Origin: an uncultured Acidimicrobiales bacterium
GTDB taxonomy: Bacteria; Actinomycetota; Acidimicrobiia; Acidimicrobiales; CATQHL01
Direction of reading: 5' to 3'
Length of the DNA stretch: 64,000 bases
Assembly (NCBI GenBank): GCA_958295925.1
Contig: CATQHL010000001.1
Location: 216,676 to 280,675, forward strand
The notes beneath the pieces were generated by a model. That model was not told where the DNA came from, searched no databases, and saw nothing but the letters and a program-made list of their open reading frames with translations. Shown here piece after piece: positions 1 to 64,000 of the stretch. Every line of letters starts with the position of its first letter. The first letter of the stretch is position 1. The translations under genes were made by a program, and so were the position numbers.

Positions 1-6
1 GTGGAT

Positions 7-54
7 GCGGGCCCACGCCCGGGACGTGCTGCGGGCCCACGCCTGGGACGTGCC
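7..54. repeat. 24-bp tandem repeat, two units
   Basis: Two adjacent near-identical 24-bp units lie at the left edge, differing at two positions. They sit downstream of the hemolysin III stop codon and outside any gene I can support. This is the first of many short direct duplications in the window. Confidence 0.6.
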
Positions 55-90
55 CCGATTTCTCCGAGGCAGCCATTTTGGGGACGTCGC

Positions 91-684
91 TCACAGCCTC
101 GGGAGAATCCAGCGGGCCACCACCGTGTAGTGGAGGGCGACGCTTGCGATGACCAGCAGGTGCCAGAACTCGTGGTACCCGAACTTCCCCGGCCAGGGGT
201 TGGGGCGTCTCGCACCCAGGCAGAGCGCCCCCAGAACGTAGAGGAACGCCCCGATCATTATCAGCACGGTTGCCAGCACTCCCAGGTTTCTGAGGATGCT
301 TGGGACGGCAAAGAGCCCCACTCCCCCGACTATCAGGAAGACGCTGTTCATCAGACCGAAGGGCGGATGCCGCATGCTCAGGCGGACGACTATCCCGACG
401 GCGATTAGCCCCAGGGCGGCGGCGGGAACCCAGGCCTGCGCGGATCCCTCGGCGCCCAGCCCCACGATGGCGCCGTTGCTCCCCCCGATGAGCAGGAAGA
501 TGCCGATGTGGTCGATCTTTCGCATGAGCGCCCAGCCCCTGTCGCTCCACCGTCGGAGGTGGAACACGGCGCTGAAGACGAACATCTGCAGGATCGTCCA
601 GCCGTAGAACGCGAGCACCGGGCGGGATCCGCCCGGTGGCGCCTTGACAACCAGCCAGACGAACCCCACGGCGGCTATCGGCAC
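91..684 (-). CDS. Hemolysin III / TrhA (PAQR-like) family membrane protein
   Basis: About 197 residues, nearly all hydrophobic, with the seven-helix layout of the hemolysin III (YqfA/TrhA) family. Family landmarks are visible: SAVFH near the start, RKIDHIGIFLLIGG in the middle, and FGYHEFWHLLVIASVALH at the C-terminus, which supply the conserved His/Asp cluster. In this family the bacterial TrhA proteins affect membrane energetics and fluidity; that role is inferred. The start is odd. The GTG at 684 cuts off a family-typical N-terminus (LLRGWSHAI), which is encoded in frame just upstream, yet no ATG, GTG or TTG occurs in that frame back to the stop at 880-882. The frame overlaps the repeat tail of the DUF1015 gene upstream, so a CTG start or coupling to that gene is possible. 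Confidence 0.8.
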   Translation of the reverse strand: MPIAAVGFVWLVVKAPPGGSRPVLAFYGWTILQMFVFSAVFHLRRWSDRGWALMRKIDHIGIFLLIGGSNGAIVGLGAEGSAQAWVPAAALGLIAVGIVVRLSMRHPPFGLMNSVFLIVGGVGLFAVPSILRNLGVLATVLIMIGAFLYVLGALCLGARRPNPWPGKFGYHEFWHLLVIASVALHYTVVARWILPRL

Positions 685-748
685 GCAGATCGCATGGCTC
701 CAACCCCTCAGAAGCGGCGGGTTGAGCGAGCTCTGCCGGTAGGGGTCT

Positions 749-2221
749 TCAGACAGCGATGTCGGCCCCCGCCCCGATGTCGGCCCCCGCCCCGATGTCT
801 GACCCCGCCCCGATGTCGGCCCCCGCTTTAGTGTCTGACCCCGCCCCGGTGTCTGACCCCGCCCCGGTGTGGGAGTTCTTCAAGAACCGCAGGAAGACGC
901 CGGAACGGGGCTTCGGGTGAAAGAAGGTGGATTTCGGGGGCATCAGCCTGCCCTCGTCGCAGAGGCGCATAAGCGACTCCAGCGGCACCGGGTGAAGAAC
1001 GAACCCCGCCGTGCCGGGCTCGTCGCAGCGTCTTGCGAAAGCCTCAAGGGGCGTCTCTGCGCCGGAGACGGCCTGCCAGGGCATCGGAGGGCGCCCGGGC
1101 AGGTACTCCACCTGCGTGATCGTCTCCTCGGTCATTCCCAGGACGCCCTTGATCACGTGTTCGTGAAGCCACGTCGTGTCCAACGCTTCAGTGGGCAGGC
1201 GAGGAGCGAAACTGTGCCAGCGTCCCTCGACGTAGACACCGAAGCGCCCAGGCGAGGCTGGCTCGGCGGCTTCGGGGGCGCAGCGCGTCAAAGACCCCAG
1301 CGCAGCCAGGCCGTCCGTCAGCCGCCGGAGGCCATCGGCGCCGGGAAGCCTCACCTTTCGATGGAACCCCATCAGCCGCACCTCCTCCTGGGGGAACAGC
1401 GCCGCCAATATGAAGTCGCTGGCGACGGGTGCGCCAGCACCACCGCCTCGGGCAGGCCGCGCCCTCTCGGCGTCGTTGTGGGCAAGGGCGGCCCCTAGGC
1501 GGTGATGCCCGTCGGTGAGATAGAGCCTCCGCCCCTCCAGCGCCCTGTTCAACCTTCCGACGAGTTCGCCGTCAACCCGCCAGATCTCCTGATGAACGTC
1601 GTGGATGTCACGAAACGCCATCTCTGGCGGACTTGCCGTGATCTCGGCCAGAATCCCGCTCGCCGACGGCGAGGACCGGTAGAACATCCCGACGGGGCTG
1701 GACTGCACCCCCACCCTGGCAAGGTGCAGCCGGAGCAGCTCGGTTCGCTGCCCCTGGGTGGACTCATGGCCTCGCAGCAGGCCGATGCGGAAGAGGTCAA
1801 GCGGCAGAAGCCCCACCAGTGCGGTCTGGCTGTGCCCGTAGCCCTTCTGCCGGTAAACGAACAGGTCCTCGCCCACGGGCGGGGTAAAAGCGCCCCTGGC
1901 GAGCAGTCGTCTCAGCGCCGACCGGTTCATCCTCGCCAGCTCGACAGGGGCGAACTCGTCGCCGAGCACGTCGGCGGAGAGGATGGCGTTGGCGAAGAGG
2001 TCGGGATGGCGGCTCAGGATTGCCCGACGCTGCGACGGCGGCACGCCGTCGTAAGAGGGGGAGACCACGCGCTGCGCCCACCCCTCACGCACAAGGTGGG
2101 CGGCGAAAGGCAGCAGGACGCCGCAGTCGGAGCGGGGCTCGCGGAGGGAGTCTGCGGGATTCGACGTCAACAGGCCCGAAGGCCCAGCCGACCCCGGCGG
2201 GGTGGACTCAGACGGCCCCAC
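749..2221 (-). CDS. DUF1015 family protein with repeat tail
   Basis: 490 residues. The body matches DUF1015 (PF06245): an N-terminal SPSYDGVP segment (about residues 53-60), a central YGHSQTALVG region, and the hallmark LTDGHHR motif near residue 237. The biochemical role of the family is not established; members often sit near serine or threonine metabolism genes, and here the gene follows a threonine aldolase by 57 bp on the same strand. The GTG start at 2221 is supported by a purine-rich GGGGGAG about 8 nt upstream. The last 38 residues are an expanded Gly-Ala-Asp/Ser repeat that the family does not need. The gene end overlaps the open frame of hemolysin III. Confidence 0.85.
   Translation of the reverse strand: MGPSESTPPGSAGPSGLLTSNPADSLREPRSDCGVLLPFAAHLVREGWAQRVVSPSYDGVPPSQRRAILSRHPDLFANAILSADVLGDEFAPVELARMNRSALRRLLARGAFTPPVGEDLFVYRQKGYGHSQTALVGLLPLDLFRIGLLRGHESTQGQRTELLRLHLARVGVQSSPVGMFYRSSPSASGILAEITASPPEMAFRDIHDVHQEIWRVDGELVGRLNRALEGRRLYLTDGHHRLGAALAHNDAERARPARGGGAGAPVASDFILAALFPQEEVRLMGFHRKVRLPGADGLRRLTDGLAALGSLTRCAPEAAEPASPGRFGVYVEGRWHSFAPRLPTEALDTTWLHEHVIKGVLGMTEETITQVEYLPGRPPMPWQAVSGAETPLEAFARRCDEPGTAGFVLHPVPLESLMRLCDEGRLMPPKSTFFHPKPRSGVFLRFLKNSHTGAGSDTGAGSDTKAGADIGAGSDIGAGADIGAGADIAV
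758..865 (-). repeat. 18-bp coding minisatellite, six units
   Basis: Six 18-bp units run head to tail at 758-775, 776-793, 794-811, 812-829, 830-847 and 848-865. They encode the C-terminal hexapeptide repeats (GAGSDT, GAGADI) of the DUF1015 protein. The units differ by a few substitutions. Since 18 is a multiple of three, copy-number change would alter tail length without a frameshift. The hemolysin III frame also stays open through this block. Confidence 0.85.
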
Positions 2222-2278
2222 GGCGGAACTCCCCCACAGGCAGGTCGGGCAGGGGCGCTGCGGGCACGACCCTGACGC

Positions 2279-3367
2279 CTAGGCGTCCCCGCCCGGGCAC
2301 GAGTCCAGCACCTTCCCTACAGCGGAAATAGCGGCCTCTACGTCCTGCGCCGAGACGCCGAGGTGCGTGACCGCCCGCACGTCCTCCTCCACCCTGCTCA
2401 TTCTCACGCCGTGGGCCGCCAGGCGCTCAAGGAACCCGGCCGCCCCCAGGCCGGTCGGTGAAACGTCCAGCCAGACCATGTTCGTCTCCGCAGGCGAGAT
2501 ATCCAGGCCCAGCGCCCGAAGCCCCTCGGCCAGTCGGGAGGCGTTCGCGTGATCCTCCGCCAGCCGCTCCACGTGGTGGTCGAGGGAGTGCAGGCAGGCC
2601 GCCGCCGCTATCCCCGCCTGGCGCATCGCCCCCCCGAAGCGATGCTTGTAGACCCTCGCCTGGGCTATGAAGTCCGTCGACCCCACCAGCACCGCCCCAA
2701 GCGGCGCCCCCAGCCCCTTCGTGAAGTCCACCCAGATCGAATCAACCGGCTCACCCCAGACGCAGGGCTCGGTGGAGGTCGCGACGGTGGCGTTGAACAG
2801 GCGCGCCCCGTCGGTGTGGACGAGCACGCCGTGTTCGTGGGCTATATCCGCCGCCTCCCGGTAGCGCCCCAGCGGCCAGATCGCCCCCCCGCCGAAGTTG
2901 TGCGTCTGCTCCAGGCAGACCAGCCTTGGGCTCGGCCGGTAGATGTGGCCGGGCGCAAGCGCCGCCCGGAGGTCGTCCGCCCTGAACTGCCCGCGCTCCC
3001 CAGGCAGCAGGTCGGTTATCACACCCGAGACCGCCGCCGCGCCACCCGTCTCAGAGCGGACTATGTGGCTGCGGTCGTCCGCGATGATGCTCTCACCCGG
3101 GGTGGTGTGCGTGGCCACCGCCACGAGGTTGCACATCGTGCCAGTGGGCAGGAACAGCCCGGCCTCGTGCCCTAGAAGTTCGGCCATGCGCGCGCATAGG
3201 CGGTTCACCGTGGGGTCCGTGCCTTGCTGCTCGTCGCCCACCTCGGCTGCCGCTATCGCTCGGCGCATCTCCGCCGTGGGCTTGGTTTGGGTGTCGCTGT
3301 AGAGGTCTATTGCAGGTTCTGCGCTGCCAAACACACCCGCAACTCTACGCTTCAGCCAATGCGACAT
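2279..3367 (-). CDS. ltaE: L-threonine aldolase (PLP, fold type I)
   Basis: 362 residues of the low-specificity threonine aldolase / beta-eliminating lyase family, which cleaves threonine to glycine and acetaldehyde with pyridoxal phosphate. Visible landmarks: [11 protein letters not shown] near residue 21, [26 protein letters not shown] (cofactor phosphate region), [10 protein letters not shown] with the PLP-pairing Asp, and [15 protein letters not shown], whose Lys should form the Schiff base. Length is typical. The gene probably leads a minus-strand operon into the DUF1015 and hemolysin III genes. It is divergent from ribA, with about 130 bp between their starts. Confidence 0.92.
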
Positions 3368-3495
3368 TGCCGCTGGCCCGCTTTGACATCGCCGCTAGAC
3401 AGCCTGGGCATCGCCGCAGCCGCCCCCTGCTGTGTAGCGTGCCTGCAGAATCATTGCCGATACGAACGGAACCACCGCCAAGACAACCGCTGACG

Positions 3496-4428
3496 ATGCT
3501 CGAAGACACCTCCCCGCCCGCAAGCCACCGACCCCCCGACGGGGAGATCGACCGCCGCATGGAAGAACCGGGCCTCGCGGGCGTCGCAGAAGGCGTTGCG
3601 CTGCTCGCCTCGGCCCGTGTCCCCACCAGCCACGGGGAGTTTCGGGTGTTCTCCTACCGCAGCACAGAGGCGCTTGACGGCCTGAACGGCCACGCCCCGC
3701 CCGAGCATCTGGCCTGCGTCCTGGGCCAGGGCGACCATGACGCCGCCACCCTGGTGCGCGTCCACTCCGAGTGCGCCACAGGCGACCTGCTCGGCTCGCT
3801 GCGCTGCGACTGCGGCGAGCAGCTGGGGGCGTCGCTTCGCCTGATCGCAGAGGAGGGTGCGGGCATTCTCGTCTACCTCCGCTCCCACGAAGGGCGCGGA
3901 ATAGGCCTGGCCAGAAAGTTCCGGGCCTACCAGCTTCAGGACGACGGAGCCGACACCGTCGACGCCAACCTCACCCTGGGCCTTCCCGCCGACGGCAGGA
4001 GCTACGGGGTGGCGGCGGCGATTCTCGCCGACCTCGGCGTGCGCTCCGTGCGGCTGCTGACCAACAACCTCGACAAGGCGGCCGGGCTGTTGGAGCATGG
4101 CATAGACGTGGCGGAGCGCATCCCCCTCCAGGTCGCCCCCAACGCCGAGAACATCCGCTACCTCCTAACAAAGCGGGACAGGCTCGGTCACCTGCTCGAC
4201 GGGCTTGACGGAGCCGCGGCAGCCGTAGCCGATGAGGCCAGCACCGATGAGGACACTTTCGCCGAACGAGACATTCACCGGAAACAGACGGCAGCCGTCG
4301 CCTCGGATGAGGCCAGCGCCGATGAGGCCGTCGCTTTGGGCGAGACCAACGCCGATGCAGCCGCCTCAAACAGCGACCTGGCAGGGCTTCAAACCGCCGG
4401 GGCGCCCGCCACGGGCACCCGCCGCTAG
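3496..4428 (+). CDS. ribA: GTP cyclohydrolase II (riboflavin synthesis), long variable tail
   Basis: 310 residues from the ATG at 3496. The enzyme opens the imidazole ring of GTP in the first step of riboflavin synthesis. The zinc ligands are visible in [40 protein letters not shown] and [12 protein letters not shown] supply the GTP and metal-site residues typical of RibA. There is no DHBP synthase (RibB) domain, so this is a stand-alone cyclohydrolase, unlike the RibBA fusions common in actinobacteria. The last 65 or so residues are an Ala/Asp/Glu-rich tail with imperfect repeats of DEAS-type peptides, probably disordered. The frame stays open upstream to 3310, but that part shows no conservation. 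Confidence 0.9.
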
Positions 4429-4438
4429 TACCTCACGC

Positions 4439-5044
4439 ATGCTTACCGAGCCGCGCCGCAGCCTCGTGGTGGTGATGTGCGAGACGCCGGAGGGCGAGCT
4501 TTCAGTGCTTGAGGACGCCCTGGCCGCCCACACCCGGGAGCACACGCAGCTCCCCCCGCCCCCAGGCAGGCGCTGGGGAGTAAAGACAGCCTGCTCCGAG
4601 GCGCTCATGGCAGGCACCGAGCTCGTGCTGCTGCTGGCCGGGCAGGTGCACCTCAGCCGCAGCGACGCCTCAAATCTGCTTGAGAACTACGAGGCGGGTG
4701 GACGGATAGTCGTGGGCGACAGGCGGACGCTCTCCTCTCGGGCGATGGGCCGCATCGGCGGGATGCTCATCGGCTCCCGCAGGGGTGACCTGGAGTCCCC
4801 CGTGCGAATGTACGACTCGGCCGCCCTGAAGGAAATAATGGCGCACCTGCCCGACTCCTCCGACCACCCGCTGCTGCTCATGACGATGATCGAGCGCCGC
4901 CTCCGCTTTGCCGTGCGGGAGTTCCGCCTGCGCAGCCCCGAGGTGCCAGGCACTGAGAAGCACCCTTTGCAGATGGCGGGCGACCTGATGAGCGGCCTGG
5001 CGGCGATCTGGTCTTTCCTCCCGACAGCCCGCAGGATTCGCTGA
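4439..5044 (+). CDS. Unassigned protein, possibly glycosyltransferase-like
   Basis: 201 residues from the ATG at 4439, eleven bases after the ribA stop and on the same strand, so probably co-transcribed. I do not recognise it firmly. The pattern GRIVVGDRR followed by an Arg/Gly-rich stretch (MGRIGGMLIGSRRGD), then ESPVRMYDSAALKE and a hydrophobic ERRLRFAVREF segment, loosely recalls the second half of family 2 glycosyltransferases. The usual N-terminal DxD region is not obvious: DASNLLEN is the nearest candidate. A structural comparison would decide. No signal peptide or membrane segment is seen. Confidence 0.6.
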   Translation: MLTEPRRSLVVVMCETPEGELSVLEDALAAHTREHTQLPPPPGRRWGVKTACSEALMAGTELVLLLAGQVHLSRSDASNLLENYEAGGRIVVGDRRTLSSRAMGRIGGMLIGSRRGDLESPVRMYDSAALKEIMAHLPDSSDHPLLLMTMIERRLRFAVREFRLRSPEVPGTEKHPLQMAGDLMSGLAAIWSFLPTARRIR

Positions 5045-5087
5045 TCCAGGAGGTGCGGGGCGACCGGCGCCCAAGGGTGGCGCGGGG

Positions 5088-5732
5088 CTAGCTCAGCACG
5101 TCGGCCGAGCTGAGAATCTCGGCCACTCCCGACATCTCCGCCACGGCGGCCTCGCTGGAGGCTGCGTCCACCCCGACGCAGAGGTCGAGGAGCAGGCGCG
5201 TGCGCAGGCCGAGCGCCGCAGCGTCGAGCACGGTCGCCCTGACGCAGTAGTCGGTGGCGATGCCGACCACGTCGACCCCGTCGAGGGACATCCTCCCCGC
5301 CCAGTCCGAGAGCGTCTCCCCGGCGGCGTTGCACCCTTCGAACCCCGAGTAGGCGGCGGAGAACCCGCCCTTGGAGAACACCTCCCCCACGCAACCCAGG
5401 TCTAGGTCGGGGTGGAACTCTGCGCCGCTGCTGCCTGCCACGCAATGGGGCGGCCATGACGAGGAGTAGTCGGGCTGCGCCGAGAAGTGATCCCCCGGCT
5501 CGACGTGCCAGTCCCTCGTGGCCGCAATCGCCGCGTACTCCCCTGAGCGTGCGGCGGAGCGCAGAAACCCGCTGATTCTCCCGGCCAGATCAGCTCCGCC
5601 GGAGACCGGCAGGGAAGCACCTGGGATGTCGCAGAAGTCGTTCTGAACATCCACCACCAAGAGCGCCCGCCGTGGGCGGCCAAGGTCTCGAAGCGGTGAG
5701 GGTTCGCGCCTGGTCTCGGTAATCTCGCTCAA
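5088..5732 (-). CDS. pncA: Nicotinamidase (isochorismatase-fold)
   Basis: 214 residues. It converts nicotinamide to nicotinate in NAD salvage. The catalytic triad can be read: Asp in LVVDVQNDF (about residue 28), Lys in FSKGGFSAAYSGF, and Cys in GIATDYCVRAT. Metal ligands are in TRDWHVEPGDHF. Length fits the PncA family. It lies 34 bp after pncB on the same strand, so nicotinamide is deamidated here and passed to PncB. That pairing also argues against other isochorismatase-fold functions. Confidence 0.93.
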   Translation of the reverse strand: MSEITETRREPSPLRDLGRPRRALLVVDVQNDFCDIPGASLPVSGGADLAGRISGFLRSAARSGEYAAIAATRDWHVEPGDHFSAQPDYSSSWPPHCVAGSSGAEFHPDLDLGCVGEVFSKGGFSAAYSGFEGCNAAGETLSDWAGRMSLDGVDVVGIATDYCVRATVLDAAALGLRTRLLLDLCVGVDAASSEAAVAEMSGVAEILSSADVLS

Positions 5733-5766
5733 GACGCCAGTCGCAAAACCCTCGGGCTGGACACTC

Positions 5767-7083
5767 TCAGAGCATAAGCCGCGGGTCGTAGCGGATATTC
5801 AGGAAGGGCTCTCCCTCGCTGAGGTCAAGGGCGGAGGGGGGCAGCTCGCCAAGGGCGCGCAGGTGGTGACGTCTGGCGGCCTGAACAGCCTCAGACGCCT
5901 CGGCAAGTCCGGGGTCGGCCAGCGCCCCGGCGGACACGAATGCCGTCTGCAGCTGCCGGGAGCGTTCACCCGGCGGGGCCTGCGTCTCCTCCGCCAGCAT
6001 CTCCTCGGAGACGGCCACCCCGTTGTCGTCGAGCAACCGGTACGCACGCTTTCGCCTCGGCCGCCACGACTTTGCCGCCGACCGCTTGCGCACCGGCGTC
6101 CCGTCGATCTCCACGAGTTTGTAGACCAGCCCCGCCGTGGGCGCCCCTGCACCAACCACAAGCTCCGTCCCCACCAGGTAGCCGTCGGCGGGCGCCCCTG
6201 CCAGGGCCTCGATGTCGAACTCGTTGAGATCGCCCGAAAGCACGATTCGGGTCTTCCTCGCCCCGAGATCATCCAAGATCGCCCGCGCCCTGATCGCCTC
6301 GGCCGCCAGGTTCCCGGAGTCGATTCGGATGGCCGCCAACTCCTTCCCTGCCGCCGCCACCGCCTTACGAACACCGGAGGGGATGTCGTAGGTGTCCACC
6401 AGGTAGGTGCTGTCCGCCCCTACGAGATTGAGTTGCGCCGCCATCGCCTCCTCCTCCGAATCGTGGGCGAGGATGAATGCGTGCCCGATGGTCCCGCCGG
6501 TGGGCACCCCGAAGAGTCGCCCGGCCTCCAGGTTGGAGGTTGCGTTGAAGCCGCAGATGTAGGCCGCCCTGGCGGCGGCAGGGGCGGCCTGCTCGTGGGT
6601 GCGGCGGCTGCCCCCTTCAAGGAGCGTTCGGGCGCCGGCTGCGATTTTCATTCGGGAGGCGGCGGCGGCCACGGCGGAGTCGTAGTTGAGCACCGAGAGC
6701 GTCAGCGTCTCAAGCAGCACGGCTTCGGCAAAGCTGCTGTGGACGGTCAGCACGGGCGAGCCAGGAAGATAGATCTCGCCTTCCCTGTAGCCGGAGATGT
6801 CACCGGTGAAGGAGTAGTCGGCCAGCCGCTGCAGCGCCTCAGGGGTGACAATCCGGTTTTGCTCCAGGTGCTCCAGCTCGTCCGCCCCGAATCGGAACCT
6901 TGCAATCCCCTCGAGCAGGCGGCCGGTGCCGGCCAGCACCCCGAAGCGTCTCCCGGGCGGCAGGCGTCGGCAGAAGACCTCGAAGGTCGCCTGCAGGTCG
7001 GCAGCGCCGGAGCGCAGGGAGGCGTCCAGCATCGTGAGCTCGTACTGGTCGGTCAGCAGTGCCGTGGAAGGGTGTCGGTTCAT
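5767..7083 (-). CDS. pncB: Nicotinate phosphoribosyltransferase
   Basis: 438 residues from the ATG at 7083, chosen because the protein then opens with NRHPSTALLTDQYELTM, the usual PncB N-terminus, and a purine-rich AGGGTAGGGA lies just upstream. It makes nicotinate mononucleotide from nicotinate and PRPP. Other family landmarks: GYREGEIYLPGSPVL, NYDSAVAAAASRM (phosphoribosyl region), FNATSNLEAGRLFGVPTGGT, AIRIDSGNL and the loop near GYLVGTELV. It starts 4 bp after the M23 peptidase stop and precedes pncA, giving a compact NAD-salvage operon. Confidence 0.94.
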   Translation of the reverse strand: MNRHPSTALLTDQYELTMLDASLRSGAADLQATFEVFCRRLPPGRRFGVLAGTGRLLEGIARFRFGADELEHLEQNRIVTPEALQRLADYSFTGDISGYREGEIYLPGSPVLTVHSSFAEAVLLETLTLSVLNYDSAVAAAASRMKIAAGARTLLEGGSRRTHEQAAPAAARAAYICGFNATSNLEAGRLFGVPTGGTIGHAFILAHDSEEEAMAAQLNLVGADSTYLVDTYDIPSGVRKAVAAAGKELAAIRIDSGNLAAEAIRARAILDDLGARKTRIVLSGDLNEFDIEALAGAPADGYLVGTELVVGAGAPTAGLVYKLVEIDGTPVRKRSAAKSWRPRRKRAYRLLDDNGVAVSEEMLAEETQAPPGERSRQLQTAFVSAGALADPGLAEASEAVQAARRHHLRALGELPPSALDLSEGEPFLNIRYDPRLML

Positions 7084-7087
7084 TTCC

Positions 7088-8353
7088 CTACCCTGGCAGG
7101 TACTTGAGGGGATTCTCCGCCGCACCGTTGACGCGGATCTCAAAGTGCAGGTGCGGGCCGGTCGACAGGCCTGTGGAGCCAAGCAGCCCTACCACCTGCC
7201 CCGCCTGGACGAAGTCGCCAGTGGAGACGCTCCGGGAAAGCAGGTGGGCGTACAGGCTGGAGAACCCTCCCCCGTGCTCGACGATCACCACATTTCCGTA
7301 ACCCCCCGCCCAGTCTGAACGAATCACAACCCCCGACTTGGACGCGTACACCTCCTGACCTGAGACGCTGCCCATGTCTATCCCGGCGTGGAACCTAGTG
7401 CCGCCCAAAATGGGGTGAATCCGATAGCCGTAGCCCGATCCCACGTACCCCGCCGTCGGCCAGAGAAAGCCCAGGGCGGCGTTTTCCTCAGTGGAAAGGA
7501 CGCCCAACTCGCGGGCCCTCCGCCGCATCTCCTCCTGCTGCCTGCGAAGCTCCTCCTGGTAGATCTTCAGCTGAATGAACGCCTCGAGGCTCTTGGCTTC
7601 CTGGTCCCAGTTGTTGTATTCCACCTGCAGCTGCTGTCGGCGGATGTCCAGCTCCTTCTTAATGAGAACCTGCTCCAGGCGCTGATCTTCAAGAGCAACG
7701 AGTTCTTCCTGCAGCTGCGCCTCAAGCGCCTCCACTCCGGCCACGACGGCCGCCAGTTCTGCGGCGGCCTCGGCGTGCTCGTCCTCGAGAAGCCTCACCC
7801 GATCGACCAGGTCGGTGGTGCTTGACCGCACAACGTCGAGCAGAGCCAGCTTTCTCAGCCCACTTGTTATGTCCTCGGTACCCAGCAGGGCTTCAAAGGC
7901 CTCGCTTTCGCTGCGCAGATAGGCCTCCACAGCCAAGTCGACCGCCTCCTGGCGAATCGTCCGGATGTCGAGCGCCGCGTAGTCCTGGGCAATCTCCTTC
8001 TGGCGCATCTGGGCGATGTTGACTCGCAGATCCTGTCGCACGGCCGCCACCCTTGCCTCCTGGCGGTCGACCAACTCCTTCGCCGCGTTCAGCGCCTCGA
8101 GGACTTCGATGTCCTCCGCCGCAAGGAGGTCGACCTGGGACTTGACCCTGAGCCGCTCCTCCTCCACCCTCAGCAGGTCCTCCCTGGCCTCCTCGACGCT
8201 CTCCTGCGAGGCCGCCGGGGACGCGGAAGACAGGAACAGCCCGGTGGCCACCAATGCGGCCGCCAAGCGGCGCCCGCGCCCGCGCGGACGGTCTGGGGGT
8301 TCCGCCGAGCCGCCTGGGGCGGGGCGCGGCAACAGGAGCGAGGGATGTGTCAT
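7088..8353 (-). CDS. Secreted M23 metallopeptidase with coiled coil (NlpD/EnvC-like)
   Basis: 421 residues. An Arg-rich N-terminus and one hydrophobic stretch (LAAALVATGLFLSSASPAAS, about residues 30-49) form a signal peptide or anchor. Residues 50-290 are strongly heptad-like and charged, predicting a long coiled coil. The C-terminal LytM domain keeps the zinc ligands: FHAGIDMG (HxxxD) and GPHLHFEI (HxH). Such proteins cut peptidoglycan cross-links or activate amidases at the division site. The gene is upstream of pncB with a 4-bp gap and divergent from the MerR gene. Confidence 0.9.
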   Translation of the reverse strand: MTHPSLLLPRPAPGGSAEPPDRPRGRGRRLAAALVATGLFLSSASPAASQESVEEAREDLLRVEEERLRVKSQVDLLAAEDIEVLEALNAAKELVDRQEARVAAVRQDLRVNIAQMRQKEIAQDYAALDIRTIRQEAVDLAVEAYLRSESEAFEALLGTEDITSGLRKLALLDVVRSSTTDLVDRVRLLEDEHAEAAAELAAVVAGVEALEAQLQEELVALEDQRLEQVLIKKELDIRRQQLQVEYNNWDQEAKSLEAFIQLKIYQEELRRQQEEMRRRARELGVLSTEENAALGFLWPTAGYVGSGYGYRIHPILGGTRFHAGIDMGSVSGQEVYASKSGVVIRSDWAGGYGNVVIVEHGGGFSSLYAHLLSRSVSTGDFVQAGQVVGLLGSTGLSTGPHLHFEIRVNGAAENPLKYLPG

Positions 8354-8530
8354 TTACTCAATCACGCAAAAGGGGTGGAATCGATGCTGGGGCCTCTCCG
8401 CCCAACTTTAACGCTCCCATCCTTGGCGATTGCCGAACGAACCGCAGATGGTGGCAGGCAAAGCCTGGAAAAAATTGATTAAGTAAGAACTCTCATAGAA
8501 ATCACTCATACAATTGCTAGGCTCTCCGTC

Positions 8531-9238
8531 GTGGCTTTCAGGGTCGAGGAACTGGCTCTGTCCTCCGGGTTGAGCGTTGCGACGATTCGCTACTACCAGA
8601 GGCTGGGCCTGTTGGATCCTCCCGCCCGTCGAGGGCGCATCGGACTTTACGAGCAAGGGCATCTGCTCAGGCTTCAGGAGATCCGGCGGCTTGCCAACAG
8701 GGGCCTCAGCCTGGAGCAGATCGGCGCCGTGCTGTCGGGAAAAGACCCACTTTCCGCCATCCTGTCGGAGCGCACGGAGGGTGGGGCGATGCTCACCCGC
8801 GACGACCTCAAAGCCCGTTCCGGCCTTCCAGCCGAGCTGATAGACCTCGCCGTCGAAGCCGGGCTCTTGCGGGCGTCGAAGGTCGCCGTCGGGCTTGAGG
8901 ACGCTGAGCGCTTCCCCCATGCGGCCCTGGAGATGCTCGAGGCCGCGGCCGCCCTTCTGCGGGAAGGGGTCGATCAGGCTGCCCTCATCAACCTCGCCCT
9001 CCGGCACGACGACTACACCGACGCGATGGTGAGCGAGGCCATCGACCTGTTCAAGGAGTCGATCCCGCCTGAGAGCGGCCGCAGCGAGTTGGCTTCGCTG
9101 CTGCAGAGGCTTCTTCCGCATGTGCAGCGTCTGGTCTCGAGCCATTTCCACCTCAACTTGCTCCGGCAGATCGGCGAGCGCGCCGCCGGCGTGGAGCGCG
9201 CCGCCGGAGCGGAAACCCCCTCCTCGCCGAGCCGGTGA
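8531..9238 (+). CDS. MerR-family transcriptional regulator
   Basis: 235 residues from a GTG at 8531. The N-terminal 70 residues are a MerR winged helix-turn-helix: VEELALSSGLSVATIRYYQ, the LGLLDPP wing, and RLQEIRRLANRGLSLEQIG. The C-terminal region contains helical segments and no clear metal-binding Cys cluster, so the ligand is unknown. It is 58 bp upstream of menF in the same direction and divergent from the M23 peptidase gene across a 177-bp gap, and could govern either. The last residues are Ala/Ser-rich and unconserved. Confidence 0.88.
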   Translation: MAFRVEELALSSGLSVATIRYYQRLGLLDPPARRGRIGLYEQGHLLRLQEIRRLANRGLSLEQIGAVLSGKDPLSAILSERTEGGAMLTRDDLKARSGLPAELIDLAVEAGLLRASKVAVGLEDAERFPHAALEMLEAAAALLREGVDQAALINLALRHDDYTDAMVSEAIDLFKESIPPESGRSELASLLQRLLPHVQRLVSSHFHLNLLRQIGERAAGVERAAGAETPSSPSR

Positions 9239-9296
9239 GCAGAACGCACTGCGGGCGCCCGCGGCATCTGCGTGGGCGCGTTCGCCGCCGAAGCCG

Positions 9297-10676
9297 ATGA
9301 TCCGCACACAGGAACTCGCAGGCGTCGGGGAGTCGCCTGACCCGGCGGGCGCGTTCGCCGCTGCGGGCAGGCGGGAGCGCTTCGTATGGCTGCAGCCGGA
9401 GCGCAACTTCCGGCTTGTGGGGCTGGGGGTGACAATTGAACGGCGCACGCAGGCCGGGGCCTCAATTGCAGACTGCCTTGACAGCCCCGAGGGCATTTTC
9501 GAGGTTCTTCAGCCTTCCCGAGGGCCTGACGGCGGCCCGGAGGGGGCGCTCGTGCTTTACGGGGGATTCGGGTTCTACACCGGAAGCATCAATTCACGGA
9601 CAGGCGCCAGTCCTCGCATGGGATGCGACTGGGCCGACTTCCCTGCCTCCTGCCTGGTGCTGCCGGAGATTCTGGGGATCGACCGGGGGGAGGGCCTGCG
9701 CTGGTTCCTGACCATCCCGGGCGAAGCCTCGAGAAGCGCCGCCCAAGACGCTGAGGCAAGGGCGCTGGATCTGCTCCGAGGGGGCGCCGAACTCGCAAGG
9801 GGGCGCGTGGGCATCCCCGCCGAGTACACGCGCTCGGAGGCCCGGGAGGACGCCTACAGGCAGGTCGTCGCCGCCGCTCTCCGAGAAATCGACGATGGAA
9901 GGTTCACCAAGGTGGTGCCCGCGCGGCGGGCCACCGTGCGGCTGGCCGAGGGAGGCGCCCGGCCCGCAGTCGTCAGGGAGATGCTGCTGCGCCTTGCTGA
10001 TCGCTTCCGGTCGGCCACCACGTTCGCCGTCGGGCGGGGGGGCGGCACGCTGCTGGGCGCCACCCCTGAGCTTCTGCTGCGCATCGGCGGCAGAAACCTT
10101 GAGACCGCCGCATTGGCCGGGTCGCGCCCGCTGGCAGGGGACGCCCGCGACAATGAAGTCCTGAGCGAACTGCTTTGCGACCCCAAGGAGCTCTTCGAGC
10201 ACGCCGCCGTGGCAGGGCACCTCTACGAGCGGCTCGCTTCCGCCGGGGTGCGGTTCGAGGAGGCTCCCGGGTCGCCCTCTGTGCGCAGGCTGCCGGGCAT
10301 CGCCCACCTCAGCACGACTCTGAGAGGGAGAGCCGACTTCCCCCCGGGCGAAATCTGGCGGCTGGCGGCGAGGCTCCACCCCACCCCTGCCATAGGCGGC
10401 CTGCCGACAGGGGAGGCTCTGAGGTTCCTGAGCACGCGGGAGGACTTCGACCGGGGCTGGTTCGCCGCCCCACTGGGCTGGAGCGACCTTAAGGGCAACG
10501 GCGAGGTGGCGCTTGCGCTGCGGTGCGGGCTGCTGCGGGAAGGCTCCCGGGAGATGGGAATCTTCGCCGGCGCGGGCGTCGTGGAGGGCTCAACCCCAAG
10601 CGGGGAACTGGCAGAGACAGAGGCCAAGCTGGGGGCGATCCTCTCGGTGCTCGACCTTGCGGAGCCGCCGGTGTGA
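9297..10676 (+). CDS. menF: Isochorismate synthase (menaquinone pathway)
   Basis: 459 residues from the ATG at 9297. It is a chorismate-binding enzyme converting chorismate to isochorismate. Visible in order: FTKVVPARRATVRL, LLGATPELLLR, ETAALAGSRPLAGD, the metal-binding SELLCDPKELFEHA, HPTPAIGGLPTGEAL, and near the C-terminus EMGIFAGAGVVEGSTPSGEL, which carries the Glu ligands of the family. It is the first gene of a menFDCB set: menD begins inside the menF stop codon. Anthranilate or salicylate synthase is unlikely because the next three genes are menD, menC and menB. Confidence 0.9.
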   Translation: MIRTQELAGVGESPDPAGAFAAAGRRERFVWLQPERNFRLVGLGVTIERRTQAGASIADCLDSPEGIFEVLQPSRGPDGGPEGALVLYGGFGFYTGSINSRTGASPRMGCDWADFPASCLVLPEILGIDRGEGLRWFLTIPGEASRSAAQDAEARALDLLRGGAELARGRVGIPAEYTRSEAREDAYRQVVAAALREIDDGRFTKVVPARRATVRLAEGGARPAVVREMLLRLADRFRSATTFAVGRGGGTLLGATPELLLRIGGRNLETAALAGSRPLAGDARDNEVLSELLCDPKELFEHAAVAGHLYERLASAGVRFEEAPGSPSVRRLPGIAHLSTTLRGRADFPPGEIWRLAARLHPTPAIGGLPTGEALRFLSTREDFDRGWFAAPLGWSDLKGNGEVALALRCGLLREGSREMGIFAGAGVVEGSTPSGELAETEAKLGAILSVLDLAEPPV

Positions 10677-10749
10677 AGACGAGCCCCCCCTACGAGTACG
10701 TAGCCGCCGGTATGAAGACGAGCCCCCCCTACGAGTACTGCCTGGCGTT
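10671..10749 (+). repeat. 39-bp direct duplication over the menF stop / menD start
   Basis: A 39-bp unit is repeated once. It spans the end of menF and the beginning of menD, so the peptide KTSPPYEY is encoded twice, 13 residues apart. As a result menD has two candidate starts, GTG at 10673 (overlapping the menF stop) and ATG at 10712. Confidence 0.85.
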
Positions 10750-12613
10750 CTTCGCCGAGCTGCTTCGAGGCGGGGTGCGGCACGCTGTCTGCTCACCCGG
10801 CTCCCGTTCGGGGCTGCTGGTGCTTGCGGCGCAGAGGTGCGGGCTGAGTGTGCTGATGCATCACGACGAACGCAGCGGGGGATTCCTCGCCCTCGGCCTG
10901 GCCAAGCAGCAGCGAGGGTGCGTAGCCCTCGTCAGCACGTCCGGCAGCGCGGCGGCCAACTACCTGCCGGCCGTGACAGAGGCCTTCTACGACGGGGTTG
11001 GGCTGCTGGTTCTCACTGCCGACAGGCCTCCCGAGATACGTGACAGGGGCGCTGGTCAGACCATCGACCAGGTACGCCTCTACGGGGGGCATGTGCGCTG
11101 GTTCGCCGACCTGCCGGTTGCCGGGGAGGTCTCCCCCGACCACGCCCGCTACGCGGCCGGAAGGGCGCTGGCCGAAGCCGCCGGCACGCAATCCGGGCCT
11201 GTCCACGTGAATTTCCCCTTTCGTAAGCCGCTTGAGCCCTCAGCCGGGGCACTTTCCCCTACGACCCAATTCCCGACGAAGAAGACAGGACGACCGACGC
11301 TGCTTGAGCCCTCAGCCGGGGCACTTTCCCCTACGACCGCCACAAGACCCCAGGCAGGCGGGAACTGCGGCACGACCCCGGGACGGCAGGCGGAGATCTG
11401 CCCGCCCACCCCTGCGGAAACTGGCGACCTGCTCGAGTGCGCCAGAAACTGCGAGCGGGGCCTGATAGCCGTGGGGCCTGGCAACTTCACGCCCGCCGAA
11501 GCCGCCGACGTCCTGGGGCTGGGCAGGCTGGCGGGCTGGCCGGTGCTCGCCGACGCAGCCTCGAACCTGCGCTTCAGCCCGCCACCCCGCTCCCCCGCAG
11601 CCGAGGGTGACGTGTTGATTTCGACGGGCACCCTCCTTGCTGGCGCAGGCGAATTCTGGAGGCGCCAGGCACCTGAGGTGGTGCTGCGCATTGGGCATCC
11701 GACCGCCTCGCTGGCGCTGCGGGAAGGGCTGGCGGGCTTCCCTGCGGCCAGGCAGATGCTGGTGGATCCGTCTAGGCGCTGGGAGGAGGCCGAGACAGTC
11801 CCCGACAGGCGCTTTGAGTGCGACCCTGCCGCGCTCTGCTCCGCTGTCAGCCGCCGGCTGGCGGGCGGGGGCGGACGGAAGGCGACAACCGAGGGCGGAC
11901 GACGGACAGCGGGGGCGGACGGCCGCTGGCTGGCGGGCTGGCAGGCGGCCGAGCGGGCCGCGTGGACAGCGGTCAGGGAGGTGCTCGAAGCCGACGACGA
12001 CGCCCCCCTGCTCGAGGCGGGGATCGCCAAGACGCTTGGGGAGGCGCTGCCCGCGGGCGCCACCGTGTACGTCTCCAACAGCATGCCCGTGCGCGATCTC
12101 GACGCCTTCCTGGCGCCCCGCCCGGCTCTGCGCGTGCTCGCACAGCGGGGGGTGAACGGGATAGACGGGGTGATCTCGGCCGCCTTCGGCGTAGCGGCTG
12201 CCGAGGATGCCCCCGTGGTCGTGTACCTGGGCGACCTTGCCCTCCTCCACGACCTCGGCGGGCTGCTCTGGGGCGTCAACGCCGGCTTTGACCTGACGAT
12301 GGTGGTGGCCAACAACAACGGCGGTGGCATCTTCGACTTCCTCCCCATCGCCAAGGCCCTCGACGCCGAGACTTTCGACGCCCTCTTCCACACGCCGCAC
12401 AACCTCGATCTCAGGCCCCTCGTCGAGGGGCTGGGGGCTCGGCATAGGTCGGCCGGCACCGCCGGGGCTCTGGCGCAGGCGCTGGCCGAAAGCATCGCCC
12501 GCCCAGGGGTGGACGTGATCGAAGTGCCGGTGGACAGCGCCGCCAACGTCGCCGAGCACCAGGAGATAAGCCGCGCCGTGTCAGAGGCGCTGGCCACATC
12601 GGGCCTCCCGTGA
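10712..12613 (+). CDS. menD: SEPHCHC synthase (ThDP enzyme)
   Basis: 633 residues from ATG 10712 (646 if the GTG at 10673 is used). It joins isochorismate and 2-oxoglutarate using thiamine diphosphate. Landmarks: CSPGSRSGLLVLAA near the N-terminus, HHDERSGGFLALGLAK with the conserved Glu, STSGSAAANYLPAV, SNSMPVRDLD, QRGVNGIDGVISAAFG, and the ThDP motif GDLALLHDLGG...NNNGGGIFDFLP. It is longer than the usual 550-580 residues because of two inserts: a 36-bp repeat pair at 11231-11338 (LEPSAGALSPTT twice) and a Gly/Arg-rich stretch near residue 400. The stop overlaps the menC start. Confidence 0.93.
   Translation: MKTSPPYEYCLAFFAELLRGGVRHAVCSPGSRSGLLVLAAQRCGLSVLMHHDERSGGFLALGLAKQQRGCVALVSTSGSAAANYLPAVTEAFYDGVGLLVLTADRPPEIRDRGAGQTIDQVRLYGGHVRWFADLPVAGEVSPDHARYAAGRALAEAAGTQSGPVHVNFPFRKPLEPSAGALSPTTQFPTKKTGRPTLLEPSAGALSPTTATRPQAGGNCGTTPGRQAEICPPTPAETGDLLECARNCERGLIAVGPGNFTPAEAADVLGLGRLAGWPVLADAASNLRFSPPPRSPAAEGDVLISTGTLLAGAGEFWRRQAPEVVLRIGHPTASLALREGLAGFPAARQMLVDPSRRWEEAETVPDRRFECDPAALCSAVSRRLAGGGGRKATTEGGRRTAGADGRWLAGWQAAERAAWTAVREVLEADDDAPLLEAGIAKTLGEALPAGATVYVSNSMPVRDLDAFLAPRPALRVLAQRGVNGIDGVISAAFGVAAAEDAPVVVYLGDLALLHDLGGLLWGVNAGFDLTMVVANNNGGGIFDFLPIAKALDAETFDALFHTPHNLDLRPLVEGLGARHRSAGTAGALAQALAESIARPGVDVIEVPVDSAANVAEHQEISRAVSEALATSGLP
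11231..11338 (+). repeat. 36-bp direct repeat pair inside menD, 72-bp period
   Basis: A 36-bp segment at 11231-11266 recurs exactly at 11303-11338, separated by 36 bp of different sequence. Both encode LEPSAGALSPTT. This segment falls in the linker between the N-terminal and central domains of MenD, so added length is probably tolerated. Confidence 0.85.
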
Positions 12614-13848
12614 GCCTGGGGGCCATAACGCCGGGGACGCTGAGCGGAGACCTCTTCGCCTACAGGCTCCGGCTGAGGCGGCCGCTCGAGACCGGCGGCG
12701 GGGCGATAACCGCCCGCAGCGGCGTGCTGCTCCGTCTCCGCTCTGCCGACAACGGCCCGATCGGCTGGGGCGACGCGGCCCCCCTGCCTGGCCGGGAAGG
12801 CCCGGGCCTCGCACAGACAGCCGCCGCCCTTGAGCGCTGGCTGGCCGACGGCGACGCCTTCGAGGGCGATCTGCGCCGCGTCCTTAACAATGCCCGAGAG
12901 CGCCTGAAGGCGACGCCCTGCGCCTGGGCGGCAGCCGGGGCCGCCCTGGCCGACCTCGCGGCACGGCTGCGGCGCATCCCGCTCTGCGAGTTTCTCATCG
13001 AAGCGCTGGGGCTTCAGCCGAACGCCCCGCAGCCTGCGGGCCCGCACCCCGCGGCCCCGCAGCCTGCGGGCCCGCACCCCGCTGCCCCGCACCCCGCGGG
13101 CGACCCAAGAGCCGTCCCCACGGCGGCCCTGGTGGAGGGCAAGAACGCCGACGAAGTGGCAGCGGGCACGGCGCAGGCGGCTGCAGCCGGCCACAAGACA
13201 CTGAAGCTGAAGCTGGGCTTCAGGCCCATCTCGGAAGACCTCAAGCGGGTAGCCGCCCTCCGCAGGGCGGCCGGCCAAGGGGTCAGCGTCCGCCTCGACG
13301 CCAACGGGGCGTGGACACCCTCGCAGGCCGAGGCGAACCTGCGCGCCCTCGCCGAGTTCGAGCCGGAATTCGTGGAGGAGCCCACCAGCGGCCTCGACGA
13401 GTTGCGTGGGCTGCAGCTCGCCTCCCCCGTCCCGCTGGCGGTCGACGAGAGCCTGCCCGGAATCTGCGACATCCCGTCCGACGGGCTTGGCATGGACTAC
13501 GCAGTGCTGAAACCCACCCTGCTCGGCGCCCCGACAGACGTCGCCTCAACCGCCGCGGCCCTGCGTCGAAGCAACACGAAAACGGTGATCAGCTCAGCCC
13601 TGGAAAGCGCTGTCGGCCTCACCACCGCCCTGCATCTCTCTGCTGCACTCGGCGGGGAGCCTGCAGGGCTGGGCACCTCAGGGCTGTTCGAGTTCGACCT
13701 CTGTGAGCCTCCGAGGCTCTCCGGCGGAGCGCTTGAGGTGCCCCCCGGCGCAGGCCTGGGCGCAGCCCCGAACATGCAGCTCCTGCGCCCGGCCCGCTTT
13801 AGTGACAATCCCCAACCACAACGGGAAGGCGGGCCAGGCGTCTGCTAA
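12610..13848 (+). CDS. menC: o-Succinylbenzoate synthase (enolase superfamily)
   Basis: 412 residues from a GTG at 12610 that overlaps the menD stop by 4 bp. It dehydrates SHCHC to o-succinylbenzoate. Enolase-superfamily residues are present: the KxK catalytic lysine in LKLKLGF, metal ligands in [15 protein letters not shown] and AVDESL, and the second lysine in [10 protein letters not shown]. The protein is longer than usual. A Pro/His/Ala insert after about residue 135 ([10 protein letters not shown] twice, then PHPAG) is encoded by a 30-bp repeat near 13027-13101, and the C-terminus is also extended. It sits third in the men block. Confidence 0.9.
13027..13101 (+). repeat. 30-bp coding repeat in menC
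   Basis: Two and a half copies of a 30-bp GC-rich unit encode [10 protein letters not shown] repeats between the N-terminal capping domain and the barrel of MenC. The units are almost identical, implying a recent duplication. Confidence 0.8.
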
Positions 13849-13883
13849 CCCAAGGAAGCGAGCGCAATACTGGAGGCAGGGAT

Positions 13884-14804
13884 ATGAGCCGAGACGAACC
13901 ATACGAAGAGCAGTTCAGGCGTCCGAGGCCGAGGGGCAGCGAAAGCCCCGAAGAAAGCCTGATCAAGCCTGGGGCCGACTGGCATGTCCACGACAGGGGC
14001 TACGCCGACATTGCCTACTCCACCTGCGGGGGGATGGCCAAGCTGACGATCTGCCGCCCGCGCTCTCGCAACGCCTTCCGCCCGCAGACCCTCTTCGAGC
14101 TCTCCGACGCTGTCTCCGCCGCCCGCGACGACGACAAGATCGGCGCGCTGATCCTCTGCGGGGCGGGCGACCTGGCCTTCTGCTCAGGCGGCGATCAGAG
14201 AATCCGCGGCGACGACGGCTACATCGGCGCAGACGAGGTGGCGAGCAAGGGCATCGGGCGTCTGAACGTGCTTGACCTGCAGGTGCAGATTCGCCGCATC
14301 CCGAAACCGGTGGTGGCGATGGTTGCGGGCTACGCAATCGGGGGCGGCCACGTGCTGCACCTGGTGTGCGACCTCACTATCGCCGCCGACAACGCCGTCT
14401 TCGGCCAGACCGGCCCCAGGGTGGGCTCTTTCGACGGTGGCTACGGCTCGGGGCTGATGGCCAGGGTGGTGGGGCAGAAAAAGGCCCGGGAGATCTGGTA
14501 CCTGTGCGGCCAGTACGACGCCTCCGAGGCGCATGCGATGGGACTGGTGAACGTCGTCGTCCCGCTCGAGGAGCTAGAGGTGGAGACGGTGCGCTGGTGC
14601 CTGCGGATGCTGGAGCACTCCCCCCTTGCGCTGAGGATGCTGAAGGCGGCGATGAACGCGGCCGACGACGGGCTCGCCGGCATTCAGCAGCTCTCGGGCG
14701 ACGCCACGCTGCTTTACTACCTCAGCGAAGAGGCTCAGCACGGGCGGGACAGCTACGTGCAAAAGACCCCGCCAGACTTCAGCCGCTTCCCGAAGCGCCC
14801 CTAG
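13884..14804 (+). CDS. menB: 1,4-Dihydroxy-2-naphthoyl-CoA synthase
   Basis: 306 residues. A crotonase-fold enzyme that closes the naphthoquinone ring in menaquinone synthesis. MenB-specific signatures are clear: [16 protein letters not shown] (oxyanion hole and acyl-CoA region), [35 protein letters not shown], and the C-terminal [19 protein letters not shown] with FPKRP at the end. Length is typical of the long actinobacterial form, with a charged N-terminal extension of about 30 residues. It is 35 bp after menC. No menA, menG or menH is visible in the window. Confidence 0.95.
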
Positions 14805-14891
14805 CCAGGCGTCTCGCGGCACTCCCCTTCTCGGCACGCCCCCAGTAAAGCGTCGCAGGCGCCCCTTGGCGTCGCAGGGCACGCCCGAGCC

Positions 14892-14948
14892 TGCGGGCTA
14901 ACCCCGCAAGCCTGCTAACCCCCCCCCCCGCAAGCCTGCTAACCCCGC
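14892..14948. repeat. Convergent intergenic region: hairpin, 11-C tract and three repeats
   Basis: Between the menB stop and the convergent aminotransferase stop, TGCGGG (14892-14897) pairs with CCCGCA (14903-14908). A short CGCAAGCCTGCTAAC unit then recurs, interrupted by a run of 11 C at 14919-14929. A transcription-end hairpin is possible, but there is no T-run. This shows that long C tracts also occur outside coding DNA here. Confidence 0.5.
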
Positions 14949-16147
14949 AAGGCTTCGCTCAATCGCCTCAGTATCTCCTCGAGCAGCGCGCTGGAGGTGC
15001 CGAAGTTGAGCCGCACGTGCCCTTCCCCGCCGATGCCGAACTCGTGCCCAGGAAACAGGCGCAGCCTGGCGCGTCGCAGCAGCGTCTCGGCGGGGTCCGC
15101 TCCCAGTGCGGTGGCTGAGAGATCGAGCCAGGCCAGGAACGTGGCCTCGGGCGGGTGGTAGCCCACGTCAGGGAACCCCGACACAATCTCGCCGACGCGT
15201 CGGCGATGCCCGCCCAGCAACTCCAGGAGGCTGTCCAACCACTCCCCTCCCGTCTCCCAGGCGACAATCGCGGCCTCGCTACCGGCGCGGCTCACGTCCC
15301 CCAGAAGTTGGGCGGGGACTTTCCGGAACCCCTCAAGCATCTCCTCGCTGCCGAACACCGCCACGGCGGTTCTCAACCCCGAGACGGCGAACGTCTTCCC
15401 TGGCGAGCAGAGCGAGACCGTGCGCCCCGCCGCCGAGGGGAGGCTGAGCAAGGGATGGTGGCGAACCCCCGGGAAGACGAGGTCGGCGTGGATCTCGTCG
15501 CTGACGATCACCAGGTCGTGCTCGTCCGCCAGCTCGACGATGCGCTGCAGGCTCTCCAGCCCGTAGATACGGCCGGTGGGGTTCTGCGGGCTGCAGAGCA
15601 GCAGAATGCGGCTGTGGGGGTGGCTTTCCAGAAGCGAGGCCAGTTCGTCGATGTCGTGCACCCATCCCTGCCGCGTCCGTCTCAGCGGCCAGATCAGCTC
15701 GCTCCTTTGGGTGCTTACGCAGAGTTCGTGGAAGGGCGGGTACATCGGCGGGGAGAGAATCACGCCATCGCCTGCCCCGGAGAAGGCGGCCACGCAGGCC
15801 CAGATTCCTTGCATCACGTCGGACGTGGGGACGATCAGGCCAGGATCGGGGCACCAGCCGTGTCTTTGCTCCGCCCACCGGGCGAAGGCCGGGCCCACGT
15901 CCTTGGATCGTCTCGTGTAGCCGACGTCGGGCAGGTCGGCCAGGCGCCTCAGAGCGTCGCGCACGGCGGGGGGAGGCCCCAGGTCGTGCTCAGCCACCCA
16001 CGCCGGAATTACGCCCGCCTGCCCCGGGCCCAGGGCGGTTTCCCGGGCGGGCCTGCGGTCAGGGTCGACCCCCCACTTCAGGCTGCGAGCGGCCAGCTTG
16101 GCCTCCACGTCCACGAAGTCGACAACCTTGTCCCTCACAGCCGACAT
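14939..16147 (-). CDS. PLP aminotransferase, PatB/MalY-like (cystathionine beta-lyase type)
   Basis: 402 residues from the ATG at 16147, chosen because AVRDKVVDFVDVEAKLA fits the family start and an upstream start would intrude on the Fur-type gene. Landmarks: LKWGVDPD, IPAWVAEHDLG, the LIVPTSDVMQGI region, LLLCSPQNPTGRIY, IVSDEIHADLVFPG (PLP-binding Asp), and SLCSPGKTFAVSGLRTAV, whose Lys forms the internal aldimine. The C-terminal VRLNFGTS holds the carboxylate-binding Arg. PatB/MalY proteins cleave C-S bonds in cystathionine or cysteine conjugates, so sulfur metabolism is the likely role. It is divergent from the Zur-like gene, with 21 bp between starts. Confidence 0.85.
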   Translation of the reverse strand: MSAVRDKVVDFVDVEAKLAARSLKWGVDPDRRPARETALGPGQAGVIPAWVAEHDLGPPPAVRDALRRLADLPDVGYTRRSKDVGPAFARWAEQRHGWCPDPGLIVPTSDVMQGIWACVAAFSGAGDGVILSPPMYPPFHELCVSTQRSELIWPLRRTRQGWVHDIDELASLLESHPHSRILLLCSPQNPTGRIYGLESLQRIVELADEHDLVIVSDEIHADLVFPGVRHHPLLSLPSAAGRTVSLCSPGKTFAVSGLRTAVAVFGSEEMLEGFRKVPAQLLGDVSRAGSEAAIVAWETGGEWLDSLLELLGGHRRRVGEIVSGFPDVGYHPPEATFLAWLDLSATALGADPAETLLRRARLRLFPGHEFGIGGEGHVRLNFGTSSALLEEILRRLSEALRG

Positions 16148-16168
16148 CGTAAGATGCCTTGGCAAGTC

Positions 16169-16615
16169 ATGAATACCCAAGCCGGAATACACAACGAGGC
16201 TGAGGCTGCGGTGCGCTCCGGGGGCAGGCGCTACACACAGAACCTGCGCTCAATCGTCTCTGTCCTGGCCGATGTCGGCCAGCCTCTCACCATCAAGGGA
16301 ATCCTCGAGCGCTCCGACGGACTCTTCGCGAGTTCCGCCTACCGCTCCCTTTCGACGCTCGAGGAGGTCGGGGTGGTGCGGCGACTGCCCGTGAACGCCG
16401 AGCGTGCCCTCTTCGAGTTGTCCGAGCGCCTGGGCGGGCACCATCATCACCTGATCTGCGGTTCTTGCGGAGAGGTGGCTGACGTGGTTCTCGACTCCTT
16501 CACCGAGTCTGCAGTGACGCGAGGACTCTCCGAGGCGGCCGACGAGGTCGGCTTTAGCGTCGACCAGCACACGGTCGACGCCATCGGTCGCTGCGCTGCC
16601 TGCACCGACAGCTAA
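16169..16615 (+). CDS. zur: Fur-family regulator, probably Zur (zinc)
   Basis: 148 residues from the ATG at 16169 (an in-frame ATG at 16154 is an alternative). The winged helix is in RYTQNLRSIVSVLADVGQPL and ASSAYRSLSTLEEVGVV. The metal sites are GGHHHHLICGSCGEVADV and a C-terminal CAAC, which together give the structural Cys4 zinc site. Zur rather than Fur is inferred from context: znuC is the next gene and a Fur/Zur box lies between znuC and znuA. It should repress zinc uptake when zinc is plentiful. Confidence 0.82.
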   Translation: MNTQAGIHNEAEAAVRSGGRRYTQNLRSIVSVLADVGQPLTIKGILERSDGLFASSAYRSLSTLEEVGVVRRLPVNAERALFELSERLGGHHHHLICGSCGEVADVVLDSFTESAVTRGLSEAADEVGFSVDQHTVDAIGRCAACTDS

Positions 16616-16739
16616 GCGACGCCCCGGCGGGCGGGGCGACGCCGACGGGCGGAGACGCCGACATCAGGACGCCAGCGGACGGGGGCGACTACAACAGGAC
16701 ACCGACAGCGGGCGACAACGGGCGCCGCGGGCCGCCTGG

Positions 16740-17639
16740 CTACTGCAACGTCGTCTGCTGAGCCGTCTCCAGACGCCGGCCGTGGGCGTGCTCGTCGAGC
16801 ACCAGCAGCCTGTCGGCCGGGTGATCGCAGTCGGGCGCTCCGTGAATGACCCGCTCCCCGTAGAGGGTCTCCAGGTTCTCCTTCGTGAGCACATCCTCAG
16901 GCGGGCCCTTTGCCACCAGCCTGTTGTCAAGCATCAGCACCTGGTCGCCGTGGCGGGCCTCGTCGAGGTGATGGGTTGAGAAGACGACCGCCGCCCCCCG
17001 CCCGCACTCGGCGGACATCACATCCATTATGCGACGCCGGCTGGCCAGGTCGAGACCGGTGATCGGCTCGTCGAGCAGCACCAGATCTGCCTGCTGCAGG
17101 AGCGTCTGCGCCATCAGCACCCGCTGACGCTGCCCGCTGGATATCTCCGAGAACTGCCTTCGCATCAGGTCGGCCACCTCCAGGCGTTCGGCGGCGAGCG
17201 TAAGGCGCTCACGCTCGGCGGCGCTCATCCGCCGGTAGTTGCCCAGCCGCCGGTAGAGGCCCATCACCAGCACTTCCGCCACTATCAGGGGAATGGGCGC
17301 GCCGTGGCCGTTCTGGTGCGGCATGTAGGCCACCGAGGAGCGCCGCCCGATGCTGCCGGAACTCGGCTGCAGCAGGCCCGCCAGAACCATCAGCAGCGTC
17401 GTCTTCCCCGATCCGTTGGGGCCTATCACCGCCGTCAGCGACCCCGGGCGCAGGGCGAAAGACAGGTTTTCAAGGGCGCGCACCACGCCGAACTCCACGC
17501 AGAGCTTTTCCGCCCGCACCTCGGGCACGGCACCTGCCCGCACCCTCACGCCAGCATCCTCACGCACCTCGGACACGGTGCCAGCCCGCACTTTCACGCC
17601 GGCATTGCTTGCAGGAGGTGAAGGGCGTGGGAACTTCAT
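16740..17639 (-). CDS. znuC: Zinc/manganese ABC transporter ATPase
   Basis: 299 residues. ABC landmarks: Walker A in GPNGSGKTTLL, Q-loop in YMPHQNG, signature EISSGQRQRVLMAQ, Walker B LVLLDEP, and H-loop STHHLDEA. The first 40 residues precede the ABC fold and contain a 16-residue duplication (VRAGTVSEV / VRAGAVPEV) from a 48-bp DNA repeat at about 17516-17611; the true start could be inside it. The gene is divergent from znuA-znuB and shares the palindromic box at 17688-17702 with them, so all three components are probably repressed together. Confidence 0.87.
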   Translation of the reverse strand: MKFPRPSPPASNAGVKVRAGTVSEVREDAGVRVRAGAVPEVRAEKLCVEFGVVRALENLSFALRPGSLTAVIGPNGSGKTTLLMVLAGLLQPSSGSIGRRSSVAYMPHQNGHGAPIPLIVAEVLVMGLYRRLGNYRRMSAAERERLTLAAERLEVADLMRRQFSEISSGQRQRVLMAQTLLQQADLVLLDEPITGLDLASRRRIMDVMSAECGRGAAVVFSTHHLDEARHGDQVLMLDNRLVAKGPPEDVLTKENLETLYGERVIHGAPDCDHPADRLLVLDEHAHGRRLETAQQTTLQ

Positions 17640-17687
17640 CCCCTAAAGCCTAAGTAGTGCTACGCCGTTCGCTTCCCGTCCATGGAT

Positions 17688-17702
17688 TGATAATAATTAT
17701 CA
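17688..17702. promoter_or_regulatory. Fur/Zur box (perfect 7-1-7 inverted repeat)
   Basis: TGATAAT-A-ATTATCA is a perfect 7-1-7 dyad, the textbook Fur-family operator. It lies in the 134-bp gap between the divergent znuC and znuA starts, in an AT-rich patch of otherwise GC-rich DNA. The nearby Fur-type gene at 16169 is the obvious candidate to bind it. Confidence 0.88.
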
Positions 17703-17773
17703 GTATTATTTCAGTTAGCAGTTTGCGAAGTCGTCGAGATCGACGACTCAGATCAACCCTAAAGGAGCAAGGA

Positions 17774-19198
17774 ATGATGAGATCGACGACTCCTCCCCAC
17801 GACCGGGCTTCCAGCAACCGTGGACGAGGGCGAGTATCGGCCCTGCCGATGCTTGCCCGGGGCTCGCTGGCGCTTTGCGTTGCAGCACTCCTGTCTGCCG
17901 GATGCGCCTCGGCCAGCGATGTCACCACCGGCGGCGGCGACGCACCCGCCAGCGACGCCAGCACCCCCTCGGCCAGCGGCGCACCCGCCGGCGGCGGCGA
18001 CGCACCCGCCAGCGACGCCAGCACCCCCTCGGCCAGCGGCGCACCCGCCGGCGAAGCACCCCCTGCCGTAACGGAGTCGACCCCCAAGCCTCTCGTCATC
18101 GCCACGACCACGATTTGGGCGGACGTCCTGAGCAACGTCACATGCAACGGCGCCCTCGCCGAGGTCGAGGCCCTTATTCCCAGGGGCGCCGATCCGCACA
18201 GCTTCGAGCCTTCCATGCGTGACCGAGCACGGCTCGGGCAGGCCAGTCTCGTGGTAGCCAACGGTCTCGGCCTCGAGGAAAATCTTGAGGACACGCTCGC
18301 CGCCGTAGAGGCCGACGGCACCCCCGTGCTGCACGTGGGCGACGAGCTGAGCGCTGAGTTGCTGTCGGCCACCGAGAGCGACAGCGAAGAAACACACGAC
18401 GACGACCACGAAGAAACACACGACAACGACGACGACCACGACGACGATTACGACGACGACGACCACGACGACGATTACGACGACGACCACGACGACGACG
18501 ATTACGACGACCACGACGACGACCACGACGACGACGACGACCACGACGACGACCACGACGACGATTACGACGACGACGACCACGAAGACGAAGACGATCA
18601 CGACAACGACCACGAAGACGACGACCACGACAGCGAAGAAACACACGGCCATGCGCACGGCGAAGGCATCGACCCCCACATCTGGCTTGACCCGCTGACG
18701 GTGGCCGAGTCGCTTGACCCCATTGTGGGGCGGCTCGCCGCCTTGACGTCGGCAGACCCGGAAAGGCTCACAACCTGCGCGGGCGACTACAAATCGGCCC
18801 TCACACAACTGAACGACGAAATCGCCGCCACGCTCTCACAAGTCCCCCCAGAGCACCGCAAACTGCTCACCAACCACGACGCCCTGGGGCGCTTCGCGCA
18901 CCGCTACGGCTTCGAGGTGGTCGGTTACGTCCTGGAATCCGGCTCCCAGGCCGAGCCGTCAATCGCCCACATGTCCGACCTGAGGGATCTGCTCAATGAG
19001 CACCCCTTGCCGGCGGTGTTCAACGAGGACCTCTCCATACCTAGCGACATCCTCGAGAACCTGGCCTCTCTACTGGACGGGGTTGAGGTTGCGACCCTCT
19101 ACACGGGCTCGCTTGGGCCAGCCGGCTCAGGCGCCGACTCTTACGTCGGGATGATGCGAGCGAACGCCAACGTCATCGCCGACGCTCTCGGGAGCTAG
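17774..19198 (+). CDS. znuA: Zinc-binding lipoprotein (periplasmic/surface ABC component)
   Basis: 474 residues from the ATG at 17774, with AAAGGAG upstream. A lipobox (LLSAGC) follows a hydrophobic signal segment near residue 30-45, so it should be lipid-anchored. The cluster A-1 fold has zinc-ligand histidines in GADPHSFEPS, PHIWLDPL and LLTNHDALGRFAHRYGF. Between the first two is an acidic/His loop of about 90 residues (about 203-292) made of DDHDDDYDDD-type repeats; such loops are known in ZnuA but are usually 20-40 residues. After the lipobox a 60-bp exact tandem repeat (17931-18050) duplicates a Gly/Ala/Ser/Pro linker. znuB starts 14 bp downstream. Confidence 0.9.
   Translation: MMRSTTPPHDRASSNRGRGRVSALPMLARGSLALCVAALLSAGCASASDVTTGGGDAPASDASTPSASGAPAGGGDAPASDASTPSASGAPAGEAPPAVTESTPKPLVIATTTIWADVLSNVTCNGALAEVEALIPRGADPHSFEPSMRDRARLGQASLVVANGLGLEENLEDTLAAVEADGTPVLHVGDELSAELLSATESDSEETHDDDHEETHDNDDDHDDDYDDDDHDDDYDDDHDDDDYDDHDDDHDDDDDHDDDHDDDYDDDDHEDEDDHDNDHEDDDHDSEETHGHAHGEGIDPHIWLDPLTVAESLDPIVGRLAALTSADPERLTTCAGDYKSALTQLNDEIAATLSQVPPEHRKLLTNHDALGRFAHRYGFEVVGYVLESGSQAEPSIAHMSDLRDLLNEHPLPAVFNEDLSIPSDILENLASLLDGVEVATLYTGSLGPAGSGADSYVGMMRANANVIADALGS
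17931..18050 (+). repeat. 60-bp exact tandem duplication in znuA linker
   Basis: 17931-17990 and 17991-18050 are identical head-to-tail copies that encode a 20-residue Gly/Ala/Asp/Ser/Pro linker twice. The exact identity implies a very recent event. Confidence 0.9.
18383..18650 (+). repeat. Asp/His low-complexity coding repeat in znuA
   Basis: A GAC/CAC-rich stretch encodes the metal-binding loop. The units are blocks of DDHDDDY, DDDDH and HEETH type with no strict period. The antisense frame gives an all-Val string, which I rejected as a gene. Confidence 0.85.
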
Positions 19199-19212
19199 AG
19201 GGTCGCCCAGGC

Positions 19213-20160
19213 GTGGATTTCCTCACCGACCCCTGGGCCTGGTGGGTCGAGCCGTTCTCCGACAACCCCTTCATGCAGCGTGCGCTGCTGGCAGGCTTCC
19301 TGGCCGTGCTGTCCACCTCGGTGGTCGGCACCTGGGTTGTCCTGCGTGGGCTCAGCTTCCTGGGCGACGCCCTGGCGCACGGCGTCCTGCCCGGCATAGC
19401 CGTCGCGTTCATTCTGGGCGGAAGCGTGACGTTGGGGGCGCTGCTGGCGGCCCTGGCGATGGTCGGCGGCATCAGCGCCATCCGCAACCTCTCTCCGCTG
19501 CGCGACGACTCCGCCATCGGGCTGCTGTTCGTGGGGATGCTCGCCCTCGGTGTGGTGATCCTCTCCCGTCAAAGCGGGTCTTACGTTGGCGACCTCTCGC
19601 GGCTGCTGTTCGGCTCGGTAACCGGCATCGGCGGCAACGACCTGCTCCGCTCCGGTATCACCGCCGCCGTGTCGCTGGGCGGGGTTCTGCTCTTCCACCG
19701 CCCGTTCATGGCGCTGACGTTCGACGAGACGCAGGCCCGGCTGCTGGGGATGCGACCCCGACTGGCCCATTTCGCCCTTCTTGTGCTAATTGCGAACTCC
19801 ATCGTGGCTTCCCTGCAGGTGGTCGGGACGCTGCTTGTGTTCGCGCTGCTCGTGGGGCCGCCCGCCACCGCCTGGCTGCTGGTGCGGCGCGTCCCGCTGA
19901 TGATGGCCGTAGCCGTGCTGCTGGGCTGGCTGGCCACCTACGTGGGCATCCTCGTGAGCTTCCACCACGACACGGCCGCCGGCGCCACGATGGCGCTCTG
20001 CTCGGTGGGGCTGTTTCTGGCGGTGCTGTTCGGGCGGGCCCTGGCGCAGCAGGGGCGGAAGGCGATGCAGCGGCGGGGGGCTAAGCGGCCAAAGGGCGCT
20101 CACTCCCCCGACGGCCCTGCGCCCATCAGATCGGCGGCCAACGAGAGCAACCCGACGTAG
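19213..20160 (+). CDS. znuB: Zinc ABC transporter permease
   Basis: 315 residues from a GTG at 19213. About eight hydrophobic segments follow an N-terminal WAWWVEPFSDNPFMQRALLAG start typical of the ABC-3 permease family. Other family segments are GLSFLGDALAHGVLPGIAVAF, DDSAIGLLFVGMLALGVVI, and FDETQARLLGMRP on the cytoplasmic side, which contacts ZnuC. The C-terminal 40 residues are hydrophilic, Arg/Lys-rich and unconserved. The last 61 bp overlap the 3' end of the convergent acyl-CoA ligase gene. Confidence 0.92.
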   Translation: MDFLTDPWAWWVEPFSDNPFMQRALLAGFLAVLSTSVVGTWVVLRGLSFLGDALAHGVLPGIAVAFILGGSVTLGALLAALAMVGGISAIRNLSPLRDDSAIGLLFVGMLALGVVILSRQSGSYVGDLSRLLFGSVTGIGGNDLLRSGITAAVSLGGVLLFHRPFMALTFDETQARLLGMRPRLAHFALLVLIANSIVASLQVVGTLLVFALLVGPPATAWLLVRRVPLMMAVAVLLGWLATYVGILVSFHHDTAAGATMALCSVGLFLAVLFGRALAQQGRKAMQRRGAKRPKGAHSPDGPAPIRSAANESNPT

Positions 20161-21821
20161 TCGATCTTCCCTGTCGCCGTCATCGGCATCGCCTCTATTT
20201 GGCGGATGTGCAGGGGGCTCAGGTCTGCCGCCAAGTCGGCGGCGGCGTACGAGCGCAGTTCGTCGCCCCTGCTCGCAGCGTCGCCGCCTCGCATCACCAC
20301 GAACGCCACCGGGGAGTGCTCCGGCGCCGGACGCCCCTCTGCGGTCTCCCCGGCGCCGCCGTCAGGCTTCACGACCAGGCCCACGAGCGCCGCGTCGCTA
20401 ACACCGGGGTGCCTGAGCAAGGCCTCCTCGACGTCGCGGGGGTACCAGTGCTCTCCCCTTACCGTCAGACGCTGCGAAAGCCTGCCGCGCATGAACACGT
20501 AGTCCTCCTCGTCCATCCTCCCGACGTCGCCGGTGCGCAACCAGCCGCCCCTCAGGGTTTCTGCCGTCTGCTCCGGCCGCTCCCAGTACCCCTTCATGAA
20601 GCCGCCCCGAATGACTATCTCGCCGACCTCCCCCACGGGCACCTCGTGATCGTCCTCTCCCACTATGCGGACTTCCTTGTCGGGCAGCGGCCTGCCGCAC
20701 GCCGCAAGGCGCCCGGGCGGGGGCGGATCGGGCGACCCCAGGCCGACGAAGCCCCCCAGCTCGCTTTGCCCGTAGCTCTCCGCAATGCACACGCCCAGCT
20801 CGTCCTGCCAAGCCCGCTTGAGCTCCAGCGGGGCCGGGCCGCCGCCGGAGAGCGCCAGGCGCACGCTTTTGGGCAGGCCGCTGGCGCTCCCCCCGGCCTC
20901 GCCCGCAGGGGGCGGCGAGGTGTCCGGCGCTGGCGGCGCCTCACCCGCAGTGGGCAGCACCTCACCTGCCGTGAGCGGCGCGGTGCGCGCAGTGCCCGCA
21001 GCGGGCGGCGAGGTGCGCGCCTTGCGAGCCGCGTCCAGAGTGGCCCCCAGCAGGTGCGGGTTGGCCGCCAGGACGGTTGCGCCAATGCGCCCGATCACCT
21101 CCAGGCCTCCGTCCTCGCCCCAGCCGTTCATAACCCAGCAGGTGGCCGAGCACGAGAGGGCGGGCAGCAGGTTCGCCACGAGTTGGTACGAACTCGACAG
21201 GGCCGTGGGGCCGAGGCTCACGTCGGCGGCGGTCATCCGCATTCGCTCTGCGATGCAGCGGGCGGCCCGCGCCGTGGGCTCGTGAGAAAGGCACGCCCCC
21301 TTGGGGCGCCCGGTCGTGCCTGAGGTGTACGACAAGTGGGCTATGTCGTCCTCAGCGGCTGAGTCGGGCGGCGGAGCGGCGGAGCAGTCGAGGACTTCCG
21401 CCCAGTCTGTGGCACCTGGCTGCTCCCCGTCGAGACACAGGTAGCGCTCCACGCTGCCGGCGAGTGCTTTTCGGTGGCGCTCCACGGTGTCGAAGTGGTC
21501 GCCGGTGTAGACGATCATCTTGGGGGTGCAATCGCAGAAGTAGTAGTCGAGGTCGTCGGCGAAGCGGACGTTCACCAGGGCGGGAATGGCCCCCAGTCGC
21601 CAAGCCCCCGTCATCGCGAGCAAATAGTCGAGGCCGTTGTGGGCAAAGACCCCAAGCCTGTCCCCGCGCCTCAGGCCAAGCTGAGCCAGACCCGCCGCCA
21701 CCCGATCGGTGGCCGCTGCGGCCTCGGCGTAGGTGAGCGTGCGATCCCGCTCCACCCATCCGAAGGCGGTCTTGTCCCCAAAACGATCTGCGGCTCGATA
21801 AATCAGGTGATGTAGCAGCAT
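20100..21821 (-). CDS. AMP-dependent acyl-CoA ligase (acyl-CoA synthetase; MenE not excluded)
   Basis: 573 residues of the ANL adenylating superfamily. Landmarks: LSYTSGTTGRPKGACLSH (P-loop), ESYGQSELGGF, YWERPEQTAETLRGGWLRTGD, and a C-terminal MPMTATGKIDY with the catalytic lysine. The substrate is not readable. It could be a fatty-acyl or aromatic acid ligase; the men pathway still lacks a menE in this window, but the gene is 5 kb from menB on the other strand. A Pro/Ala/Gly insert of about 40 residues (about 270-310, repeats such as TAGEVLP, TAGEAPP, PPPAGEA) interrupts the fold between conserved blocks and comes from an expanded short repeat. Confidence 0.85.
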   Translation of the reverse strand: MLLHHLIYRAADRFGDKTAFGWVERDRTLTYAEAAAATDRVAAGLAQLGLRRGDRLGVFAHNGLDYLLAMTGAWRLGAIPALVNVRFADDLDYYFCDCTPKMIVYTGDHFDTVERHRKALAGSVERYLCLDGEQPGATDWAEVLDCSAAPPPDSAAEDDIAHLSYTSGTTGRPKGACLSHEPTARAARCIAERMRMTAADVSLGPTALSSSYQLVANLLPALSCSATCWVMNGWGEDGGLEVIGRIGATVLAANPHLLGATLDAARKARTSPPAAGTARTAPLTAGEVLPTAGEAPPAPDTSPPPAGEAGGSASGLPKSVRLALSGGGPAPLELKRAWQDELGVCIAESYGQSELGGFVGLGSPDPPPPGRLAACGRPLPDKEVRIVGEDDHEVPVGEVGEIVIRGGFMKGYWERPEQTAETLRGGWLRTGDVGRMDEEDYVFMRGRLSQRLTVRGEHWYPRDVEEALLRHPGVSDAALVGLVVKPDGGAGETAEGRPAPEHSPVAFVVMRGGDAASRGDELRSYAAADLAADLSPLHIRQIEAMPMTATGKIDYVGLLSLAADLMGAGPSGE

Positions 21822-22174
21822 TTTGAACCCTTCGAAGAAAGCCTTCCGCGTAGAAGAACCCGGTGCCGCCTTAGCCGAAATGAGGGTTTTTCGGCGGGGC
21901 TGGCGAGCTGCAGATCAAGTTCCCTTACCAGAATCGTTGCTCAGCAGCGAAATCGGCGGCCATTTGTGAACAAATATAACTCTCTCACATTCGCAAAAAG
22001 AAACCCAGCCTGGGGGACCTTGTACTGTGGCCCGGCATGCGCCAGCCTGGGGCAGCACCGGGCGCCGTCTCACCTCGCGGAATCCCCGCATGCCCCGCCA
22101 AGCAGCGACGTGTCACACATTTGCTTTAAGCTAGAAAGCGTCGAGTTCAGCTCAAGACCCAAGGGAGGCACGAA
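21822..22174. other. Intergenic junction between core and defence island
   Basis: 353 bp with no gene I can support. Base composition changes from the GC-rich core on the left to mixed composition on the right. A short segment containing AGCCTGGGG recurs near 22007 and 22044. No tRNA, integrase or clear direct-repeat attachment site is seen. Confidence 0.5.
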
Positions 22175-23140
22175 ATGGGTAAATGTGTAATTTGCGGAGA
22201 GAACGCAGGAATGCGAAAAAAAGCGCATCCAGCGTGCCAAAACCGCGTCAAGGGCGCTGAACGGGAAATCATGCGACTCTGCCTCAAGGCCGCTTTGCGC
22301 GGGGAGGGGTTGGACGATCTGCCCAAGCGAGTCCGTGCGGCTGCCTCACGGGCCAACATCCCCATGAACTCTCGGCAGCTGCACGACAAGTTGAGCGAGG
22401 GGTGGGGCAAAGCCCTACAAGAAGCTTTGAGCGACGACTATCTCTCGGATTCGGAGGTAGCCGGTTTGAACAAGTACCGCTCGGTTCTAAACCTTTCGGA
22501 GCGTGAACTCAACAGGTCCCGAAATTTTGACCTGTTTCGAAGTGCCCTCATCTTGTCTTCCCTACACAATGGGGTTATCCCCCGCTACGCGCTGAGTCGG
22601 TCCCGTTTGCCGTTCAATCTCATGAAGAGCGAGGAGATGATTCAAGTATTCGAGGAGGTCGAGTACGTAAAAGAGGTGACGCGCCGCCACTACAAGGGAT
22701 CGTCCATGGGTGTGAGCGTCCGCGTGGCCAAAGGCGTGTACATACGGCCAGGTTCGTTCGAGGGACGCACCATAGAGCAAGTGGGGATGGAGTTGCAGGA
22801 CACCGGCACCCTCGGTTTGACTACCAAGCATCTCTACTACACCGGCGAGAACACCGGCAGGAGCTTCAGGGTCAAACTTGAGAAGATCGTCGCGTTCAAC
22901 AGCTACAAAGACGGGCTGCGAATCATGCGCGACACGGCCAGCGCCAAACCCGAGGTGTTTGTAATGAGACCAAACGAAGCCTGGTTCCTGATTAACGCCG
23001 TCTACGCCGTTCTAGACCTGGAAAAGACCACGCTGCCCGCTAAAGACGCCCCGACTGTCGACGAACTGGTAGGCAACGGCGAGGAATATGATGGCGAAGC
23101 CATAGGGCACATCGGGGGATTCCACTCGCTGGGCGGCTGA
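22175..23140 (+). CDS. Zinc-ribbon protein of unknown function (defence-island edge)
   Basis: 321 residues from an ATG preceded by GGGAGG. The N-terminus holds a compact zinc site: CVICGENAGMRKKAHPAC. Residues 30-110 are mainly helical and basic. Residues 145-270 form a beta-rich domain with GVYIRPGSF, LGLTTKHLYYTG and FRVKLEKIVAFNSYKDGL, which resembles a PH/GRAM-like barrel, but that is inference. It stands alone on the plus strand at the edge of the island, facing the TIR operon. I do not know its function. Confidence 0.7.
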   Translation: MGKCVICGENAGMRKKAHPACQNRVKGAEREIMRLCLKAALRGEGLDDLPKRVRAAASRANIPMNSRQLHDKLSEGWGKALQEALSDDYLSDSEVAGLNKYRSVLNLSERELNRSRNFDLFRSALILSSLHNGVIPRYALSRSRLPFNLMKSEEMIQVFEEVEYVKEVTRRHYKGSSMGVSVRVAKGVYIRPGSFEGRTIEQVGMELQDTGTLGLTTKHLYYTGENTGRSFRVKLEKIVAFNSYKDGLRIMRDTASAKPEVFVMRPNEAWFLINAVYAVLDLEKTTLPAKDAPTVDELVGNGEEYDGEAIGHIGGFHSLGG

Positions 23141-23342
23141 CTACTGGGCTGATTCAAGGCGTCAGTAGAACCCGATTATTTCGCATACCCCGGCCTGGAG
23201 GGGAGGCCGTTCAAGGGGCGTGCGTGAGTATGCCCTACTTCTTTCATCGAAGGTCAATTGCTCCACGCAACATTGGATGTAACCTGAACTATGTGGAGGG
23301 TTATAACAGCAGACTGTCCTCCAACGCGTTTCTAAATCAGTC

Positions 23343-23891
23343 TTAATTTGACATTTTACAGTGACTGTTACGCTTCATAAGGTCCACACTTTGATCAATT
23401 AACTGTTGACGAGTTTTTCTAGCCTCGAAAGCATCCTGAATCCACTTTCTCAGCGAGGTGGCATTATCTGGGTATCTATGCAGCCAAGCATATTTTGGTT
23501 CTTCTCCCCGCTTCCCCATGTTAGCAGACATACGACTCGATAGTTTGACGTTTTCTATAGATCCAACAGATGGCAGAACTATACCCAACAAACCACTCCT
23601 CTTATTCTTAGGATCGTTACGAAGAGAAGATGCAATTTCCCAATCCACGAACTTTCTAGACCACGTACACTTCCCTAACAATACAATCGTGACAGTAGAA
23701 TCTTGCAGGTAGTCTTCGCGGATTCTTCGCATAATATAGTTCACATCACTACTATTAACCAGTTCCTGATCACTCACACCAAGAACCTTAGAAATAAATA
23801 CCCTACTATACTCTAGGGCAAACTTTTCTGCATACCCCAAGTCATCCTTGTGGTATGAAATAAAGCACTTGTGTCTCTTCTCTTTTGCCAT
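23343..23891 (-). CDS. ThsB-like TIR-domain protein (copy 3 of the operon)
   Basis: 182 residues from the ATG at 23891, preceded by AAAGGA. The fold resembles the MTH538/DUF1863 (ThsB_TIR) group: KCFISYHKDD at the first strand, YIMRRIREDYLQDSTVTIVL, LGKCTWSRKFVDWEI and GLLGIVLPS. In Thoeris, ThsB proteins sense phage and make a cyclic ADP-ribose signal from NAD+; that role here is inferred. It is the last gene of a five-gene minus-strand operon and a close paralogue of the gene at 23938. DNA is clearly AT-richer than the core. Confidence 0.82.
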   Translation of the reverse strand: MAKEKRHKCFISYHKDDLGYAEKFALEYSRVFISKVLGVSDQELVNSSDVNYIMRRIREDYLQDSTVTIVLLGKCTWSRKFVDWEIASSLRNDPKNKRSGLLGIVLPSVGSIENVKLSSRMSANMGKRGEEPKYAWLHRYPDNATSLRKWIQDAFEARKTRQQLIDQSVDLMKRNSHCKMSN

Positions 23892-23937
23892 CAACTTAGT
23901 CCTTTGCACCTGCATTTCCAGCAAATCTTGTTCAATT

Positions 23938-24534
23938 CTAGCAAATCTCGTTTTGAGTCATCAGCGGATCGGAGTTGCGAATGTATTCGGATTTCGAGTC
24001 ACGAGCCACAAATGCGTTATGAATCCACTCCATCAACACATTGGTGGAAGTAGGGCGATCATAAAAGACATTTGCATATGTAGTACTTTCCAAGCCACAT
24101 GCATTTACGTACAAACGTTTCGGAACTCCCCAATGAGCGTTAGGATCATTCGCAAGAGCTTCCAAAAGAAGACGACTTGATGGAAGAACTATTCCAAGCA
24201 AACCACTCCTCTTGTTCACGGGATCATTACGGAGCGTCGATGCTATTTCCCAATCCACGAACTTTCTTGACCAAGTGCATACCCCAATTAGCACTATGGT
24301 TACTGTGGTTTTGGCAAGGCAGTCCTCGCGTATTCTCCTTTTGATATACTCCTCGTCATTGCTCGAGATTGGTTCGTAGTCATATGCTCCGACGATTTTC
24401 TCCAAAAAGGCGTCTTGATAAGTATCGATGAATCGTTCAACTTCACGCTTATCTGCTTCATGGTATGAGATAAAACATCTGTGCCTGTCAACCACTGCGC
24501 GATCCTTCTCTAGTTGGACATTTGCTATCGGCAT
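23938..24534 (-). CDS. ThsB-like TIR-domain protein (copy 2 of the operon)
   Basis: 198 residues. It shares nearly the whole core with its neighbour: RCFISYHEADKREVERF, YIKRRIREDCLAKTTVTIVL, IGVCTWSRKFVDWEIAS and LRNDPVNKRSGLLGIVLPS. The two differ mainly between the first strand and YIKRR and at the C-terminus, as expected for sensors that see different triggers while making the same type of signal (inference). It is 15 bp downstream of the SLOG-like gene in the same operon. Confidence 0.82.
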   Translation of the reverse strand: MPIANVQLEKDRAVVDRHRCFISYHEADKREVERFIDTYQDAFLEKIVGAYDYEPISSNDEEYIKRRIREDCLAKTTVTIVLIGVCTWSRKFVDWEIASTLRNDPVNKRSGLLGIVLPSSRLLLEALANDPNAHWGVPKRLYVNACGLESTTYANVFYDRPTSTNVLMEWIHNAFVARDSKSEYIRNSDPLMTQNEIC

Positions 24535-24549
24535 ATTGCGCTTGCCAGT

Positions 24550-25158
24550 TCATCTATCTGCGAGTGCCTCCACGATCAAAGACGCCAGAAACGGGTAATG
24601 CCTAGTGGCCAAGTGCTCGGCTAGGTCTTCAGTCAACCCCTCATCCATCGCCAAGCGAGCCGCCGCACCGCCAGGGCCTCCGAGCGGGATTCTGGGGACA
24701 TCAGGGCAGCGTCTGCCGAGCATTTCGTATTCGACGATAATGCCTTCCATTCCTCCTACAAAAACCGCTCCGATCGGTTGTATGAAACTGAACATCTCAT
24801 CTCGCATCAGTTCCAGGCTTTCCAACTCTGTCGCCTTCTTCTCTGTCCAATGGATTTTTCCCACCCCTAATTCCGCCATACGGTGAGTTTCTTCCGTAAT
24901 GCTTCTTTCAAACCATTTCGATTGGAATACATCCACGGCACTCTCAACTCCTAGCACAGAACCGATAAACAGGACAAGCGGGGTGATCGTCGGATGCCCA
25001 CCAAAAAGCAGCTTTCCGCCACTTTGCAGCACAGCACGCACGACAGCGGAAACCGCATCCGCTGTCGCTGAAGCATCGTAAGGCCTGAATTTCCGTCCAC
25101 GCTCTCCTGAAGGGAAACTGGCAGAAAGAAAGACGTGATTGTTTGCCAATTTGGTCAT
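24550..25158 (-). CDS. SLOG-like nucleotide-sensor protein
   Basis: 202 residues. HVFLSASFPSGERG opens a Rossmann-like fold. AVLQSGGKLLFGGHPTITPLVLFIG has the glycine-rich loop of SLOG (LOG/DprA-like) domains. GAVFVGGMEGIIVEYEML gives the second GG-Glu motif of that superfamily. In Thoeris ThsA a SLOG domain binds the TIR-made cyclic ADP-ribose; here SLOG is a separate protein between TIR genes. It could be a receptor that passes the signal to the neighbouring TIR effector, or an enzyme acting on the nucleotide. It is 10 bp downstream of the TIR effector gene. Confidence 0.72.
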   Translation of the reverse strand: MTKLANNHVFLSASFPSGERGRKFRPYDASATADAVSAVVRAVLQSGGKLLFGGHPTITPLVLFIGSVLGVESAVDVFQSKWFERSITEETHRMAELGVGKIHWTEKKATELESLELMRDEMFSFIQPIGAVFVGGMEGIIVEYEMLGRRCPDVPRIPLGGPGGAAARLAMDEGLTEDLAEHLATRHYPFLASLIVEALADR

Positions 25159-25168
25159 ACCACATTAT

Positions 25169-26362
25169 TCACGACAATTCACCGTCCTGCAAGAACTTCA
25201 CTTCCATGCCCTTACCATCACGTATCCAATCAAGCAGATCCTTCTTCTCTGCACAGATGTTTCCAGCTGCGTGAACCAGCACGGCACCACAGCCGGTTTC
25301 CGTGCCCGGGAGAAGGTTGGTTCGAATTTGATGGAGTTCGAAAAGATCATGTGGACGTGGACATCTTGGCGTTATTTGAAACACGGATGTTTCACCATTT
25401 GGAAATGAAGCGAGAATTGCCCAGTCATCAAGAGGTCTACTACAACCACCCTCCCAAGCCAGTATATCTCTCAAACTCCCTATTAACTGTTCCCGGCGTC
25501 TTCGCAACGCGCGAGCATGACCCAATTCTATTTTGTTGAGAATAGTGACAAGCACTGCCGACTTAAGTTTACCTTCAGGGGTTAGATCGGCATGGCAGAG
25601 ACGATGACGAAAGGCATCGGCGACCGAAGAATCCTGCTCACACTTAGCCACACATGGTTTAGTTACAGCTAGTATCCCTATACGGTGACTGTGAGCGTAG
25701 GTAATCTCATGTTGGATCCATTTTGAGTCTTGAATACCCGGACTTTCAAGCAGAACAACAAATGCCTTATCTCCGAGTTCTTGATCAATTCGTTCTTGAA
25801 AATCCTTTCCAGGAGGAACACTGAATCGATCAAGAAAAACATCAAACCCTCTCTGCGACAAAGCAGTGTGCAACTGGATCGCTAGTTCCTTTGAGTCGTA
25901 ATGACGGTATGAAATGAAAACCTTACGTGCGCTCTCCACCAAGCCTAGCATCTGTAATAGAGTTGCAATTGCTACAGACTTATTGTCTACCCAACCGACT
26001 GCTTTGCGGAATTGTATAGAATGTGGCAGTTTTTCTTCAATATTATCGGGTTCGAATTTTCTCACTACAGGTAACACAGAGATAGAACTCTCTATTGCAT
26101 TACTTAGGATCAAATCAACAAAATCATTATGCGCTCCGGCAACGTTTCCTAAGTACAGCATCACTACATGATGTTTAGAGTTCCCTAGGTCAGGTAATTC
26201 TTCACGCGAATTTATCTCCCTGAATTTGATTGCTCCAGGTTGGTGAAGTAATTTTTCTACTTCGCTAATAATTGTTGTCTTGATCTCGGAAGCAAGATTC
26301 GCAAGTCCCTCGTGGACAATTATTACTTCATATGGAGTAGTCTTCACAGTATATTTACCCAA
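25169..26362 (-). CDS. Two-domain TIR protein, putative effector
   Basis: 397 residues. Residues 10-140 look like a divergent TIR/flavodoxin-like domain (VVMLYLGNVAG). Residues 145-260 are a canonical TIR: RKVFISYRHYDSKELAIQL, GFDVFLDRFSVPPGKDF, and SKWIQHEITYAH, whose Glu matches the NAD+-cleaving glutamate of TIR enzymes. The C-terminal 130 residues are not recognised. It differs clearly from the three ThsB-like genes around it, which suggests it is the NAD+-depleting effector while they are sensors (inference). The first 8 bp overlap the upstream gene, so the two are translationally coupled. Confidence 0.78.
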   Translation of the reverse strand: MGKYTVKTTPYEVIIVHEGLANLASEIKTTIISEVEKLLHQPGAIKFREINSREELPDLGNSKHHVVMLYLGNVAGAHNDFVDLILSNAIESSISVLPVVRKFEPDNIEEKLPHSIQFRKAVGWVDNKSVAIATLLQMLGLVESARKVFISYRHYDSKELAIQLHTALSQRGFDVFLDRFSVPPGKDFQERIDQELGDKAFVVLLESPGIQDSKWIQHEITYAHSHRIGILAVTKPCVAKCEQDSSVADAFRHRLCHADLTPEGKLKSAVLVTILNKIELGHARALRRRREQLIGSLRDILAWEGGCSRPLDDWAILASFPNGETSVFQITPRCPRPHDLFELHQIRTNLLPGTETGCGAVLVHAAGNICAEKKDLLDWIRDGKGMEVKFLQDGELS

Positions 26363-26732
26363 GCAGTTTCTTAAGATTTTGCCAGTTCCATTTGTAGACT
26401 CTGCCAGCTCCTCTTATTCTCCAGCTTTCATTTCCATGACGTCGCCCGATAATTTGAGCCCGATCCTTTGATAGTTCGTTAGCCATCCTGACCTCCTTGA
26501 GAACGCCCGAAGCCCACCTGGTTCGGCTGCCAAGCATCACGATGAATAGCTGCGAGCGGGAGATTGCAGCTTTCGCTTTTTCTTCCCAGTCACTTTCCGG
26601 CTGAGATTCTTTCAAAGAATGATCAATAACCTCAAACGGGGAATCGGGTTTCCTCGCTTGCCCCACGAACAGATCCTTGAGACCTTTGTCGTTGTCGTAA
26701 TCAAAGCTCACGAATACGCGCTTCTTTGCCAT
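26355..26732 (-). CDS. Short ThsB-like TIR protein (copy 1, first gene of operon)
   Basis: 125 residues. KRVFVSFDYDND, followed by SDWEEKAKAAISRSQLFIVML, GSRTRWASGVLKEVRMA and AQIIGRRHG, matches the DUF1863/ThsB type of TIR domain. It is shorter than copies 2 and 3 and not closely related to them. It begins the operon, and its end overlaps the TIR effector start by 8 bp. Confidence 0.78.
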   Translation of the reverse strand: MAKKRVFVSFDYDNDKGLKDLFVGQARKPDSPFEVIDHSLKESQPESDWEEKAKAAISRSQLFIVMLGSRTRWASGVLKEVRMANELSKDRAQIIGRRHGNESWRIRGAGRVYKWNWQNLKKLLG

Positions 26733-26785
26733 TGCAAATCCTTCCTTACTATCGATGGAGATTTATCCAAGTGACTTTTGTAATC

Positions 26786-26817
26786 ACATCGATGTAGTTT
26801 AAGTAGTCAATTGTCAA
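26786..26817 (-). promoter_or_regulatory. Promoter-like TTGACA and ACATCGATGT palindrome upstream of TIR operon
   Basis: On the minus strand TTGACA (26812-26817) lies about 80 bp before the first TIR start. Just downstream is a perfect 10-bp palindrome ACATCGATGT (26786-26795). The -10 is not clear. A repressor site over the promoter would fit but is a guess. Confidence 0.35.
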
Positions 26818-26944
26818 ACAGCAACCTGATTTCCAGGATTGCGACGAGAACTTCACGCCCTCTCCAGGGACGCAACCCAGTTCCCGGAACCGACGTTTGA
26901 GGGGTAGCGCCCAATCCCTACCCAGCCCTGGAGCAAGTGCTGCC

Positions 26945-29900
26945 CTACTCGAACTCGGAGGCGGTGGCTTGTAGGTTGTTGGCGTTTTCCGAGACGGTTC
27001 TGCGGGTGGATTCTTTGTAGCCGGCGGGGTTGCTTCCCCTTATCTCCAGTGACAGCTCGACGTCTTCCCCTAGGTGACTGGCAATGCTTTCGAGGATGGC
27101 GCCCAACTCCTTGACGCCTCGGACGGGGTCGAGGTTGAACTGGGCGTAGAACCTTTTCGGCTTCGGGGGGGCTGACGGACGCTGTGGCGGCTTGATGTCG
27201 TCGTCGTCAGTGGGCGACAAGAGGCCAACTGCCGCGTGTTCCGAGCCCGGCTCTGTCGGTTGATCTGGGGCGAACCGTTTCGCTTCCTCCCGCACCACGT
27301 CCCCCCGCACCACGAATCCGCTGATCTCGGCCTGGGCGTGCTGGCCGGAGCGCACGCCAGCCCAGGTCTTCCGCTGATCGTTCCAGGCTTCGGCGTACGC
27401 AAACGTCTCCTCTTTCCAAGCCAGCGAGGCGGGGCCGTCGCCCACCGCCTTCATCAGGACATCGAGGGAAGCCAGGCGGGGCATGTAAGGGAAGCGTGCG
27501 TAGATCTCCCACAGCGACCCGACTTTCACATCGCCCCGCTCCGACCACAACCCGTAGCGGTCCAGGTCCATCTTTATCCGAATCCCGCTGTAGGAAGCGA
27601 TTAGCTTCTCATCGCTCTCCAGTTTCCTGCTCGCACGGGCGGCCAGCGAAGCCTCATCCCCGCTCGTCGACAAGCTAACTGTCTGCCATTCAATCTCGGA
27701 GGTGCCTGCCTCACCCTTGGGTGTAAGCACCAGCCTGAACGTCTCCGTAATCTGGCTGTCGACCTTGTCGAAGGCTTCATCAAACTTGGTCTCGGCCTGC
27801 TTGCGCTGCTGGGCGGTCAGGTTCAGCGTCTCGGTCTCGCCGACAATGGACTTCCACGCCAAGTAGGACTTTGCCGCCTCCCGCAGCTCTTCCAGCCGAT
27901 TCGCCGCCGCCGTCAGGAACACCAGCATGTTGCGGTTCACCCGCGGCCCCGCTTCGCGCTGAGCCAATATCCTCCCCGCAAGCTCCACTGCGGGGGAGTT
28001 CGCATCGCCGCTTGAGTGCGTCACCTGAGGCGTCAGCACCACCAGCCGAACTCCGTCGTCGTCGTCGGGAACATCGCCCGGCCCTTCGGCGAACACCTGA
28101 AACGCAGCGAACGCCCCGTTCTTCCCCCGCCCGGACTGCTTGCCGATCCGTTGCCGCACCTCCTCGTCGGCGTCGACGGTTTGAAAGCCCTCCTTCCGGT
28201 CTGTCGCCAAGCGGGTGACGCTGGGCCGCAGCGAATACCAGTAAGAGGCGCCGTCGACGTAAAGGTATGTGGCGTCGCTCGAGAGGCGTCTAAGGGCGTC
28301 AGTGAACTGACCGGGCGGCTCGCCTGGCTGGACGCATCCAAGCACCACCCGTTTGAGATCGAGGCCTCGCCCCCAGGCGCCGCCCGTCCCCCCGCCCCCA
28401 GGCGCAGAGCCCATGTAGACGGTGCGGGCAACCCGCCGGGCGGCGGAATAACGCCCGAAGTAGGTGCTCGCGCTGTCCATGCGCAGCGGCAGGGAGTTCT
28501 CGCCGTCGACATCACTCTTGATGACCGGATCCCAGCCCTCCTCCAGATATTTCTTCATCTCGCTGACCAGCACGCCTGAATCCATCGGCAGGTTGGCGGG
28601 CATGATCAGCAGGGACTGGTCGCCCCTCATCCACAACTCGGAGATTGCCAGGGCCATCAGACGCAGGACGCCGCGTGTGCGCTGGAACTTCTCAAGCGTC
28701 GACCAGTCGCTGAATAGGCGATCAAAAAGCTCGGGGTGGATTGGGTAGCACGACTTCAACCGGCGCCGGTATTCCGCCTCCTTGACTTCTCTGGGAAAGT
28801 CGGACGCACGGTCGCCGTACAACTTGCTGAACGCCAATATCACGTTGTCGCGCTGCCGCGCCCTGTCCGCAGGAATCTCGTCGAATAGGCGCCGCCGGAC
28901 TATCTCGAAGGACTCCTCGGGCGAGGCCGCCTGCCACTGCATTGCGTTGCGGGCGATGACGTTCCTCAGGCGTTCCAAGGCAGTCTGGCCCTGCTTGCCG
29001 CCAACCTCGATGTCGGAGGCAGGCACGGCGATCAGCACAACAACGTTCTGGGCCGCGGCGGCCGCCTCTGTGAGCGCCTGGGCGAACGTGAACTGCGTGT
29101 CAAAGTCGCCTCCGGCGGGACGCTTACGATCGGCGCCCGCCTCAGGAAGCTGACGGGCGTAGGCCACCCACTCGTCAATCAGCACAACAGCAGGGCCGAA
29201 TCGGCTGAACAGTGTCCGAAGGGCGTCGCCCGGATTGGTTGCGGACTCATCGGCGACGCGGACGATCTCGTAGCCCTCCCTGCCTCCGAGTTGGAAAGCG
29301 ATTTGCCCCCAGAGCGTGTGCAGGCGTATGTCGTCGGGAAGCGGCTCATCGGCGGCAGTCTTGTTGGCTGGATTGGCGGGCTCTATTTTGTGACCCACCA
29401 GCACGGCCCTGGCGATATTCTCCGGCAGAGTCAGACTCTTCCCAGCGAGCAGTTCCCCCACTCCTGCCAACTCGCTGGGCGGCACGCCGGACGCGAGGTG
29501 ATAGAGCGCGATCATGCTGTGCGTCTTGCCTCCGCCGAAGTTGGTCTGAAGCTGGATTACCGGTTCCCCGCCTCCGCCTGAGAGCCGCTGGGCTGCGCCA
29601 ACCAGCAACTCCTCCAGGCCCTGGGTCAGGTAGGTGCGGGCGAAGAACGCTCGAGGGTCGCCGTATTCATCCTCGCTCCGCCCTGCGGCGACTTCCTGCA
29701 GGTCGGCTGCGAACTCGGCCTGGTTGAAGCGGCCAGACTGCACGTCCGTGTGCGGGGTGATGATGTCGCGCCACGGCTTCAGATTTCCTTGTGGCACGCC
29801 CTCGGTGGGCCTAGCGGCTGTCTTGCGGCGCTCGTTGTGCACCTCCTGCTCAAAGACCCTGCGCATCAACTCGCGGCGAAGGTCGCGTATCTGCTTTTGC

Positions 29901-30268
29901 TGCCCGACGTTGCCGAAGGCGTCAAGCAGGCGCTCCATGGAGTCAAGGGCGCGGCTTGTGTCGTCGCTGGTGAACTGCTTCTGATGCGCCCAGCTGTTGC
30001 GAACCGTCGCCACTTCGAACACAAGCGCACGCACCGCCGGAGGGAAGCCGTGGCCGAACACCTCGTTCCACGTGGATTTGATGGCGTTGAGAAGGAACGA
30101 CACGTCGCTGGTGTTGGGCTCACGATCGGGGTTGCGCTGCAGACGGTTGACGGTCTTCAGCCAGCCACCCCCGTAGAACCCCTGCCACGTCTCGGCGCAC
30201 TTGGGCTCTAACCCGTCTCGCAGCAGGCCGAGCGCCCTTGAGACCCGTTCGTTGTTGGTCATTGCCAT
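26945..30268 (-). CDS. DUF499 (COG1483) AAA-type ATPase with Swt1-HEPN-like N-terminus
   Basis: 1107 residues. Residues 5-115 resemble a Swt1-type HEPN domain (NSWAHQKQFTSDDTSRALD), found in RNA- and defence-related proteins. An AAA-like ATPase follows, with Walker A in TNFGGGKTHSM near residue 240 and a Walker B-like VVLIDEWVAYAR. This is COG1483/DUF499, repeatedly found with COG1743 methylases and SNF2-like helicases. It is the last gene of the helicase-methylase-ATPase locus, 140 bp after methylase copy 1. I infer that it supplies the motor or effector step shared by all methylase copies. The start at 30268 has GAAGGGA upstream. Confidence 0.87.
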   Translation of the reverse strand: MAMTNNERVSRALGLLRDGLEPKCAETWQGFYGGGWLKTVNRLQRNPDREPNTSDVSFLLNAIKSTWNEVFGHGFPPAVRALVFEVATVRNSWAHQKQFTSDDTSRALDSMERLLDAFGNVGQQKQIRDLRRELMRRVFEQEVHNERRKTAARPTEGVPQGNLKPWRDIITPHTDVQSGRFNQAEFAADLQEVAAGRSEDEYGDPRAFFARTYLTQGLEELLVGAAQRLSGGGGEPVIQLQTNFGGGKTHSMIALYHLASGVPPSELAGVGELLAGKSLTLPENIARAVLVGHKIEPANPANKTAADEPLPDDIRLHTLWGQIAFQLGGREGYEIVRVADESATNPGDALRTLFSRFGPAVVLIDEWVAYARQLPEAGADRKRPAGGDFDTQFTFAQALTEAAAAAQNVVVLIAVPASDIEVGGKQGQTALERLRNVIARNAMQWQAASPEESFEIVRRRLFDEIPADRARQRDNVILAFSKLYGDRASDFPREVKEAEYRRRLKSCYPIHPELFDRLFSDWSTLEKFQRTRGVLRLMALAISELWMRGDQSLLIMPANLPMDSGVLVSEMKKYLEEGWDPVIKSDVDGENSLPLRMDSASTYFGRYSAARRVARTVYMGSAPGGGGTGGAWGRGLDLKRVVLGCVQPGEPPGQFTDALRRLSSDATYLYVDGASYWYSLRPSVTRLATDRKEGFQTVDADEEVRQRIGKQSGRGKNGAFAAFQVFAEGPGDVPDDDDGVRLVVLTPQVTHSSGDANSPAVELAGRILAQREAGPRVNRNMLVFLTAAANRLEELREAAKSYLAWKSIVGETETLNLTAQQRKQAETKFDEAFDKVDSQITETFRLVLTPKGEAGTSEIEWQTVSLSTSGDEASLAARASRKLESDEKLIASYSGIRIKMDLDRYGLWSERGDVKVGSLWEIYARFPYMPRLASLDVLMKAVGDGPASLAWKEETFAYAEAWNDQRKTWAGVRSGQHAQAEISGFVVRGDVVREEAKRFAPDQPTEPGSEHAAVGLLSPTDDDDIKPPQRPSAPPKPKRFYAQFNLDPVRGVKELGAILESIASHLGEDVELSLEIRGSNPAGYKESTRRTVSENANNLQATASEFE

Positions 30269-30408
30269 TGCTTAGTCCCTTCGCTGTCAGTTGCTGAGGC
30301 GGCGTGTGCTGTTATAGGAGCCTTGTTTTGTCTGGTTGTTGTCATCGCTCTTTGAAGATAAATGTTATTGTTGCTTCTTTCTTGCATTTCTAGTTTTAAT
30401 GAGTATAT

Positions 30409-33177
30409 CTAGTTGTTAATGAGTTTAGGAGACTCCACTTTCGGTGCGGATGCCCGCAGCATCGGCCACGCCGATATGAGGCCGTTGTAGACACGGGCCT
30501 CCTCAGCCCACCGCTTGTCACTCGCAATCTTATGCAGCAGGTATGACAACTGTCGGGCGCTGTCGCCGACACCCCCCAGGCGCGCCAGCAGCCTTGCCGC
30601 CCCCGACTCCGACTGCTCCAACCGAGCGGCGAGGTGCTGAAGCGCCTCCCAGGCGACCAGCCTGGAGTCGCTGGCTGGATCCCAGTCTGGGTCAAGCTCG
30701 CCGCGGCGAAAGAGCCGGAACTTGCCACCCGACGACTCCCCCACGCCAGCCCTAACCACCCCTTCGACGGCGGTGCCCTTAGCCCGGGCAATAGAATCCG
30801 CCTCGCCGAACGGGCCGATCTCGAAACCATGCTGTGCGTACCAAGCAAGAGCAAATCGAGTTTCGGCGTCGAGCTCAGACTCCTCCCCGTAGAGGACGTC
30901 GTCGAGCACCTCGTTAATGATGGCCAGAGCGTCGCTGACAGGCATCGTCGAGCCATCAGCCTCCACCACCTTGGCGTACCGAGAAAACACCTTTATGCCT
31001 GGCCCGATGGTGGACTGCGACAAGTCAACAGGGGCAATGTTGCCGGACTGCAGAACCCTGATCGCCTCGGGGAGTTCGCTGCGAAGAGCGGCTACAAAGT
31101 CGCTTCGGGAGACGAGCACAGCCGATGTCGAGCGAGGGCGGCAAGCCAGGACAATTGAGGATGCTAGGGCGTTGGAGCCTAACGAACGTGCACGGGTTGC
31201 TCGTTCGGTCCTAAGCGGCCAAGTGGCTGTGACTTGAAGCCCCGCTGAAACGACTGCTTGAAGAAAAGTGTCCCAGCCAGTCGAGCGCAACCCACCGTCT
31301 TCTGTTGTCTCTGTTGCTTTATAGGCATAATAAATTGTGGCAGGAAGTTCAGCACATTGTCCCTCTACAACTTCACCCATGAACTCGGCCATTCCCGACT
31401 CAAAGTAATCATCCGCTTCTGCCTTATTCTTGTGTCGACTCGGGTCGGAAATGAGTTCATCAATCTTTGGTGTGAGCAGCGTTGAACACTCGCTTGGCCA
31501 GATCTCGGAAAGATTCCGCTTTAGCCAAACATAGAAGAAATTCGAGATGTCGGAGTACCCAATGTTGTTGTAGTAAGGAGGGTCTGTTGAAATTACTAGA
31601 TTGGAATTATCTCCCACGAATGCTCTAGCATCCATCTGACGAACAATGCCTTCCCTTGTCGCAGGTAGCGATTCGACAGACTTGGCGACACGATTCACCA
31701 TCGACATCCAGTTTGCGGTTGAAGATGAAAACGGATTGGCTTCGCAATAGTCCCAAACCATGGTGACGACTTGACGCGGGAACGTATTCCTCATTTTTTC
31801 GCCAGCCTTGTCCCACGTGCAAAGTCTCGACCAATAGTCGGCGCACTTATCTACCGCAAACGCCAAGTAAGTCACAACTGCGTCTGCATAAGCAACCGCC
31901 CCCGCTCCGCCGTCTCTTAGACGCTCCTCTTTTGCAACTAATCCAGCATCAATTCCATCTGCCAGCACTTTTGCATGTATATCATCGAGGAGATCTGAAA
32001 ACGTTGTTAACGCCACTAACTGCCGCTCGGTAAACAATTGCCACCATTCCTCTAGTCCGTAGGCCTGAACCGTGAAACCCAGACCCTTGCCTTTCGGAGG
32101 CAGGGCTTCAACAGGTTTCCAAACACTCTCTGACAATTTGACTGCTTCTTGGCATGCAGTGACGTCAGCAGATGACCCTTCACAGTACTGGCGTCCTCTA
32201 CTTCCTTCTGCAGCTACTGCCATAAGGTGTGCACCCATTCCTCCTGCATGCCATTCAGCTTTTGTGTAATCCAATGGGATAGCAGCACCAGTAGCAATGC
32301 AAGTCCCGTTCCCCCTATTGACAGTACGCTCGAAAGTGGGGTCGCCACCCTCCCTCACCCGGTAAGAAATAGTTTTAGCTTCCCTGTCAATTATCGGCTC
32401 AACCCACACCTTGGACTTGCCAGCCTTGTTGCGAAGAACCCACGACGCCACCAGCGGCACGTGCCTGCCCCACGCAGGGTCAGGCGAACGCACCGTCCTG
32501 CCCCACATCCACGCAATCGGGGTCAACCTCTTCCCATTGGGGCCGACGGCGTCGGGATAGAGGTGGCCGATCCTGCGTTCAGCCTCTTCCCGCATCCAAG
32601 CGCCGTAAGCCCTGATATCGGCGGCCAAACCCTGCGCCCTGCCCCACGCACCTAGTTCAGTCTTCGCATCGGGATGCACCGGCGGGCAGCCCGCGAAACG
32701 CGGCGGAATCTCCAGCATCGACTTGTTGATGAGCACCGCCACCGGATTCAAATCACCAGCAAGTACCCGCAGTCCCAACCGCTGAGCCTCCAACGGGATA
32801 GACCCGCCACCCGCAAATGGGTCAAGCACCGCAGGCGGATTACCGTCAAAGCAGTGCGCTACCTCAGCATGAGCCTCAGCCAGGACATCCGAGTTGTTGC
32901 TGTTCTCCCAAACCACTAACCGCTCCAAAATTCTGAAAAGGCGCTCACGCTCAGCGGCCTGAGCCTCCTCTGTCGGAAATTGATCGGGATTCGCCGAAGG
33001 GTCGTCCACCAGCGAAGCCCACAGCACCGCCCTGCATGCGGCCAACGGTTTACGCGACCACCAGAGATGCAGCGTTGAAGGGTGCCCGTAGAAGATCCCT
33101 TTCTCTCGAGAGGACGCCTTGTTAATGGCATCCAGGGGTAAAGCCACTTCTATCAACTTCGGCTTGTATTCAGTCAT
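30409..33177 (-). CDS. DUF1156 (COG1743) adenine-specific DNA methylase, copy 1 - intact
   Basis: 922 residues. The N-terminal DUF1156 block is KPKLIEVALPLDAINKASSR with GHPSTLHLWWSRKPL. Motif I (SAM loop) is VLDPFAGGGSIPLEAQRLG at about 118-136. A long central insert replaces the usual zinc ribbon; only scattered Cys such as NGTCIATG remain. Motif IV is STDPPYYNN near residue 530, and a C-terminal domain (about 750-920) is shared by all copies. The SAM loop is encoded without a homopolymer, so this copy is not phase-variable there. It is nearly identical to copy 2 across the centre, indicating recent duplication or gene conversion. The DUF499 gene follows. Confidence 0.9.
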   Translation of the reverse strand: MTEYKPKLIEVALPLDAINKASSREKGIFYGHPSTLHLWWSRKPLAACRAVLWASLVDDPSANPDQFPTEEAQAAERERLFRILERLVVWENSNNSDVLAEAHAEVAHCFDGNPPAVLDPFAGGGSIPLEAQRLGLRVLAGDLNPVAVLINKSMLEIPPRFAGCPPVHPDAKTELGAWGRAQGLAADIRAYGAWMREEAERRIGHLYPDAVGPNGKRLTPIAWMWGRTVRSPDPAWGRHVPLVASWVLRNKAGKSKVWVEPIIDREAKTISYRVREGGDPTFERTVNRGNGTCIATGAAIPLDYTKAEWHAGGMGAHLMAVAAEGSRGRQYCEGSSADVTACQEAVKLSESVWKPVEALPPKGKGLGFTVQAYGLEEWWQLFTERQLVALTTFSDLLDDIHAKVLADGIDAGLVAKEERLRDGGAGAVAYADAVVTYLAFAVDKCADYWSRLCTWDKAGEKMRNTFPRQVVTMVWDYCEANPFSSSTANWMSMVNRVAKSVESLPATREGIVRQMDARAFVGDNSNLVISTDPPYYNNIGYSDISNFFYVWLKRNLSEIWPSECSTLLTPKIDELISDPSRHKNKAEADDYFESGMAEFMGEVVEGQCAELPATIYYAYKATETTEDGGLRSTGWDTFLQAVVSAGLQVTATWPLRTERATRARSLGSNALASSIVLACRPRSTSAVLVSRSDFVAALRSELPEAIRVLQSGNIAPVDLSQSTIGPGIKVFSRYAKVVEADGSTMPVSDALAIINEVLDDVLYGEESELDAETRFALAWYAQHGFEIGPFGEADSIARAKGTAVEGVVRAGVGESSGGKFRLFRRGELDPDWDPASDSRLVAWEALQHLAARLEQSESGAARLLARLGGVGDSARQLSYLLHKIASDKRWAEEARVYNGLISAWPMLRASAPKVESPKLINN

Positions 33178-33270
33178 CTAACCCCTCGGCGCGCTTCGTT
33201 GTCCAATCGTTCTTACCTGTTTACCCCTACTCGTGAACTTCTGCCCCAAATCAGCACCCAGAGTCTGCAC

Positions 33271-33331
33271 GGGACTCCGCTGAAGTAACTCCTGCCGAGC
33301 AACCAACCTGTGCGCAGATTACTGCTAGCAG
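33271..33331 (-). repeat. Array spacer element, after methylase copy 2
   Basis: One of five related elements found just 3' of a methylase gene (others at 40528, 43609, 47134 and 50051). The core includes CTGCCGAGCAACCAACCTG and GCAGATT-CTGCTAGC. This copy ends in the perfect palindrome CTGCTAGCAG (33322-33331). Confidence 0.8.
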
Positions 33332-33336
33332 GTTTT

Positions 33337-36171
33337 TTACAACTCCAACTGTTCTCCCACAGGTCGCATTGCTTGCAGCATTGGCCACGCCGATATGAGG
33401 CCGTTGTAGACAAGGGCCTCCTCGGCCCACCGCTTGTCGCTCGCAATCTTATGCAGCAGGTATGACAACTGCCGGGCGCTGTCGCCGACACCCCCCAGGC
33501 GCGCCAGCAGCCCGGCGGCCTCTGACTCCGACCGCTCCAACCTCGCCGCCAAGTGCTGGAGCGCCTCCCAGGCGACCAGCCTGGAGTCGTCGGCCGGATC
33601 CCAACTCTCGTCAAGCTCACCGCGGCGATAGAGCCGGAACTTGCCGCCCGACGACTCCCCCACGCCAGCCTTCACCACCCCGTCGACTGCGGTGCCCTTA
33701 GCCCGGGCAATGGAATCCGCTTCGCCGAACGGGCCAGTCTCGAAGCCATGCTGTGCGTACCAAGCAGTAGCGAAGCGAGTCTCGGCGTCGAGTTCAGACT
33801 CCTCCCCGTAGAGGACATCGTCGAGCACCTCATTGATAATGGCCAGGGCGTCGCTCACCGGCATAGACGAGCCGTCTGCCTCCACCACCTTGGCGTAACG
33901 GGAGAACACCTTGATGCCCGGCCCGATAGTGGACTGCGGCAAGTCCACCGGGGCGATGATGCTGGATTCTTCAGGCACCTCCGCTTCGTCCATCTGGGGC
34001 TGCGACTGCGACAAGTCCGCAGAGGCGATGTATTCGGTCTGCATGAGCCTGATCGCCTGCGGGAGTTCGCTGCGAAGCGCTGCGATGAACTCGCTTCGAG
34101 TGGCCAGCACAGCCGATGTCGGGCGAGGACGGCAAGCGAGGACAATTGAGGAGGCGAGGGCGTTGGAACTCAACGAACGCGCACGGGTTGCGCGCTCGGT
34201 CCTCAACGGCCACGTGGCAGTGACTTGAAGCCCCGCTGAAACCACTGCTTGAAGAAAAGTGTCCCAGCCAGTCGAGCGCAACCCACCGTCTTCTGTTGTC
34301 TCTGTTGCTTTATAGGCATAATAAATAGTGGCAGGCAGTTCACTACATTGTCCCTCGACAACTTCACCCATGAACTCGGCCATTCCCGACTCAAAGTAAT
34401 CATCCGCTTCTGCCTTACTCTTATGTCGACTCGGGTCGGAAATGAGTTCATCAATCTTTGGTGTGAGAAGCGTTGAACACTCGTCTGGCCAGATCTCAGA
34501 AAGATTTCGCCTTAGCCAAACATAGAAGAAATTCGAGATGTCGGAGTACCCAATGTTGTTGTAGTAAGGAGGGTCAGTTGAAATTACCATATTGGAATTA
34601 TCCCGCACGAATACTCTAGCATCCATCTGACGAACAATGCCTTCCCTTGCCGCAGGTAGCGATTCGACAGACTTGGCAACTCGATCCACCATCGACATCC
34701 AGTTTGCGGTTGAAGATGAAAACGGATTGGCTTCGCAATAATCCCAAACCATGGTGACGACTTGACGCGGAAAGGTGTGCCCCATTGTTTCGCCAGCCTT
34801 GTCCCACGTGCAAAGTCTCGACCAGTAATCGGCGCACTTATCTACCGCAAACGCCAAGTAAGTCACTACTGCGTCCGCATAGGCAACCGCGCCCGCTCCG
34901 CCGTCTCTTAAACGCTCCCCTGTTTCAACTAAACCTGCATCAATTCCATCTGTCAGAACCTTTGCATGTATATCACCGAGGAGATCGGAAAACGTTGTTA
35001 ACGCCACTAGTTGCCGCTCGGTGAACAATTGCCACCATTCCTCTAGTCCGTAGGCCTGCACAGTAAAGCCTAGACCCTTACCTTTCGGAGGCAGGGCTTC
35101 AACAGGTTTCCAAACACTCTCTGCTAATTTGACTGCTTCTTGGCATGCAGTGACATCAGCAGATGACCCTTCACAGTATTGGCGTCCCCTATTACCTTCA
35201 GCAGCTACTGCCATAAGGTGTGCACCCATACCTCCTGCACGCCATTCTGCTTTTGTGTAATCCAATGGGATCGCAGCACCAGTAGCTATGCAAGTCCCAT
35301 TACCCCTCTTGACTGTGCGCTCGAAAGAGGGTTCGCCACCCCCCCTCACCCGGTAAGAAATAGTCTTGGCTTCCCTGTCAATTACAGGCTCAACCCATAC
35401 TTTGGGCTTGCCGGCCTTGCTGCGAAGAACCCACGACGCCACTAGCGGCACGTGCCCGCCCCACGCAGGGTCGGGAGAACGCACCGTCCTGGCCCAAAGC
35501 CATGCAATGGGAGTCAACTTCTTCCCATTGGGGGCGACGGCGTCGGGATAGAGGTGGCCGATTCTGCGCTCGGCCTCATCCCGCATCCAAGCGCCGTACG
35601 CCCTAATATCGGCGGCCAAACCCTGCGCCCTGCCCCACGCACCGAGTTCGGTCTTCGCATCAGGATGAATCGGCGAGCAGCCAGAGAAACGCGGCGGAAT
35701 CTCTACCATCGCCTTGTTGATGAGCACAGCCACCGGATTCAAATCTCCCGCCATCGTCTTTAAACCCAGCCGCTGAGCTTCTAAGGGGATGGACCCCCCC
35801 CCCCCCGCGAACGGATCAAGAACCACAGGAGGCTCACCCTCAAAGCAACGTTCAATCTCAGCTTGAGCCTCAGCCAGCACGTCCGTGTTGTTGCTGTTCT
35901 CCCACATCACCAACCGCTTCAAAATCCTGAACAGTCGCCCACGCTCAGCAGCCTGAGTCTCCTCAGTAGGAAAGCGATCGGTATGCGCCGACGGGTCGTC
36001 CACCAGCGACGCCCACAGCACAGCTCGACAAGCCGCCAATGGCTTTCGCGACCACCATAGATGCAGCGTCGAAGGGTGCCCATAGAAAATCCCCTTCTCT
36101 CGAGAGGACGCCTTGTTGATCGCGCCTAGCGGCAAAGCCACCTCGATGAGCTTCGGCCTGTACTCAGTCAC
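33337..36171 (-). CDS. DUF1156 adenine methylase, copy 2 - intact, G tract in SAM loop
   Basis: About 944 residues. I place the start at the GTG at 36171 because TEYRPKLIEVALPL then aligns with copy 1; a TTG at 36180 is an alternative. Motif IV is STDPPYYNN. The SAM loop reads DPFAGGGGSIP, with one more Gly than other copies, because it is encoded by 13 consecutive G (35794-35806). Loss or gain of bases not divisible by three would truncate the protein at about residue 125. A further insert of about 27 residues near plus-strand 33955-34040 contains two related peptides (IASADLSQS, IAPVDLPQS). It is followed by copy 1. Confidence 0.9.
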   Translation of the reverse strand: MTEYRPKLIEVALPLGAINKASSREKGIFYGHPSTLHLWWSRKPLAACRAVLWASLVDDPSAHTDRFPTEETQAAERGRLFRILKRLVMWENSNNTDVLAEAQAEIERCFEGEPPVVLDPFAGGGGSIPLEAQRLGLKTMAGDLNPVAVLINKAMVEIPPRFSGCSPIHPDAKTELGAWGRAQGLAADIRAYGAWMRDEAERRIGHLYPDAVAPNGKKLTPIAWLWARTVRSPDPAWGGHVPLVASWVLRSKAGKPKVWVEPVIDREAKTISYRVRGGGEPSFERTVKRGNGTCIATGAAIPLDYTKAEWRAGGMGAHLMAVAAEGNRGRQYCEGSSADVTACQEAVKLAESVWKPVEALPPKGKGLGFTVQAYGLEEWWQLFTERQLVALTTFSDLLGDIHAKVLTDGIDAGLVETGERLRDGGAGAVAYADAVVTYLAFAVDKCADYWSRLCTWDKAGETMGHTFPRQVVTMVWDYCEANPFSSSTANWMSMVDRVAKSVESLPAAREGIVRQMDARVFVRDNSNMVISTDPPYYNNIGYSDISNFFYVWLRRNLSEIWPDECSTLLTPKIDELISDPSRHKSKAEADDYFESGMAEFMGEVVEGQCSELPATIYYAYKATETTEDGGLRSTGWDTFLQAVVSAGLQVTATWPLRTERATRARSLSSNALASSIVLACRPRPTSAVLATRSEFIAALRSELPQAIRLMQTEYIASADLSQSQPQMDEAEVPEESSIIAPVDLPQSTIGPGIKVFSRYAKVVEADGSSMPVSDALAIINEVLDDVLYGEESELDAETRFATAWYAQHGFETGPFGEADSIARAKGTAVDGVVKAGVGESSGGKFRLYRRGELDESWDPADDSRLVAWEALQHLAARLERSESEAAGLLARLGGVGDSARQLSYLLHKIASDKRWAEEALVYNGLISAWPMLQAMRPVGEQLEL
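35794..35806 (-). repeat. 13-G tract in SAM-binding loop of methylase copy 2 (in frame)
   Basis: Thirteen C on the plus strand encode Ala-Gly-Gly-Gly-Gly of motif I. Thirteen and ten bases keep the frame; eleven or twelve break it. The matching site in copy 1 uses mixed glycine codons. Confidence 0.9.
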
Positions 36172-36210
36172 GGACAGCAAAGGCTAACAATGGGGGCGGA
36201 ATGCAATGCA

Positions 36211-37446
36211 TTAAGCGGCACATGCGAACTTACACACACCGCTTGACTCGTACTCACCGAACTCCGCATCTAGAGAGCTCTCCTCCAGATTACTGCGCTC
36301 ATCTTCGGAGTCGCTGCGAGAGTAGCCGAGCAGCTGTACGACCTCAGGGATTGCTAGCCCCGCAAAAGCGGCCGCTGTCGGCACCGACATCAATCCTTCA
36401 AGAACCGCGACTCTGAGCATCCGCAGAAAAGACCTCGGAAACCTCCTGATTTGCCAACGTGAAGCGTCCTGTCTGATCTCATCAGGATCAATGGGATACC
36501 CGAGGGAGTGTGCCAGCGCAACCGAACCCACATTCCTGTGTCGCCCGAAGGTCTCAGCGGTGATGAAATTCAGCCGACTGAGGCGCACAAGGGCCATCGC
36601 CCACGAGACCCTGAAATATCGTTGAACATGGATAACGTCAGCAGCGTCCTCAATTCGGGGCGGCATACCCCACTCCTCCATGAAACGGCGAACCCCTTCC
36701 CTGGGCATCAGAAACTCACCAGCAAACTCGTCGGCGAACCCCTCCTTCGATCCGCCACTTTGCGAAACGACCACACGTTCCTCGTCACTGTGAAAAAGGG
36801 CGTGGCCGATTTCGTGGGCGATCGTAAACCGACGGCGGCCTGGCGTAGTGTCAAGGTTGACGAGGATTGCGAAACCCACCTTGGGGTGGTTGAGAAAAGC
36901 CCCTGACGGAGACTTGCCCAAGTCGGCCCCGAGAGGGGCGTGGTAGAGCGTTATGCCCAGCGGCTTGCATATTGCCTCGACTTCAGGAATCGGCCCGACC
37001 CCTACACGGAGGTGAGATCGGACTTCCTCCGCCTTCCGGCTGATGTCGCCCTTCCCGCTGAACTCAGTCCGATGCACAAACGGGCTCTGCCTCCAGCCAT
37101 GCAGCGGGAGCGAAAGCATCTCCGCCAGTTCAGCGTGACGGTCTAAAAAGCGCACGAACTCGTGGATTCCTGGCGCTGACCCCGGGTCGACGCCGCCATT
37201 GCTCCGCATCATCAACCCGGCAAGCTCGGATCTGGCTGGCGTCGGCTCGCGGCCAGCGAGCAAATCCGCCAATTGAACCCTGTACAGACGGGCAAGCCCG
37301 CTGAGTTGGCGGTCGTTGGGAGTCCGGCTTCCCGCCTCCCAATAGGAGATCATCGAACGGCTGACCCCTAGGGCCGCTCCGACCTCATCCTGCGAATAGT
37401 GGGCTTCTTGGCGAGCCCGCGCCAGTGCTGTTTGAAGATTTCCCAT
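36211..37446 (-). CDS. XRE-family regulator fused to ImmA/IrrE metallopeptidase
   Basis: 411 residues from the ATG at 37446. Residues 4-60 are a XRE helix-turn-helix (YSQDEVGAALGVSRSMISYW). The zinc-protease motif TIAHEIGHALFH lies near residue 207, with a downstream FADEFAGEFLMP that supplies the third ligand. Such proteins repress phage-like or defence genes and are relieved by proteolysis or stress. It sits between methylase copies 3 and 2 in the same direction, and its own promoter region holds nested dyads, so autoregulation and control of the downstream copies 2, 1 and DUF499 are plausible. An upstream in-frame start at 37524 would read through the operator and is unlikely. Confidence 0.9.
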   Translation of the reverse strand: MGNLQTALARARQEAHYSQDEVGAALGVSRSMISYWEAGSRTPNDRQLSGLARLYRVQLADLLAGREPTPARSELAGLMMRSNGGVDPGSAPGIHEFVRFLDRHAELAEMLSLPLHGWRQSPFVHRTEFSGKGDISRKAEEVRSHLRVGVGPIPEVEAICKPLGITLYHAPLGADLGKSPSGAFLNHPKVGFAILVNLDTTPGRRRFTIAHEIGHALFHSDEERVVVSQSGGSKEGFADEFAGEFLMPREGVRRFMEEWGMPPRIEDAADVIHVQRYFRVSWAMALVRLSRLNFITAETFGRHRNVGSVALAHSLGYPIDPDEIRQDASRWQIRRFPRSFLRMLRVAVLEGLMSVPTAAAFAGLAIPEVVQLLGYSRSDSEDERSNLEESSLDAEFGEYESSGVCKFACAA

Positions 37447-37466
37447 CTCAGATTCCTGTTTTCTTT

Positions 37467-37512
37467 GTTGCGATAGATTGATAATCTTATCAAAAACAGT
37501 AACTATCGCAAC
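37467..37512. promoter_or_regulatory. Nested dyad operator upstream of XRE-ImmA gene
   Basis: An outer perfect inverted repeat GTTGCGATAG (37467-37476) / CTATCGCAAC (37503-37512) encloses a second perfect palindrome TTGATAA-TC-TTATCAA (37478-37493). A third imperfect half-site (GGCAATAG) lies near 37519-37528. The block is 21 bp upstream of the XRE start and AT-rich, as expected for a repressor-controlled promoter. Confidence 0.72.
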
Positions 37513-37620
37513 ACATTTTGGCAATAGTTTTGAATCTTTGAAATCGTCGACTCAACTCTGCCGAATGCTCAACCAGGCCTCACGATTGGGCATCTGGCAG
37601 CACAATTGGATCGTTTCCTG

Positions 37621-37672
37621 GAACTCGTTCTAAGAGTTCGTCCTAATCGTCCGTCGTTGGACAGGATTAGGA
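37621..37672. terminator. Two hairpins at the 3' end of methylase copy 3
   Basis: TCCTAATC-GTCC (37641-37652) pairs with GGAC-AG-GATTAGGA (37659-37672), a 12-bp stem with a 2-nt bulge and 6-nt loop that contains the stop codon of copy 3. A second hairpin is GAACTC (37621-37626) / GAGTTC (37634-37639). There is no clear T-run. It could end the upstream transcript before the XRE promoter. Confidence 0.55.
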
Positions 37673-40435
37673 CAGGCCGAAGGTAGTCGGCAGATCACCT
37701 TCCGGCCGCATTGCCAGCAGCGCAGGCCACGCCAGTATGAGGTTGTTGCAGACGCGAGCCTCCTCGGTCCGCAGCTTTTCGATGGAGATTTTAGTGAGGA
37801 GGTAGGCGAGCTGTCGGACGCTGTCCTGTCTGGCACGGTCGCCGACTTCGCCAAGGCGCGCCAGCAGACTTGCGGCCATCGACTTCGACCGCTCCATCCT
37901 TGCGACGAGGTGCTGGAGGGCCGTCCAGGCTGTCAACCTGGGGCCGCCAGCCAGATCCCAGCTCACGTCAAGCTCGGAGCGTCTCAAGAGACGGAACTCA
38001 CCACCCGACGACTCCCCCACGCCTGCCCGTACTACCACGTCGACTGCGGTGTTCTTAGCCAGGGCGATGGAATCCGCGTCGCCGAGCGGGCCGGGCTCGA
38101 AGCCGTGCTGCGCGTACCAGGCAAGCGCAAAGCGGGATTCGGCATCGAACTCGGACTCCTCCCCATTGTGAAAATCGTTTAGCACCTCGTCGATGATGGC
38201 CAGGGCGTCGCTCACCGACATCGAAGAACCGTCCTCCTCCAACACCTTGGCGTAACGAGAGAACACCTTTATGCCTTGCCCGATGATGGACTGAGGCAAG
38301 TCAACAGGGGCGATGTTACAGGACTGCATGAGCTTGATTGCAGACGGGAGTTCGCATCGTAGCGCTGCGATGAACTCGCTTCGGATGGCTGGTGGGGCGG
38401 ACTTCGGGCGAGGGCGACAGGCCAAGACGACTGTAAATGCGAAGCACTTTGGATAGATGAAGTAGTGCGTGGGCATTGAGTGATATGTGCGTAGCGGCCA
38501 AACGGCGGTGACCTGCAAGCCGGCAGCTAAGACCGATTGTATGAAGGCGGCCCAACTCGTGGAGCCCACCTTATACGCGTAGTAGATGGTGGATGGAAAA
38601 TCGTCCTTCAGCTTGGTAGACAGTTCTTGCAGGAAATCGGATATTTCGGATTCGAACTGTTCATTCGCCTCTTGCTTTGACTTCTTCAAGAAGGGTGTTG
38701 AGATCATCTCATCGGCTTTAGGGGTAAGGGGAGTCGCGCACTCCTCCGGCCAGATGTCGGCGAGATTGCGACGTAACCACACATAAAAATAATCGGAAAT
38801 ATCCGCATAACTAATCTTGTCGTAATAGGGGAGGTCCGTTGAAGTCATCACATCGGATGACTCACGCACTCTTGCGCGGGCGTCCATTTGACGGACATCT
38901 GCGCAGCCAGTAACTGGAAGGTGGGAAATGGCCCTGCACACTTGGTTCAACACTGAAATCCAACTGCCCAACGAGGATGAAAACGGGTTGGCTTCAGCGT
39001 ATCTCCAAAGTATCGCTATGACTTGACTCCGGAATACGCCTCCAACTGTCTCTTTACCAGCATTCCACCCGCTAAATCTTGAGTTGAATTCTGTGCACCT
39101 GTCGATTGCTAAAGCCAGGTATGTCACGACCGCGTCCGCGTAAGCAATCGCGCCTGTCCCCCCGTTTCGCAAGCCCACCCCATCATCCGGATAACCGGCA
39201 GCTGCAGCGTCCTTGCACACCTTTACCAGTACCTCAAGCAACAGATTGGAAAAAGTTGTCAGAGCCAGTAGTTGCCGGCCTCTGTACATCTGCCACCACT
39301 CCTCGTACCCATTGGCCTGAACAGCGATACCCTCGACCTTGCCTAAAGGTGGCAGCCTGCCTGCGGGTTTCCATCCAACCTCAGCGAACTCTGCCGCCCT
39401 TGCGTCGGACTCAAGATCGACTGCTTGAGGTTCGCAATAACGACGACCGCTCCCCTCCTCTGCAACAACAGCCAACAGGTGCAAACCCACGCGTCCTGCC
39501 CGCCCCTCGGCCCGGATGTAGTCCCTCGGAATTTCCGCGCCGGTGGCTAAGCAAATCCCATATCCCCTTTGCATGGTGCCCTCGAGAATCGGCCAGCCTC
39601 CTTCCCGCACCCGGTAGGAAAAGGCTTGGGCCTCTTTGTCTATGACCGGCTCAACCCACACATTGTGCCTGCTGCCTCTGTTGCGTTTGCGAAGAATCCA
39701 CGACACCACCAGCGGCACGTGCCCGTTCCACGACGGATCGGGGGATTTCACTGTCCGAGCCCAAATCCACGCAACCGGAGTCAACCTCTCCCCGTTGGGG
39801 CCGACGGCGTCGGGGTAGAGGTGGCCGATCCTGCGCTCGGCCTCATCCCGCATCCATTTGCCGTACGCCTTGACATCGGCAGCCAAGCCATCGGCCCCGC
39901 TCCAGGTGTTGCGGTCAAAGCGCGCCTCTGTATGCACTGGCGGGCAACCGGTGAAACGCTGCGGTATCTCCATCATCGCCCTGTTAATGAGCACCGCAAC
40001 CGGATTCAAGTCGCTGGCCAACGCCTTGAGGCCTAGTCGCCGAGCCTCCAAAGGGATGGAACCACCGCCAGCGAACGGATCAAGAACAGTTGGCAACTCA
40101 CCCTCAACACAACGTTCGACCTCCGCTTTAGCCTCAGCAAGCACATCAGGGTTGCTGCTGTTCTCCCACTTAACCAACCGTTCCAGGATTCCGAACAGAC
40201 GCTCACGCTCAGCGGCTTGCTCTACCTCTGTCGGAAACCTGTCCGGGTGCGCAGATGGGTCGTCCACCAGCGAGGACCAAAGCACCGCCCGGCACGCGGC
40301 CAGCGGTTTACGTGCCCACCAAATATGCAGCGTCGACGGGTGCCCGTGGCGAATCGACATCTCCCGCGCCGACGCCTTGTTGATCGCATCCAGCGGCAGC
40401 GCCACCTCAATCAGCTTCGGCTTGTGCATAGGCAT
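37667..40435 (-). CDS. DUF1156 methylase paralogue, copy 3 - variant catalytic motif DLPY
   Basis: 922 residues, starting MPMHKPKLIEVALPLDAIN. The SAM loop is intact (LDPFAGGGSIPLEARRLG), but motif IV reads STDLPYYDK instead of STDPPYYDN. The segment that follows in other copies (KATETTEDG..RSTGWDTF) is shortened to KVGSTSWAAF, and the ALASS block before VLACRPR is replaced. KsgA/Erm enzymes use an N-L/I-P-Y motif, so activity cannot be excluded, but target or chemistry has probably changed. The C-terminal shared domain is kept. It is closest to copy 4. Confidence 0.88.
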   Translation of the reverse strand: MPMHKPKLIEVALPLDAINKASAREMSIRHGHPSTLHIWWARKPLAACRAVLWSSLVDDPSAHPDRFPTEVEQAAERERLFGILERLVKWENSSNPDVLAEAKAEVERCVEGELPTVLDPFAGGGSIPLEARRLGLKALASDLNPVAVLINRAMMEIPQRFTGCPPVHTEARFDRNTWSGADGLAADVKAYGKWMRDEAERRIGHLYPDAVGPNGERLTPVAWIWARTVKSPDPSWNGHVPLVVSWILRKRNRGSRHNVWVEPVIDKEAQAFSYRVREGGWPILEGTMQRGYGICLATGAEIPRDYIRAEGRAGRVGLHLLAVVAEEGSGRRYCEPQAVDLESDARAAEFAEVGWKPAGRLPPLGKVEGIAVQANGYEEWWQMYRGRQLLALTTFSNLLLEVLVKVCKDAAAAGYPDDGVGLRNGGTGAIAYADAVVTYLALAIDRCTEFNSRFSGWNAGKETVGGVFRSQVIAILWRYAEANPFSSSLGSWISVLNQVCRAISHLPVTGCADVRQMDARARVRESSDVMTSTDLPYYDKISYADISDYFYVWLRRNLADIWPEECATPLTPKADEMISTPFLKKSKQEANEQFESEISDFLQELSTKLKDDFPSTIYYAYKVGSTSWAAFIQSVLAAGLQVTAVWPLRTYHSMPTHYFIYPKCFAFTVVLACRPRPKSAPPAIRSEFIAALRCELPSAIKLMQSCNIAPVDLPQSIIGQGIKVFSRYAKVLEEDGSSMSVSDALAIIDEVLNDFHNGEESEFDAESRFALAWYAQHGFEPGPLGDADSIALAKNTAVDVVVRAGVGESSGGEFRLLRRSELDVSWDLAGGPRLTAWTALQHLVARMERSKSMAASLLARLGEVGDRARQDSVRQLAYLLTKISIEKLRTEEARVCNNLILAWPALLAMRPEGDLPTTFGLS

Positions 40436-40527
40436 CTAGTCCCTCAGCGCGATGATGTAACCCATCGCTCCTGCCTGTCATCTTAACCCGCGGAATTCTG
40501 ATACCTAATCAGCGCCGGAGTTGGCAC

Positions 40528-40585
40528 GGGGCTACGCTGAGTCGCTCCAAACGAGCCACATGGGGTAGCGCAGATTGCTGCTAGC
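40528..40585 (-). repeat. Array spacer element, after methylase copy 4 (divergent)
   Basis: Divergent member of the spacer family between copies 4 and 3. It keeps GCGCAGATTGCTGCTAGCAG, including the CTGCTAGCAG palindrome, but the left half has drifted. Confidence 0.65.
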
Positions 40586-43469
40586 AGTGTTCAGGCAACT
40601 CCGGATGTTCTCCCTTGTGCCGCTTTGCCTTCAGAACAGGCAACGCCAATATGAGGTCGTTGTAACCGTGAGCCTCCTCTTCCCGCTGATTGTCGCTGGC
40701 GGTTTTTTGGAGGAGGTAGGCGAGATGTCGGACGCTGTCCTGTTGGGCGCGGTCGCCGACTTCGCCAAGGCGCGCCAGCAGACTTGCGGCCATCAACTCC
40801 GACCGCTCCAGCCGAGCTGCGAGGTGATGGAGCGCCTTCCAGGCTGTCAACCTGGAATCGCCAGCCGGATCCCATATCACGTCAAGCTCGGAGCGTCTCA
40901 ACAGGCGGAACATTCCGCCCGACGACTCCCCCACGCCAGCCCGTACCACAGCGTCGACTGCGGTGTTCTTTGCCCGGGCGATGGAGTCCGCGTCGCCGAA
41001 CGGGCCGGGCTCGAAGCCATGCTGCGCGTACCAGGCAAGCGCAAAGCGGGATTCGGCGTCGAGTTCGGACTCCCCCCCACAGAGCACGTCGTCTAACACC
41101 TCGTTGATGATGGTCAAGGCGTCGCTCACCGGCATCGTCGAGCCGTCCTCCTCCACCACCTTGGCGTAGCGGGAGTACACCTTTAGGCCTGGCCCGATGG
41201 CGGACTGAGGCAAGTCCACAGGGGCGATGTTGCTGGACTGCAGAAGCTTGATCGCCGACGGGAGTTCGCTTCGAAGAGCGGCGATGAACTCGCTACGGGA
41301 GACGAGCGAAGCCGACTTCGGGCGAGGGCGACAGGCCAAGACAACTAAAGTTGCGAAGCTCTTTGGAAAGCCGAAGAAGGGCGAGGGAAATGAGTGATAT
41401 GAGCGCATCGGCCAGACGGCGGTGACCTGCAGGCCGGCATCTACGACCGATTGTATGAAGGCGTCCCAACTCGTGGTGCCCACCCTGCACGTGTAGTAGA
41501 TGGTGGATGGAAAATCACCGTTCTGCTTGGCAGACATTACCTGCAAGAACTCTGATATTTTCGATTCGAACTGTTCTTCCGCTGCGATCTTTGACCCCTC
41601 TACGGTGGGTGTTGCGATCATCTCATCGGCTTTAGGGGTAAGGGGAGTGGCGCACTCATCCGGCCAGATGCCGGCGAGATTGTGACGCAACCACACATAG
41701 AAATAATCGGACATATCCGCATAGCAAACTTTGTCGTAATAGGGGAGGTCCGTTGAAATCATCGCATCAGACGACTCACGCACTCTTGCACGAGCGTCCT
41801 TTTGGCAAACAACAGCGCGGTCATTAACAGGAAGAAGGGAGACGGCTTTGCACACATTATTCAGCATTGAAATCCAGCTGCGCGACGAGGATGAAAACGG
41901 GTTGGCTTCGGCGTACCTCCAAATCATCCCTACAACTTGTTTCTTGAATACGCCTCCAACCATCTCTCTAGCAGCATCCCACAAGCAAAAAGTTGAGTTG
42001 TGTTCTGCGCACTTGTTGAGCGCGAAAGCCAGGTAGGTCACGACCGCGTCCGCATAGGCAATTGCGCCAGTCCCCCCGTTTTGCAAGCCCACTCCATCAT
42101 TCGAGAAACCGGCGGCGTCAGCGTCCTTGCACACCTTTACTAGTACCTCAAGCAACAGATTGGAGAAGGTTGTAAGAGCCAGGAGTTGCCGGCCGCTGTG
42201 CATCTGCCACCACTCCTCGTACCCACAAGCCTGAACCCTGAAACCCGTGAACTTGCCCAAAGGTGACAGCCTGCCGGTGGGTTTCCATCCAACCTCAGCA
42301 AACTCTGCCGCCCTTGCGGCGGACTCAAGATCGACTGCTCGAGGATGGCAATAACGACGACCTCCCCTTCCCTCTGCAACGACAGCCATAAGGTCCATAC
42401 CCATGCGTCCTGCCCGCCCCTCGGCCTGGATGTAGTCCATCGGGATATTCGTCCCGGTGGCTACGCAAATCCCCTTTCCCTTTTTTACAGTGCGCTTGAT
42501 CATCGGCCAGCCTCTTTCCCGCAACTGGTAGGAAACGGCTTGGTCTTCTCTGTCTATGACCGGCTCAACCCACACCCTGGATTTGCTGGCCCTGGTGCGA
42601 AGAACCCACGACTCCACCAGTGGCACGTGCCCGTTCCACGACGGGTCGGGGGATTTCACCGTCCGAGTCCAAATCCACGCAACCGGAGTCAACCTCTCCC
42701 CTTTGGGGCCGACAGCGTCCGGGTAGAGGTGGCCGATCCTGCGCTCGGCCTCATCCCGCATCCATTTGCCGTACGCCTTGACATCGGCAGCCAAGCCTTC
42801 GGCCCTGCTCCAGGTGTTGCGGCCACAGCGCGCCTCTGTATGAACTGGTGGGCAATCGGTGAAGCTCTGTGGTATCTCCAGCATCGCCCTGTTTATGAGC
42901 ACCGCAACCGGATTCAAGTCGCTGGCCAGCGACTTGAGCCCTAGTCGCTGAGCCTCCAACGGGATGGAACCACCGCCCGCGAACGGATCCAAAACAGCAG
43001 GCAACTCACCCTCAACATAACGTTCAATCTCCGCTTTAGCCTCAGCAAGCACATCAGGGTTGTTGCTGTTCTCCCACACCACCAACCGCTCCAGGATTCT
43101 GAACAGGCGCTCACGCTCAGCGGCTTGCTCCACCTCTGTCGGAAACTTGTCGGGGTGCGCCGACGGATCGTCCACCAGCGAGGCCCAAAGCACAGCCCGG
43201 CACATCGCCAGCGGGCGACGAGACCACCACCGATGCAGCGTCCGCGGGTGCTCGTGGAAGGTCGACGGTTGCTCGTGGAGGGTGGACAGGCGCTCGTGGC
43301 GAGTCGACAGGTCCTCGTGGAGGGTCGACGGTTGCTCGTGGAGGGTCGCCAGGTGCTCGTGGCGAGTGGACAGGCGCTCGTGGCGAGTCGCCTTCTCCTG
43401 CGCAGATGCCGTCTTGATCGCATCCAGCGGCAGCGCCACCTCAATCAGTTTCGGCTTGTGCATAGGCAT
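40581..43469 (-). CDS. DUF1156 methylase paralogue, copy 4 - DLPY and heptad expansion
   Basis: 962 residues. It shares the DLPY motif (STDLPYYDK, about residue 572) and the shortened following segment with copy 3, so the change predates their split. Its N-terminal DUF1156 block is interrupted by seven extra heptads (residues 28-76) of TRHERLS/TLHEQPS type, apparently built by repeating the GHPSTLH core of the normal block. The SAM loop DPFAGGGSIPLEAQ is intact. Such an insert within a conserved block, with an altered motif IV, suggests it no longer works as an ordinary methylase; a decoy or regulatory subunit is possible. Confidence 0.87.
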   Translation of the reverse strand: MPMHKPKLIEVALPLDAIKTASAQEKATRHERLSTRHEHLATLHEQPSTLHEDLSTRHERLSTLHEQPSTFHEHPRTLHRWWSRRPLAMCRAVLWASLVDDPSAHPDKFPTEVEQAAERERLFRILERLVVWENSNNPDVLAEAKAEIERYVEGELPAVLDPFAGGGSIPLEAQRLGLKSLASDLNPVAVLINRAMLEIPQSFTDCPPVHTEARCGRNTWSRAEGLAADVKAYGKWMRDEAERRIGHLYPDAVGPKGERLTPVAWIWTRTVKSPDPSWNGHVPLVESWVLRTRASKSRVWVEPVIDREDQAVSYQLRERGWPMIKRTVKKGKGICVATGTNIPMDYIQAEGRAGRMGMDLMAVVAEGRGGRRYCHPRAVDLESAARAAEFAEVGWKPTGRLSPLGKFTGFRVQACGYEEWWQMHSGRQLLALTTFSNLLLEVLVKVCKDADAAGFSNDGVGLQNGGTGAIAYADAVVTYLAFALNKCAEHNSTFCLWDAAREMVGGVFKKQVVGMIWRYAEANPFSSSSRSWISMLNNVCKAVSLLPVNDRAVVCQKDARARVRESSDAMISTDLPYYDKVCYADMSDYFYVWLRHNLAGIWPDECATPLTPKADEMIATPTVEGSKIAAEEQFESKISEFLQVMSAKQNGDFPSTIYYTCRVGTTSWDAFIQSVVDAGLQVTAVWPMRSYHSFPSPFFGFPKSFATLVVLACRPRPKSASLVSRSEFIAALRSELPSAIKLLQSSNIAPVDLPQSAIGPGLKVYSRYAKVVEEDGSTMPVSDALTIINEVLDDVLCGGESELDAESRFALAWYAQHGFEPGPFGDADSIARAKNTAVDAVVRAGVGESSGGMFRLLRRSELDVIWDPAGDSRLTAWKALHHLAARLERSELMAASLLARLGEVGDRAQQDSVRHLAYLLQKTASDNQREEEAHGYNDLILALPVLKAKRHKGEHPELPEHC
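43242..43388 (-). repeat. 21-bp coding repeat, seven units, in methylase copy 4
   Basis: Seven 21-bp units encode heptads such as TRHERLS, TLHEQPS and TFHEHPR. The units alternate between two or three variants on the plus strand. All other copies have a single GHPSTLH here. Confidence 0.88.
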
Positions 43470-43608
43470 CTAGTCCTCGGGGTGATGCTGCATTCCATCA
43501 CTCCTACGTATTACCTTAGCCCGCGGAACCCTGATACCTAATCAGCACCGGAGCCGACACGGGAGTTGGCATAACTCCCACCGAGCAGCCTGGGATCAGA
43601 GTTGGCGC

Positions 43609-43667
43609 GGGACTCCGCTGCATTCACTCCCGCCGAGCAGCCTGGGATCGCCCAGTTTGCTGCTAGC
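43609..43667 (-). repeat. Array spacer element, after methylase copy 5
   Basis: Spacer-family member between copies 5 and 4. A partial second copy lies immediately beside it (about 43563-43599), sharing CCGAGCAGCCTGGGATC, so the spacer itself has been duplicated. Confidence 0.7.
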
Positions 43668-43694
43668 TGTGTTTCAGAGCCTGCTACGAAACTT

Positions 43695-45773
43695 CTATGT
43701 TTCCTCGAATTTGGCCGCAAGTTGTTCGCCATAATGCCATTTTGCCTTTAGCACAGTCCACGCCGATATGAGGCCGTTGTAGACGAACGCTTCCTCGACC
43801 CACTCCTTGTCGCTGGCGATCTTGTGGAGGAGGTACGCCAACTCACGGGCGCTGTCGCGGACTTCGACAAGGCGCTCCAGGAGCGCTGCCGCCCGACTCT
43901 CCGACTCCTGCAGCCTCTTCACCAAGTGCTGGAGGGCCGTCCAGGCGACCACCCGAGAATCGCTGGGCGGATCCCATTTCGGGTCAAGTTCAGAACGCTT
44001 TAAGATACGAAACTTCCCTTCCGAGGACTCCCCAATACCGGCTTCGATCACGCTTTTTATAGCGGTGTTTCTTGCTCGGGCGATGGAGTCGGCGTCGCCA
44101 AACGGACCGGGTTCAAAGCCGTACTGCGAGTACCAGGTGTGAGCGAAGCGGGTTTCCTCGTCGAGGTCGGAATCCTCCCCGTGGAGGATTTTGTCGAGGG
44201 TTTCGTTGATGATCGTTAAAGCGTCGCTCACAGGCATTGAAGAACCGTCCGCCTCAACAACCTTGGCGTAACCGGAGAACACCTTGATGCCGGGGCCAAT
44301 GCTGGACTGAGGCAAGTCAACAGGCGCAATGGTGCCGGATTGCAGATGTTCGATCGTCTTCCGCAATTCGCTGAGAAGAGCAGCAACGAACTCGCTGCGG
44401 GAGGCCGGCGCAGACGACCTCGGTCGAGGACGGCAAGCCAGGACAATTGAAGACGCTAGGGCGTTGGCGTTTAGGGCGTTGGGTCGGGTGGCGAGTTCAG
44501 TCCGTAGTGGCCAAGTAGCGGTGACTTGGAATCCTGCGTCCACGACTGCTTGGAGGAAAGTATCCCACCCCGTTGAACGCATCTTGCCATCTTCAGTTGT
44601 CTCTGTGGCCTTGTACGCGTAGTAGATGGTGGCCGGAACTTTCGAGCTTTGTTTGACAGATAACTCCTGCATGAACTTTGCAATACCGGATTCAAAATGC
44701 TCTTCCGCCTTCTTCTTTGACGCTGAACGGTGAGTGTTGGCGATCATCTCATCGGCTTTAGGAGTGAGGAGAGTCGCGCACTCCTCCGGCCAGATATCGG
44801 CCAAGTTCCGACGCAACCACACATAGAAAAAATCGGAAATATCCGCGTAACAGATATTGTCGTAATAGGGAGGGTCGGTTGAGATCGTCGCATCTGACGA
44901 CTCACGCACCCTGGCTCGGGCGTCTTTTTGGCGGACATCGGCGCAGCCATCAGCAGGAAGATGGGAGATGGCCTTGAACACCCAACTCAACATTGAATTC
45001 CAACTGCCGGATGAAGAAGAAAACGGGTTCACCTCGGCATAGTCCCAGTTCATCGCAATGGCCTGACGCGCAAATGTATTTCTAACTTTTTCTCCGGAAC
45101 GATGCCAAGTGCAGATGCTTGAGCAGTAGTCGGCACACTTATCCACCACGAATCCCAAGTAAGTAACGACCGCATCCGCGTAGGCAGATGCACCCTTTCC
45201 GCCATCTCGAAGACGAACTCCGTCATCCGCTAGCCCCGCCGCCATGGCGTCCTCAATTACCTGCTTCCGAACTTCGACCAGCAAATCGGAGAACGTGGTC
45301 AACGCCGTGACTTGACGGTCGGTGAACAAGTCGGCGAATGTTCTGAGCCCGTAGAGAGGAACACTATCCCCTGCCTTACCCGACAATTCCTGATTTAGAA
45401 AATCGGCTCGACTCACCGTAACCCCAAGCAGTCCTCCAACTTCCCGATGCCTCTTCCCCAGCGAAAGGTCAGATTCCATCCGAAAGCCCGTCTCAAGTTG
45501 TTCTGGTTCTACTCCGCACACTCCTGCCGACGACGGCGAATAATAGAGCCTGCCCCCACCCCCTTCGGCCACGACCGCAAGCAAATCCGCCCCCATGCGC
45601 CCTGCCTGTCCCTCCGCCCGGATGTAGTCCACCGGAATCGCAGCGCCGGTGGCTATGCAAGTCCCGTTGCCTCGAACTACTGTGCACTCTTGCTTCCAAG
45701 GCTCGTAAACGCCCCCCCCCCCCCCGCGGATTCGTAACGACCTTGTAACTGATTGTCTGAGAGGCGGCGTCAA
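43695..45773 (-). CDS. DUF1156 methylase copy 5, C-terminal part (out of frame with N-terminal part)
   Basis: This frame carries the second three quarters of copy 5: VVRGNGTCIATGAAIPVDYI, the central region, motif IV STDPPYYDN, and the complete shared C-terminal domain. Real homology begins just after the 14-G tract at 45712-45725; the first 20 or so residues of the open frame are not conserved. Joined to the part at 45493-46623 by loss of one G (or gain of two) it would make a normal methylase of about 970 residues. I therefore read it as a phase-off gene rather than an independent one. Confidence 0.82.
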   Translation of the reverse strand: MTPPLRQSVTRSLRIRGGGGGVYEPWKQECTVVRGNGTCIATGAAIPVDYIRAEGQAGRMGADLLAVVAEGGGGRLYYSPSSAGVCGVEPEQLETGFRMESDLSLGKRHREVGGLLGVTVSRADFLNQELSGKAGDSVPLYGLRTFADLFTDRQVTALTTFSDLLVEVRKQVIEDAMAAGLADDGVRLRDGGKGASAYADAVVTYLGFVVDKCADYCSSICTWHRSGEKVRNTFARQAIAMNWDYAEVNPFSSSSGSWNSMLSWVFKAISHLPADGCADVRQKDARARVRESSDATISTDPPYYDNICYADISDFFYVWLRRNLADIWPEECATLLTPKADEMIANTHRSASKKKAEEHFESGIAKFMQELSVKQSSKVPATIYYAYKATETTEDGKMRSTGWDTFLQAVVDAGFQVTATWPLRTELATRPNALNANALASSIVLACRPRPRSSAPASRSEFVAALLSELRKTIEHLQSGTIAPVDLPQSSIGPGIKVFSGYAKVVEADGSSMPVSDALTIINETLDKILHGEDSDLDEETRFAHTWYSQYGFEPGPFGDADSIARARNTAIKSVIEAGIGESSEGKFRILKRSELDPKWDPPSDSRVVAWTALQHLVKRLQESESRAAALLERLVEVRDSARELAYLLHKIASDKEWVEEAFVYNGLISAWTVLKAKWHYGEQLAAKFEET

Positions 45774-46623
45774 CGATTGGCTTCACCCAAATCTCTGGCT
45801 TGTTCTTTCTCGCCCTGCGAAGCGTCCACGACGCCACCAGCGGCACATGCCCGTCCCACGCAGGGTCGGGCGACTTGACCGTCCTAGCCCAAATCCACGC
45901 AATCGGAATCAACCTCGTTCCGCTTGTGTCAACGACATCGGGGTAAAGGTGACCAATACTGCGCTTCGCCTCATCCCACATCCAAGAGCCGTAAGCCTTC
46001 ACGTCTGCCGCAAGTCCCTGCGCCCTGCTCCACGTGCTGATGCGCGCCTTGCGGTTGGCCGCTGTCTCCTGCGACCCGCTGGCACGTGCTAGGTCATTTC
46101 TAGCGTCAGGATGTATCGGCGGACGCCCCGCGAAACGAGGCGGAATCTCAACCATCGCCTTATTGATGAGCACCGCCACCGGATTCAAGTCGCTAGCCGA
46201 TGCCCGCAGTCCAAGCCGCTGAGCCTCCAACGGGACAGACCCGCCGCCGGCAAACGGATCAAGCACCACTGGCGGATCGCCCTCAAAACAACGCTCAATC
46301 TCAGCTTTGGCCGCTGCCAGAACATCTGGATTGTTGCTGTTCTCCCACTTAACCAGGTCTTCCAGGATTTTGAACAAGCGATCACGCTCTGCGACTTGTT
46401 TCCCCTCGGTCGGAAACCTGTCGGGGTGCGCCGACGGATCGTCCACAAGCGAAGCCCACAGCACCGCTCTGCAAGCAGCAAGAGGCTTGCGCGACCACCA
46501 AAGATGCAGCGTGGACGGATGTCCGTGGCGAATCGACTTCTCCCGCGCAGCCGCCTCGTTGATCGCTTTCAGCCGCATGTCAACTTCGATCAGCTTCGGC
46601 TTTTGGAGCTTCGGCTTGTGCAT
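45493..46623 (-). CDS. DUF1156 methylase copy 5, N-terminal part (phase-off)
   Basis: Starts MHKPKLQKPKLIEVDMRLKA, with the DUF1156 block and SAM loop LDPFAGGGSVPLEAQRLG, then SPDPAWDGHVPLVASWTLRR. Homology stops at the G tract (KVVTNPRGGGG); the remaining 70 or so residues are out-of-frame sequence. As sequenced it would give a truncated protein with motif I but no motif IV. The start has a one-unit repeat of KPKL. Confidence 0.82.
   Translation of the reverse strand: MHKPKLQKPKLIEVDMRLKAINEAAAREKSIRHGHPSTLHLWWSRKPLAACRAVLWASLVDDPSAHPDRFPTEGKQVAERDRLFKILEDLVKWENSNNPDVLAAAKAEIERCFEGDPPVVLDPFAGGGSVPLEAQRLGLRASASDLNPVAVLINKAMVEIPPRFAGRPPIHPDARNDLARASGSQETAANRKARISTWSRAQGLAADVKAYGSWMWDEAKRSIGHLYPDVVDTSGTRLIPIAWIWARTVKSPDPAWDGHVPLVASWTLRRARKNKPEIWVKPIVDAASQTISYKVVTNPRGGGGRLRALEARVHSSSRQRDLHSHRRCDSGGLHPGGGTGRAHGGGFACGRGRRGWGQALLFAVVGRSVRSRTRTT
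45712..45725 (-). repeat. 14-G tract in methylase copy 5 (out of frame)
   Basis: Fourteen C on the plus strand fall between TNPR and VYEPWKQ of copy 5. The two halves join in frame only when the tract length is 1 mod 3 (13 or 16). The location matches the tract in copy 6. Confidence 0.9.
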
Positions 46624-46642
46624 GTGCTTCCTTCTGGCGACC

Positions 46643-46748
46643 CGTTTGAGCTTTCTTGCCTATGAACCTGCGTGGTAGCTGGAGATACGCGGGAATTGGG
46701 CCTGTCGCCGGCTTCGTTTGAGCTTTCTAGCCTATGAACCTGCGTGGT
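46643..46748. repeat. 34-bp direct repeat pair, 72-bp period
   Basis: A 34-bp segment at 46643-46676 recurs at 46715-46748 with one mismatch, separated by 38 bp, in the gap between methylase copy 5 and the antitoxin-like gene. Its 72-bp period equals that of the repeats in menD and near 56.9 kb, though the sequences differ. Confidence 0.8.
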
Positions 46749-46860
46749 GGCCTTTGCACCTGCATGTGGCATTGGATTCATGGCGGCCTTGTATCGGTTC
46801 AGGCTTGGAGATTCGAAGCCATCAGCGCTTAGGCTTGCAACATCTCAAGAAAGGGGACCC

Positions 46861-47097
46861 GTGCGTTCAGTCAACCTTGATAAACTCGGCGAAAAGGCTG
46901 CGATTTTGTTGAATTCCGAATCAACAACCGCCATCGTTCAAGATGGCAGGACTGTCGGGTATTTCGTCCCTTCCAAGGACAAAGACAGCCCGGAGGCACG
47001 AGAGGCACGTGAGATGCTCGGCGTAGTTGTAGATCAAATACTCCAAAAAACCGGCCTCACCGAGGACGAACTCGTCGAAGAACTATCCATCGGCTAA
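46861..47097 (+). CDS. Small antitoxin-like protein (Phd/RelB-type), no toxin seen
   Basis: 78 residues from a GTG preceded by AAAGGGG. The N-terminus VNLDKLGEKAAILLNSES, then TTAIVQDGRTVGYFVPS, has the look of Phd/YefM-like antitoxins, with an acidic helical C-terminus (GLTEDELVEELSIG) as in toxin-binding tails. No toxin gene follows: the next sequence is the spacer element and the tail of methylase copy 6. It is the only plus-strand gene within the array and may be a remnant or an orphan regulator. Confidence 0.65.
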   Translation: MRSVNLDKLGEKAAILLNSESTTAIVQDGRTVGYFVPSKDKDSPEAREAREMLGVVVDQILQKTGLTEDELVEELSIG

Positions 47098-47133
47098 TAC
47101 TCGCACTGATGCGTAACCCGCAGCCAGGGTTGG

Positions 47134-47193
47134 CGGGACTCCATTGAAGTAACTCCTGCCGAGCAACCAACCTGTGCGCAGATTGCTGCTAGC
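47134..47193 (-). repeat. Array spacer element, after methylase copy 6
   Basis: Well-conserved spacer-family member. The TGCTGCTAGC end includes the stop codon of copy 6 (47189-47191), so the repeat extends into coding sequence. Confidence 0.8.
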
Positions 47194-48997
47194 TAGATCC
47201 TGGTAACTTCTGCTGTTCTCCTTCAGGTCGCTTTGCTTGAAGCATCGGCCACGCCGATATGAGGCCGTTGTAGACGAGTGCCTCCTCGGCCCACTCATTG
47301 TCGCTGGCGATTTTGTGGAGGAGGTAGGCGAGCTGCCGGGCTCTGTCGCCCACGTCACCTAGGCGAGCCAGCAGACCTGCGGCCAACGACTCCTGCCGCT
47401 CCAGCCGAGTGGCGAGGTGCTGGAGCGCCTCCCAGGCGACCAGCCTGGGATCGCTGGTCGGATCCCAGTTCTCGTCAAGCTCGCCGCGGTGGAAGAGCCG
47501 AAACTTGCCACCCGAGGTCTCCCCCACGCCAGCCCTCACCACCCCTTCGACGGCGGTGTTCTTAGCCCTGGCAACGGAGTCCGCGTCGCCGAACGGGCCA
47601 GGCTTGAAGCCATACTGCGCGTACCATGCGAGTGCGAAACGGGTTTCCGCGTCGAGTTCCGACTCCTCCCCGTAGAGGACGTCGTCGAGCACCTGATTGA
47701 TGATCGTCAGGGCGTCGCTCACCGGCATAGACGAGCCATTCGCCTCTACCACCTTGGCGTAACTTGAAAATACTCTGATACCAGGCCCGATAGTGGACTG
47801 CGGCAAGTCCACAGGGGCGATGTAGCCGGACTGCAGGAGCTTGATCGCTTGCGGCAATTCGCTGCGAAGAGCGGCGACGAACTCGCTGCGGGAGACTAGC
47901 GTCGCCGACTTTGGGCGTGTGCGACAGGCTAGGACAATCGAGGACGCGAGGGCACTAGCGCCGATGGCGTTAGGTCTCGCGCTTCGCTCTGTTCGCAACG
48001 GCCAAGTCGCAGTAACTTGAAATCCAGAGGAAACGACGGCTTGAAGAAACGTGTCCCAACCAGTAGAGCGCACCTTGCCATCTTTGGTTGTCTCCGTAGC
48101 CTTATATGCGTAATAGATTGTGGCCGGAATGTCCGAGATCTGTTTGACTGACGATTCCTTCATGAATTCTGCCATACCGAATTCGAAATGCTCTTCCGCC
48201 TCTTTCTTTGACGTCTTGCGGTAGGTGTTGGCGATTATCTCATCGGCTTTAGGGGTGAGGAGAGTGGCGCATTCCTCCGGCCAGATATCAGACAAGTTCC
48301 GACGCAACCACACATAGAAAAAATCGGAAATATCCGCATAACAGATGTTGTCGTAATATGGCGGATCTGTTGAAATCATCACATTAGATGACTCACGCAC
48401 TCTTGCACGAGCGTCTCGTTGGCGAACATCAGCACTGCCACTAGCAGGAAGATGAGAGATGGCTTTGCACACCCATTTCAACATTGAATTCCAACTGCCA
48501 GACGAAGAAGAAAACGGATTAACTTCAGCATAGTCCCAAGTCATTGCTATGGCTTGGCGAGCGAATGTGCATCGCATTTGTTCATTCGGGCTATTCCAGG
48601 AACAAATCGTTGAGGAGTAGTCGGCGAGCTTGTCGACCACAAACGCCAAGTAGGTGACAACTGCATCCGCATAGGCAACTGCGCCCTTTCCGCCGTCCCG
48701 AAGACGAACTCCGTCGTCCATCAGCCCGGCCGTCATGGCGTCTTCAATTACCTGCTCACGAACTTCGATTAGCAAGTCAGAGAACGTGGTCAACGCAGCG
48801 AGTTGACGATCGGTGAACAAGTCGGCCCAAATATAGAACCCGTAACCTCTACCGCTAACCAAATTCGGGGATTCTTGGTTCATGAATTGCTCAGGTTTCC
48901 AGGCATGTTCTGAAACAATTGGCACTTTGCAGGGATCCAAATATACGCGCCCAGATCTCCCTTCAGCCACCACCGCAATCAGTGATTCACCCATCAA
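47189..48997 (-). CDS. DUF1156 methylase copy 6, C-terminal part (out of frame with N-terminal part)
   Basis: 602 residues from the first ATG at 48997, but homology extends upstream without a stop through NGTCLATGAAIPGDYIREQ to the G tract at 49111-49125, so the ATG is not a natural start. It contains motif IV STDPPYYDN and the shared C-terminal domain. Together with 49075-49992 it forms one methylase interrupted by a frameshift in the tract. It is closest to copy 5 (GKGAVAYADAVVTYLAFVVDK region, FADLFTDRQ block). Confidence 0.82.
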   Translation of the reverse strand: MMGESLIAVVAEGRSGRVYLDPCKVPIVSEHAWKPEQFMNQESPNLVSGRGYGFYIWADLFTDRQLAALTTFSDLLIEVREQVIEDAMTAGLMDDGVRLRDGGKGAVAYADAVVTYLAFVVDKLADYSSTICSWNSPNEQMRCTFARQAIAMTWDYAEVNPFSSSSGSWNSMLKWVCKAISHLPASGSADVRQRDARARVRESSNVMISTDPPYYDNICYADISDFFYVWLRRNLSDIWPEECATLLTPKADEIIANTYRKTSKKEAEEHFEFGMAEFMKESSVKQISDIPATIYYAYKATETTKDGKVRSTGWDTFLQAVVSSGFQVTATWPLRTERSARPNAIGASALASSIVLACRTRPKSATLVSRSEFVAALRSELPQAIKLLQSGYIAPVDLPQSTIGPGIRVFSSYAKVVEANGSSMPVSDALTIINQVLDDVLYGEESELDAETRFALAWYAQYGFKPGPFGDADSVARAKNTAVEGVVRAGVGETSGGKFRLFHRGELDENWDPTSDPRLVAWEALQHLATRLERQESLAAGLLARLGDVGDRARQLAYLLHKIASDNEWAEEALVYNGLISAWPMLQAKRPEGEQQKLPGSS

Positions 48998-49074
48998 ACC
49001 CCGCCTACTTTGCTCACGGATATAATCCCCTGGAATCGCCGCGCCAGTGGCTAAGCAGGTGCCATTACATTTCC

Positions 49075-49992
49075 TTATAGTGGGCTCAGGGCGGATGCTC
49101 TTAGCCGCCGCCCCCCCCCCCCCCCGGATTTCGTAACGACGCTGTACCTGATGGTCTGCGTGGTGGTGTCGACTATTGGCTCAACCCAAACTTCAGGCTT
49201 GTTCTTCTTCGCCTTGCGAAGCGTCCACGACCTGACCAGCGGCACATGTCCGCCCCACGCAGGATCGGGTGACATGACAGTCCTCGCCCAAATCCACGCA
49301 ATCGGAGTCAGATTCTCACCTTCTAGGCCGATTGCGTCTGGATACAAGTGCCCGATTCTGCGCCTTGCCTCTTCCCGCATCCAGGTTCCGTACGTACTGA
49401 CATCTGCCGCCAGGCCTTGCGCCCCTGCCCACGTGACGAGGTCTTTTCTTGCTGCGGGATGCACCGGCGTGCAGCCTGCGAAACGCTGCGGAATCTCCAG
49501 CACCGCCCTGTTGATGAGAACCGCCACCGGATTCAAATCACCCGCTAGCGCCCGCAGGCCAAGCCGCTGAGCCTCCAACGGGATCGCTCCCCTTCCAGCG
49601 AAAGGATCAAGCACCGCCGGCAACTCACCCTCCAAGCAGCGCTCTATCTCAGCTTGAGCCTCAGATAGAACATCGGGGTCGTCGCTGTTCTCCCAGATCA
49701 CGAGGCGTTCCAAGATTCTGAACAGGCGCTCACGCTCGGCGGCTTGAGCCTCCTCGCTCGGGAAGCGGTCGGTATGCGCTGATGGGTCGTCCACCAGCGA
49801 AGCCCAAAGAACAGCCCGGCAAGCCACCAACGGGCGAGGAGCCCACCAAAGATGCAGCGTCGACGGATGCCCCAGACGTGGCTTCGATTTCTCCCTCGCC
49901 GATGCCTTGTTGATTGCATCCAGCGGTAGCGCCACCTCAATCAGCTTCGGCTTGTGCACAGTCGCCTTATTTTGCAGCACACGCTGTCCCAT
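49075..49992 (-). CDS. DUF1156 methylase copy 6, N-terminal part (phase-off)
   Basis: 305 residues. VHKPKLIEVALPLDAINKA and the SAM loop LDPFAGRGAIPLEAQRLG, where one Gly is replaced by Arg, so motif I departs from the other copies. Homology ends at SVVTKSGGGGG, after which 11 residues are out of frame. The ATG at 49992 is followed by an in-frame GTG at 49959 that would align with the other copies. As sequenced, the product lacks motif IV. Confidence 0.82.
   Translation of the reverse strand: MGQRVLQNKATVHKPKLIEVALPLDAINKASAREKSKPRLGHPSTLHLWWAPRPLVACRAVLWASLVDDPSAHTDRFPSEEAQAAERERLFRILERLVIWENSDDPDVLSEAQAEIERCLEGELPAVLDPFAGRGAIPLEAQRLGLRALAGDLNPVAVLINRAVLEIPQRFAGCTPVHPAARKDLVTWAGAQGLAADVSTYGTWMREEARRRIGHLYPDAIGLEGENLTPIAWIWARTVMSPDPAWGGHVPLVRSWTLRKAKKNKPEVWVEPIVDTTTQTIRYSVVTKSGGGGGRRLRASALSPL
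49111..49125 (-). repeat. 15-G tract in methylase copy 6 (out of frame)
   Basis: Fifteen C on the plus strand. The two halves of copy 6 join in frame if the tract is 13 or 16. The position matches the copy 5 tract, between the VVT strand and the NGTC block. Confidence 0.9.
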
Positions 49993-50050
49993 CGTTCCTA
50001 CCTGTTTACCCCTACTCGGAGATCAGAATACTTCCGCATCCAAAGTTGGT

Positions 50051-50109
50051 GGGACTTCGCTGAAGCAACTCCTGCCGAGCAACCAACCTGTGCGCAGATT
50101 GCTGCTAGC
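50051..50109 (-). repeat. Array spacer element, after methylase copy 7
   Basis: Almost identical to the element after copy 6, including the following TAGATCCTGGTAACTTCTGC stretch, which is the 3' end of the coding region. As at copy 6 it contains the methylase stop codon. Confidence 0.82.
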
Positions 50110-52876
50110 TAGATCCTGGTAACTTCTGCTGTTCGCCTTCATGTCGCCGTTCCTTAAGAACAGTCCACGCCGAGATGAGGCCGTTGTAGACGAGAGCCTC
50201 CTCGGCCCACTCATTGTCGCTGGCGATTTTGTGGAGGAGGTAGGCCAACCCGCGGGCGCGGTCGCCCACGTCACCTAGGCGAGCCAGCAGACGTGCGGCC
50301 TGCGACTCCGATCGCTCCAGCCGAGCGACGAGGTGCTGGAGCGACTCCCAGGCGACCAACCTGGGATCGCCAGCAGGATCCCAGTCGGAGTCAAGCTCAC
50401 CGCGACGGTAGAGACGGAACTTGCCACCTGACGACTCCCCCACACCAGCCCTCACCACCCCTTCGACGGCGGTGCCTTTAGCCCGAGCGATGGAATCCGC
50501 ATCGCCGAACGGGCCAGTCTCGAAACCATGCTGTGCGTACCAAGCCAGAGCGAAACGAGTCTCCGCGTCGAGATCGGACTCCTCCCCGTAGAGGACGTCG
50601 TCGAGCACCTGATTGATCATCGCTAGGGCGTCGCTTACCGGCATAGAAGAGCCATCCGCCTCGACGACTTTGGCGTAACGGGAGAACACACTGATGCCCG
50701 GGCCGATAGTGGACTGAGGCAAGTCAACAGGGGCAATGTTGCCGGACTGCAGAACCCTTATCGCATCGGGGAGTTCGCTGCGAAGAGCGGCTATGAACTC
50801 GCTGCGGGAGGCTAGCGCGGCCGACTTTGGGCGAGGACGGCAGGCTAGGACAATCGAGGATGCAAGAGCGTTCGCGCCTATGGAGCGTGGGCGGTTTGAG
50901 AGTTCGGTGCGTAGCGGCCAGGTGGCAGTTACCTCAAGCCCAGCCGTAACGACGGCTTGGAGAAAAGTATCCCAGCCAGTTGAAATCACCCTGCCTTCCT
51001 CAGTCTCTTCTGTGGCCTTGTATGCGTAATAAAGCGTGGCCGGAACGCCAGTGAGATGCGATGTTGTCATGGCGTTCATGAACTCAGCCATACCAGTTTC
51101 AAAGTGCTTATTTGCCTCCTGCCTGCCTTTGTGTCTTCCAGGATCGGCGATCATCTCTTCACCTTTGGGAGTAAGAAGTGTTGAGCACTCACTTGGCCAG
51201 ACATCTGCTAAGTTCTGACGCAGCCACACGTAGAAAAAATCGGAAAGATTCGCGTAGCCGATGTTGTCGTAATAGGGAGGGTCAGTCGAGACAACAACCC
51301 CTCTTTCATCACGCATTCTGGATCGAGCGTCGCCTTGAAACACCTCGGCCACGCCGACTGCAGGAAAATGCTCAATCGCCTTGCCTACCCAATTTACCAT
51401 CGACATCCAGTTTCCCGTCGAAGATGAGAAAGGGTTGGCTTCAGCAAAATCCCAACTCATTGTCATGACTGGAAGCATGAAAGTACTTCGAATTGTCTCG
51501 CGGGAACTGCCCCAAGTACAGATACTAGAGCCGTAATCAGCACACTTGTCAACCACAAGAGCCAAGTAAGTCACGACCGCATCCGCGTAGGCAGTTGCGC
51601 CCGCTCCATCGTATTGCAAGCGTGTATCATAGTCTGTCAAGCCAGCAGACTTTGCGTCTTCGAGCACCTGTTCCCGGACTTCACTCAACAAGTCGGAGAA
51701 CGTAGTAAGAACCACCAACTGACGGTCGGTGAACATCTGCCACCACTCCTCATAGCCGTAGTTCTGCACACTGAACCCCAAGCCTTTCCCCCTCGGAGGG
51801 AGTCTGACGATCGGCCTCCACACAGCATTCGCAAGTTTGTCAGCTTTTTGGCTGGACTTGATATCCGCAATTGACGGCTCGCAGTATTGCCGTCTTCTAT
51901 TTCCTTCGGCAACGACAGCCATTAGATGCGCCCCTAGGCGCCCTTCTTGTCCCTCGGCCCTTATATATTTTACTGGGATCGCTGACCCTGTGGCTATGCA
52001 AGTCCCATTACCCCGATTCACTGTGCGCTCGAATGTGGGCTCGCCACCTTCCCGCACTTTGTAGGAAATTGTTCGGGATTCCCTTGCAATTATTGGCTCA
52101 ACCCACACCTTGGGCTTACCGGCTCTGTTGCGAAGAACCCACGAAGAAACCAGCGGCACATGCCCGCCCCACGCAGGGTCGGGAGAACGCACCGTCCTGC
52201 CCCAAAGCCACGCAATCGGAGTCAAACTCTCCCCATCGGGGCCGACAGCGTCGGGGTAGAGGTGGCCGATCCTGCGCTCGGCCACATCCCGCATCCATGC
52301 ACCGTAAGCCCTCACATCGGCCGCCAAGCCTTGCGCCCCGACCCAAGCGCCAAGCCCGATCCTCGCGTCGGGATGGACCGGCGGACAACCGTTGAATCGT
52401 GGCGGAATCTCCACCATCGCCTTGTTGATGAGAACCGCAACCGGATTCAAGTCGCTCGCAATCGCCGTGAGTCCCAGCCGCTGCGACTCTAACGGAATAG
52501 CCCCCCCCCCCGCGAACGGATCCAGCACTGCAGGCGGATCTCCGTCAAAACAACGCTTAATCTCAGCTTGAGCCTCAGCTAGCACATCTGGATTATTGCT
52601 GTTCTCCCACTTAACCAACCGCTCCAAGATTCTGAACAGTCGTTCTCGCTCAGCCCCCTGAGTCTTTTTCGTCGGGAACCTGTCTGGATGCGCCGAGGGG
52701 TCGTCAACCAGTGACGCCCACAGCACAGCCCGGCACGCGGCCAGCGGTTTACGTGACCACCAAAGATGCAGCGTCGAAGGGTGTCCGTGGCGAATCGACT
52801 TCTCCCTCGCCGACGCCTTGTTGATGGCATCCAGCGGTAGTGCCACCTCGATGAGTTTCGGCTTGTAACCGCTCAT
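50105..52876 (-). CDS. DUF1156 adenine methylase, copy 7 - intact, G tract in SAM loop
   Basis: 923 residues, first methylase after the helicase. MSGYKPKLIEVALPLDAIN opens the DUF1156 block. The SAM loop DPFAGGGAIPLESQRLG is encoded through 11 consecutive G (52501-52511), in frame. Motif IV is STDPPYYDN near residue 530; the shared C-terminal domain is complete. With copies 1 and 2 it is one of three copies that are both full length and canonical. The last 60 bp are nearly identical to copy 6 although the centres differ, which suggests recombination at the 3' ends. Confidence 0.9.
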   Translation of the reverse strand: MSGYKPKLIEVALPLDAINKASAREKSIRHGHPSTLHLWWSRKPLAACRAVLWASLVDDPSAHPDRFPTKKTQGAERERLFRILERLVKWENSNNPDVLAEAQAEIKRCFDGDPPAVLDPFAGGGAIPLESQRLGLTAIASDLNPVAVLINKAMVEIPPRFNGCPPVHPDARIGLGAWVGAQGLAADVRAYGAWMRDVAERRIGHLYPDAVGPDGESLTPIAWLWGRTVRSPDPAWGGHVPLVSSWVLRNRAGKPKVWVEPIIARESRTISYKVREGGEPTFERTVNRGNGTCIATGSAIPVKYIRAEGQEGRLGAHLMAVVAEGNRRRQYCEPSIADIKSSQKADKLANAVWRPIVRLPPRGKGLGFSVQNYGYEEWWQMFTDRQLVVLTTFSDLLSEVREQVLEDAKSAGLTDYDTRLQYDGAGATAYADAVVTYLALVVDKCADYGSSICTWGSSRETIRSTFMLPVMTMSWDFAEANPFSSSTGNWMSMVNWVGKAIEHFPAVGVAEVFQGDARSRMRDERGVVVSTDPPYYDNIGYANLSDFFYVWLRQNLADVWPSECSTLLTPKGEEMIADPGRHKGRQEANKHFETGMAEFMNAMTTSHLTGVPATLYYAYKATEETEEGRVISTGWDTFLQAVVTAGLEVTATWPLRTELSNRPRSIGANALASSIVLACRPRPKSAALASRSEFIAALRSELPDAIRVLQSGNIAPVDLPQSTIGPGISVFSRYAKVVEADGSSMPVSDALAMINQVLDDVLYGEESDLDAETRFALAWYAQHGFETGPFGDADSIARAKGTAVEGVVRAGVGESSGGKFRLYRRGELDSDWDPAGDPRLVAWESLQHLVARLERSESQAARLLARLGDVGDRARGLAYLLHKIASDNEWAEEALVYNGLISAWTVLKERRHEGEQQKLPGSS
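52501..52511 (-). repeat. 11-G tract in SAM-binding loop of methylase copy 7 (in frame)
   Basis: Eleven C on the plus strand encode Ala-Gly-Gly-Gly-Ala of motif I. It is the same codons as the copy 2 tract. A one-base slip would end the protein shortly after motif I. Confidence 0.9.
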
Positions 52877-53087
52877 CTTGTAGCACCCATCCCGCTGTCG
52901 CGCATCTTGTGATTGGCCTTTAGGGGGCGTCCATTACATACTCCCCAACCTGCTGCCGCTCAAATCGCGGCACATCCCCATCGGCTCATCCTGCAACCGC
53001 CAACCTGCGTCGGCACATCCCCAGCTACTCATCCTGCGGTCGACCACCCCGCGGATACTCATCTGCGGCCACCCATCCCGCAACGGT
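52877..53087. other. Gap between helicase and methylase copy 7 with imperfect repeats
   Basis: 211 bp without a supported gene. Short imperfect repeats of CGGCACATCCCCA and CTCATCCTGC type recur three or four times. No clear promoter; the helicase and methylases may be one transcript. Confidence 0.5.
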
Positions 53088-56000
53088 TCATCTTGGGTCG
53101 ACTGCGGACTGAAGCAGTTCTTCAACGTTGAGCGTCAGGCGGGTTTGAGCGAAGTGCATGGTCACGTCTTGGAACGGCTCCACCAAGTAGCGGACAACCG
53201 GTGCGGTTTCGGGGGATTCCGGCACGGAGACCACCGCCAGCCTCCAGCGTTCGGGGTTGGACTTGGCCTTTTGAACCTGCTGAGCGCTCACGTGAATCTC
53301 TGTGGTCTGCGGAAGGTGGCCCTTGACCTCAATGAAATAGTGGTCTCCTGTGGCGGGGTCTATCGAAAGCACGTCGTAGCCAGGATTGCTGTGCTCCTGC
53401 GCCTCAGGCTCACGCCCCAGCAGGCGCTCCGATTCCAGAACCGCCGCAACAGCCCTGCGGTCGGTGTCTTCCGCGACCTCCGGATCGGGCTTTACCGGCA
53501 TCTCCTTACCGTCCTCCACCGCCGTGATCTCGTCAAGCCGCCCCTGCGGCACCACAAGCGCCGCACCCACGATGTTGGGTGGAGTGTTGTGGAGGTTGCG
53601 CTCCTGATCGAGCTCCAGGCGTCGGCGCGCAAGACGCTCCACCAATTCCTCGGCCCTCTTTGAAGCCTGGGCGGAGTTGACAGACGGCGTCTTTCCCTGC
53701 CTCTCCTGCTCCTTCAGGTCGATGGCCCGATCATCCCAGTACCGGATTTCCCAGATCAACCGCTCCTGCACAGCCGAGCGCACCTTCGCGACCCTGGCTT
53801 CAGTAATCTCCTCTATCTCGCGGAAATGCTCGCCTGCCATGTTCTCAATGGCCCAGTCCCTCGCCGTCGTCTCCGCCGTGCTGTCCACCCAGTCGAGATT
53901 CAAGTGGCGCTCCAGGGCCGCCCGCTGTTCCTCGTCGGCGGGTAAGTAGCCGATGTACGGCTCAGGGCCGGGGTCGCTCACGATGCCCTGCTCGTCGATC
54001 TCCGCGTACTGGAAGCGTCTTGAGACAGCCTGATTGGGCCTGCTGCCCTGACGGCCGTCGGTTATGACGTGGTCGAGATAAACCAACAGTCGAGGGTTGG
54101 TCGAAAACCGGTCCGGGTCTATCAGGATCGCCCCCTGCTCCAGGGTATCTTCGTGATCGGCCAGCACCTTCCCAACAACCGCCGACAGCAGGGCGGTGCC
54201 CGGCGAGATGAGCACGGCACGCTCGGACTTCCCGCCTCCCTTCCGGCTGCCGTCTGCGCCGGCGCGCAGTTTGAGGACACCTTCATTCTCAAATTGAGGT
54301 TTGACGAACGCCTTGTTGAATGTGACACGGCTGTAACGCTCGTGAACCGGGCCCAGCGTCTCGTCGGCGGACGACCGCACAGAAGCCGGGACCCTGGTGA
54401 CCTCGTAGCGCCCCTTCTCCCTTGCGGCGAGTCGCCCGCCGTAGTGCTTGAGGGCTGCGGAGAAGAACGCCTCCACGAACCACGGCTGAAGCTTGCGGGC
54501 CCTCGAGCGCTCCATGAGGTTGCGAATCGCCTCGTTGCTGGTCTCCTCGGAAAGGCCTCGCACCAGCGCACGCTCATCAAGCACCTTCCTCATCTGAGCG
54601 CCGATGTCGTCATCTATCACCTGGTTCATGTACTCGAAGTGGGCAGGGTCGGAGTCCTCCTGGATGGAGCGCATCAGAAGCTCACGAAGCGACGTGTTGA
54701 TGTGCAAGTCGCCCAGCACGTCGTAGACCTGCTCGCCGTAGACATTCCTCTGCTCCTCGATTTTCCTGAAGAGTTTCGTGAACACCTTGCCCTCACGGGT
54801 TTCGTGGGCGACCATGTTCCACAGATGGCATGGGAGGGCTTGGCCGATGCGGTGTATGCGCCCGAAGCGCTGCTCTATGCGGTTCGGGTTCCAGGGCAGG
54901 TCGTAGTTCACCATCATGTTCGCCACCTGCAGGTTCACGCCCTCCCCTGCAGCGTCGGTTGCGACCAGAATCCTCACTGTCGGGTCGACCCTGAACATGT
55001 CCTGGATGCGCCGTCGATCGTGGCGCTTGACGCCCCCATGAATCACCGCTACGGCCTCAGGTCGGCCAAGTTCGGCCTTGACCCTCTCGGCAACGTAGTC
55101 GAGGGTGTCCTTGTACTCGGTGAAGATGATCAGCTTGCGATCCGCCGTGCGGCTTCCCATCTGGTTGGTGCGCAGCAGGTCGCGCAGCTGAATCCACTTC
55201 GTGTCGGTGCCGCTTCTGCGGACTTCCTCAGCCAACCCCACCAGACCCTTCAGCTCCTCAACCTCCACTTCAATCTCTTCGGCGGTGGCTGACGCAGTGG
55301 CGGCGTCGATGGTCCTGTCTTCGAGTTCCTCGAGGAACTCGTCGTCGTAGTCGTCGTAGTCGAAATCCTTTAGGTCCTGGGGCTTGATGCCCCTGGGAAG
55401 TTCGAAAAGGGGGATCTGCTCGCCGCTCTTAGCAAGTTCCCGCAGCGTCTTGGCCTGTTCGCTCAGGCGTTCGCTGCGACGGCGCAGCGAGTGGTAAATG
55501 GCGGCCGGCGAAGAGGCCAGCCGCCTTTGAAGGCTGACGAGGGCAAAGCCGACGATGATTCCCCTCCCCCGCTGACCTTCGTCCTGCATCTGCTGCGCCC
55601 TGTTCATTCCTGTGCGGACATAGCCCGTCACGGCCTCGTAAAGCCCCTTCTCTCTCTCCGACAAGTCGAAGTTAAGTGACTCGGCGGTGCGCTTCGGGAA
55701 TAGCGGCTTGCCCTTGAACGTGCGGAGATTCTCCTTGACGATGCGTCGCATTACATCGGAGGTGTCGGGCAGCGACGCCGACCTGTTGCCGTTGCCGCGG
55801 TGCGCTCCTGCAAATCTGTCGGGATCTACGAGCGTCATGAACGCCAGGAAGTCCTCGTTGCGTCCGTTGTGGGGGGTGGCCGTGAGCAGCAGCAGGTGCC
55901 GCGTCAGCTCACGCAGCATCTCGCCGAGCTTGAAGCGCCCCGTCTTGTTGATCTTTCGGCCGTACGGGCGCGCCGACATCTTGTGAGCCTCGTCAATTAT

Positions 56001-56699
56001 CACCAGATCCCAGTCCGCCACCTTGAGCTTGGCTTGAAGGTCTTCCGCCCTCGCAAGCTGATCGAGGCGGGCGACCAGCAGATGCTTTTCCAGGAAGGGG
56101 TTCCCCGCCCGCGATGCCTCAACTGCAGCTCTCGACATCAAGTCGAAGCTGAGGCTGAACTTGTCCCAGAGTTCATCCTGCCACTGCTCCACGAGGCTGC
56201 CCGGCGCCACGATGAGGCAGCGCGCCACGTCGCCGCGCAGCATGAGTTCGCGTATGAGCAGGCCGGCCATGATCGTCTTGCCTGCGCCCGGGTCGTCGGC
56301 GAGGACGAACCTCAGCGGCTTCTGGACTAGCAGGCGGTTGTAGACGGCGTCGATTTGGTGGGGGTAGGGTTCGATATTGGACGTGTCAACGGCTGCGAAC
56401 GGGTCGGAGAGGTGCGCCAAGCGCATCCGGCGAGCCTCAGACGCCAGCCTGAACATCTCCCCGTCTGCGTCGAAGCTCCAGCGACGCCTATGGGCAGTGA
56501 AGACGCCTGCGAGATCGTTGGCGGTGATAATGCGCTCCCCCAGCTGACCTTGAGAGGTGCGGTAGGTGAGCGTGGCTGAGCCGCGGCCGTGCCTGCTGAT
56601 GGCGACGACGGTCACGATCCCCGCCGAGCCCTCGCCGACGACGATGCCGGTGAGCCGCGTGCCTGCGGTGATGTCTGTGAACGTGAGGGGTTGTGTCAT
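53088..56699 (-). CDS. SNF2-like DEAH helicase with C-terminal DUF3883 domain
   Basis: 1203 residues. The superfamily 2 core has Walker A ADDPGAGKTIMAGLL (about residue 135), IIDEAHKM (about 235), LLTATPHNGR, and helicase C motifs ATDAAGEGVNLQ and RIEQRFGRIHRIGQ (about 615). An acidic FDYDDYDDEF linker lies between the lobes. The end (about 1095-1125, NPGYDVLSIDPATGDHYFIEVKG) is DUF3883, with an E-x-K pattern of the PD-(D/E)xK type, so nuclease activity is possible. This is the first gene of the locus; with DUF1156 methylases and DUF499 it makes the Hma-type set. I infer DNA translocation or cleavage of unmodified DNA. Confidence 0.9.
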   Translation of the reverse strand: MTQPLTFTDITAGTRLTGIVVGEGSAGIVTVVAISRHGRGSATLTYRTSQGQLGERIITANDLAGVFTAHRRRWSFDADGEMFRLASEARRMRLAHLSDPFAAVDTSNIEPYPHQIDAVYNRLLVQKPLRFVLADDPGAGKTIMAGLLIRELMLRGDVARCLIVAPGSLVEQWQDELWDKFSLSFDLMSRAAVEASRAGNPFLEKHLLVARLDQLARAEDLQAKLKVADWDLVIIDEAHKMSARPYGRKINKTGRFKLGEMLRELTRHLLLLTATPHNGRNEDFLAFMTLVDPDRFAGAHRGNGNRSASLPDTSDVMRRIVKENLRTFKGKPLFPKRTAESLNFDLSEREKGLYEAVTGYVRTGMNRAQQMQDEGQRGRGIIVGFALVSLQRRLASSPAAIYHSLRRRSERLSEQAKTLRELAKSGEQIPLFELPRGIKPQDLKDFDYDDYDDEFLEELEDRTIDAATASATAEEIEVEVEELKGLVGLAEEVRRSGTDTKWIQLRDLLRTNQMGSRTADRKLIIFTEYKDTLDYVAERVKAELGRPEAVAVIHGGVKRHDRRRIQDMFRVDPTVRILVATDAAGEGVNLQVANMMVNYDLPWNPNRIEQRFGRIHRIGQALPCHLWNMVAHETREGKVFTKLFRKIEEQRNVYGEQVYDVLGDLHINTSLRELLMRSIQEDSDPAHFEYMNQVIDDDIGAQMRKVLDERALVRGLSEETSNEAIRNLMERSRARKLQPWFVEAFFSAALKHYGGRLAAREKGRYEVTRVPASVRSSADETLGPVHERYSRVTFNKAFVKPQFENEGVLKLRAGADGSRKGGGKSERAVLISPGTALLSAVVGKVLADHEDTLEQGAILIDPDRFSTNPRLLVYLDHVITDGRQGSRPNQAVSRRFQYAEIDEQGIVSDPGPEPYIGYLPADEEQRAALERHLNLDWVDSTAETTARDWAIENMAGEHFREIEEITEARVAKVRSAVQERLIWEIRYWDDRAIDLKEQERQGKTPSVNSAQASKRAEELVERLARRRLELDQERNLHNTPPNIVGAALVVPQGRLDEITAVEDGKEMPVKPDPEVAEDTDRRAVAAVLESERLLGREPEAQEHSNPGYDVLSIDPATGDHYFIEVKGHLPQTTEIHVSAQQVQKAKSNPERWRLAVVSVPESPETAPVVRYLVEPFQDVTMHFAQTRLTLNVEELLQSAVDPR

Positions 56700-56787
56700 C
56701 TGGGGGGTTCTGAGGGTCGAGCACAGCTGGAGGATCTTGGGTCAGCGCCTTGTTGTCCGGCGCGTCGCATGCCTCAGTCGCATATAG

Positions 56788-56802
56788 TTGAGCTTTCCTC
56801 AA
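56788..56802 (+). promoter_or_regulatory. Inverted repeat TTGAG-N5-CTCAA (first copy)
   Basis: TTGAG-CTTTC-CTCAA lies in a leader shared almost word for word with the leader of the paralogous gene at 57494 (second copy 57451-57465). The block runs on through GAGACAGATAGGAAACCA to the start codon, so it may include both an operator and the ribosome site. Confidence 0.6.
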
Positions 56803-56828
56803 TCAATCTAGGAGACAGATAGGAAACC

Positions 56829-57415
56829 ATGACGTCGCTGACGACTGCAGCCAAAGGTGGGATGCTTCGAGAAACCACTCGCCGAGCCGTGATAGCGCAA
56901 TCGCCCATCGCCGGTAGGCCTCCTCATCGTGGGATGCTTCGAGAAACCACTCGCCGAGCCGTGCGCCAGGCTTCGGATAATTGGAGGGCGGCGGCGTGAA
57001 AGGGGGCGCAGGAAGGGAGCCTCACAGTCAGAATAACTTGCGATTCTTTACCTACGCCTCCTGGCTTTTCCTGGGAATCGCCTGGATCCTGCTGATTACG
57101 GCAGTTGCCACCGAATCCCGAAGCGGCAGTTCAGTCGGCATCCTCGTGACCACTCTGGTGTTTATGAAGCTTCACCTGCTCTTTTTCCTGATCGCAGACC
57201 AAAAGCGCCGTCATCCTCAAACTGATGTTGAAGATGAACGATCCGTGCAGCGAGACTTGGAGTCTTTAGCGTCCGAGCTTCGCTCGACGTTGTCGGAAGT
57301 CGAAGGCTTGCTGGCCCAAGAACAGCACCCGTCGCCGACTCAGTCTGTGCAGCCCGGCCACCCTGGGAACACAGCGAAAGAGTCAGATCTGAGAGCCCGA
57401 AAGGAGAATTCCTAA
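56829..57415 (+). pseudogene. Small two-helix membrane protein, probably frameshifted
   Basis: The ATG at 56829 follows the same leader as its paralogue downstream and encodes MTSLTTAAKGGMLRETTRRAV, but this frame ends at a TGA near 56998. The homologous membrane part is read in another frame from about 56981 (TTG) or 56996 (GTG) to 57415: WLFLGIAWILLITAVAT and a second helix (VGILVTTLVFMKLHLLFFLI), then an acidic tail. One base lost near 56980 explains the break. The N-terminal part also has a 35-bp duplication (56857-56891 and 56929-56963). Function unknown; a membrane-acting effector partner is one idea. Confidence 0.6.
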
Positions 57416-57450
57416 CCCTGCGCGCTCAATGTCCAAATGGTCGCATAAAA

Positions 57451-57465
57451 TTGAGCTTTCCTCAA
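57451..57465 (+). promoter_or_regulatory. Inverted repeat TTGAG-N5-CTCAA (second copy)
   Basis: Perfect repeat of the element at 56788, 29 bp before the start of the intact paralogue and followed by the same GAGACAGATAGGAAACCA block. Conservation of the leader between the two genes suggests a functional operator or RNA hairpin. Confidence 0.6.
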
Positions 57466-57493
57466 TCAATCTTGGAGACAGATAGGAAACCAC

Positions 57494-57988
57494 ATGTCGC
57501 GGACGACGGCAGCCAAAGTTGGGACGCTTCGAGAAACCGCTCGCCGAGTCGTGCGCCAAGCTTCGGAGAACGAAAGTAGCGACGTGAACGGAGGCGGCGC
57601 AGGCAGGGAGACTCCCAGTCAACAGCGCTCACGATACTTCAAACCCGCATCCTGGCTTTTCTTGGGTATCGCCTGGATCTTGATGATTACAGCAATTGCG
57701 ACCGATTCCCAATCCGACAGTTCACTCGCCCTCATCGTGGCCACTTTGGTATTTGCTATGGTTCACGTGCTCTTTTTTGTGTTCGTACCTCAAACGCGCG
57801 GACGCCTTCAACCTGATGTTGAGGATGAACGATCCGCTCAGCCCACCCAGGAGTCTTTGGCGTCCGACCCCCGCTCGACATCGGCTGAAGTCGAAGACGT
57901 GCCAGCCCAAGAACAGGAGCACCCCGGTGCAGGTCTGTCCGATCAGCACCTAGAACGCAGCACGACACCACCTGATCGAGCGTCATAG
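57494..57988 (+). CDS. Small two-helix membrane protein, intact paralogue
   Basis: 164 residues: MSRTTAAKVGTLRETARRVV as a basic N-terminus, two hydrophobic segments (SWLFLGIAWILMITAIAT and LALIVATLVFAMVHVLFFVF), and a charged, Glu/Pro-rich C-terminal tail with no fold visible. It is the intact twin of the broken gene upstream; the two share leader, helices and tail motif DVEDERS. I do not recognise the family. The position between an Hma-type locus and CBASS hints at a defence or anti-defence role, without direct evidence. Confidence 0.7.
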   Translation: MSRTTAAKVGTLRETARRVVRQASENESSDVNGGGAGRETPSQQRSRYFKPASWLFLGIAWILMITAIATDSQSDSSLALIVATLVFAMVHVLFFVFVPQTRGRLQPDVEDERSAQPTQESLASDPRSTSAEVEDVPAQEQEHPGAGLSDQHLERSTTPPDRAS

Positions 57989-58019
57989 GGAGGCGCACCC
58001 CCCCTCGCTTGGGGAACAC

Positions 58020-58099
58020 AGCCCGGTAGCCAGGGGAACTTGGCGAAGGAGCCAGGGGAACTTAGCCCGGTAGCCAGGGGAACTTAGCGAAGGAGTCGG
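58020..58099. repeat. 22-bp tandem repeats, alternating variants
   Basis: Three full 22-bp units (58020-58041, 58042-58063, 58064-58085) and a partial fourth. Units 1 and 3 are identical; unit 2 and the partial unit 4 share a second variant. The array is non-coding as far as I can tell and lies upstream of the CBASS operon. Confidence 0.8.
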
Positions 58100-58541
58100 A
58101 GCTGTAGGAAGACTTCGCCAGACCCTGGCAAGAGGGCGAAGATGGTGGCCAATCCGGCGCATCATCAGCAGCCCGCATCCACCTCTTTTCACCAAGGTGG
58201 GCGCGCTGATACCGATTCCTGTTCGGAGGTGAACAAAGCAGGCTCACCTAAACAAGCCATCTTTGGGCAGCGGCAATTGCGGCAAATGTGAGCTTGTGTA
58301 CGAGTTTCCGAGAATCGAGAAAATTCCCGGGAATATTTTGGGGCTGGTTGGCGTCGAAGTAGAAGTCGCTCAGCAGTCGCGCTTGCTCGACCACCTAAGC
58401 GACCACCACACGTCCAACTCACGAGAGACATTTTAACTTTTGCAAATTACACTTAAGGAATTACAGGGGTTGGAATTTTGCAATCTCGCTGGTTTCATGA
58501 ATCTTGTAAATCGAATACCAGGAGCATCAAAGAAGAAGACA
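58100..58541. other. Leader region of the CBASS operon
   Basis: About 440 bp with no supported gene. A perfect 12-bp palindrome ATTCCCGGGAAT lies at 58323-58334, flanked by AT-rich sequence that could hold a promoter. Base composition falls toward the CBASS genes, marking the border of an acquired segment. Confidence 0.45.
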
Positions 58542-59807
58542 ATGATGACGCGTCACTTAGGCCCAGTGTTCATCTCCTACAGGCAGAGCGACGGGAAGCG
58601 CTGCGCCACAGACCTGGCAAGGGCTTTGCGCGCAGCAGGAATACCCGTTTGGCACGACCAAGCCGACCTTCCCCCTGGTGCAATAAAGAGCCGCCTAAAA
58701 GAAGCACTCACCTCAGGCCTATCTGGAGCAGTTCTCTTGATCACCCCAGAAATAGCGCGCTCCGAGGTCGTAAAGGAGACTGAATTACCTCCCCTGCTTG
58801 AGTTAGCAGACGATCCTCTGTTCGTCCTAGCGGTGGCCTACACGAAAGAACTGGAAGAACGCAACGGAAGCTACGACTACTCACTGCCGGACTGCTTGCT
58901 TGACCAGCAAAGTGGCACTCTGAAGGAATTCAAACAGTTTCTGGTTTCAACTCCTGAGGAGCGATCTGAGCTAGCTACCAAGTTTCTTCGTCACCGATTG
59001 ACGCAGATTAAGTGCAAATCGCATGAGGCCTGTTTCTTGCTTTCCATTGATATTCAAACACGCACGACACCTGCAGGCATCATAGGTGACTCTCATCTCA
59101 TAATGCGGTTAAGTCCACCTGTGGATAATCAAAGACGCCCTAACCCCGATGGGCTGCACGACTTATCCTATGCACTCAAACACTTCACACAGGAGATCGC
59201 AAGCTGTGGGGTCAAGAAGATCCGTGTCAGTGGTGCAGCACATCTTTCAGTTGCTTTCGCTCTAGGCGCAGCATTCCCAACAACACGAATCGGTGAGGTT
59301 GAGGTCGTTGATCATCTGGGCAAGAGCTGGATCCTAAGAGATCAAATTCCGACAACAACACAATTCAAGATTATCGACTCTCGATCGATCTCACGAAACA
59401 TCGGTCAAAGAAAATCAGTACTAGCCTATGTTGACATCCTCCCTCACCGTAGTGATGCAGCTTTCTTTGACTTTATAGAGCACGAAAACGATTTCGCGGA
59501 AGTCGTACAGTTATTAACAAAAAATCAAGAACACCTCAAGCCTGAAGATGCTCATGAAATCGTCGGAGAACTGAACAATGCTATTCGCTTGCTAGCTGGA
59601 CAGCATAGCACCAGCGAAGTTCATCTATTGCTCCGATGTCCCTTTCCAGTTGCGCTCCAACTCGGAAGGGTCTTGAACACGCTGACTGTCCACCTATACG
59701 AATGGGAGGATGGCTCGTGTCCCAACAGATCACCAAGCTACGTTCCGAGCATGATTGTTCAGGCGGGACTTGGTGGATCACCTATTCAATCAGTAACAGC
59801 CTACTAG
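58542..59807 (+). CDS. TIR-SAVED effector (CBASS)
   Basis: 421 residues from the ATG at 58542 (58497 ATG and 58440 TTG are in-frame alternatives; none has a strong ribosome site). The N-terminal TIR domain has GPVFISYRQSDGKRCATDL, GIPVWHDQADLPPG and SEVVKETELP with the candidate catalytic Glu. Residues 180-420 form a SAVED domain: FLLSIDIQTRTTPAG, IRVSGAAHLSVAFALGAAF, and SEVHLLLRCPFPVALQLGRVLN. In characterised TIR-SAVED proteins the SAVED part binds a cyclic oligonucleotide and the TIR filaments destroy NAD+. The CD-NTase gene is 17 bp downstream. Confidence 0.88.
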   Translation: MMTRHLGPVFISYRQSDGKRCATDLARALRAAGIPVWHDQADLPPGAIKSRLKEALTSGLSGAVLLITPEIARSEVVKETELPPLLELADDPLFVLAVAYTKELEERNGSYDYSLPDCLLDQQSGTLKEFKQFLVSTPEERSELATKFLRHRLTQIKCKSHEACFLLSIDIQTRTTPAGIIGDSHLIMRLSPPVDNQRRPNPDGLHDLSYALKHFTQEIASCGVKKIRVSGAAHLSVAFALGAAFPTTRIGEVEVVDHLGKSWILRDQIPTTTQFKIIDSRSISRNIGQRKSVLAYVDILPHRSDAAFFDFIEHENDFAEVVQLLTKNQEHLKPEDAHEIVGELNNAIRLLAGQHSTSEVHLLLRCPFPVALQLGRVLNTLTVHLYEWEDGSCPNRSPSYVPSMIVQAGLGGSPIQSVTAY

Positions 59808-59824
59808 CCAAGGAGGAATACCCA

Positions 59825-60793
59825 ATGGCACAACTAAACGAACAATTCACAGCCACTCTTTCCAACATTGAGATAAGTGGAGCGAAACTGGAACGAGCGA
59901 AACAGGCCCATAAAGAAATTAGAGACTTTCTTGAAAGAAATTTCTATCTCCAAGAGTGGGGTATAGATTCTATTCTAATAGGTTCTTATAGCAGACAAAC
60001 AGCAATATATCCTGGGAAAGATGTCGACGTCATGGCTCGCTTAGACAATATGTATTCACTCTATGCAGATCCACGGGCTGTCTATGATCGGGTGTTAAAG
60101 GTGTTAGAAGAAAAATACGGGCTTGCAGGAAACGGTGGTCGTGTAACACCTAGGAGTCGTAGCATCAAAGTTGACTTTCCTAGGCGATACGAGAATGCTC
60201 AAGATTCCTCTTTCGCTGTTGACGTAGTACCAGCAGTACATCATTGCATGGAATGGGGTATTCCGAGTAGGGAAAGCAGTCAATGGTCAAGTGGACCTGC
60301 ACACTGGGTTACTACAAATCCAATGAAGTTTGGAGACTTGACAACTCAGCTAAACAAGTCCTCGATGAAAGTTTCAGGACAATCTGCCTACATTCCAATT
60401 GTCAAGCTAATGCGTCAGGCGAAGAAACAGCATTTTAGCGATCGGCGTCCAAATGGGCTTTACGTAGAACTCGCGACTTACGACGTCTGGAGCAACGGAA
60501 TGGTCAGCGGTAGCGACTGGGCAAGCTTGTTCACTTCCACCCTTGAGCAGGTAGCAATACGTTTTTCAAATGCAGTAAGTTGTCCCATCAAAGACCCTGC
60601 GCTCAATGTACCTGCAGAACCTAAACTCGAAGCTTTTGAAGCGCAACATGCCTACAAGAAATTTTCTGAACTGGCCGAGAAAGCAAAAACTGCACTTGAT
60701 TCAGACCGATGTCAAGCCGCAACAATGTGGCGTGAAATACTTGGGGAAAACGAAAAGGGACACGTTTTTCCACTTCCGCCCGGCTGCAACTAA
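59825..60793 (+). CDS. CD-NTase (cyclic oligonucleotide synthase, CBASS)
   Basis: 322 residues from the ATG at 59825, preceded by AAGGAGG. The nucleotidyltransferase signature is IGSYSRQTAIYPGKDVDVM (GS and DxD, about residues 46-64) with the third carboxylate in FAVDVVPAVH. The C-terminal half holds KLMRQAKK and SDWASLFTSTLEQV of the helical domain. It would sense infection and make the signal that activates the TIR-SAVED protein upstream. The frame is open upstream to 59636, but that part overlaps the effector gene. The product nucleotide cannot be read from sequence. Confidence 0.9.
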   Translation: MAQLNEQFTATLSNIEISGAKLERAKQAHKEIRDFLERNFYLQEWGIDSILIGSYSRQTAIYPGKDVDVMARLDNMYSLYADPRAVYDRVLKVLEEKYGLAGNGGRVTPRSRSIKVDFPRRYENAQDSSFAVDVVPAVHHCMEWGIPSRESSQWSSGPAHWVTTNPMKFGDLTTQLNKSSMKVSGQSAYIPIVKLMRQAKKQHFSDRRPNGLYVELATYDVWSNGMVSGSDWASLFTSTLEQVAIRFSNAVSCPIKDPALNVPAEPKLEAFEAQHAYKKFSELAEKAKTALDSDRCQAATMWREILGENEKGHVFPLPPGCN

Positions 60794-60861
60794 AGTGGCT
60801 CTACTACCCCAATAATTGCTCGTACTCCCCCTAGAGAAGCTCAGAGGTTCGGTTAGGTAAC

Positions 60862-61524
60862 ATGCGGAACATTGAGACGTATGATCGCCCTTCGCTTGAA
60901 GCCTTTCACACAGAACTTATAGAAGCCGGATTTGAACCTGTAACCGATCCAAGAGATAAGTGGATAGGCCCTATCCACTCGGCATTCGGGGCTCTTACCG
61001 AAGCCAACAACATGGCAATAATCATTCGTGACGGATGGCCAATTATTTTTCCTATATTGTTCGTAGAAGGTCTACATACAAACCATCTAACGGAAGAGGG
61101 GTATGTTTGCATGTGGCATGAAGGGGACGGTTCCCAGGAATGGAATACTCTAGATGGATTCTTTGCTCGAATCGAGCAGTGGTGCACTCGAGCTAAACAG
61201 GGCTGGGATTCTCGAGGCTTAGCACGCGACGCGTATCTTAATTTCAAACACAAGCATCGTACTATTGCTACTTTCAACATTGAAGAATTCAATATAGGAG
61301 AGTCCGGCCATTATGGAAAGTTTCACGGTGTTCAGAAGCATAGCCTATGTATAATGCTTAAACCCGGCAAGTCCCAACAATCTGAAAACTTGCAAGGATA
61401 CTGGTACAGCTTGGAACGTCTTGAGATTACACCGCGAAACCTCGACGAGACTCTTAAAGCTTTGCGTCGCTCCCAATCGCGTGCACTATGCCGAAATCTC
61501 GATAAGAGGAAGCACGTAGCATAG
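60862..61524 (+). CDS. E2-like ubiquitin-conjugating-fold protein (CBASS accessory)
   Basis: 220 residues. The LTEEGYVCMWHEGDGSQEW block is the likely E2 active site, with the Cys after GYV, followed by LDGFFARIEQWCTRAKQGW as in bacterial E2-like domains. In typical type II CBASS, E2 and E1 are fused in Cap2, which primes the CD-NTase by attaching its C-terminus to a target. Here the E2 is separate and the E1 is the next gene, 105 bp downstream. Base composition matches the rest of the cassette. Confidence 0.75.
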   Translation: MRNIETYDRPSLEAFHTELIEAGFEPVTDPRDKWIGPIHSAFGALTEANNMAIIIRDGWPIIFPILFVEGLHTNHLTEEGYVCMWHEGDGSQEWNTLDGFFARIEQWCTRAKQGWDSRGLARDAYLNFKHKHRTIATFNIEEFNIGESGHYGKFHGVQKHSLCIMLKPGKSQQSENLQGYWYSLERLEITPRNLDETLKALRRSQSRALCRNLDKRKHVA

Positions 61525-61629
61525 GTTGAGCATAGCGGATCAGTCGATCTAATCATTCTCAGCTGGAACATTAAGGAACAGCTAACAATTCTGGTTCTGG
61601 CCATAGCAGGATCTGGGAAGGAAGCAAAA

Positions 61630-62406
61630 TTGATTGCACTTCAAGTTGGACACAACGACACTCAATCACTTAGAGTCCGAGCAGGGCCAGATGCATCGGT
61701 GCTTGCTGAGAAGTCAGCTGCAGTATTCGGGCTTGGAGCTCTTGGAGGCAATGTCGCTCTCTTACTCGCTGAAAGCGGCGTTGGTTCTCTAATCCTTGTT
61801 GATAGCGAGCAAGTATTACCCGAGAATGTCGTGAGGCACGTCGCAGGCCATGGCGCAGTCGGTCACTATAAAGTGTCAGCTGTTGAATCAATTATTTCTG
61901 ACCACGCCCCTTGGGTAACTGTCGAATGCATTCGTGAGCAACCAAAGATTCCAAGCAGACTCGAAGAAATCTTCAGTAAGGTAAATGTAATCGTCGATGC
62001 CACAGGAACCGAGGCTGCTACGCAAGCGTTTGTCGCCTGTGCTCGATCCCTCTCTAAACCACTAATCTCCGGGGCACTCTATCGCGGTGGAGCAGTAGCT
62101 CGAATTCAGCGGCAAGCAGCGCAGGAAGACACTCCTATCGCTGAACGCGGCAATCATCCCAACTATCCACAAATCCCACCAGGTGAAGTGGCGGAAGAGA
62201 TGGTGTATCCTCCTATTGGGTGCTCTACACCCATCCACAATGCTCCACCTTCATCAGTCACCGCATGTGCATCACTAATTGTGCAGTCAGCCGTTGATCA
62301 CCTGACGGATTCCCATGATTTGCCGGACGAGGTTATCGCAATTTATCGCCCCTTATCATCCGATCCTCCTTTCAATGAGATCGGCATGTTTATGCCTTCT
62401 AGATGA
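61630..62406 (+). CDS. E1/ThiF-like adenylating protein (CBASS accessory)
   Basis: 258 residues from a TTG at 61630 preceded by GGAAGG. The Rossmann loop is AVFGLGALGGNVALLLAESG, then LILVDSEQVLPENVVRHVAG and YKVSAVES, the ThiF/MoeB/E1 pattern. VIVDATGTEAATQAF supports the fold. Candidate catalytic cysteines are in PIGCSTP and VTACAS. With the E2 gene before it, it forms a split version of Cap2. No JAB/Mov34 protease (Cap3) is found before the next gene. The cysteine pairs that bind zinc in many ThiF proteins are absent. Confidence 0.8.
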   Translation: MIALQVGHNDTQSLRVRAGPDASVLAEKSAAVFGLGALGGNVALLLAESGVGSLILVDSEQVLPENVVRHVAGHGAVGHYKVSAVESIISDHAPWVTVECIREQPKIPSRLEEIFSKVNVIVDATGTEAATQAFVACARSLSKPLISGALYRGGAVARIQRQAAQEDTPIAERGNHPNYPQIPPGEVAEEMVYPPIGCSTPIHNAPPSSVTACASLIVQSAVDHLTDSHDLPDEVIAIYRPLSSDPPFNEIGMFMPSR

Positions 62407-62615
62407 TGTCCTCTACATCCATCCTAAAATAGCCTAGGAACCCGCTCGCTGCGATTAATGCGATACTATTATCAGGGCACAGACAACATCACAACGGTGG
62501 GTCGATAGCATGGTCTGTAGGCGCTGGATGTGCAATTACCTTGTCCAACATCCTTTGCCCTCGGCGGTAGGTGGAGTAAGCGCAACCAGTATTTTTGGCT
62601 AGTAGCATCGCTGGC

Positions 62616-63551
62616 ATGATAATTCCTACCAAGACAGACATCCCAAGCAGCCGCAAACTAAAGCTCCCGATTTTGAAGGCAATGCGGGATCTGGGCGGAT
62701 CGGCTCAGCATCATCAAATCCCAGAGGCGGTTCTTCGCGTCCTTTCGCTGCCAGAGGAAGTACTCGACATCACCTACGAAAATCGGCCAGAAACATCAGT
62801 ATTCGTCACAAGAGTGGGATTTGCCCGTTCTGAGTGCAAGCTCGTCGGGCTGTTGGAGAGCCCGCATCGTGGACTGTCCTTGATAACAGACGAAGGTTAC
62901 GAAGTCCTTGCCATGCCAGATGACAAGGCGAATGAGAAGATTTTCGAGCTGTTCCGGAAATACCAAAAAGCCTACAATATACGCAAAGAACAATTGCGTG
63001 CCTCTTCGGAGGAGGCGGCAGAAGAGACTGAGGATGAAGAGGACGATCTTTCAATGTTGGACGAGACAGAGGAATCAAACGAGTGGGAGCGGGAGTTGTT
63101 GTCTCGGCTGCATGAGCTCTCACCGCAGGCATTCGAGAAGTTCGTTCTCTATCTGCTGCGCATCCTTGAGCTGGAGCTTGAACACGTCGGCGGGCCCGGC
63201 GATGAAGGGATCGACGGAATCGGGTTGGCGCCCATTTCATCGGTTATTTCCGAAAAAGTGGCAGTGCAGGTGAAGCGTTTCGACCCTGACGGAAGCATCG
63301 GGAGGAGCGTTGTTGCGCTCTTCCAGCACGACGCTCAGAACCAAGGGGCGCAGCGGGCCATACTCGTCACACTCGGACGCTATTCTCCTGCAGCCCGCAA
63401 TGCCGCCCAGGCAAGCACACCCACGGTCAACCTCATCGACGGCGAGAAGCTGTGCGCAATCATTTACGAGCAAAGTCAGAACAATGAAAGGGTCGGCCTT
63501 CGGCTGGTGCCCCAGGTCGACGAGCAGTTCTTCACGAGATTCGAAGCCTGA
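62616..63551 (+). CDS. Mrr-type restriction endonuclease
   Basis: 311 residues from the ATG at 62616 (an upstream TTG at 62595 is possible). An N-terminal winged-helix Mrr_N domain (LPILKAMRDLGGSAQHHQIP) is followed by a Glu/Asp-rich linker (about 135-160) and an Mrr catalytic domain: FEKFVLYLLRIL, GGPGDEGIDGIG and VAVQVKRF, which give the D-QxK active site of the PD-(D/E)xK fold. Mrr enzymes cut DNA carrying methylated bases, which is notable beside eight adenine-methylase copies. It stands between CBASS and methylase copy 8. Confidence 0.88.
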   Translation: MIIPTKTDIPSSRKLKLPILKAMRDLGGSAQHHQIPEAVLRVLSLPEEVLDITYENRPETSVFVTRVGFARSECKLVGLLESPHRGLSLITDEGYEVLAMPDDKANEKIFELFRKYQKAYNIRKEQLRASSEEAAEETEDEEDDLSMLDETEESNEWERELLSRLHELSPQAFEKFVLYLLRILELELEHVGGPGDEGIDGIGLAPISSVISEKVAVQVKRFDPDGSIGRSVVALFQHDAQNQGAQRAILVTLGRYSPAARNAAQASTPTVNLIDGEKLCAIIYEQSQNNERVGLRLVPQVDEQFFTRFEA

Positions 63552-63638
63552 ACACTGTCTTGAAGGGATTTGCGACGCTATCGCGCAACCCTCAACTGAA
63601 CGAGTACAGCAACCCTCAATGAAACGTGCAATGGCTGC

Positions 63639-64000
63639 TCAAAGCATCGAGGGTTTCGTGAACTTCGGTGCTCTTTCCCGCAGGGTCGGCCACGCCGATA
63701 TGAGGTTGTTGTAGATGAGGGCTTCCTCTGTCAACTCCTTGTCGCTGGCGATTTTGTGCATGAGATATGCCAGTTGGCGGGCGCTGTCACCGACGCTTGC
63801 TAGTTGCTTCAGGAGCTCTGCCGCCAGCGACTCCGACCGCTCCAGCCGAGCGGCGAGATGCTGGAGCGCCTCCCAGGCGACCAGCCTGGGATCGCTGGCG
63901 GGATCCCAGTTCTCGTCAAGCTCGCCTCGGTGATAAAGCCGGAACTTGCCGCCCGACGACTCCCCCACGCCAGCTCTAACCACCCCGTCGACGGCGGTGC
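63639..64000 (-). CDS. DUF1156 methylase copy 8, C-terminal fragment (continues off window)
   Basis: Only the last 114-120 residues are in the window: VRAGVGESSGGKFRLYHRGELDENWDPASDPRLVAW and the AALQHLAARLERSESLA region of the shared C-terminal domain, ending in a distinct tail (APKFTKPSML). It is on the same strand as the main array but separated from it by the helicase, CBASS and Mrr genes, so the array either continues to the right or was split by insertion of these genes. No spacer element follows it. Confidence 0.85.
   Translation of the reverse strand, partial: TAVDGVVRAGVGESSGGKFRLYHRGELDENWDPASDPRLVAWEALQHLAARLERSESLAAELLKQLASVGDSARQLAYLMHKIASDKELTEEALIYNNLISAWPTLRERAPKFTKPSML

What the first reader, a model, noticed from the sequence alone, without database searches (positions are those of the whole stretch)
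26945..56699. Hma-type locus with its DNA methylase expanded to seven tandem paralogues under one helicase and one ATPase
The order helicase - DUF1156 methylases - DUF499 ATPase, all on the minus strand, matches the helicase/methylase/ATPase (COG0553-COG1743-COG1483) defence locus. That locus normally has one methylase. Here seven lie head to tail (52876 to 30409) and an eighth appears at 63639. All share the DUF1156 block and a near-constant C-terminal domain, while the centres differ. Inference: interchangeable specificity subunits serve one shared restriction machine.
Basis: partly seen in the sequence, partly recalled or inferred. Interest (0 to 1): 0.93.

Follow-up and report, generated by a model that had tools for sequence, protein, structure and literature searches.

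The report
Switchable methylase array in phage-defence system
A bacterium carries a likely phage-defence machine that normally has one DNA-marking enzyme but here has a row of seven (and five more elsewhere), over half of them holding slippery runs of G that could flip each one on or off, so a single population might mix many defence specificities.

Summary
An Hma locus (Type-1 BREX-related) lies at 26945-56699, minus strand: one helicase (HmaA), seven HmaB methylase genes, one HEPN-DUF499 ATPase (HmaC). A regulator-like gene sits among the copies; an eighth methylase starts at the window edge. The genome has 12 close HmaB but one strong HmaA and one strong HmaC. In a survey, 44 of 45 loci with both partners had exactly one HmaB.

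Seven of 12 hmaB carry a G run of 9-16 at one of two homologous places: the motif-I glycine loop, or a loop near residue 280. All five interrupted copies change frame at the run. A motif-I G11 recurs in a single-copy Hma locus of another family; other simple repeats break HmaB in two further genomes. Best reading: a phase-variable Hma system with several switchable specificity subunits and one restriction machine. Switching and sharing are inferred; no reads or methylomes were seen. Not all centres differ: F and G are 93-95% identical there; D and E have an altered motif IV. New variant of a known kind.

The parts
53088..56699 (-). HmaA: Swi2/Snf2-type helicase with C-terminal NOV_C domain (GYD...IEVK, PD-(D/E)XK-like by eye), 1203 aa
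   Evidence: PADLOC HmaA 1260 bits; Pfam Helicase_C, SNF2-rel_dom, NOV_C; motif read
50105..52876 (-). HmaB copy A, 923 aa, open frame
   Evidence: DUF1156 5.3e-31
52501..52511 (-). G11 run in motif I (DPFAGGGA) of copy A, in frame
47189..49992 (-). HmaB copy B, in two ORFs: 49075-49992 (305 aa) and 47189-48997 (602 aa)
49111..49125 (-). G15 run at site 2 (about aa 280 of HmaB) of copy B; homology changes frame here
43695..46623 (-). HmaB copy C, in two overlapping ORFs: 45493-46623 and 43695-45773
45712..45725 (-). G14 run at site 2 of copy C; homology changes frame here
40581..43469 (-). HmaB copy D, 962 aa, open; motif IV DLPY; no G run of 8 or more
43247..43390 (-). 21-base tandem repeat (6.9 copies) near the start of copy D; unit keeps frame
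37667..40435 (-). HmaB copy E, 922 aa, open; motif IV DLPY; no G run of 8 or more
36211..37524 (-). HTH + M78 metalloprotease-type regulator-like gene (ImmA/IrrE-like, PADLOC RmrA) with HEIGH motif
33337..36180 (-). HmaB copy F, 947 aa, open; one extra glycine in motif I
35794..35806 (-). G13 run in motif I of copy F, in frame (AGGGGS)
30409..33177 (-). HmaB copy G, 922 aa, open; no G run of 8 or more
26945..30268 (-). HmaC: HEPN_Swt1 (RNSWAH) + DUF499 AAA+ ATPase, 1107 aa
   Evidence: PADLOC HmaC 919 bits; Pfam; alignment
63639..64000 (-). C-terminal end of HmaB copy H8; gene runs to C2:283378 beyond the window, changes frame at a G16 run

Best explanation
This is a Type-1 BREX-related (Hma) locus whose methylase/recognition subunit has multiplied within this lineage and come under phase variation. 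Each HmaB has a conserved start and end and a variable module inserted in the methyltransferase core (taken to read the DNA target). Copies in use dock on the same HmaC ATPase and HmaA helicase: methylated sites are self, unmethylated sites of the same motif are attacked. Slippage of G runs in 7 of 12 hmaB shifts the frame, removing that copy and its specificity (mark and attack together), and later slippage restores it, so clones carry different subsets. In this assembly, within the window, A, F and G are open with a standard motif IV; B and C are out of frame; D and E are open but have an altered motif IV. Outside, H9 and H12 are open and H8, H10 and H11 out of frame. Shown by sequence: gene content, copy number, run positions, frame changes at the runs, one strong HmaA and HmaC, clustering of own copies on a tree. 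Inferred: that the runs switch in cells, that HmaB sets specificity, that copies share one machine, that the role is phage defence.
For: PADLOC HmaA/B/C scores. One strong HmaA and HmaC but 12 close HmaB in 3.2 Mb. G runs of 9-16 in 7 of 12 hmaB at two homologous sites, no G or C run of 8 or more in HmaA or HmaC. In 5 of 5 interrupted copies two open frames overlap in one stretch of 64-287 bases that holds the run, and homology passes from one frame to the other there; 2 of 7 run-bearing copies are in frame. G11 in window 14 against 0.13 expected. Motif-I glycines elsewhere use mixed codons: 9 own copies and 49 motif-I matches in relatives' loci, longest G run 6 (some loci overlap). Copy F alone of 51 aligned HmaB has an extra glycine in the run, as a 3-base slip would leave. 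Recurrence: the single HmaB of G291 changes frame at a G11 in motif I; G310 has (AG)19 just before motif I with a frame change; G281 (L220) changes frame at a C13. Site-1 pattern: 2 of 395 class genomes, 4 hits, all in HmaB, reversed control 0. Own copies: 11 rows one side of a branch at 86/48; 10 rows without H9 at 99/96. Precedents: G tract in pglX and Pgl phase variation (PMC4365076, passages); BrxX/PglX binds the site and is needed for defence and methylation (PMC11842806, abstract and passages); Type-1 BR description (PMC12839542, section 29).
Against: No reads, second strain or methylome: no length change was seen within one locus. Homopolymer lengths in assemblies can be wrong, so on/off calls are weak. 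Recurrence is thin: only G291 besides this genome has the site-1 run in 395 class genomes, and the G043 and G281:C10 cases lie at assembly gaps. Runs are not confined to methylases everywhere: G006 has a 9-base run just upstream of HmaC (L118), and the second DUF499 locus has a C11 inside its ATPase gene. F and G are 93-95% alike in the centre. D and E (DLPY, dN/dS about 0.5) suggest some decay. H9-H12 lie far from HmaA/HmaC and may act alone. The tree support for all 11 own copies is weak on one measure (48). Fold search of the HmaB model gave no match at E 0.001 or better, so the insert's role rests on the paper and on variability.
Confidence: 0.62

Rival explanations
1. Phasevarion reading: the copies are switchable, largely independent methylases that change gene expression or mark the genome; only one or a few work with HmaA and HmaC, the rest are orphan methylases.
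For: Four close copies (H9-H12) lie about 20 kb to 1.24 Mb from HmaA, and no other strong HmaA or HmaC exists in the genome. Phase-variable methylases of Type I and III systems act as phasevarions (PMC7394358, abstract and passages).
Against: The aligned own HmaB keep the C-terminal part found in full Hma systems (the C part of H11 was not aligned); seven sit between HmaA and HmaC. In BREX, BrxX alone does not methylate (PMC11842806, abstract), so a lone HmaB may be inactive.
Confidence: 0.17
2. Length miscalls: the G runs are real but fixed in life, and the out-of-frame state of B, C, H8, H10 and H11 comes from homopolymer errors in the assembly.
For: All five frame changes are at long G runs, where assemblers err; no reads were available.
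Against: Runs this long are themselves unusual, a motif-I run recurs in another family, an (AG)19 with a frame change lies near the same place in a third genome, and copy F shows a whole extra glycine. That G runs of 9-16 slip often in bacteria is recalled knowledge.
Confidence: 0.1
3. Decaying gene family: after a duplication burst most copies are becoming pseudogenes or serve as a store of sequence for gene conversion into the intact copies.
For: 5 of 12 are interrupted, D and E have DLPY in motif IV and dN/dS about 0.5, stubs of HmaB occur in relatives (L104 8385-8501, L119).
Against: Each of the 12 copies is either one open frame or changes frame only at a G run; random decay would scatter. 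dN/dS of F-G, A-H12 and B-H8 (C parts) is 0.14-0.23 (dS is saturated in some regions of other pairs).
Confidence: 0.11

Closest known systems
Hma system (PADLOC, PMC8565338, passages) = Type-1 DUF499-centred BREX-related (BR) system (PMC12839542, passages and section 29)
   Same: HmaA, HmaB (copy G) and HmaC match their PADLOC models at 1260, 1048 and 919 bits, same order; HEPN fused to DUF499; PD-(D/E)XK-like helicase end by motif.
   Different: Seven methylases in the locus and 12 in the genome where the survey shows one; G runs in the methylases; an M78/HTH gene inside.
Pgl system of Streptomyces coelicolor (PglX G tract)
   Same: A G tract in the methylase gene of a BREX-type defence system in an actinomycete is held to cause phase variation (PMC4365076, passages).
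   Different: One pglX with an 8-base tract; here several paralogues, runs of 9-16, two sites, no PglZ match in the genome.
Type I RM systems with several hsdS genes (PMC7394358, abstract and passages)
   Same: Several specificity genes under one restriction machine, phase variable.
   Different: In that survey switching is by recombination at inverted repeats between hsdS genes; here whole methylase proteins would be toggled one by one by slippage. That HsdS lacks a methylase domain is recalled.
Type III mod phasevarions (ModH5 of Helicobacter, PMC5700931, start of abstract in a listing only)
   Same: A phase-variable N6-adenine methylase.
   Different: Different enzyme family; one gene per system (recalled).

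Membership tests
Hma / Type-1 BR system | Helicase, DUF1156 methylase and DUF499 ATPase genes together, one strand | tested here: met
Hma / Type-1 BR system | DUF499 ATPase, often with an N-terminal HEPN (1370 of 2446 taxa per PMC12839542) | tested here: met
   DUF499 1.1e-25 and HEPN_Swt1 4.7e-24; R90, N91, W93, A94 and H95 of RNSWAH invariant over 12 sequences
Hma / Type-1 BR system | Helicase with C-terminal PD-(D/E)XK nuclease (79% of members per PMC12839542) | tested here: inconclusive
   NOV_C 1.3e-14 and GYD...IEVK read by eye; that NOV_C is PD-(D/E)XK-like is recalled; activity not tested
Hma / Type-1 BR system | Methylase motifs I and IV | tested here: met
   Motif I DPFAGGG in A, C, D, E, G, H8, H11, H12; F has one more G, B has AGRG, H9 AGSG, H10 is broken inside it. 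Motif IV DPPY in A, F, G, H12 and the C parts of B, C, H8, H10; DLPY in D and E; DPPS in H9; H11's C part not looked at
Hma / Type-1 BR system | One methylase per locus (usual, not formally defining) | tested here: not met
   7 here; 44 of 45 survey loci with both partners have one, the other a truncated one
Hma / Type-1 BR system | Restricts phage | not testable with these tools
   no experiment possible
BREX proper | PglZ-domain protein | tested here: not met
   PF08665: 0 matches in this genome (93.9% complete)
Phase-variable (simple-repeat) gene | Long simple repeat in coding sequence with a frame change across it | tested here: met
   7 of 12 hmaB have the run; 5 of these 7 are out of frame
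Phase-variable (simple-repeat) gene | Run length varies among cells of one strain | not testable with these tools
   no reads; only differences between paralogues and between species

The most novel reading that the evidence does not exclude
A combinatorial immune repertoire: one Hma restriction machine is served by up to 12 paralogous methylase/recognition proteins, seven of them switched independently by poly-G slippage (two of these seven, H8 and H11, also have G/C runs upstream). A clonal population could then hold up to 2^7 methylation/restriction states, and diversifying BREX-related defence by simple repeats in HmaB has arisen more than once in Acidimicrobiia, with different repeats at different loops.
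Probability: 0.5. Interest if true: 0.87.

Novelty: new variant of a known kind. Interest (0 to 1): 0.78.

Why it matters
How BREX-like systems choose targets and avoid self-attack is open. A locus in which the methylases, but not its helicase or ATPase, carry on/off runs suggests that losing a methylase is tolerated, hence that the methylase is also the recognition subunit for attack; this can be tested directly. It would also be the first multi-specificity, phase-variable Hma/BR system that I could find (paper searches listed none for DUF1156, DUF499 or HmaB; the library lacks most subscription papers), in what is probably an uncultured actinomycete.

Tried and rejected
Rejected: that the split copies are natural two-subunit genes. 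In each of five cases the two open frames overlap in a stretch that holds a G run, and at two different places in the protein.

Rejected: that the array is an assembly duplication. D, E, F and G are 64-75% identical to A overall, identity by region ranges from 30 to 95%, the seven lie on one contig of 2.55 Mb, and most form separate, supported branches.

Rejected: membership in BREX proper. There is no PglZ match.

Led nowhere: fold search of the HmaB model (best E 0.035), solved-structure sequence search (none), promoter scan (6 found against 5.1 expected). The class survey scored only two candidates per genome, so it is not used for copy numbers. The G258 locus has frame breaks through all three genes and was set aside as decayed or poorly assembled. 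The counts may hold several match lengths per run, so I use them only loosely.

Limits of the survey: the 80 loci are the best of 577; many stretches end at a contig edge well short of 10 kb; the block rule passes over short pieces seen, namely an extra N-terminal piece (q1-55) in L159 and an N-terminal piece on the other strand in L202; L188 shows one HmaB in two parts.
Full report
What is there. On the minus strand lie HmaA (53088-56699), seven HmaB genes (A 50105-52876, B 47189-49992, C 43695-46623, D 40581-43469, E 37667-40435, F 33337-36180, G 30409-33177) and HmaC (26945-30268), with an HTH+M78 gene at 36211-37524. Gaps between genes are 30-565 bases, all one direction. HmaC carries HEPN with R-x4-H and DUF499; HmaA ends in a NOV_C domain with a PD-(D/E)XK-like motif.

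Copy number. The whole genome has 12 close HmaB: the seven above, H8 (C2:280314-283378, the window-edge copy), H9 (C2:293714-297049), H10 (C2:752799-755749), H11 (about C2:759459-762277) and H12 (C2:1514870-1517881), plus a distant one in a separate DUF499 locus at C2:2334-2344 kb. There is one strong HmaA (1260 bits; the rest at most 69) and one strong HmaC (920 bits; the other 280 bits belongs to the separate locus). In 80 HmaC loci from one genome per species (the best 80 of 577), 45 also held at least part of HmaA; 44 of 45 had exactly one HmaB and one a truncated one; none of the 80 passed the rule for a second HmaB, though L159 has an extra N-terminal piece. Limits: many stretches are short, short-read assemblies break at repeats, and a long array would push HmaA out of the stretch. 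Multi-HmaB loci do occur near this lineage: G003 has HmaA, two HmaB and HmaC in order; G002 has two HmaB before one HmaC and, in another locus, one HmaB plus a stub; G281 has three HmaB on three contigs. Seven is the most I saw.

Origin. On a tree of the C-terminal part (44 rows), the 11 own copies tested lie on one side of a branch (86/48); without the long-branch H9, 10 copies do at 99/96. A pairs with the distant H12, F with G, D with E, and B groups with C and H8. So the set probably grew within this lineage and spread in the genome.

Conservation. Mean pairwise identity by 30-residue windows is high at aa 31-150 and from 690 on (0.72-0.91, with 0.76 at 91-120) and low at about 270-420 (down to 0.29), 450-540 and 570-630. 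The AlphaFold model of A (pLDDT 87.9, pTM 0.85) puts strand 117-119 before motif I (119-125), a strand at 138-142, a large inserted region up to about 505, and motif IV after strand 527-531 (the assignment is mine). This fits the published description of Type-1 BR methylases, in which the target-recognition insert follows core strand 2 (PMC12839542, section 29). F and G are 93-95% identical in aa 310-700. D and E have DLPY where 49 of 51 aligned HmaB have DPPY; dN/dS of the pair is 0.133/0.259, against 0.054/0.393 for F-G and 0.134/0.928 for A-H12, the highest ratio of the eight pairs computed.

The runs. Seven of 12 hmaB have at least nine G in a row on the coding strand. Site 1, the glycine loop of motif I: A G11, F G13, H10 G10. 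Site 2, a loop near aa 280: B G15, C G14, H8 G16, H11 G9. HmaA and HmaC have no G or C run of eight or more. A and F are in frame; B, C, H8, H10 and H11 are not. In each of these five, one frame is open up to and past the run and another from before it to the normal end; the overlap (64-287 bases) holds the run, and homology passes from one to the other there. The other copies are single open frames. In A the protein at site 1 is the usual AGGGA, so the run was made by synonymous choice; the nine other own copies use mixed codons there, and 49 motif-I matches in relatives' loci have at most G6. F has four glycines, alone among 51. H8 has two more runs upstream of its start (C15 and C14 on its coding strand), and H11 has one (G15).

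Recurrence. A site-1 search (GAYCCNTTYNSN + G9) hit 2 of 395 class genomes (this one three times, in A, F and H10; G291 once) and 1 of 396 phylum genomes (this one); the reversed control hit none. G291, in another family, has HmaA-HmaB-HmaC with one HmaB, out of frame at that G11. G310 has (AG)19 just before motif I with a frame change; G281 has a frame change at a C13 in L220. Less sure, because assembly gaps are involved: a G16 at site 2 in G043 (L108), long G runs before motif IV in G281 (L229), and two G043 contigs that end and begin inside motif I. So the recurrence rests on three clear genomes besides this one. Among the 80 genome-contig loci no G/C run of nine or more was found; a few T9 and some short-unit repeats occur in them. 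Against exclusiveness: G006 has a 9-base run just upstream of HmaC (L118).

Genome setting. In about 371 kb of this genome that I read (some overlap), chosen around known runs and HmaB copies, there are 42 G runs of nine or more on either strand. They also lie in or beside genes for LRR proteins, fn3 proteins, two Type ISP restriction enzymes, a GmrSD protein, DUF222-HNH proteins and the second DUF499 locus. So slippery runs seem to be a genome-wide habit, at surface-type and defence genes. Of eight other genomes of the same family, six also have matches to a G11 pattern and two have none (counts loose).

How it likely works. Shown: the parts, their number, the runs and their frame effect in this assembly. 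From papers: a G tract in pglX is held to switch Pgl (PMC4365076, passages); BrxX/PglX binds the site and is needed for methylation and defence (PMC11842806, abstract and passages). Inferred: HmaB does the same in Hma; each HmaB brings its own motif; HmaC and HmaA serve whichever copies are in frame; switching off a copy removes both mark and attack and so is safe. Copy G, without a run, would be the constant member, and F, nearly the same in the centre, its switchable twin (if its extra glycine is tolerated). D and E may be inactive or serve another purpose.

Novelty. The system type is known (PMC8565338, passages; PMC12839542, passages and section 29). In PMC12839542 the terms phase variation, multiple MTases, paralog and homopolymer gave no occurrence, and tandem, duplicat and phase-variable gave none about Hma methylases; of PMC8565338 I saw only the Hma passages. 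Paper searches listed no phase-variable or multi-methylase Hma system. The library lacks most subscription papers. I therefore call it a new variant of a known kind.

Noticed in passing
window 23938-26732 (-): Cluster right after HmaC: ThsB-type TIR, SLOG LD_cluster3, a 397-aa TIR_2 protein (ThsB-like) and another short TIR protein; Thoeris-like set with three TIR genes.
   Followed up: partly
window 58440-62406 (+): CBASS-type operon: TIR-SAVED effector, SMODS cyclase, and an E1-E2 protein in two ORFs (60862-61524 and 61630-62406 match profile 2-222 and 262-513); no G/C run of 8 or more at the split.
   Followed up: partly
window 62595-63551 (+): Protein resembling a PADLOC Type IV methyl-directed restriction enzyme model, beside a methylase-rich island.
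   Followed up: no
window 36211-37524 (-): HTH + M78 (ImmA/IrrE-type, PADLOC RmrA) gene inside the methylase array, with HEIGH motif; possible regulator of the operon.
   Followed up: partly
window 43247-43390: 21-base repeat, 6.9 copies, near the start of HmaB copy D; length change by whole units would keep frame.
   Followed up: no
L016 8151-18156 (C2:2334-2344 kb): Second DUF499 locus: PLD-type helicase, DUF1156 methylase, DUF499 ATPase (Type-2 BR-like), with runs of 12 and 17 upstream of the ATPase gene and a C11 (coding strand) inside it.
   Followed up: partly
L209 4766-14342 (C2:2306-2316 kb): Two paralogous Type ISP restriction enzymes with G runs near their C-terminal ends and just upstream.
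   Followed up: partly
L205, L206 (C2:1.63 and 1.68 Mb): LRR protein genes with G runs in or just before their starts; possibly phase-variable surface or secreted proteins.
   Followed up: partly
L011 11960-18426 (C2:284-290 kb): Two DUF222-HNH proteins with G10-G12 runs on the opposite strand just past their ends, between H8 and H9.
   Followed up: no
window 58011-58095: 22-base tandem repeat just upstream of the CBASS operon.
   Followed up: no
L118 1492-1500 (G006): A 9-base run (G on the coding strand) just upstream of HmaC in a same-family relative.
   Followed up: no
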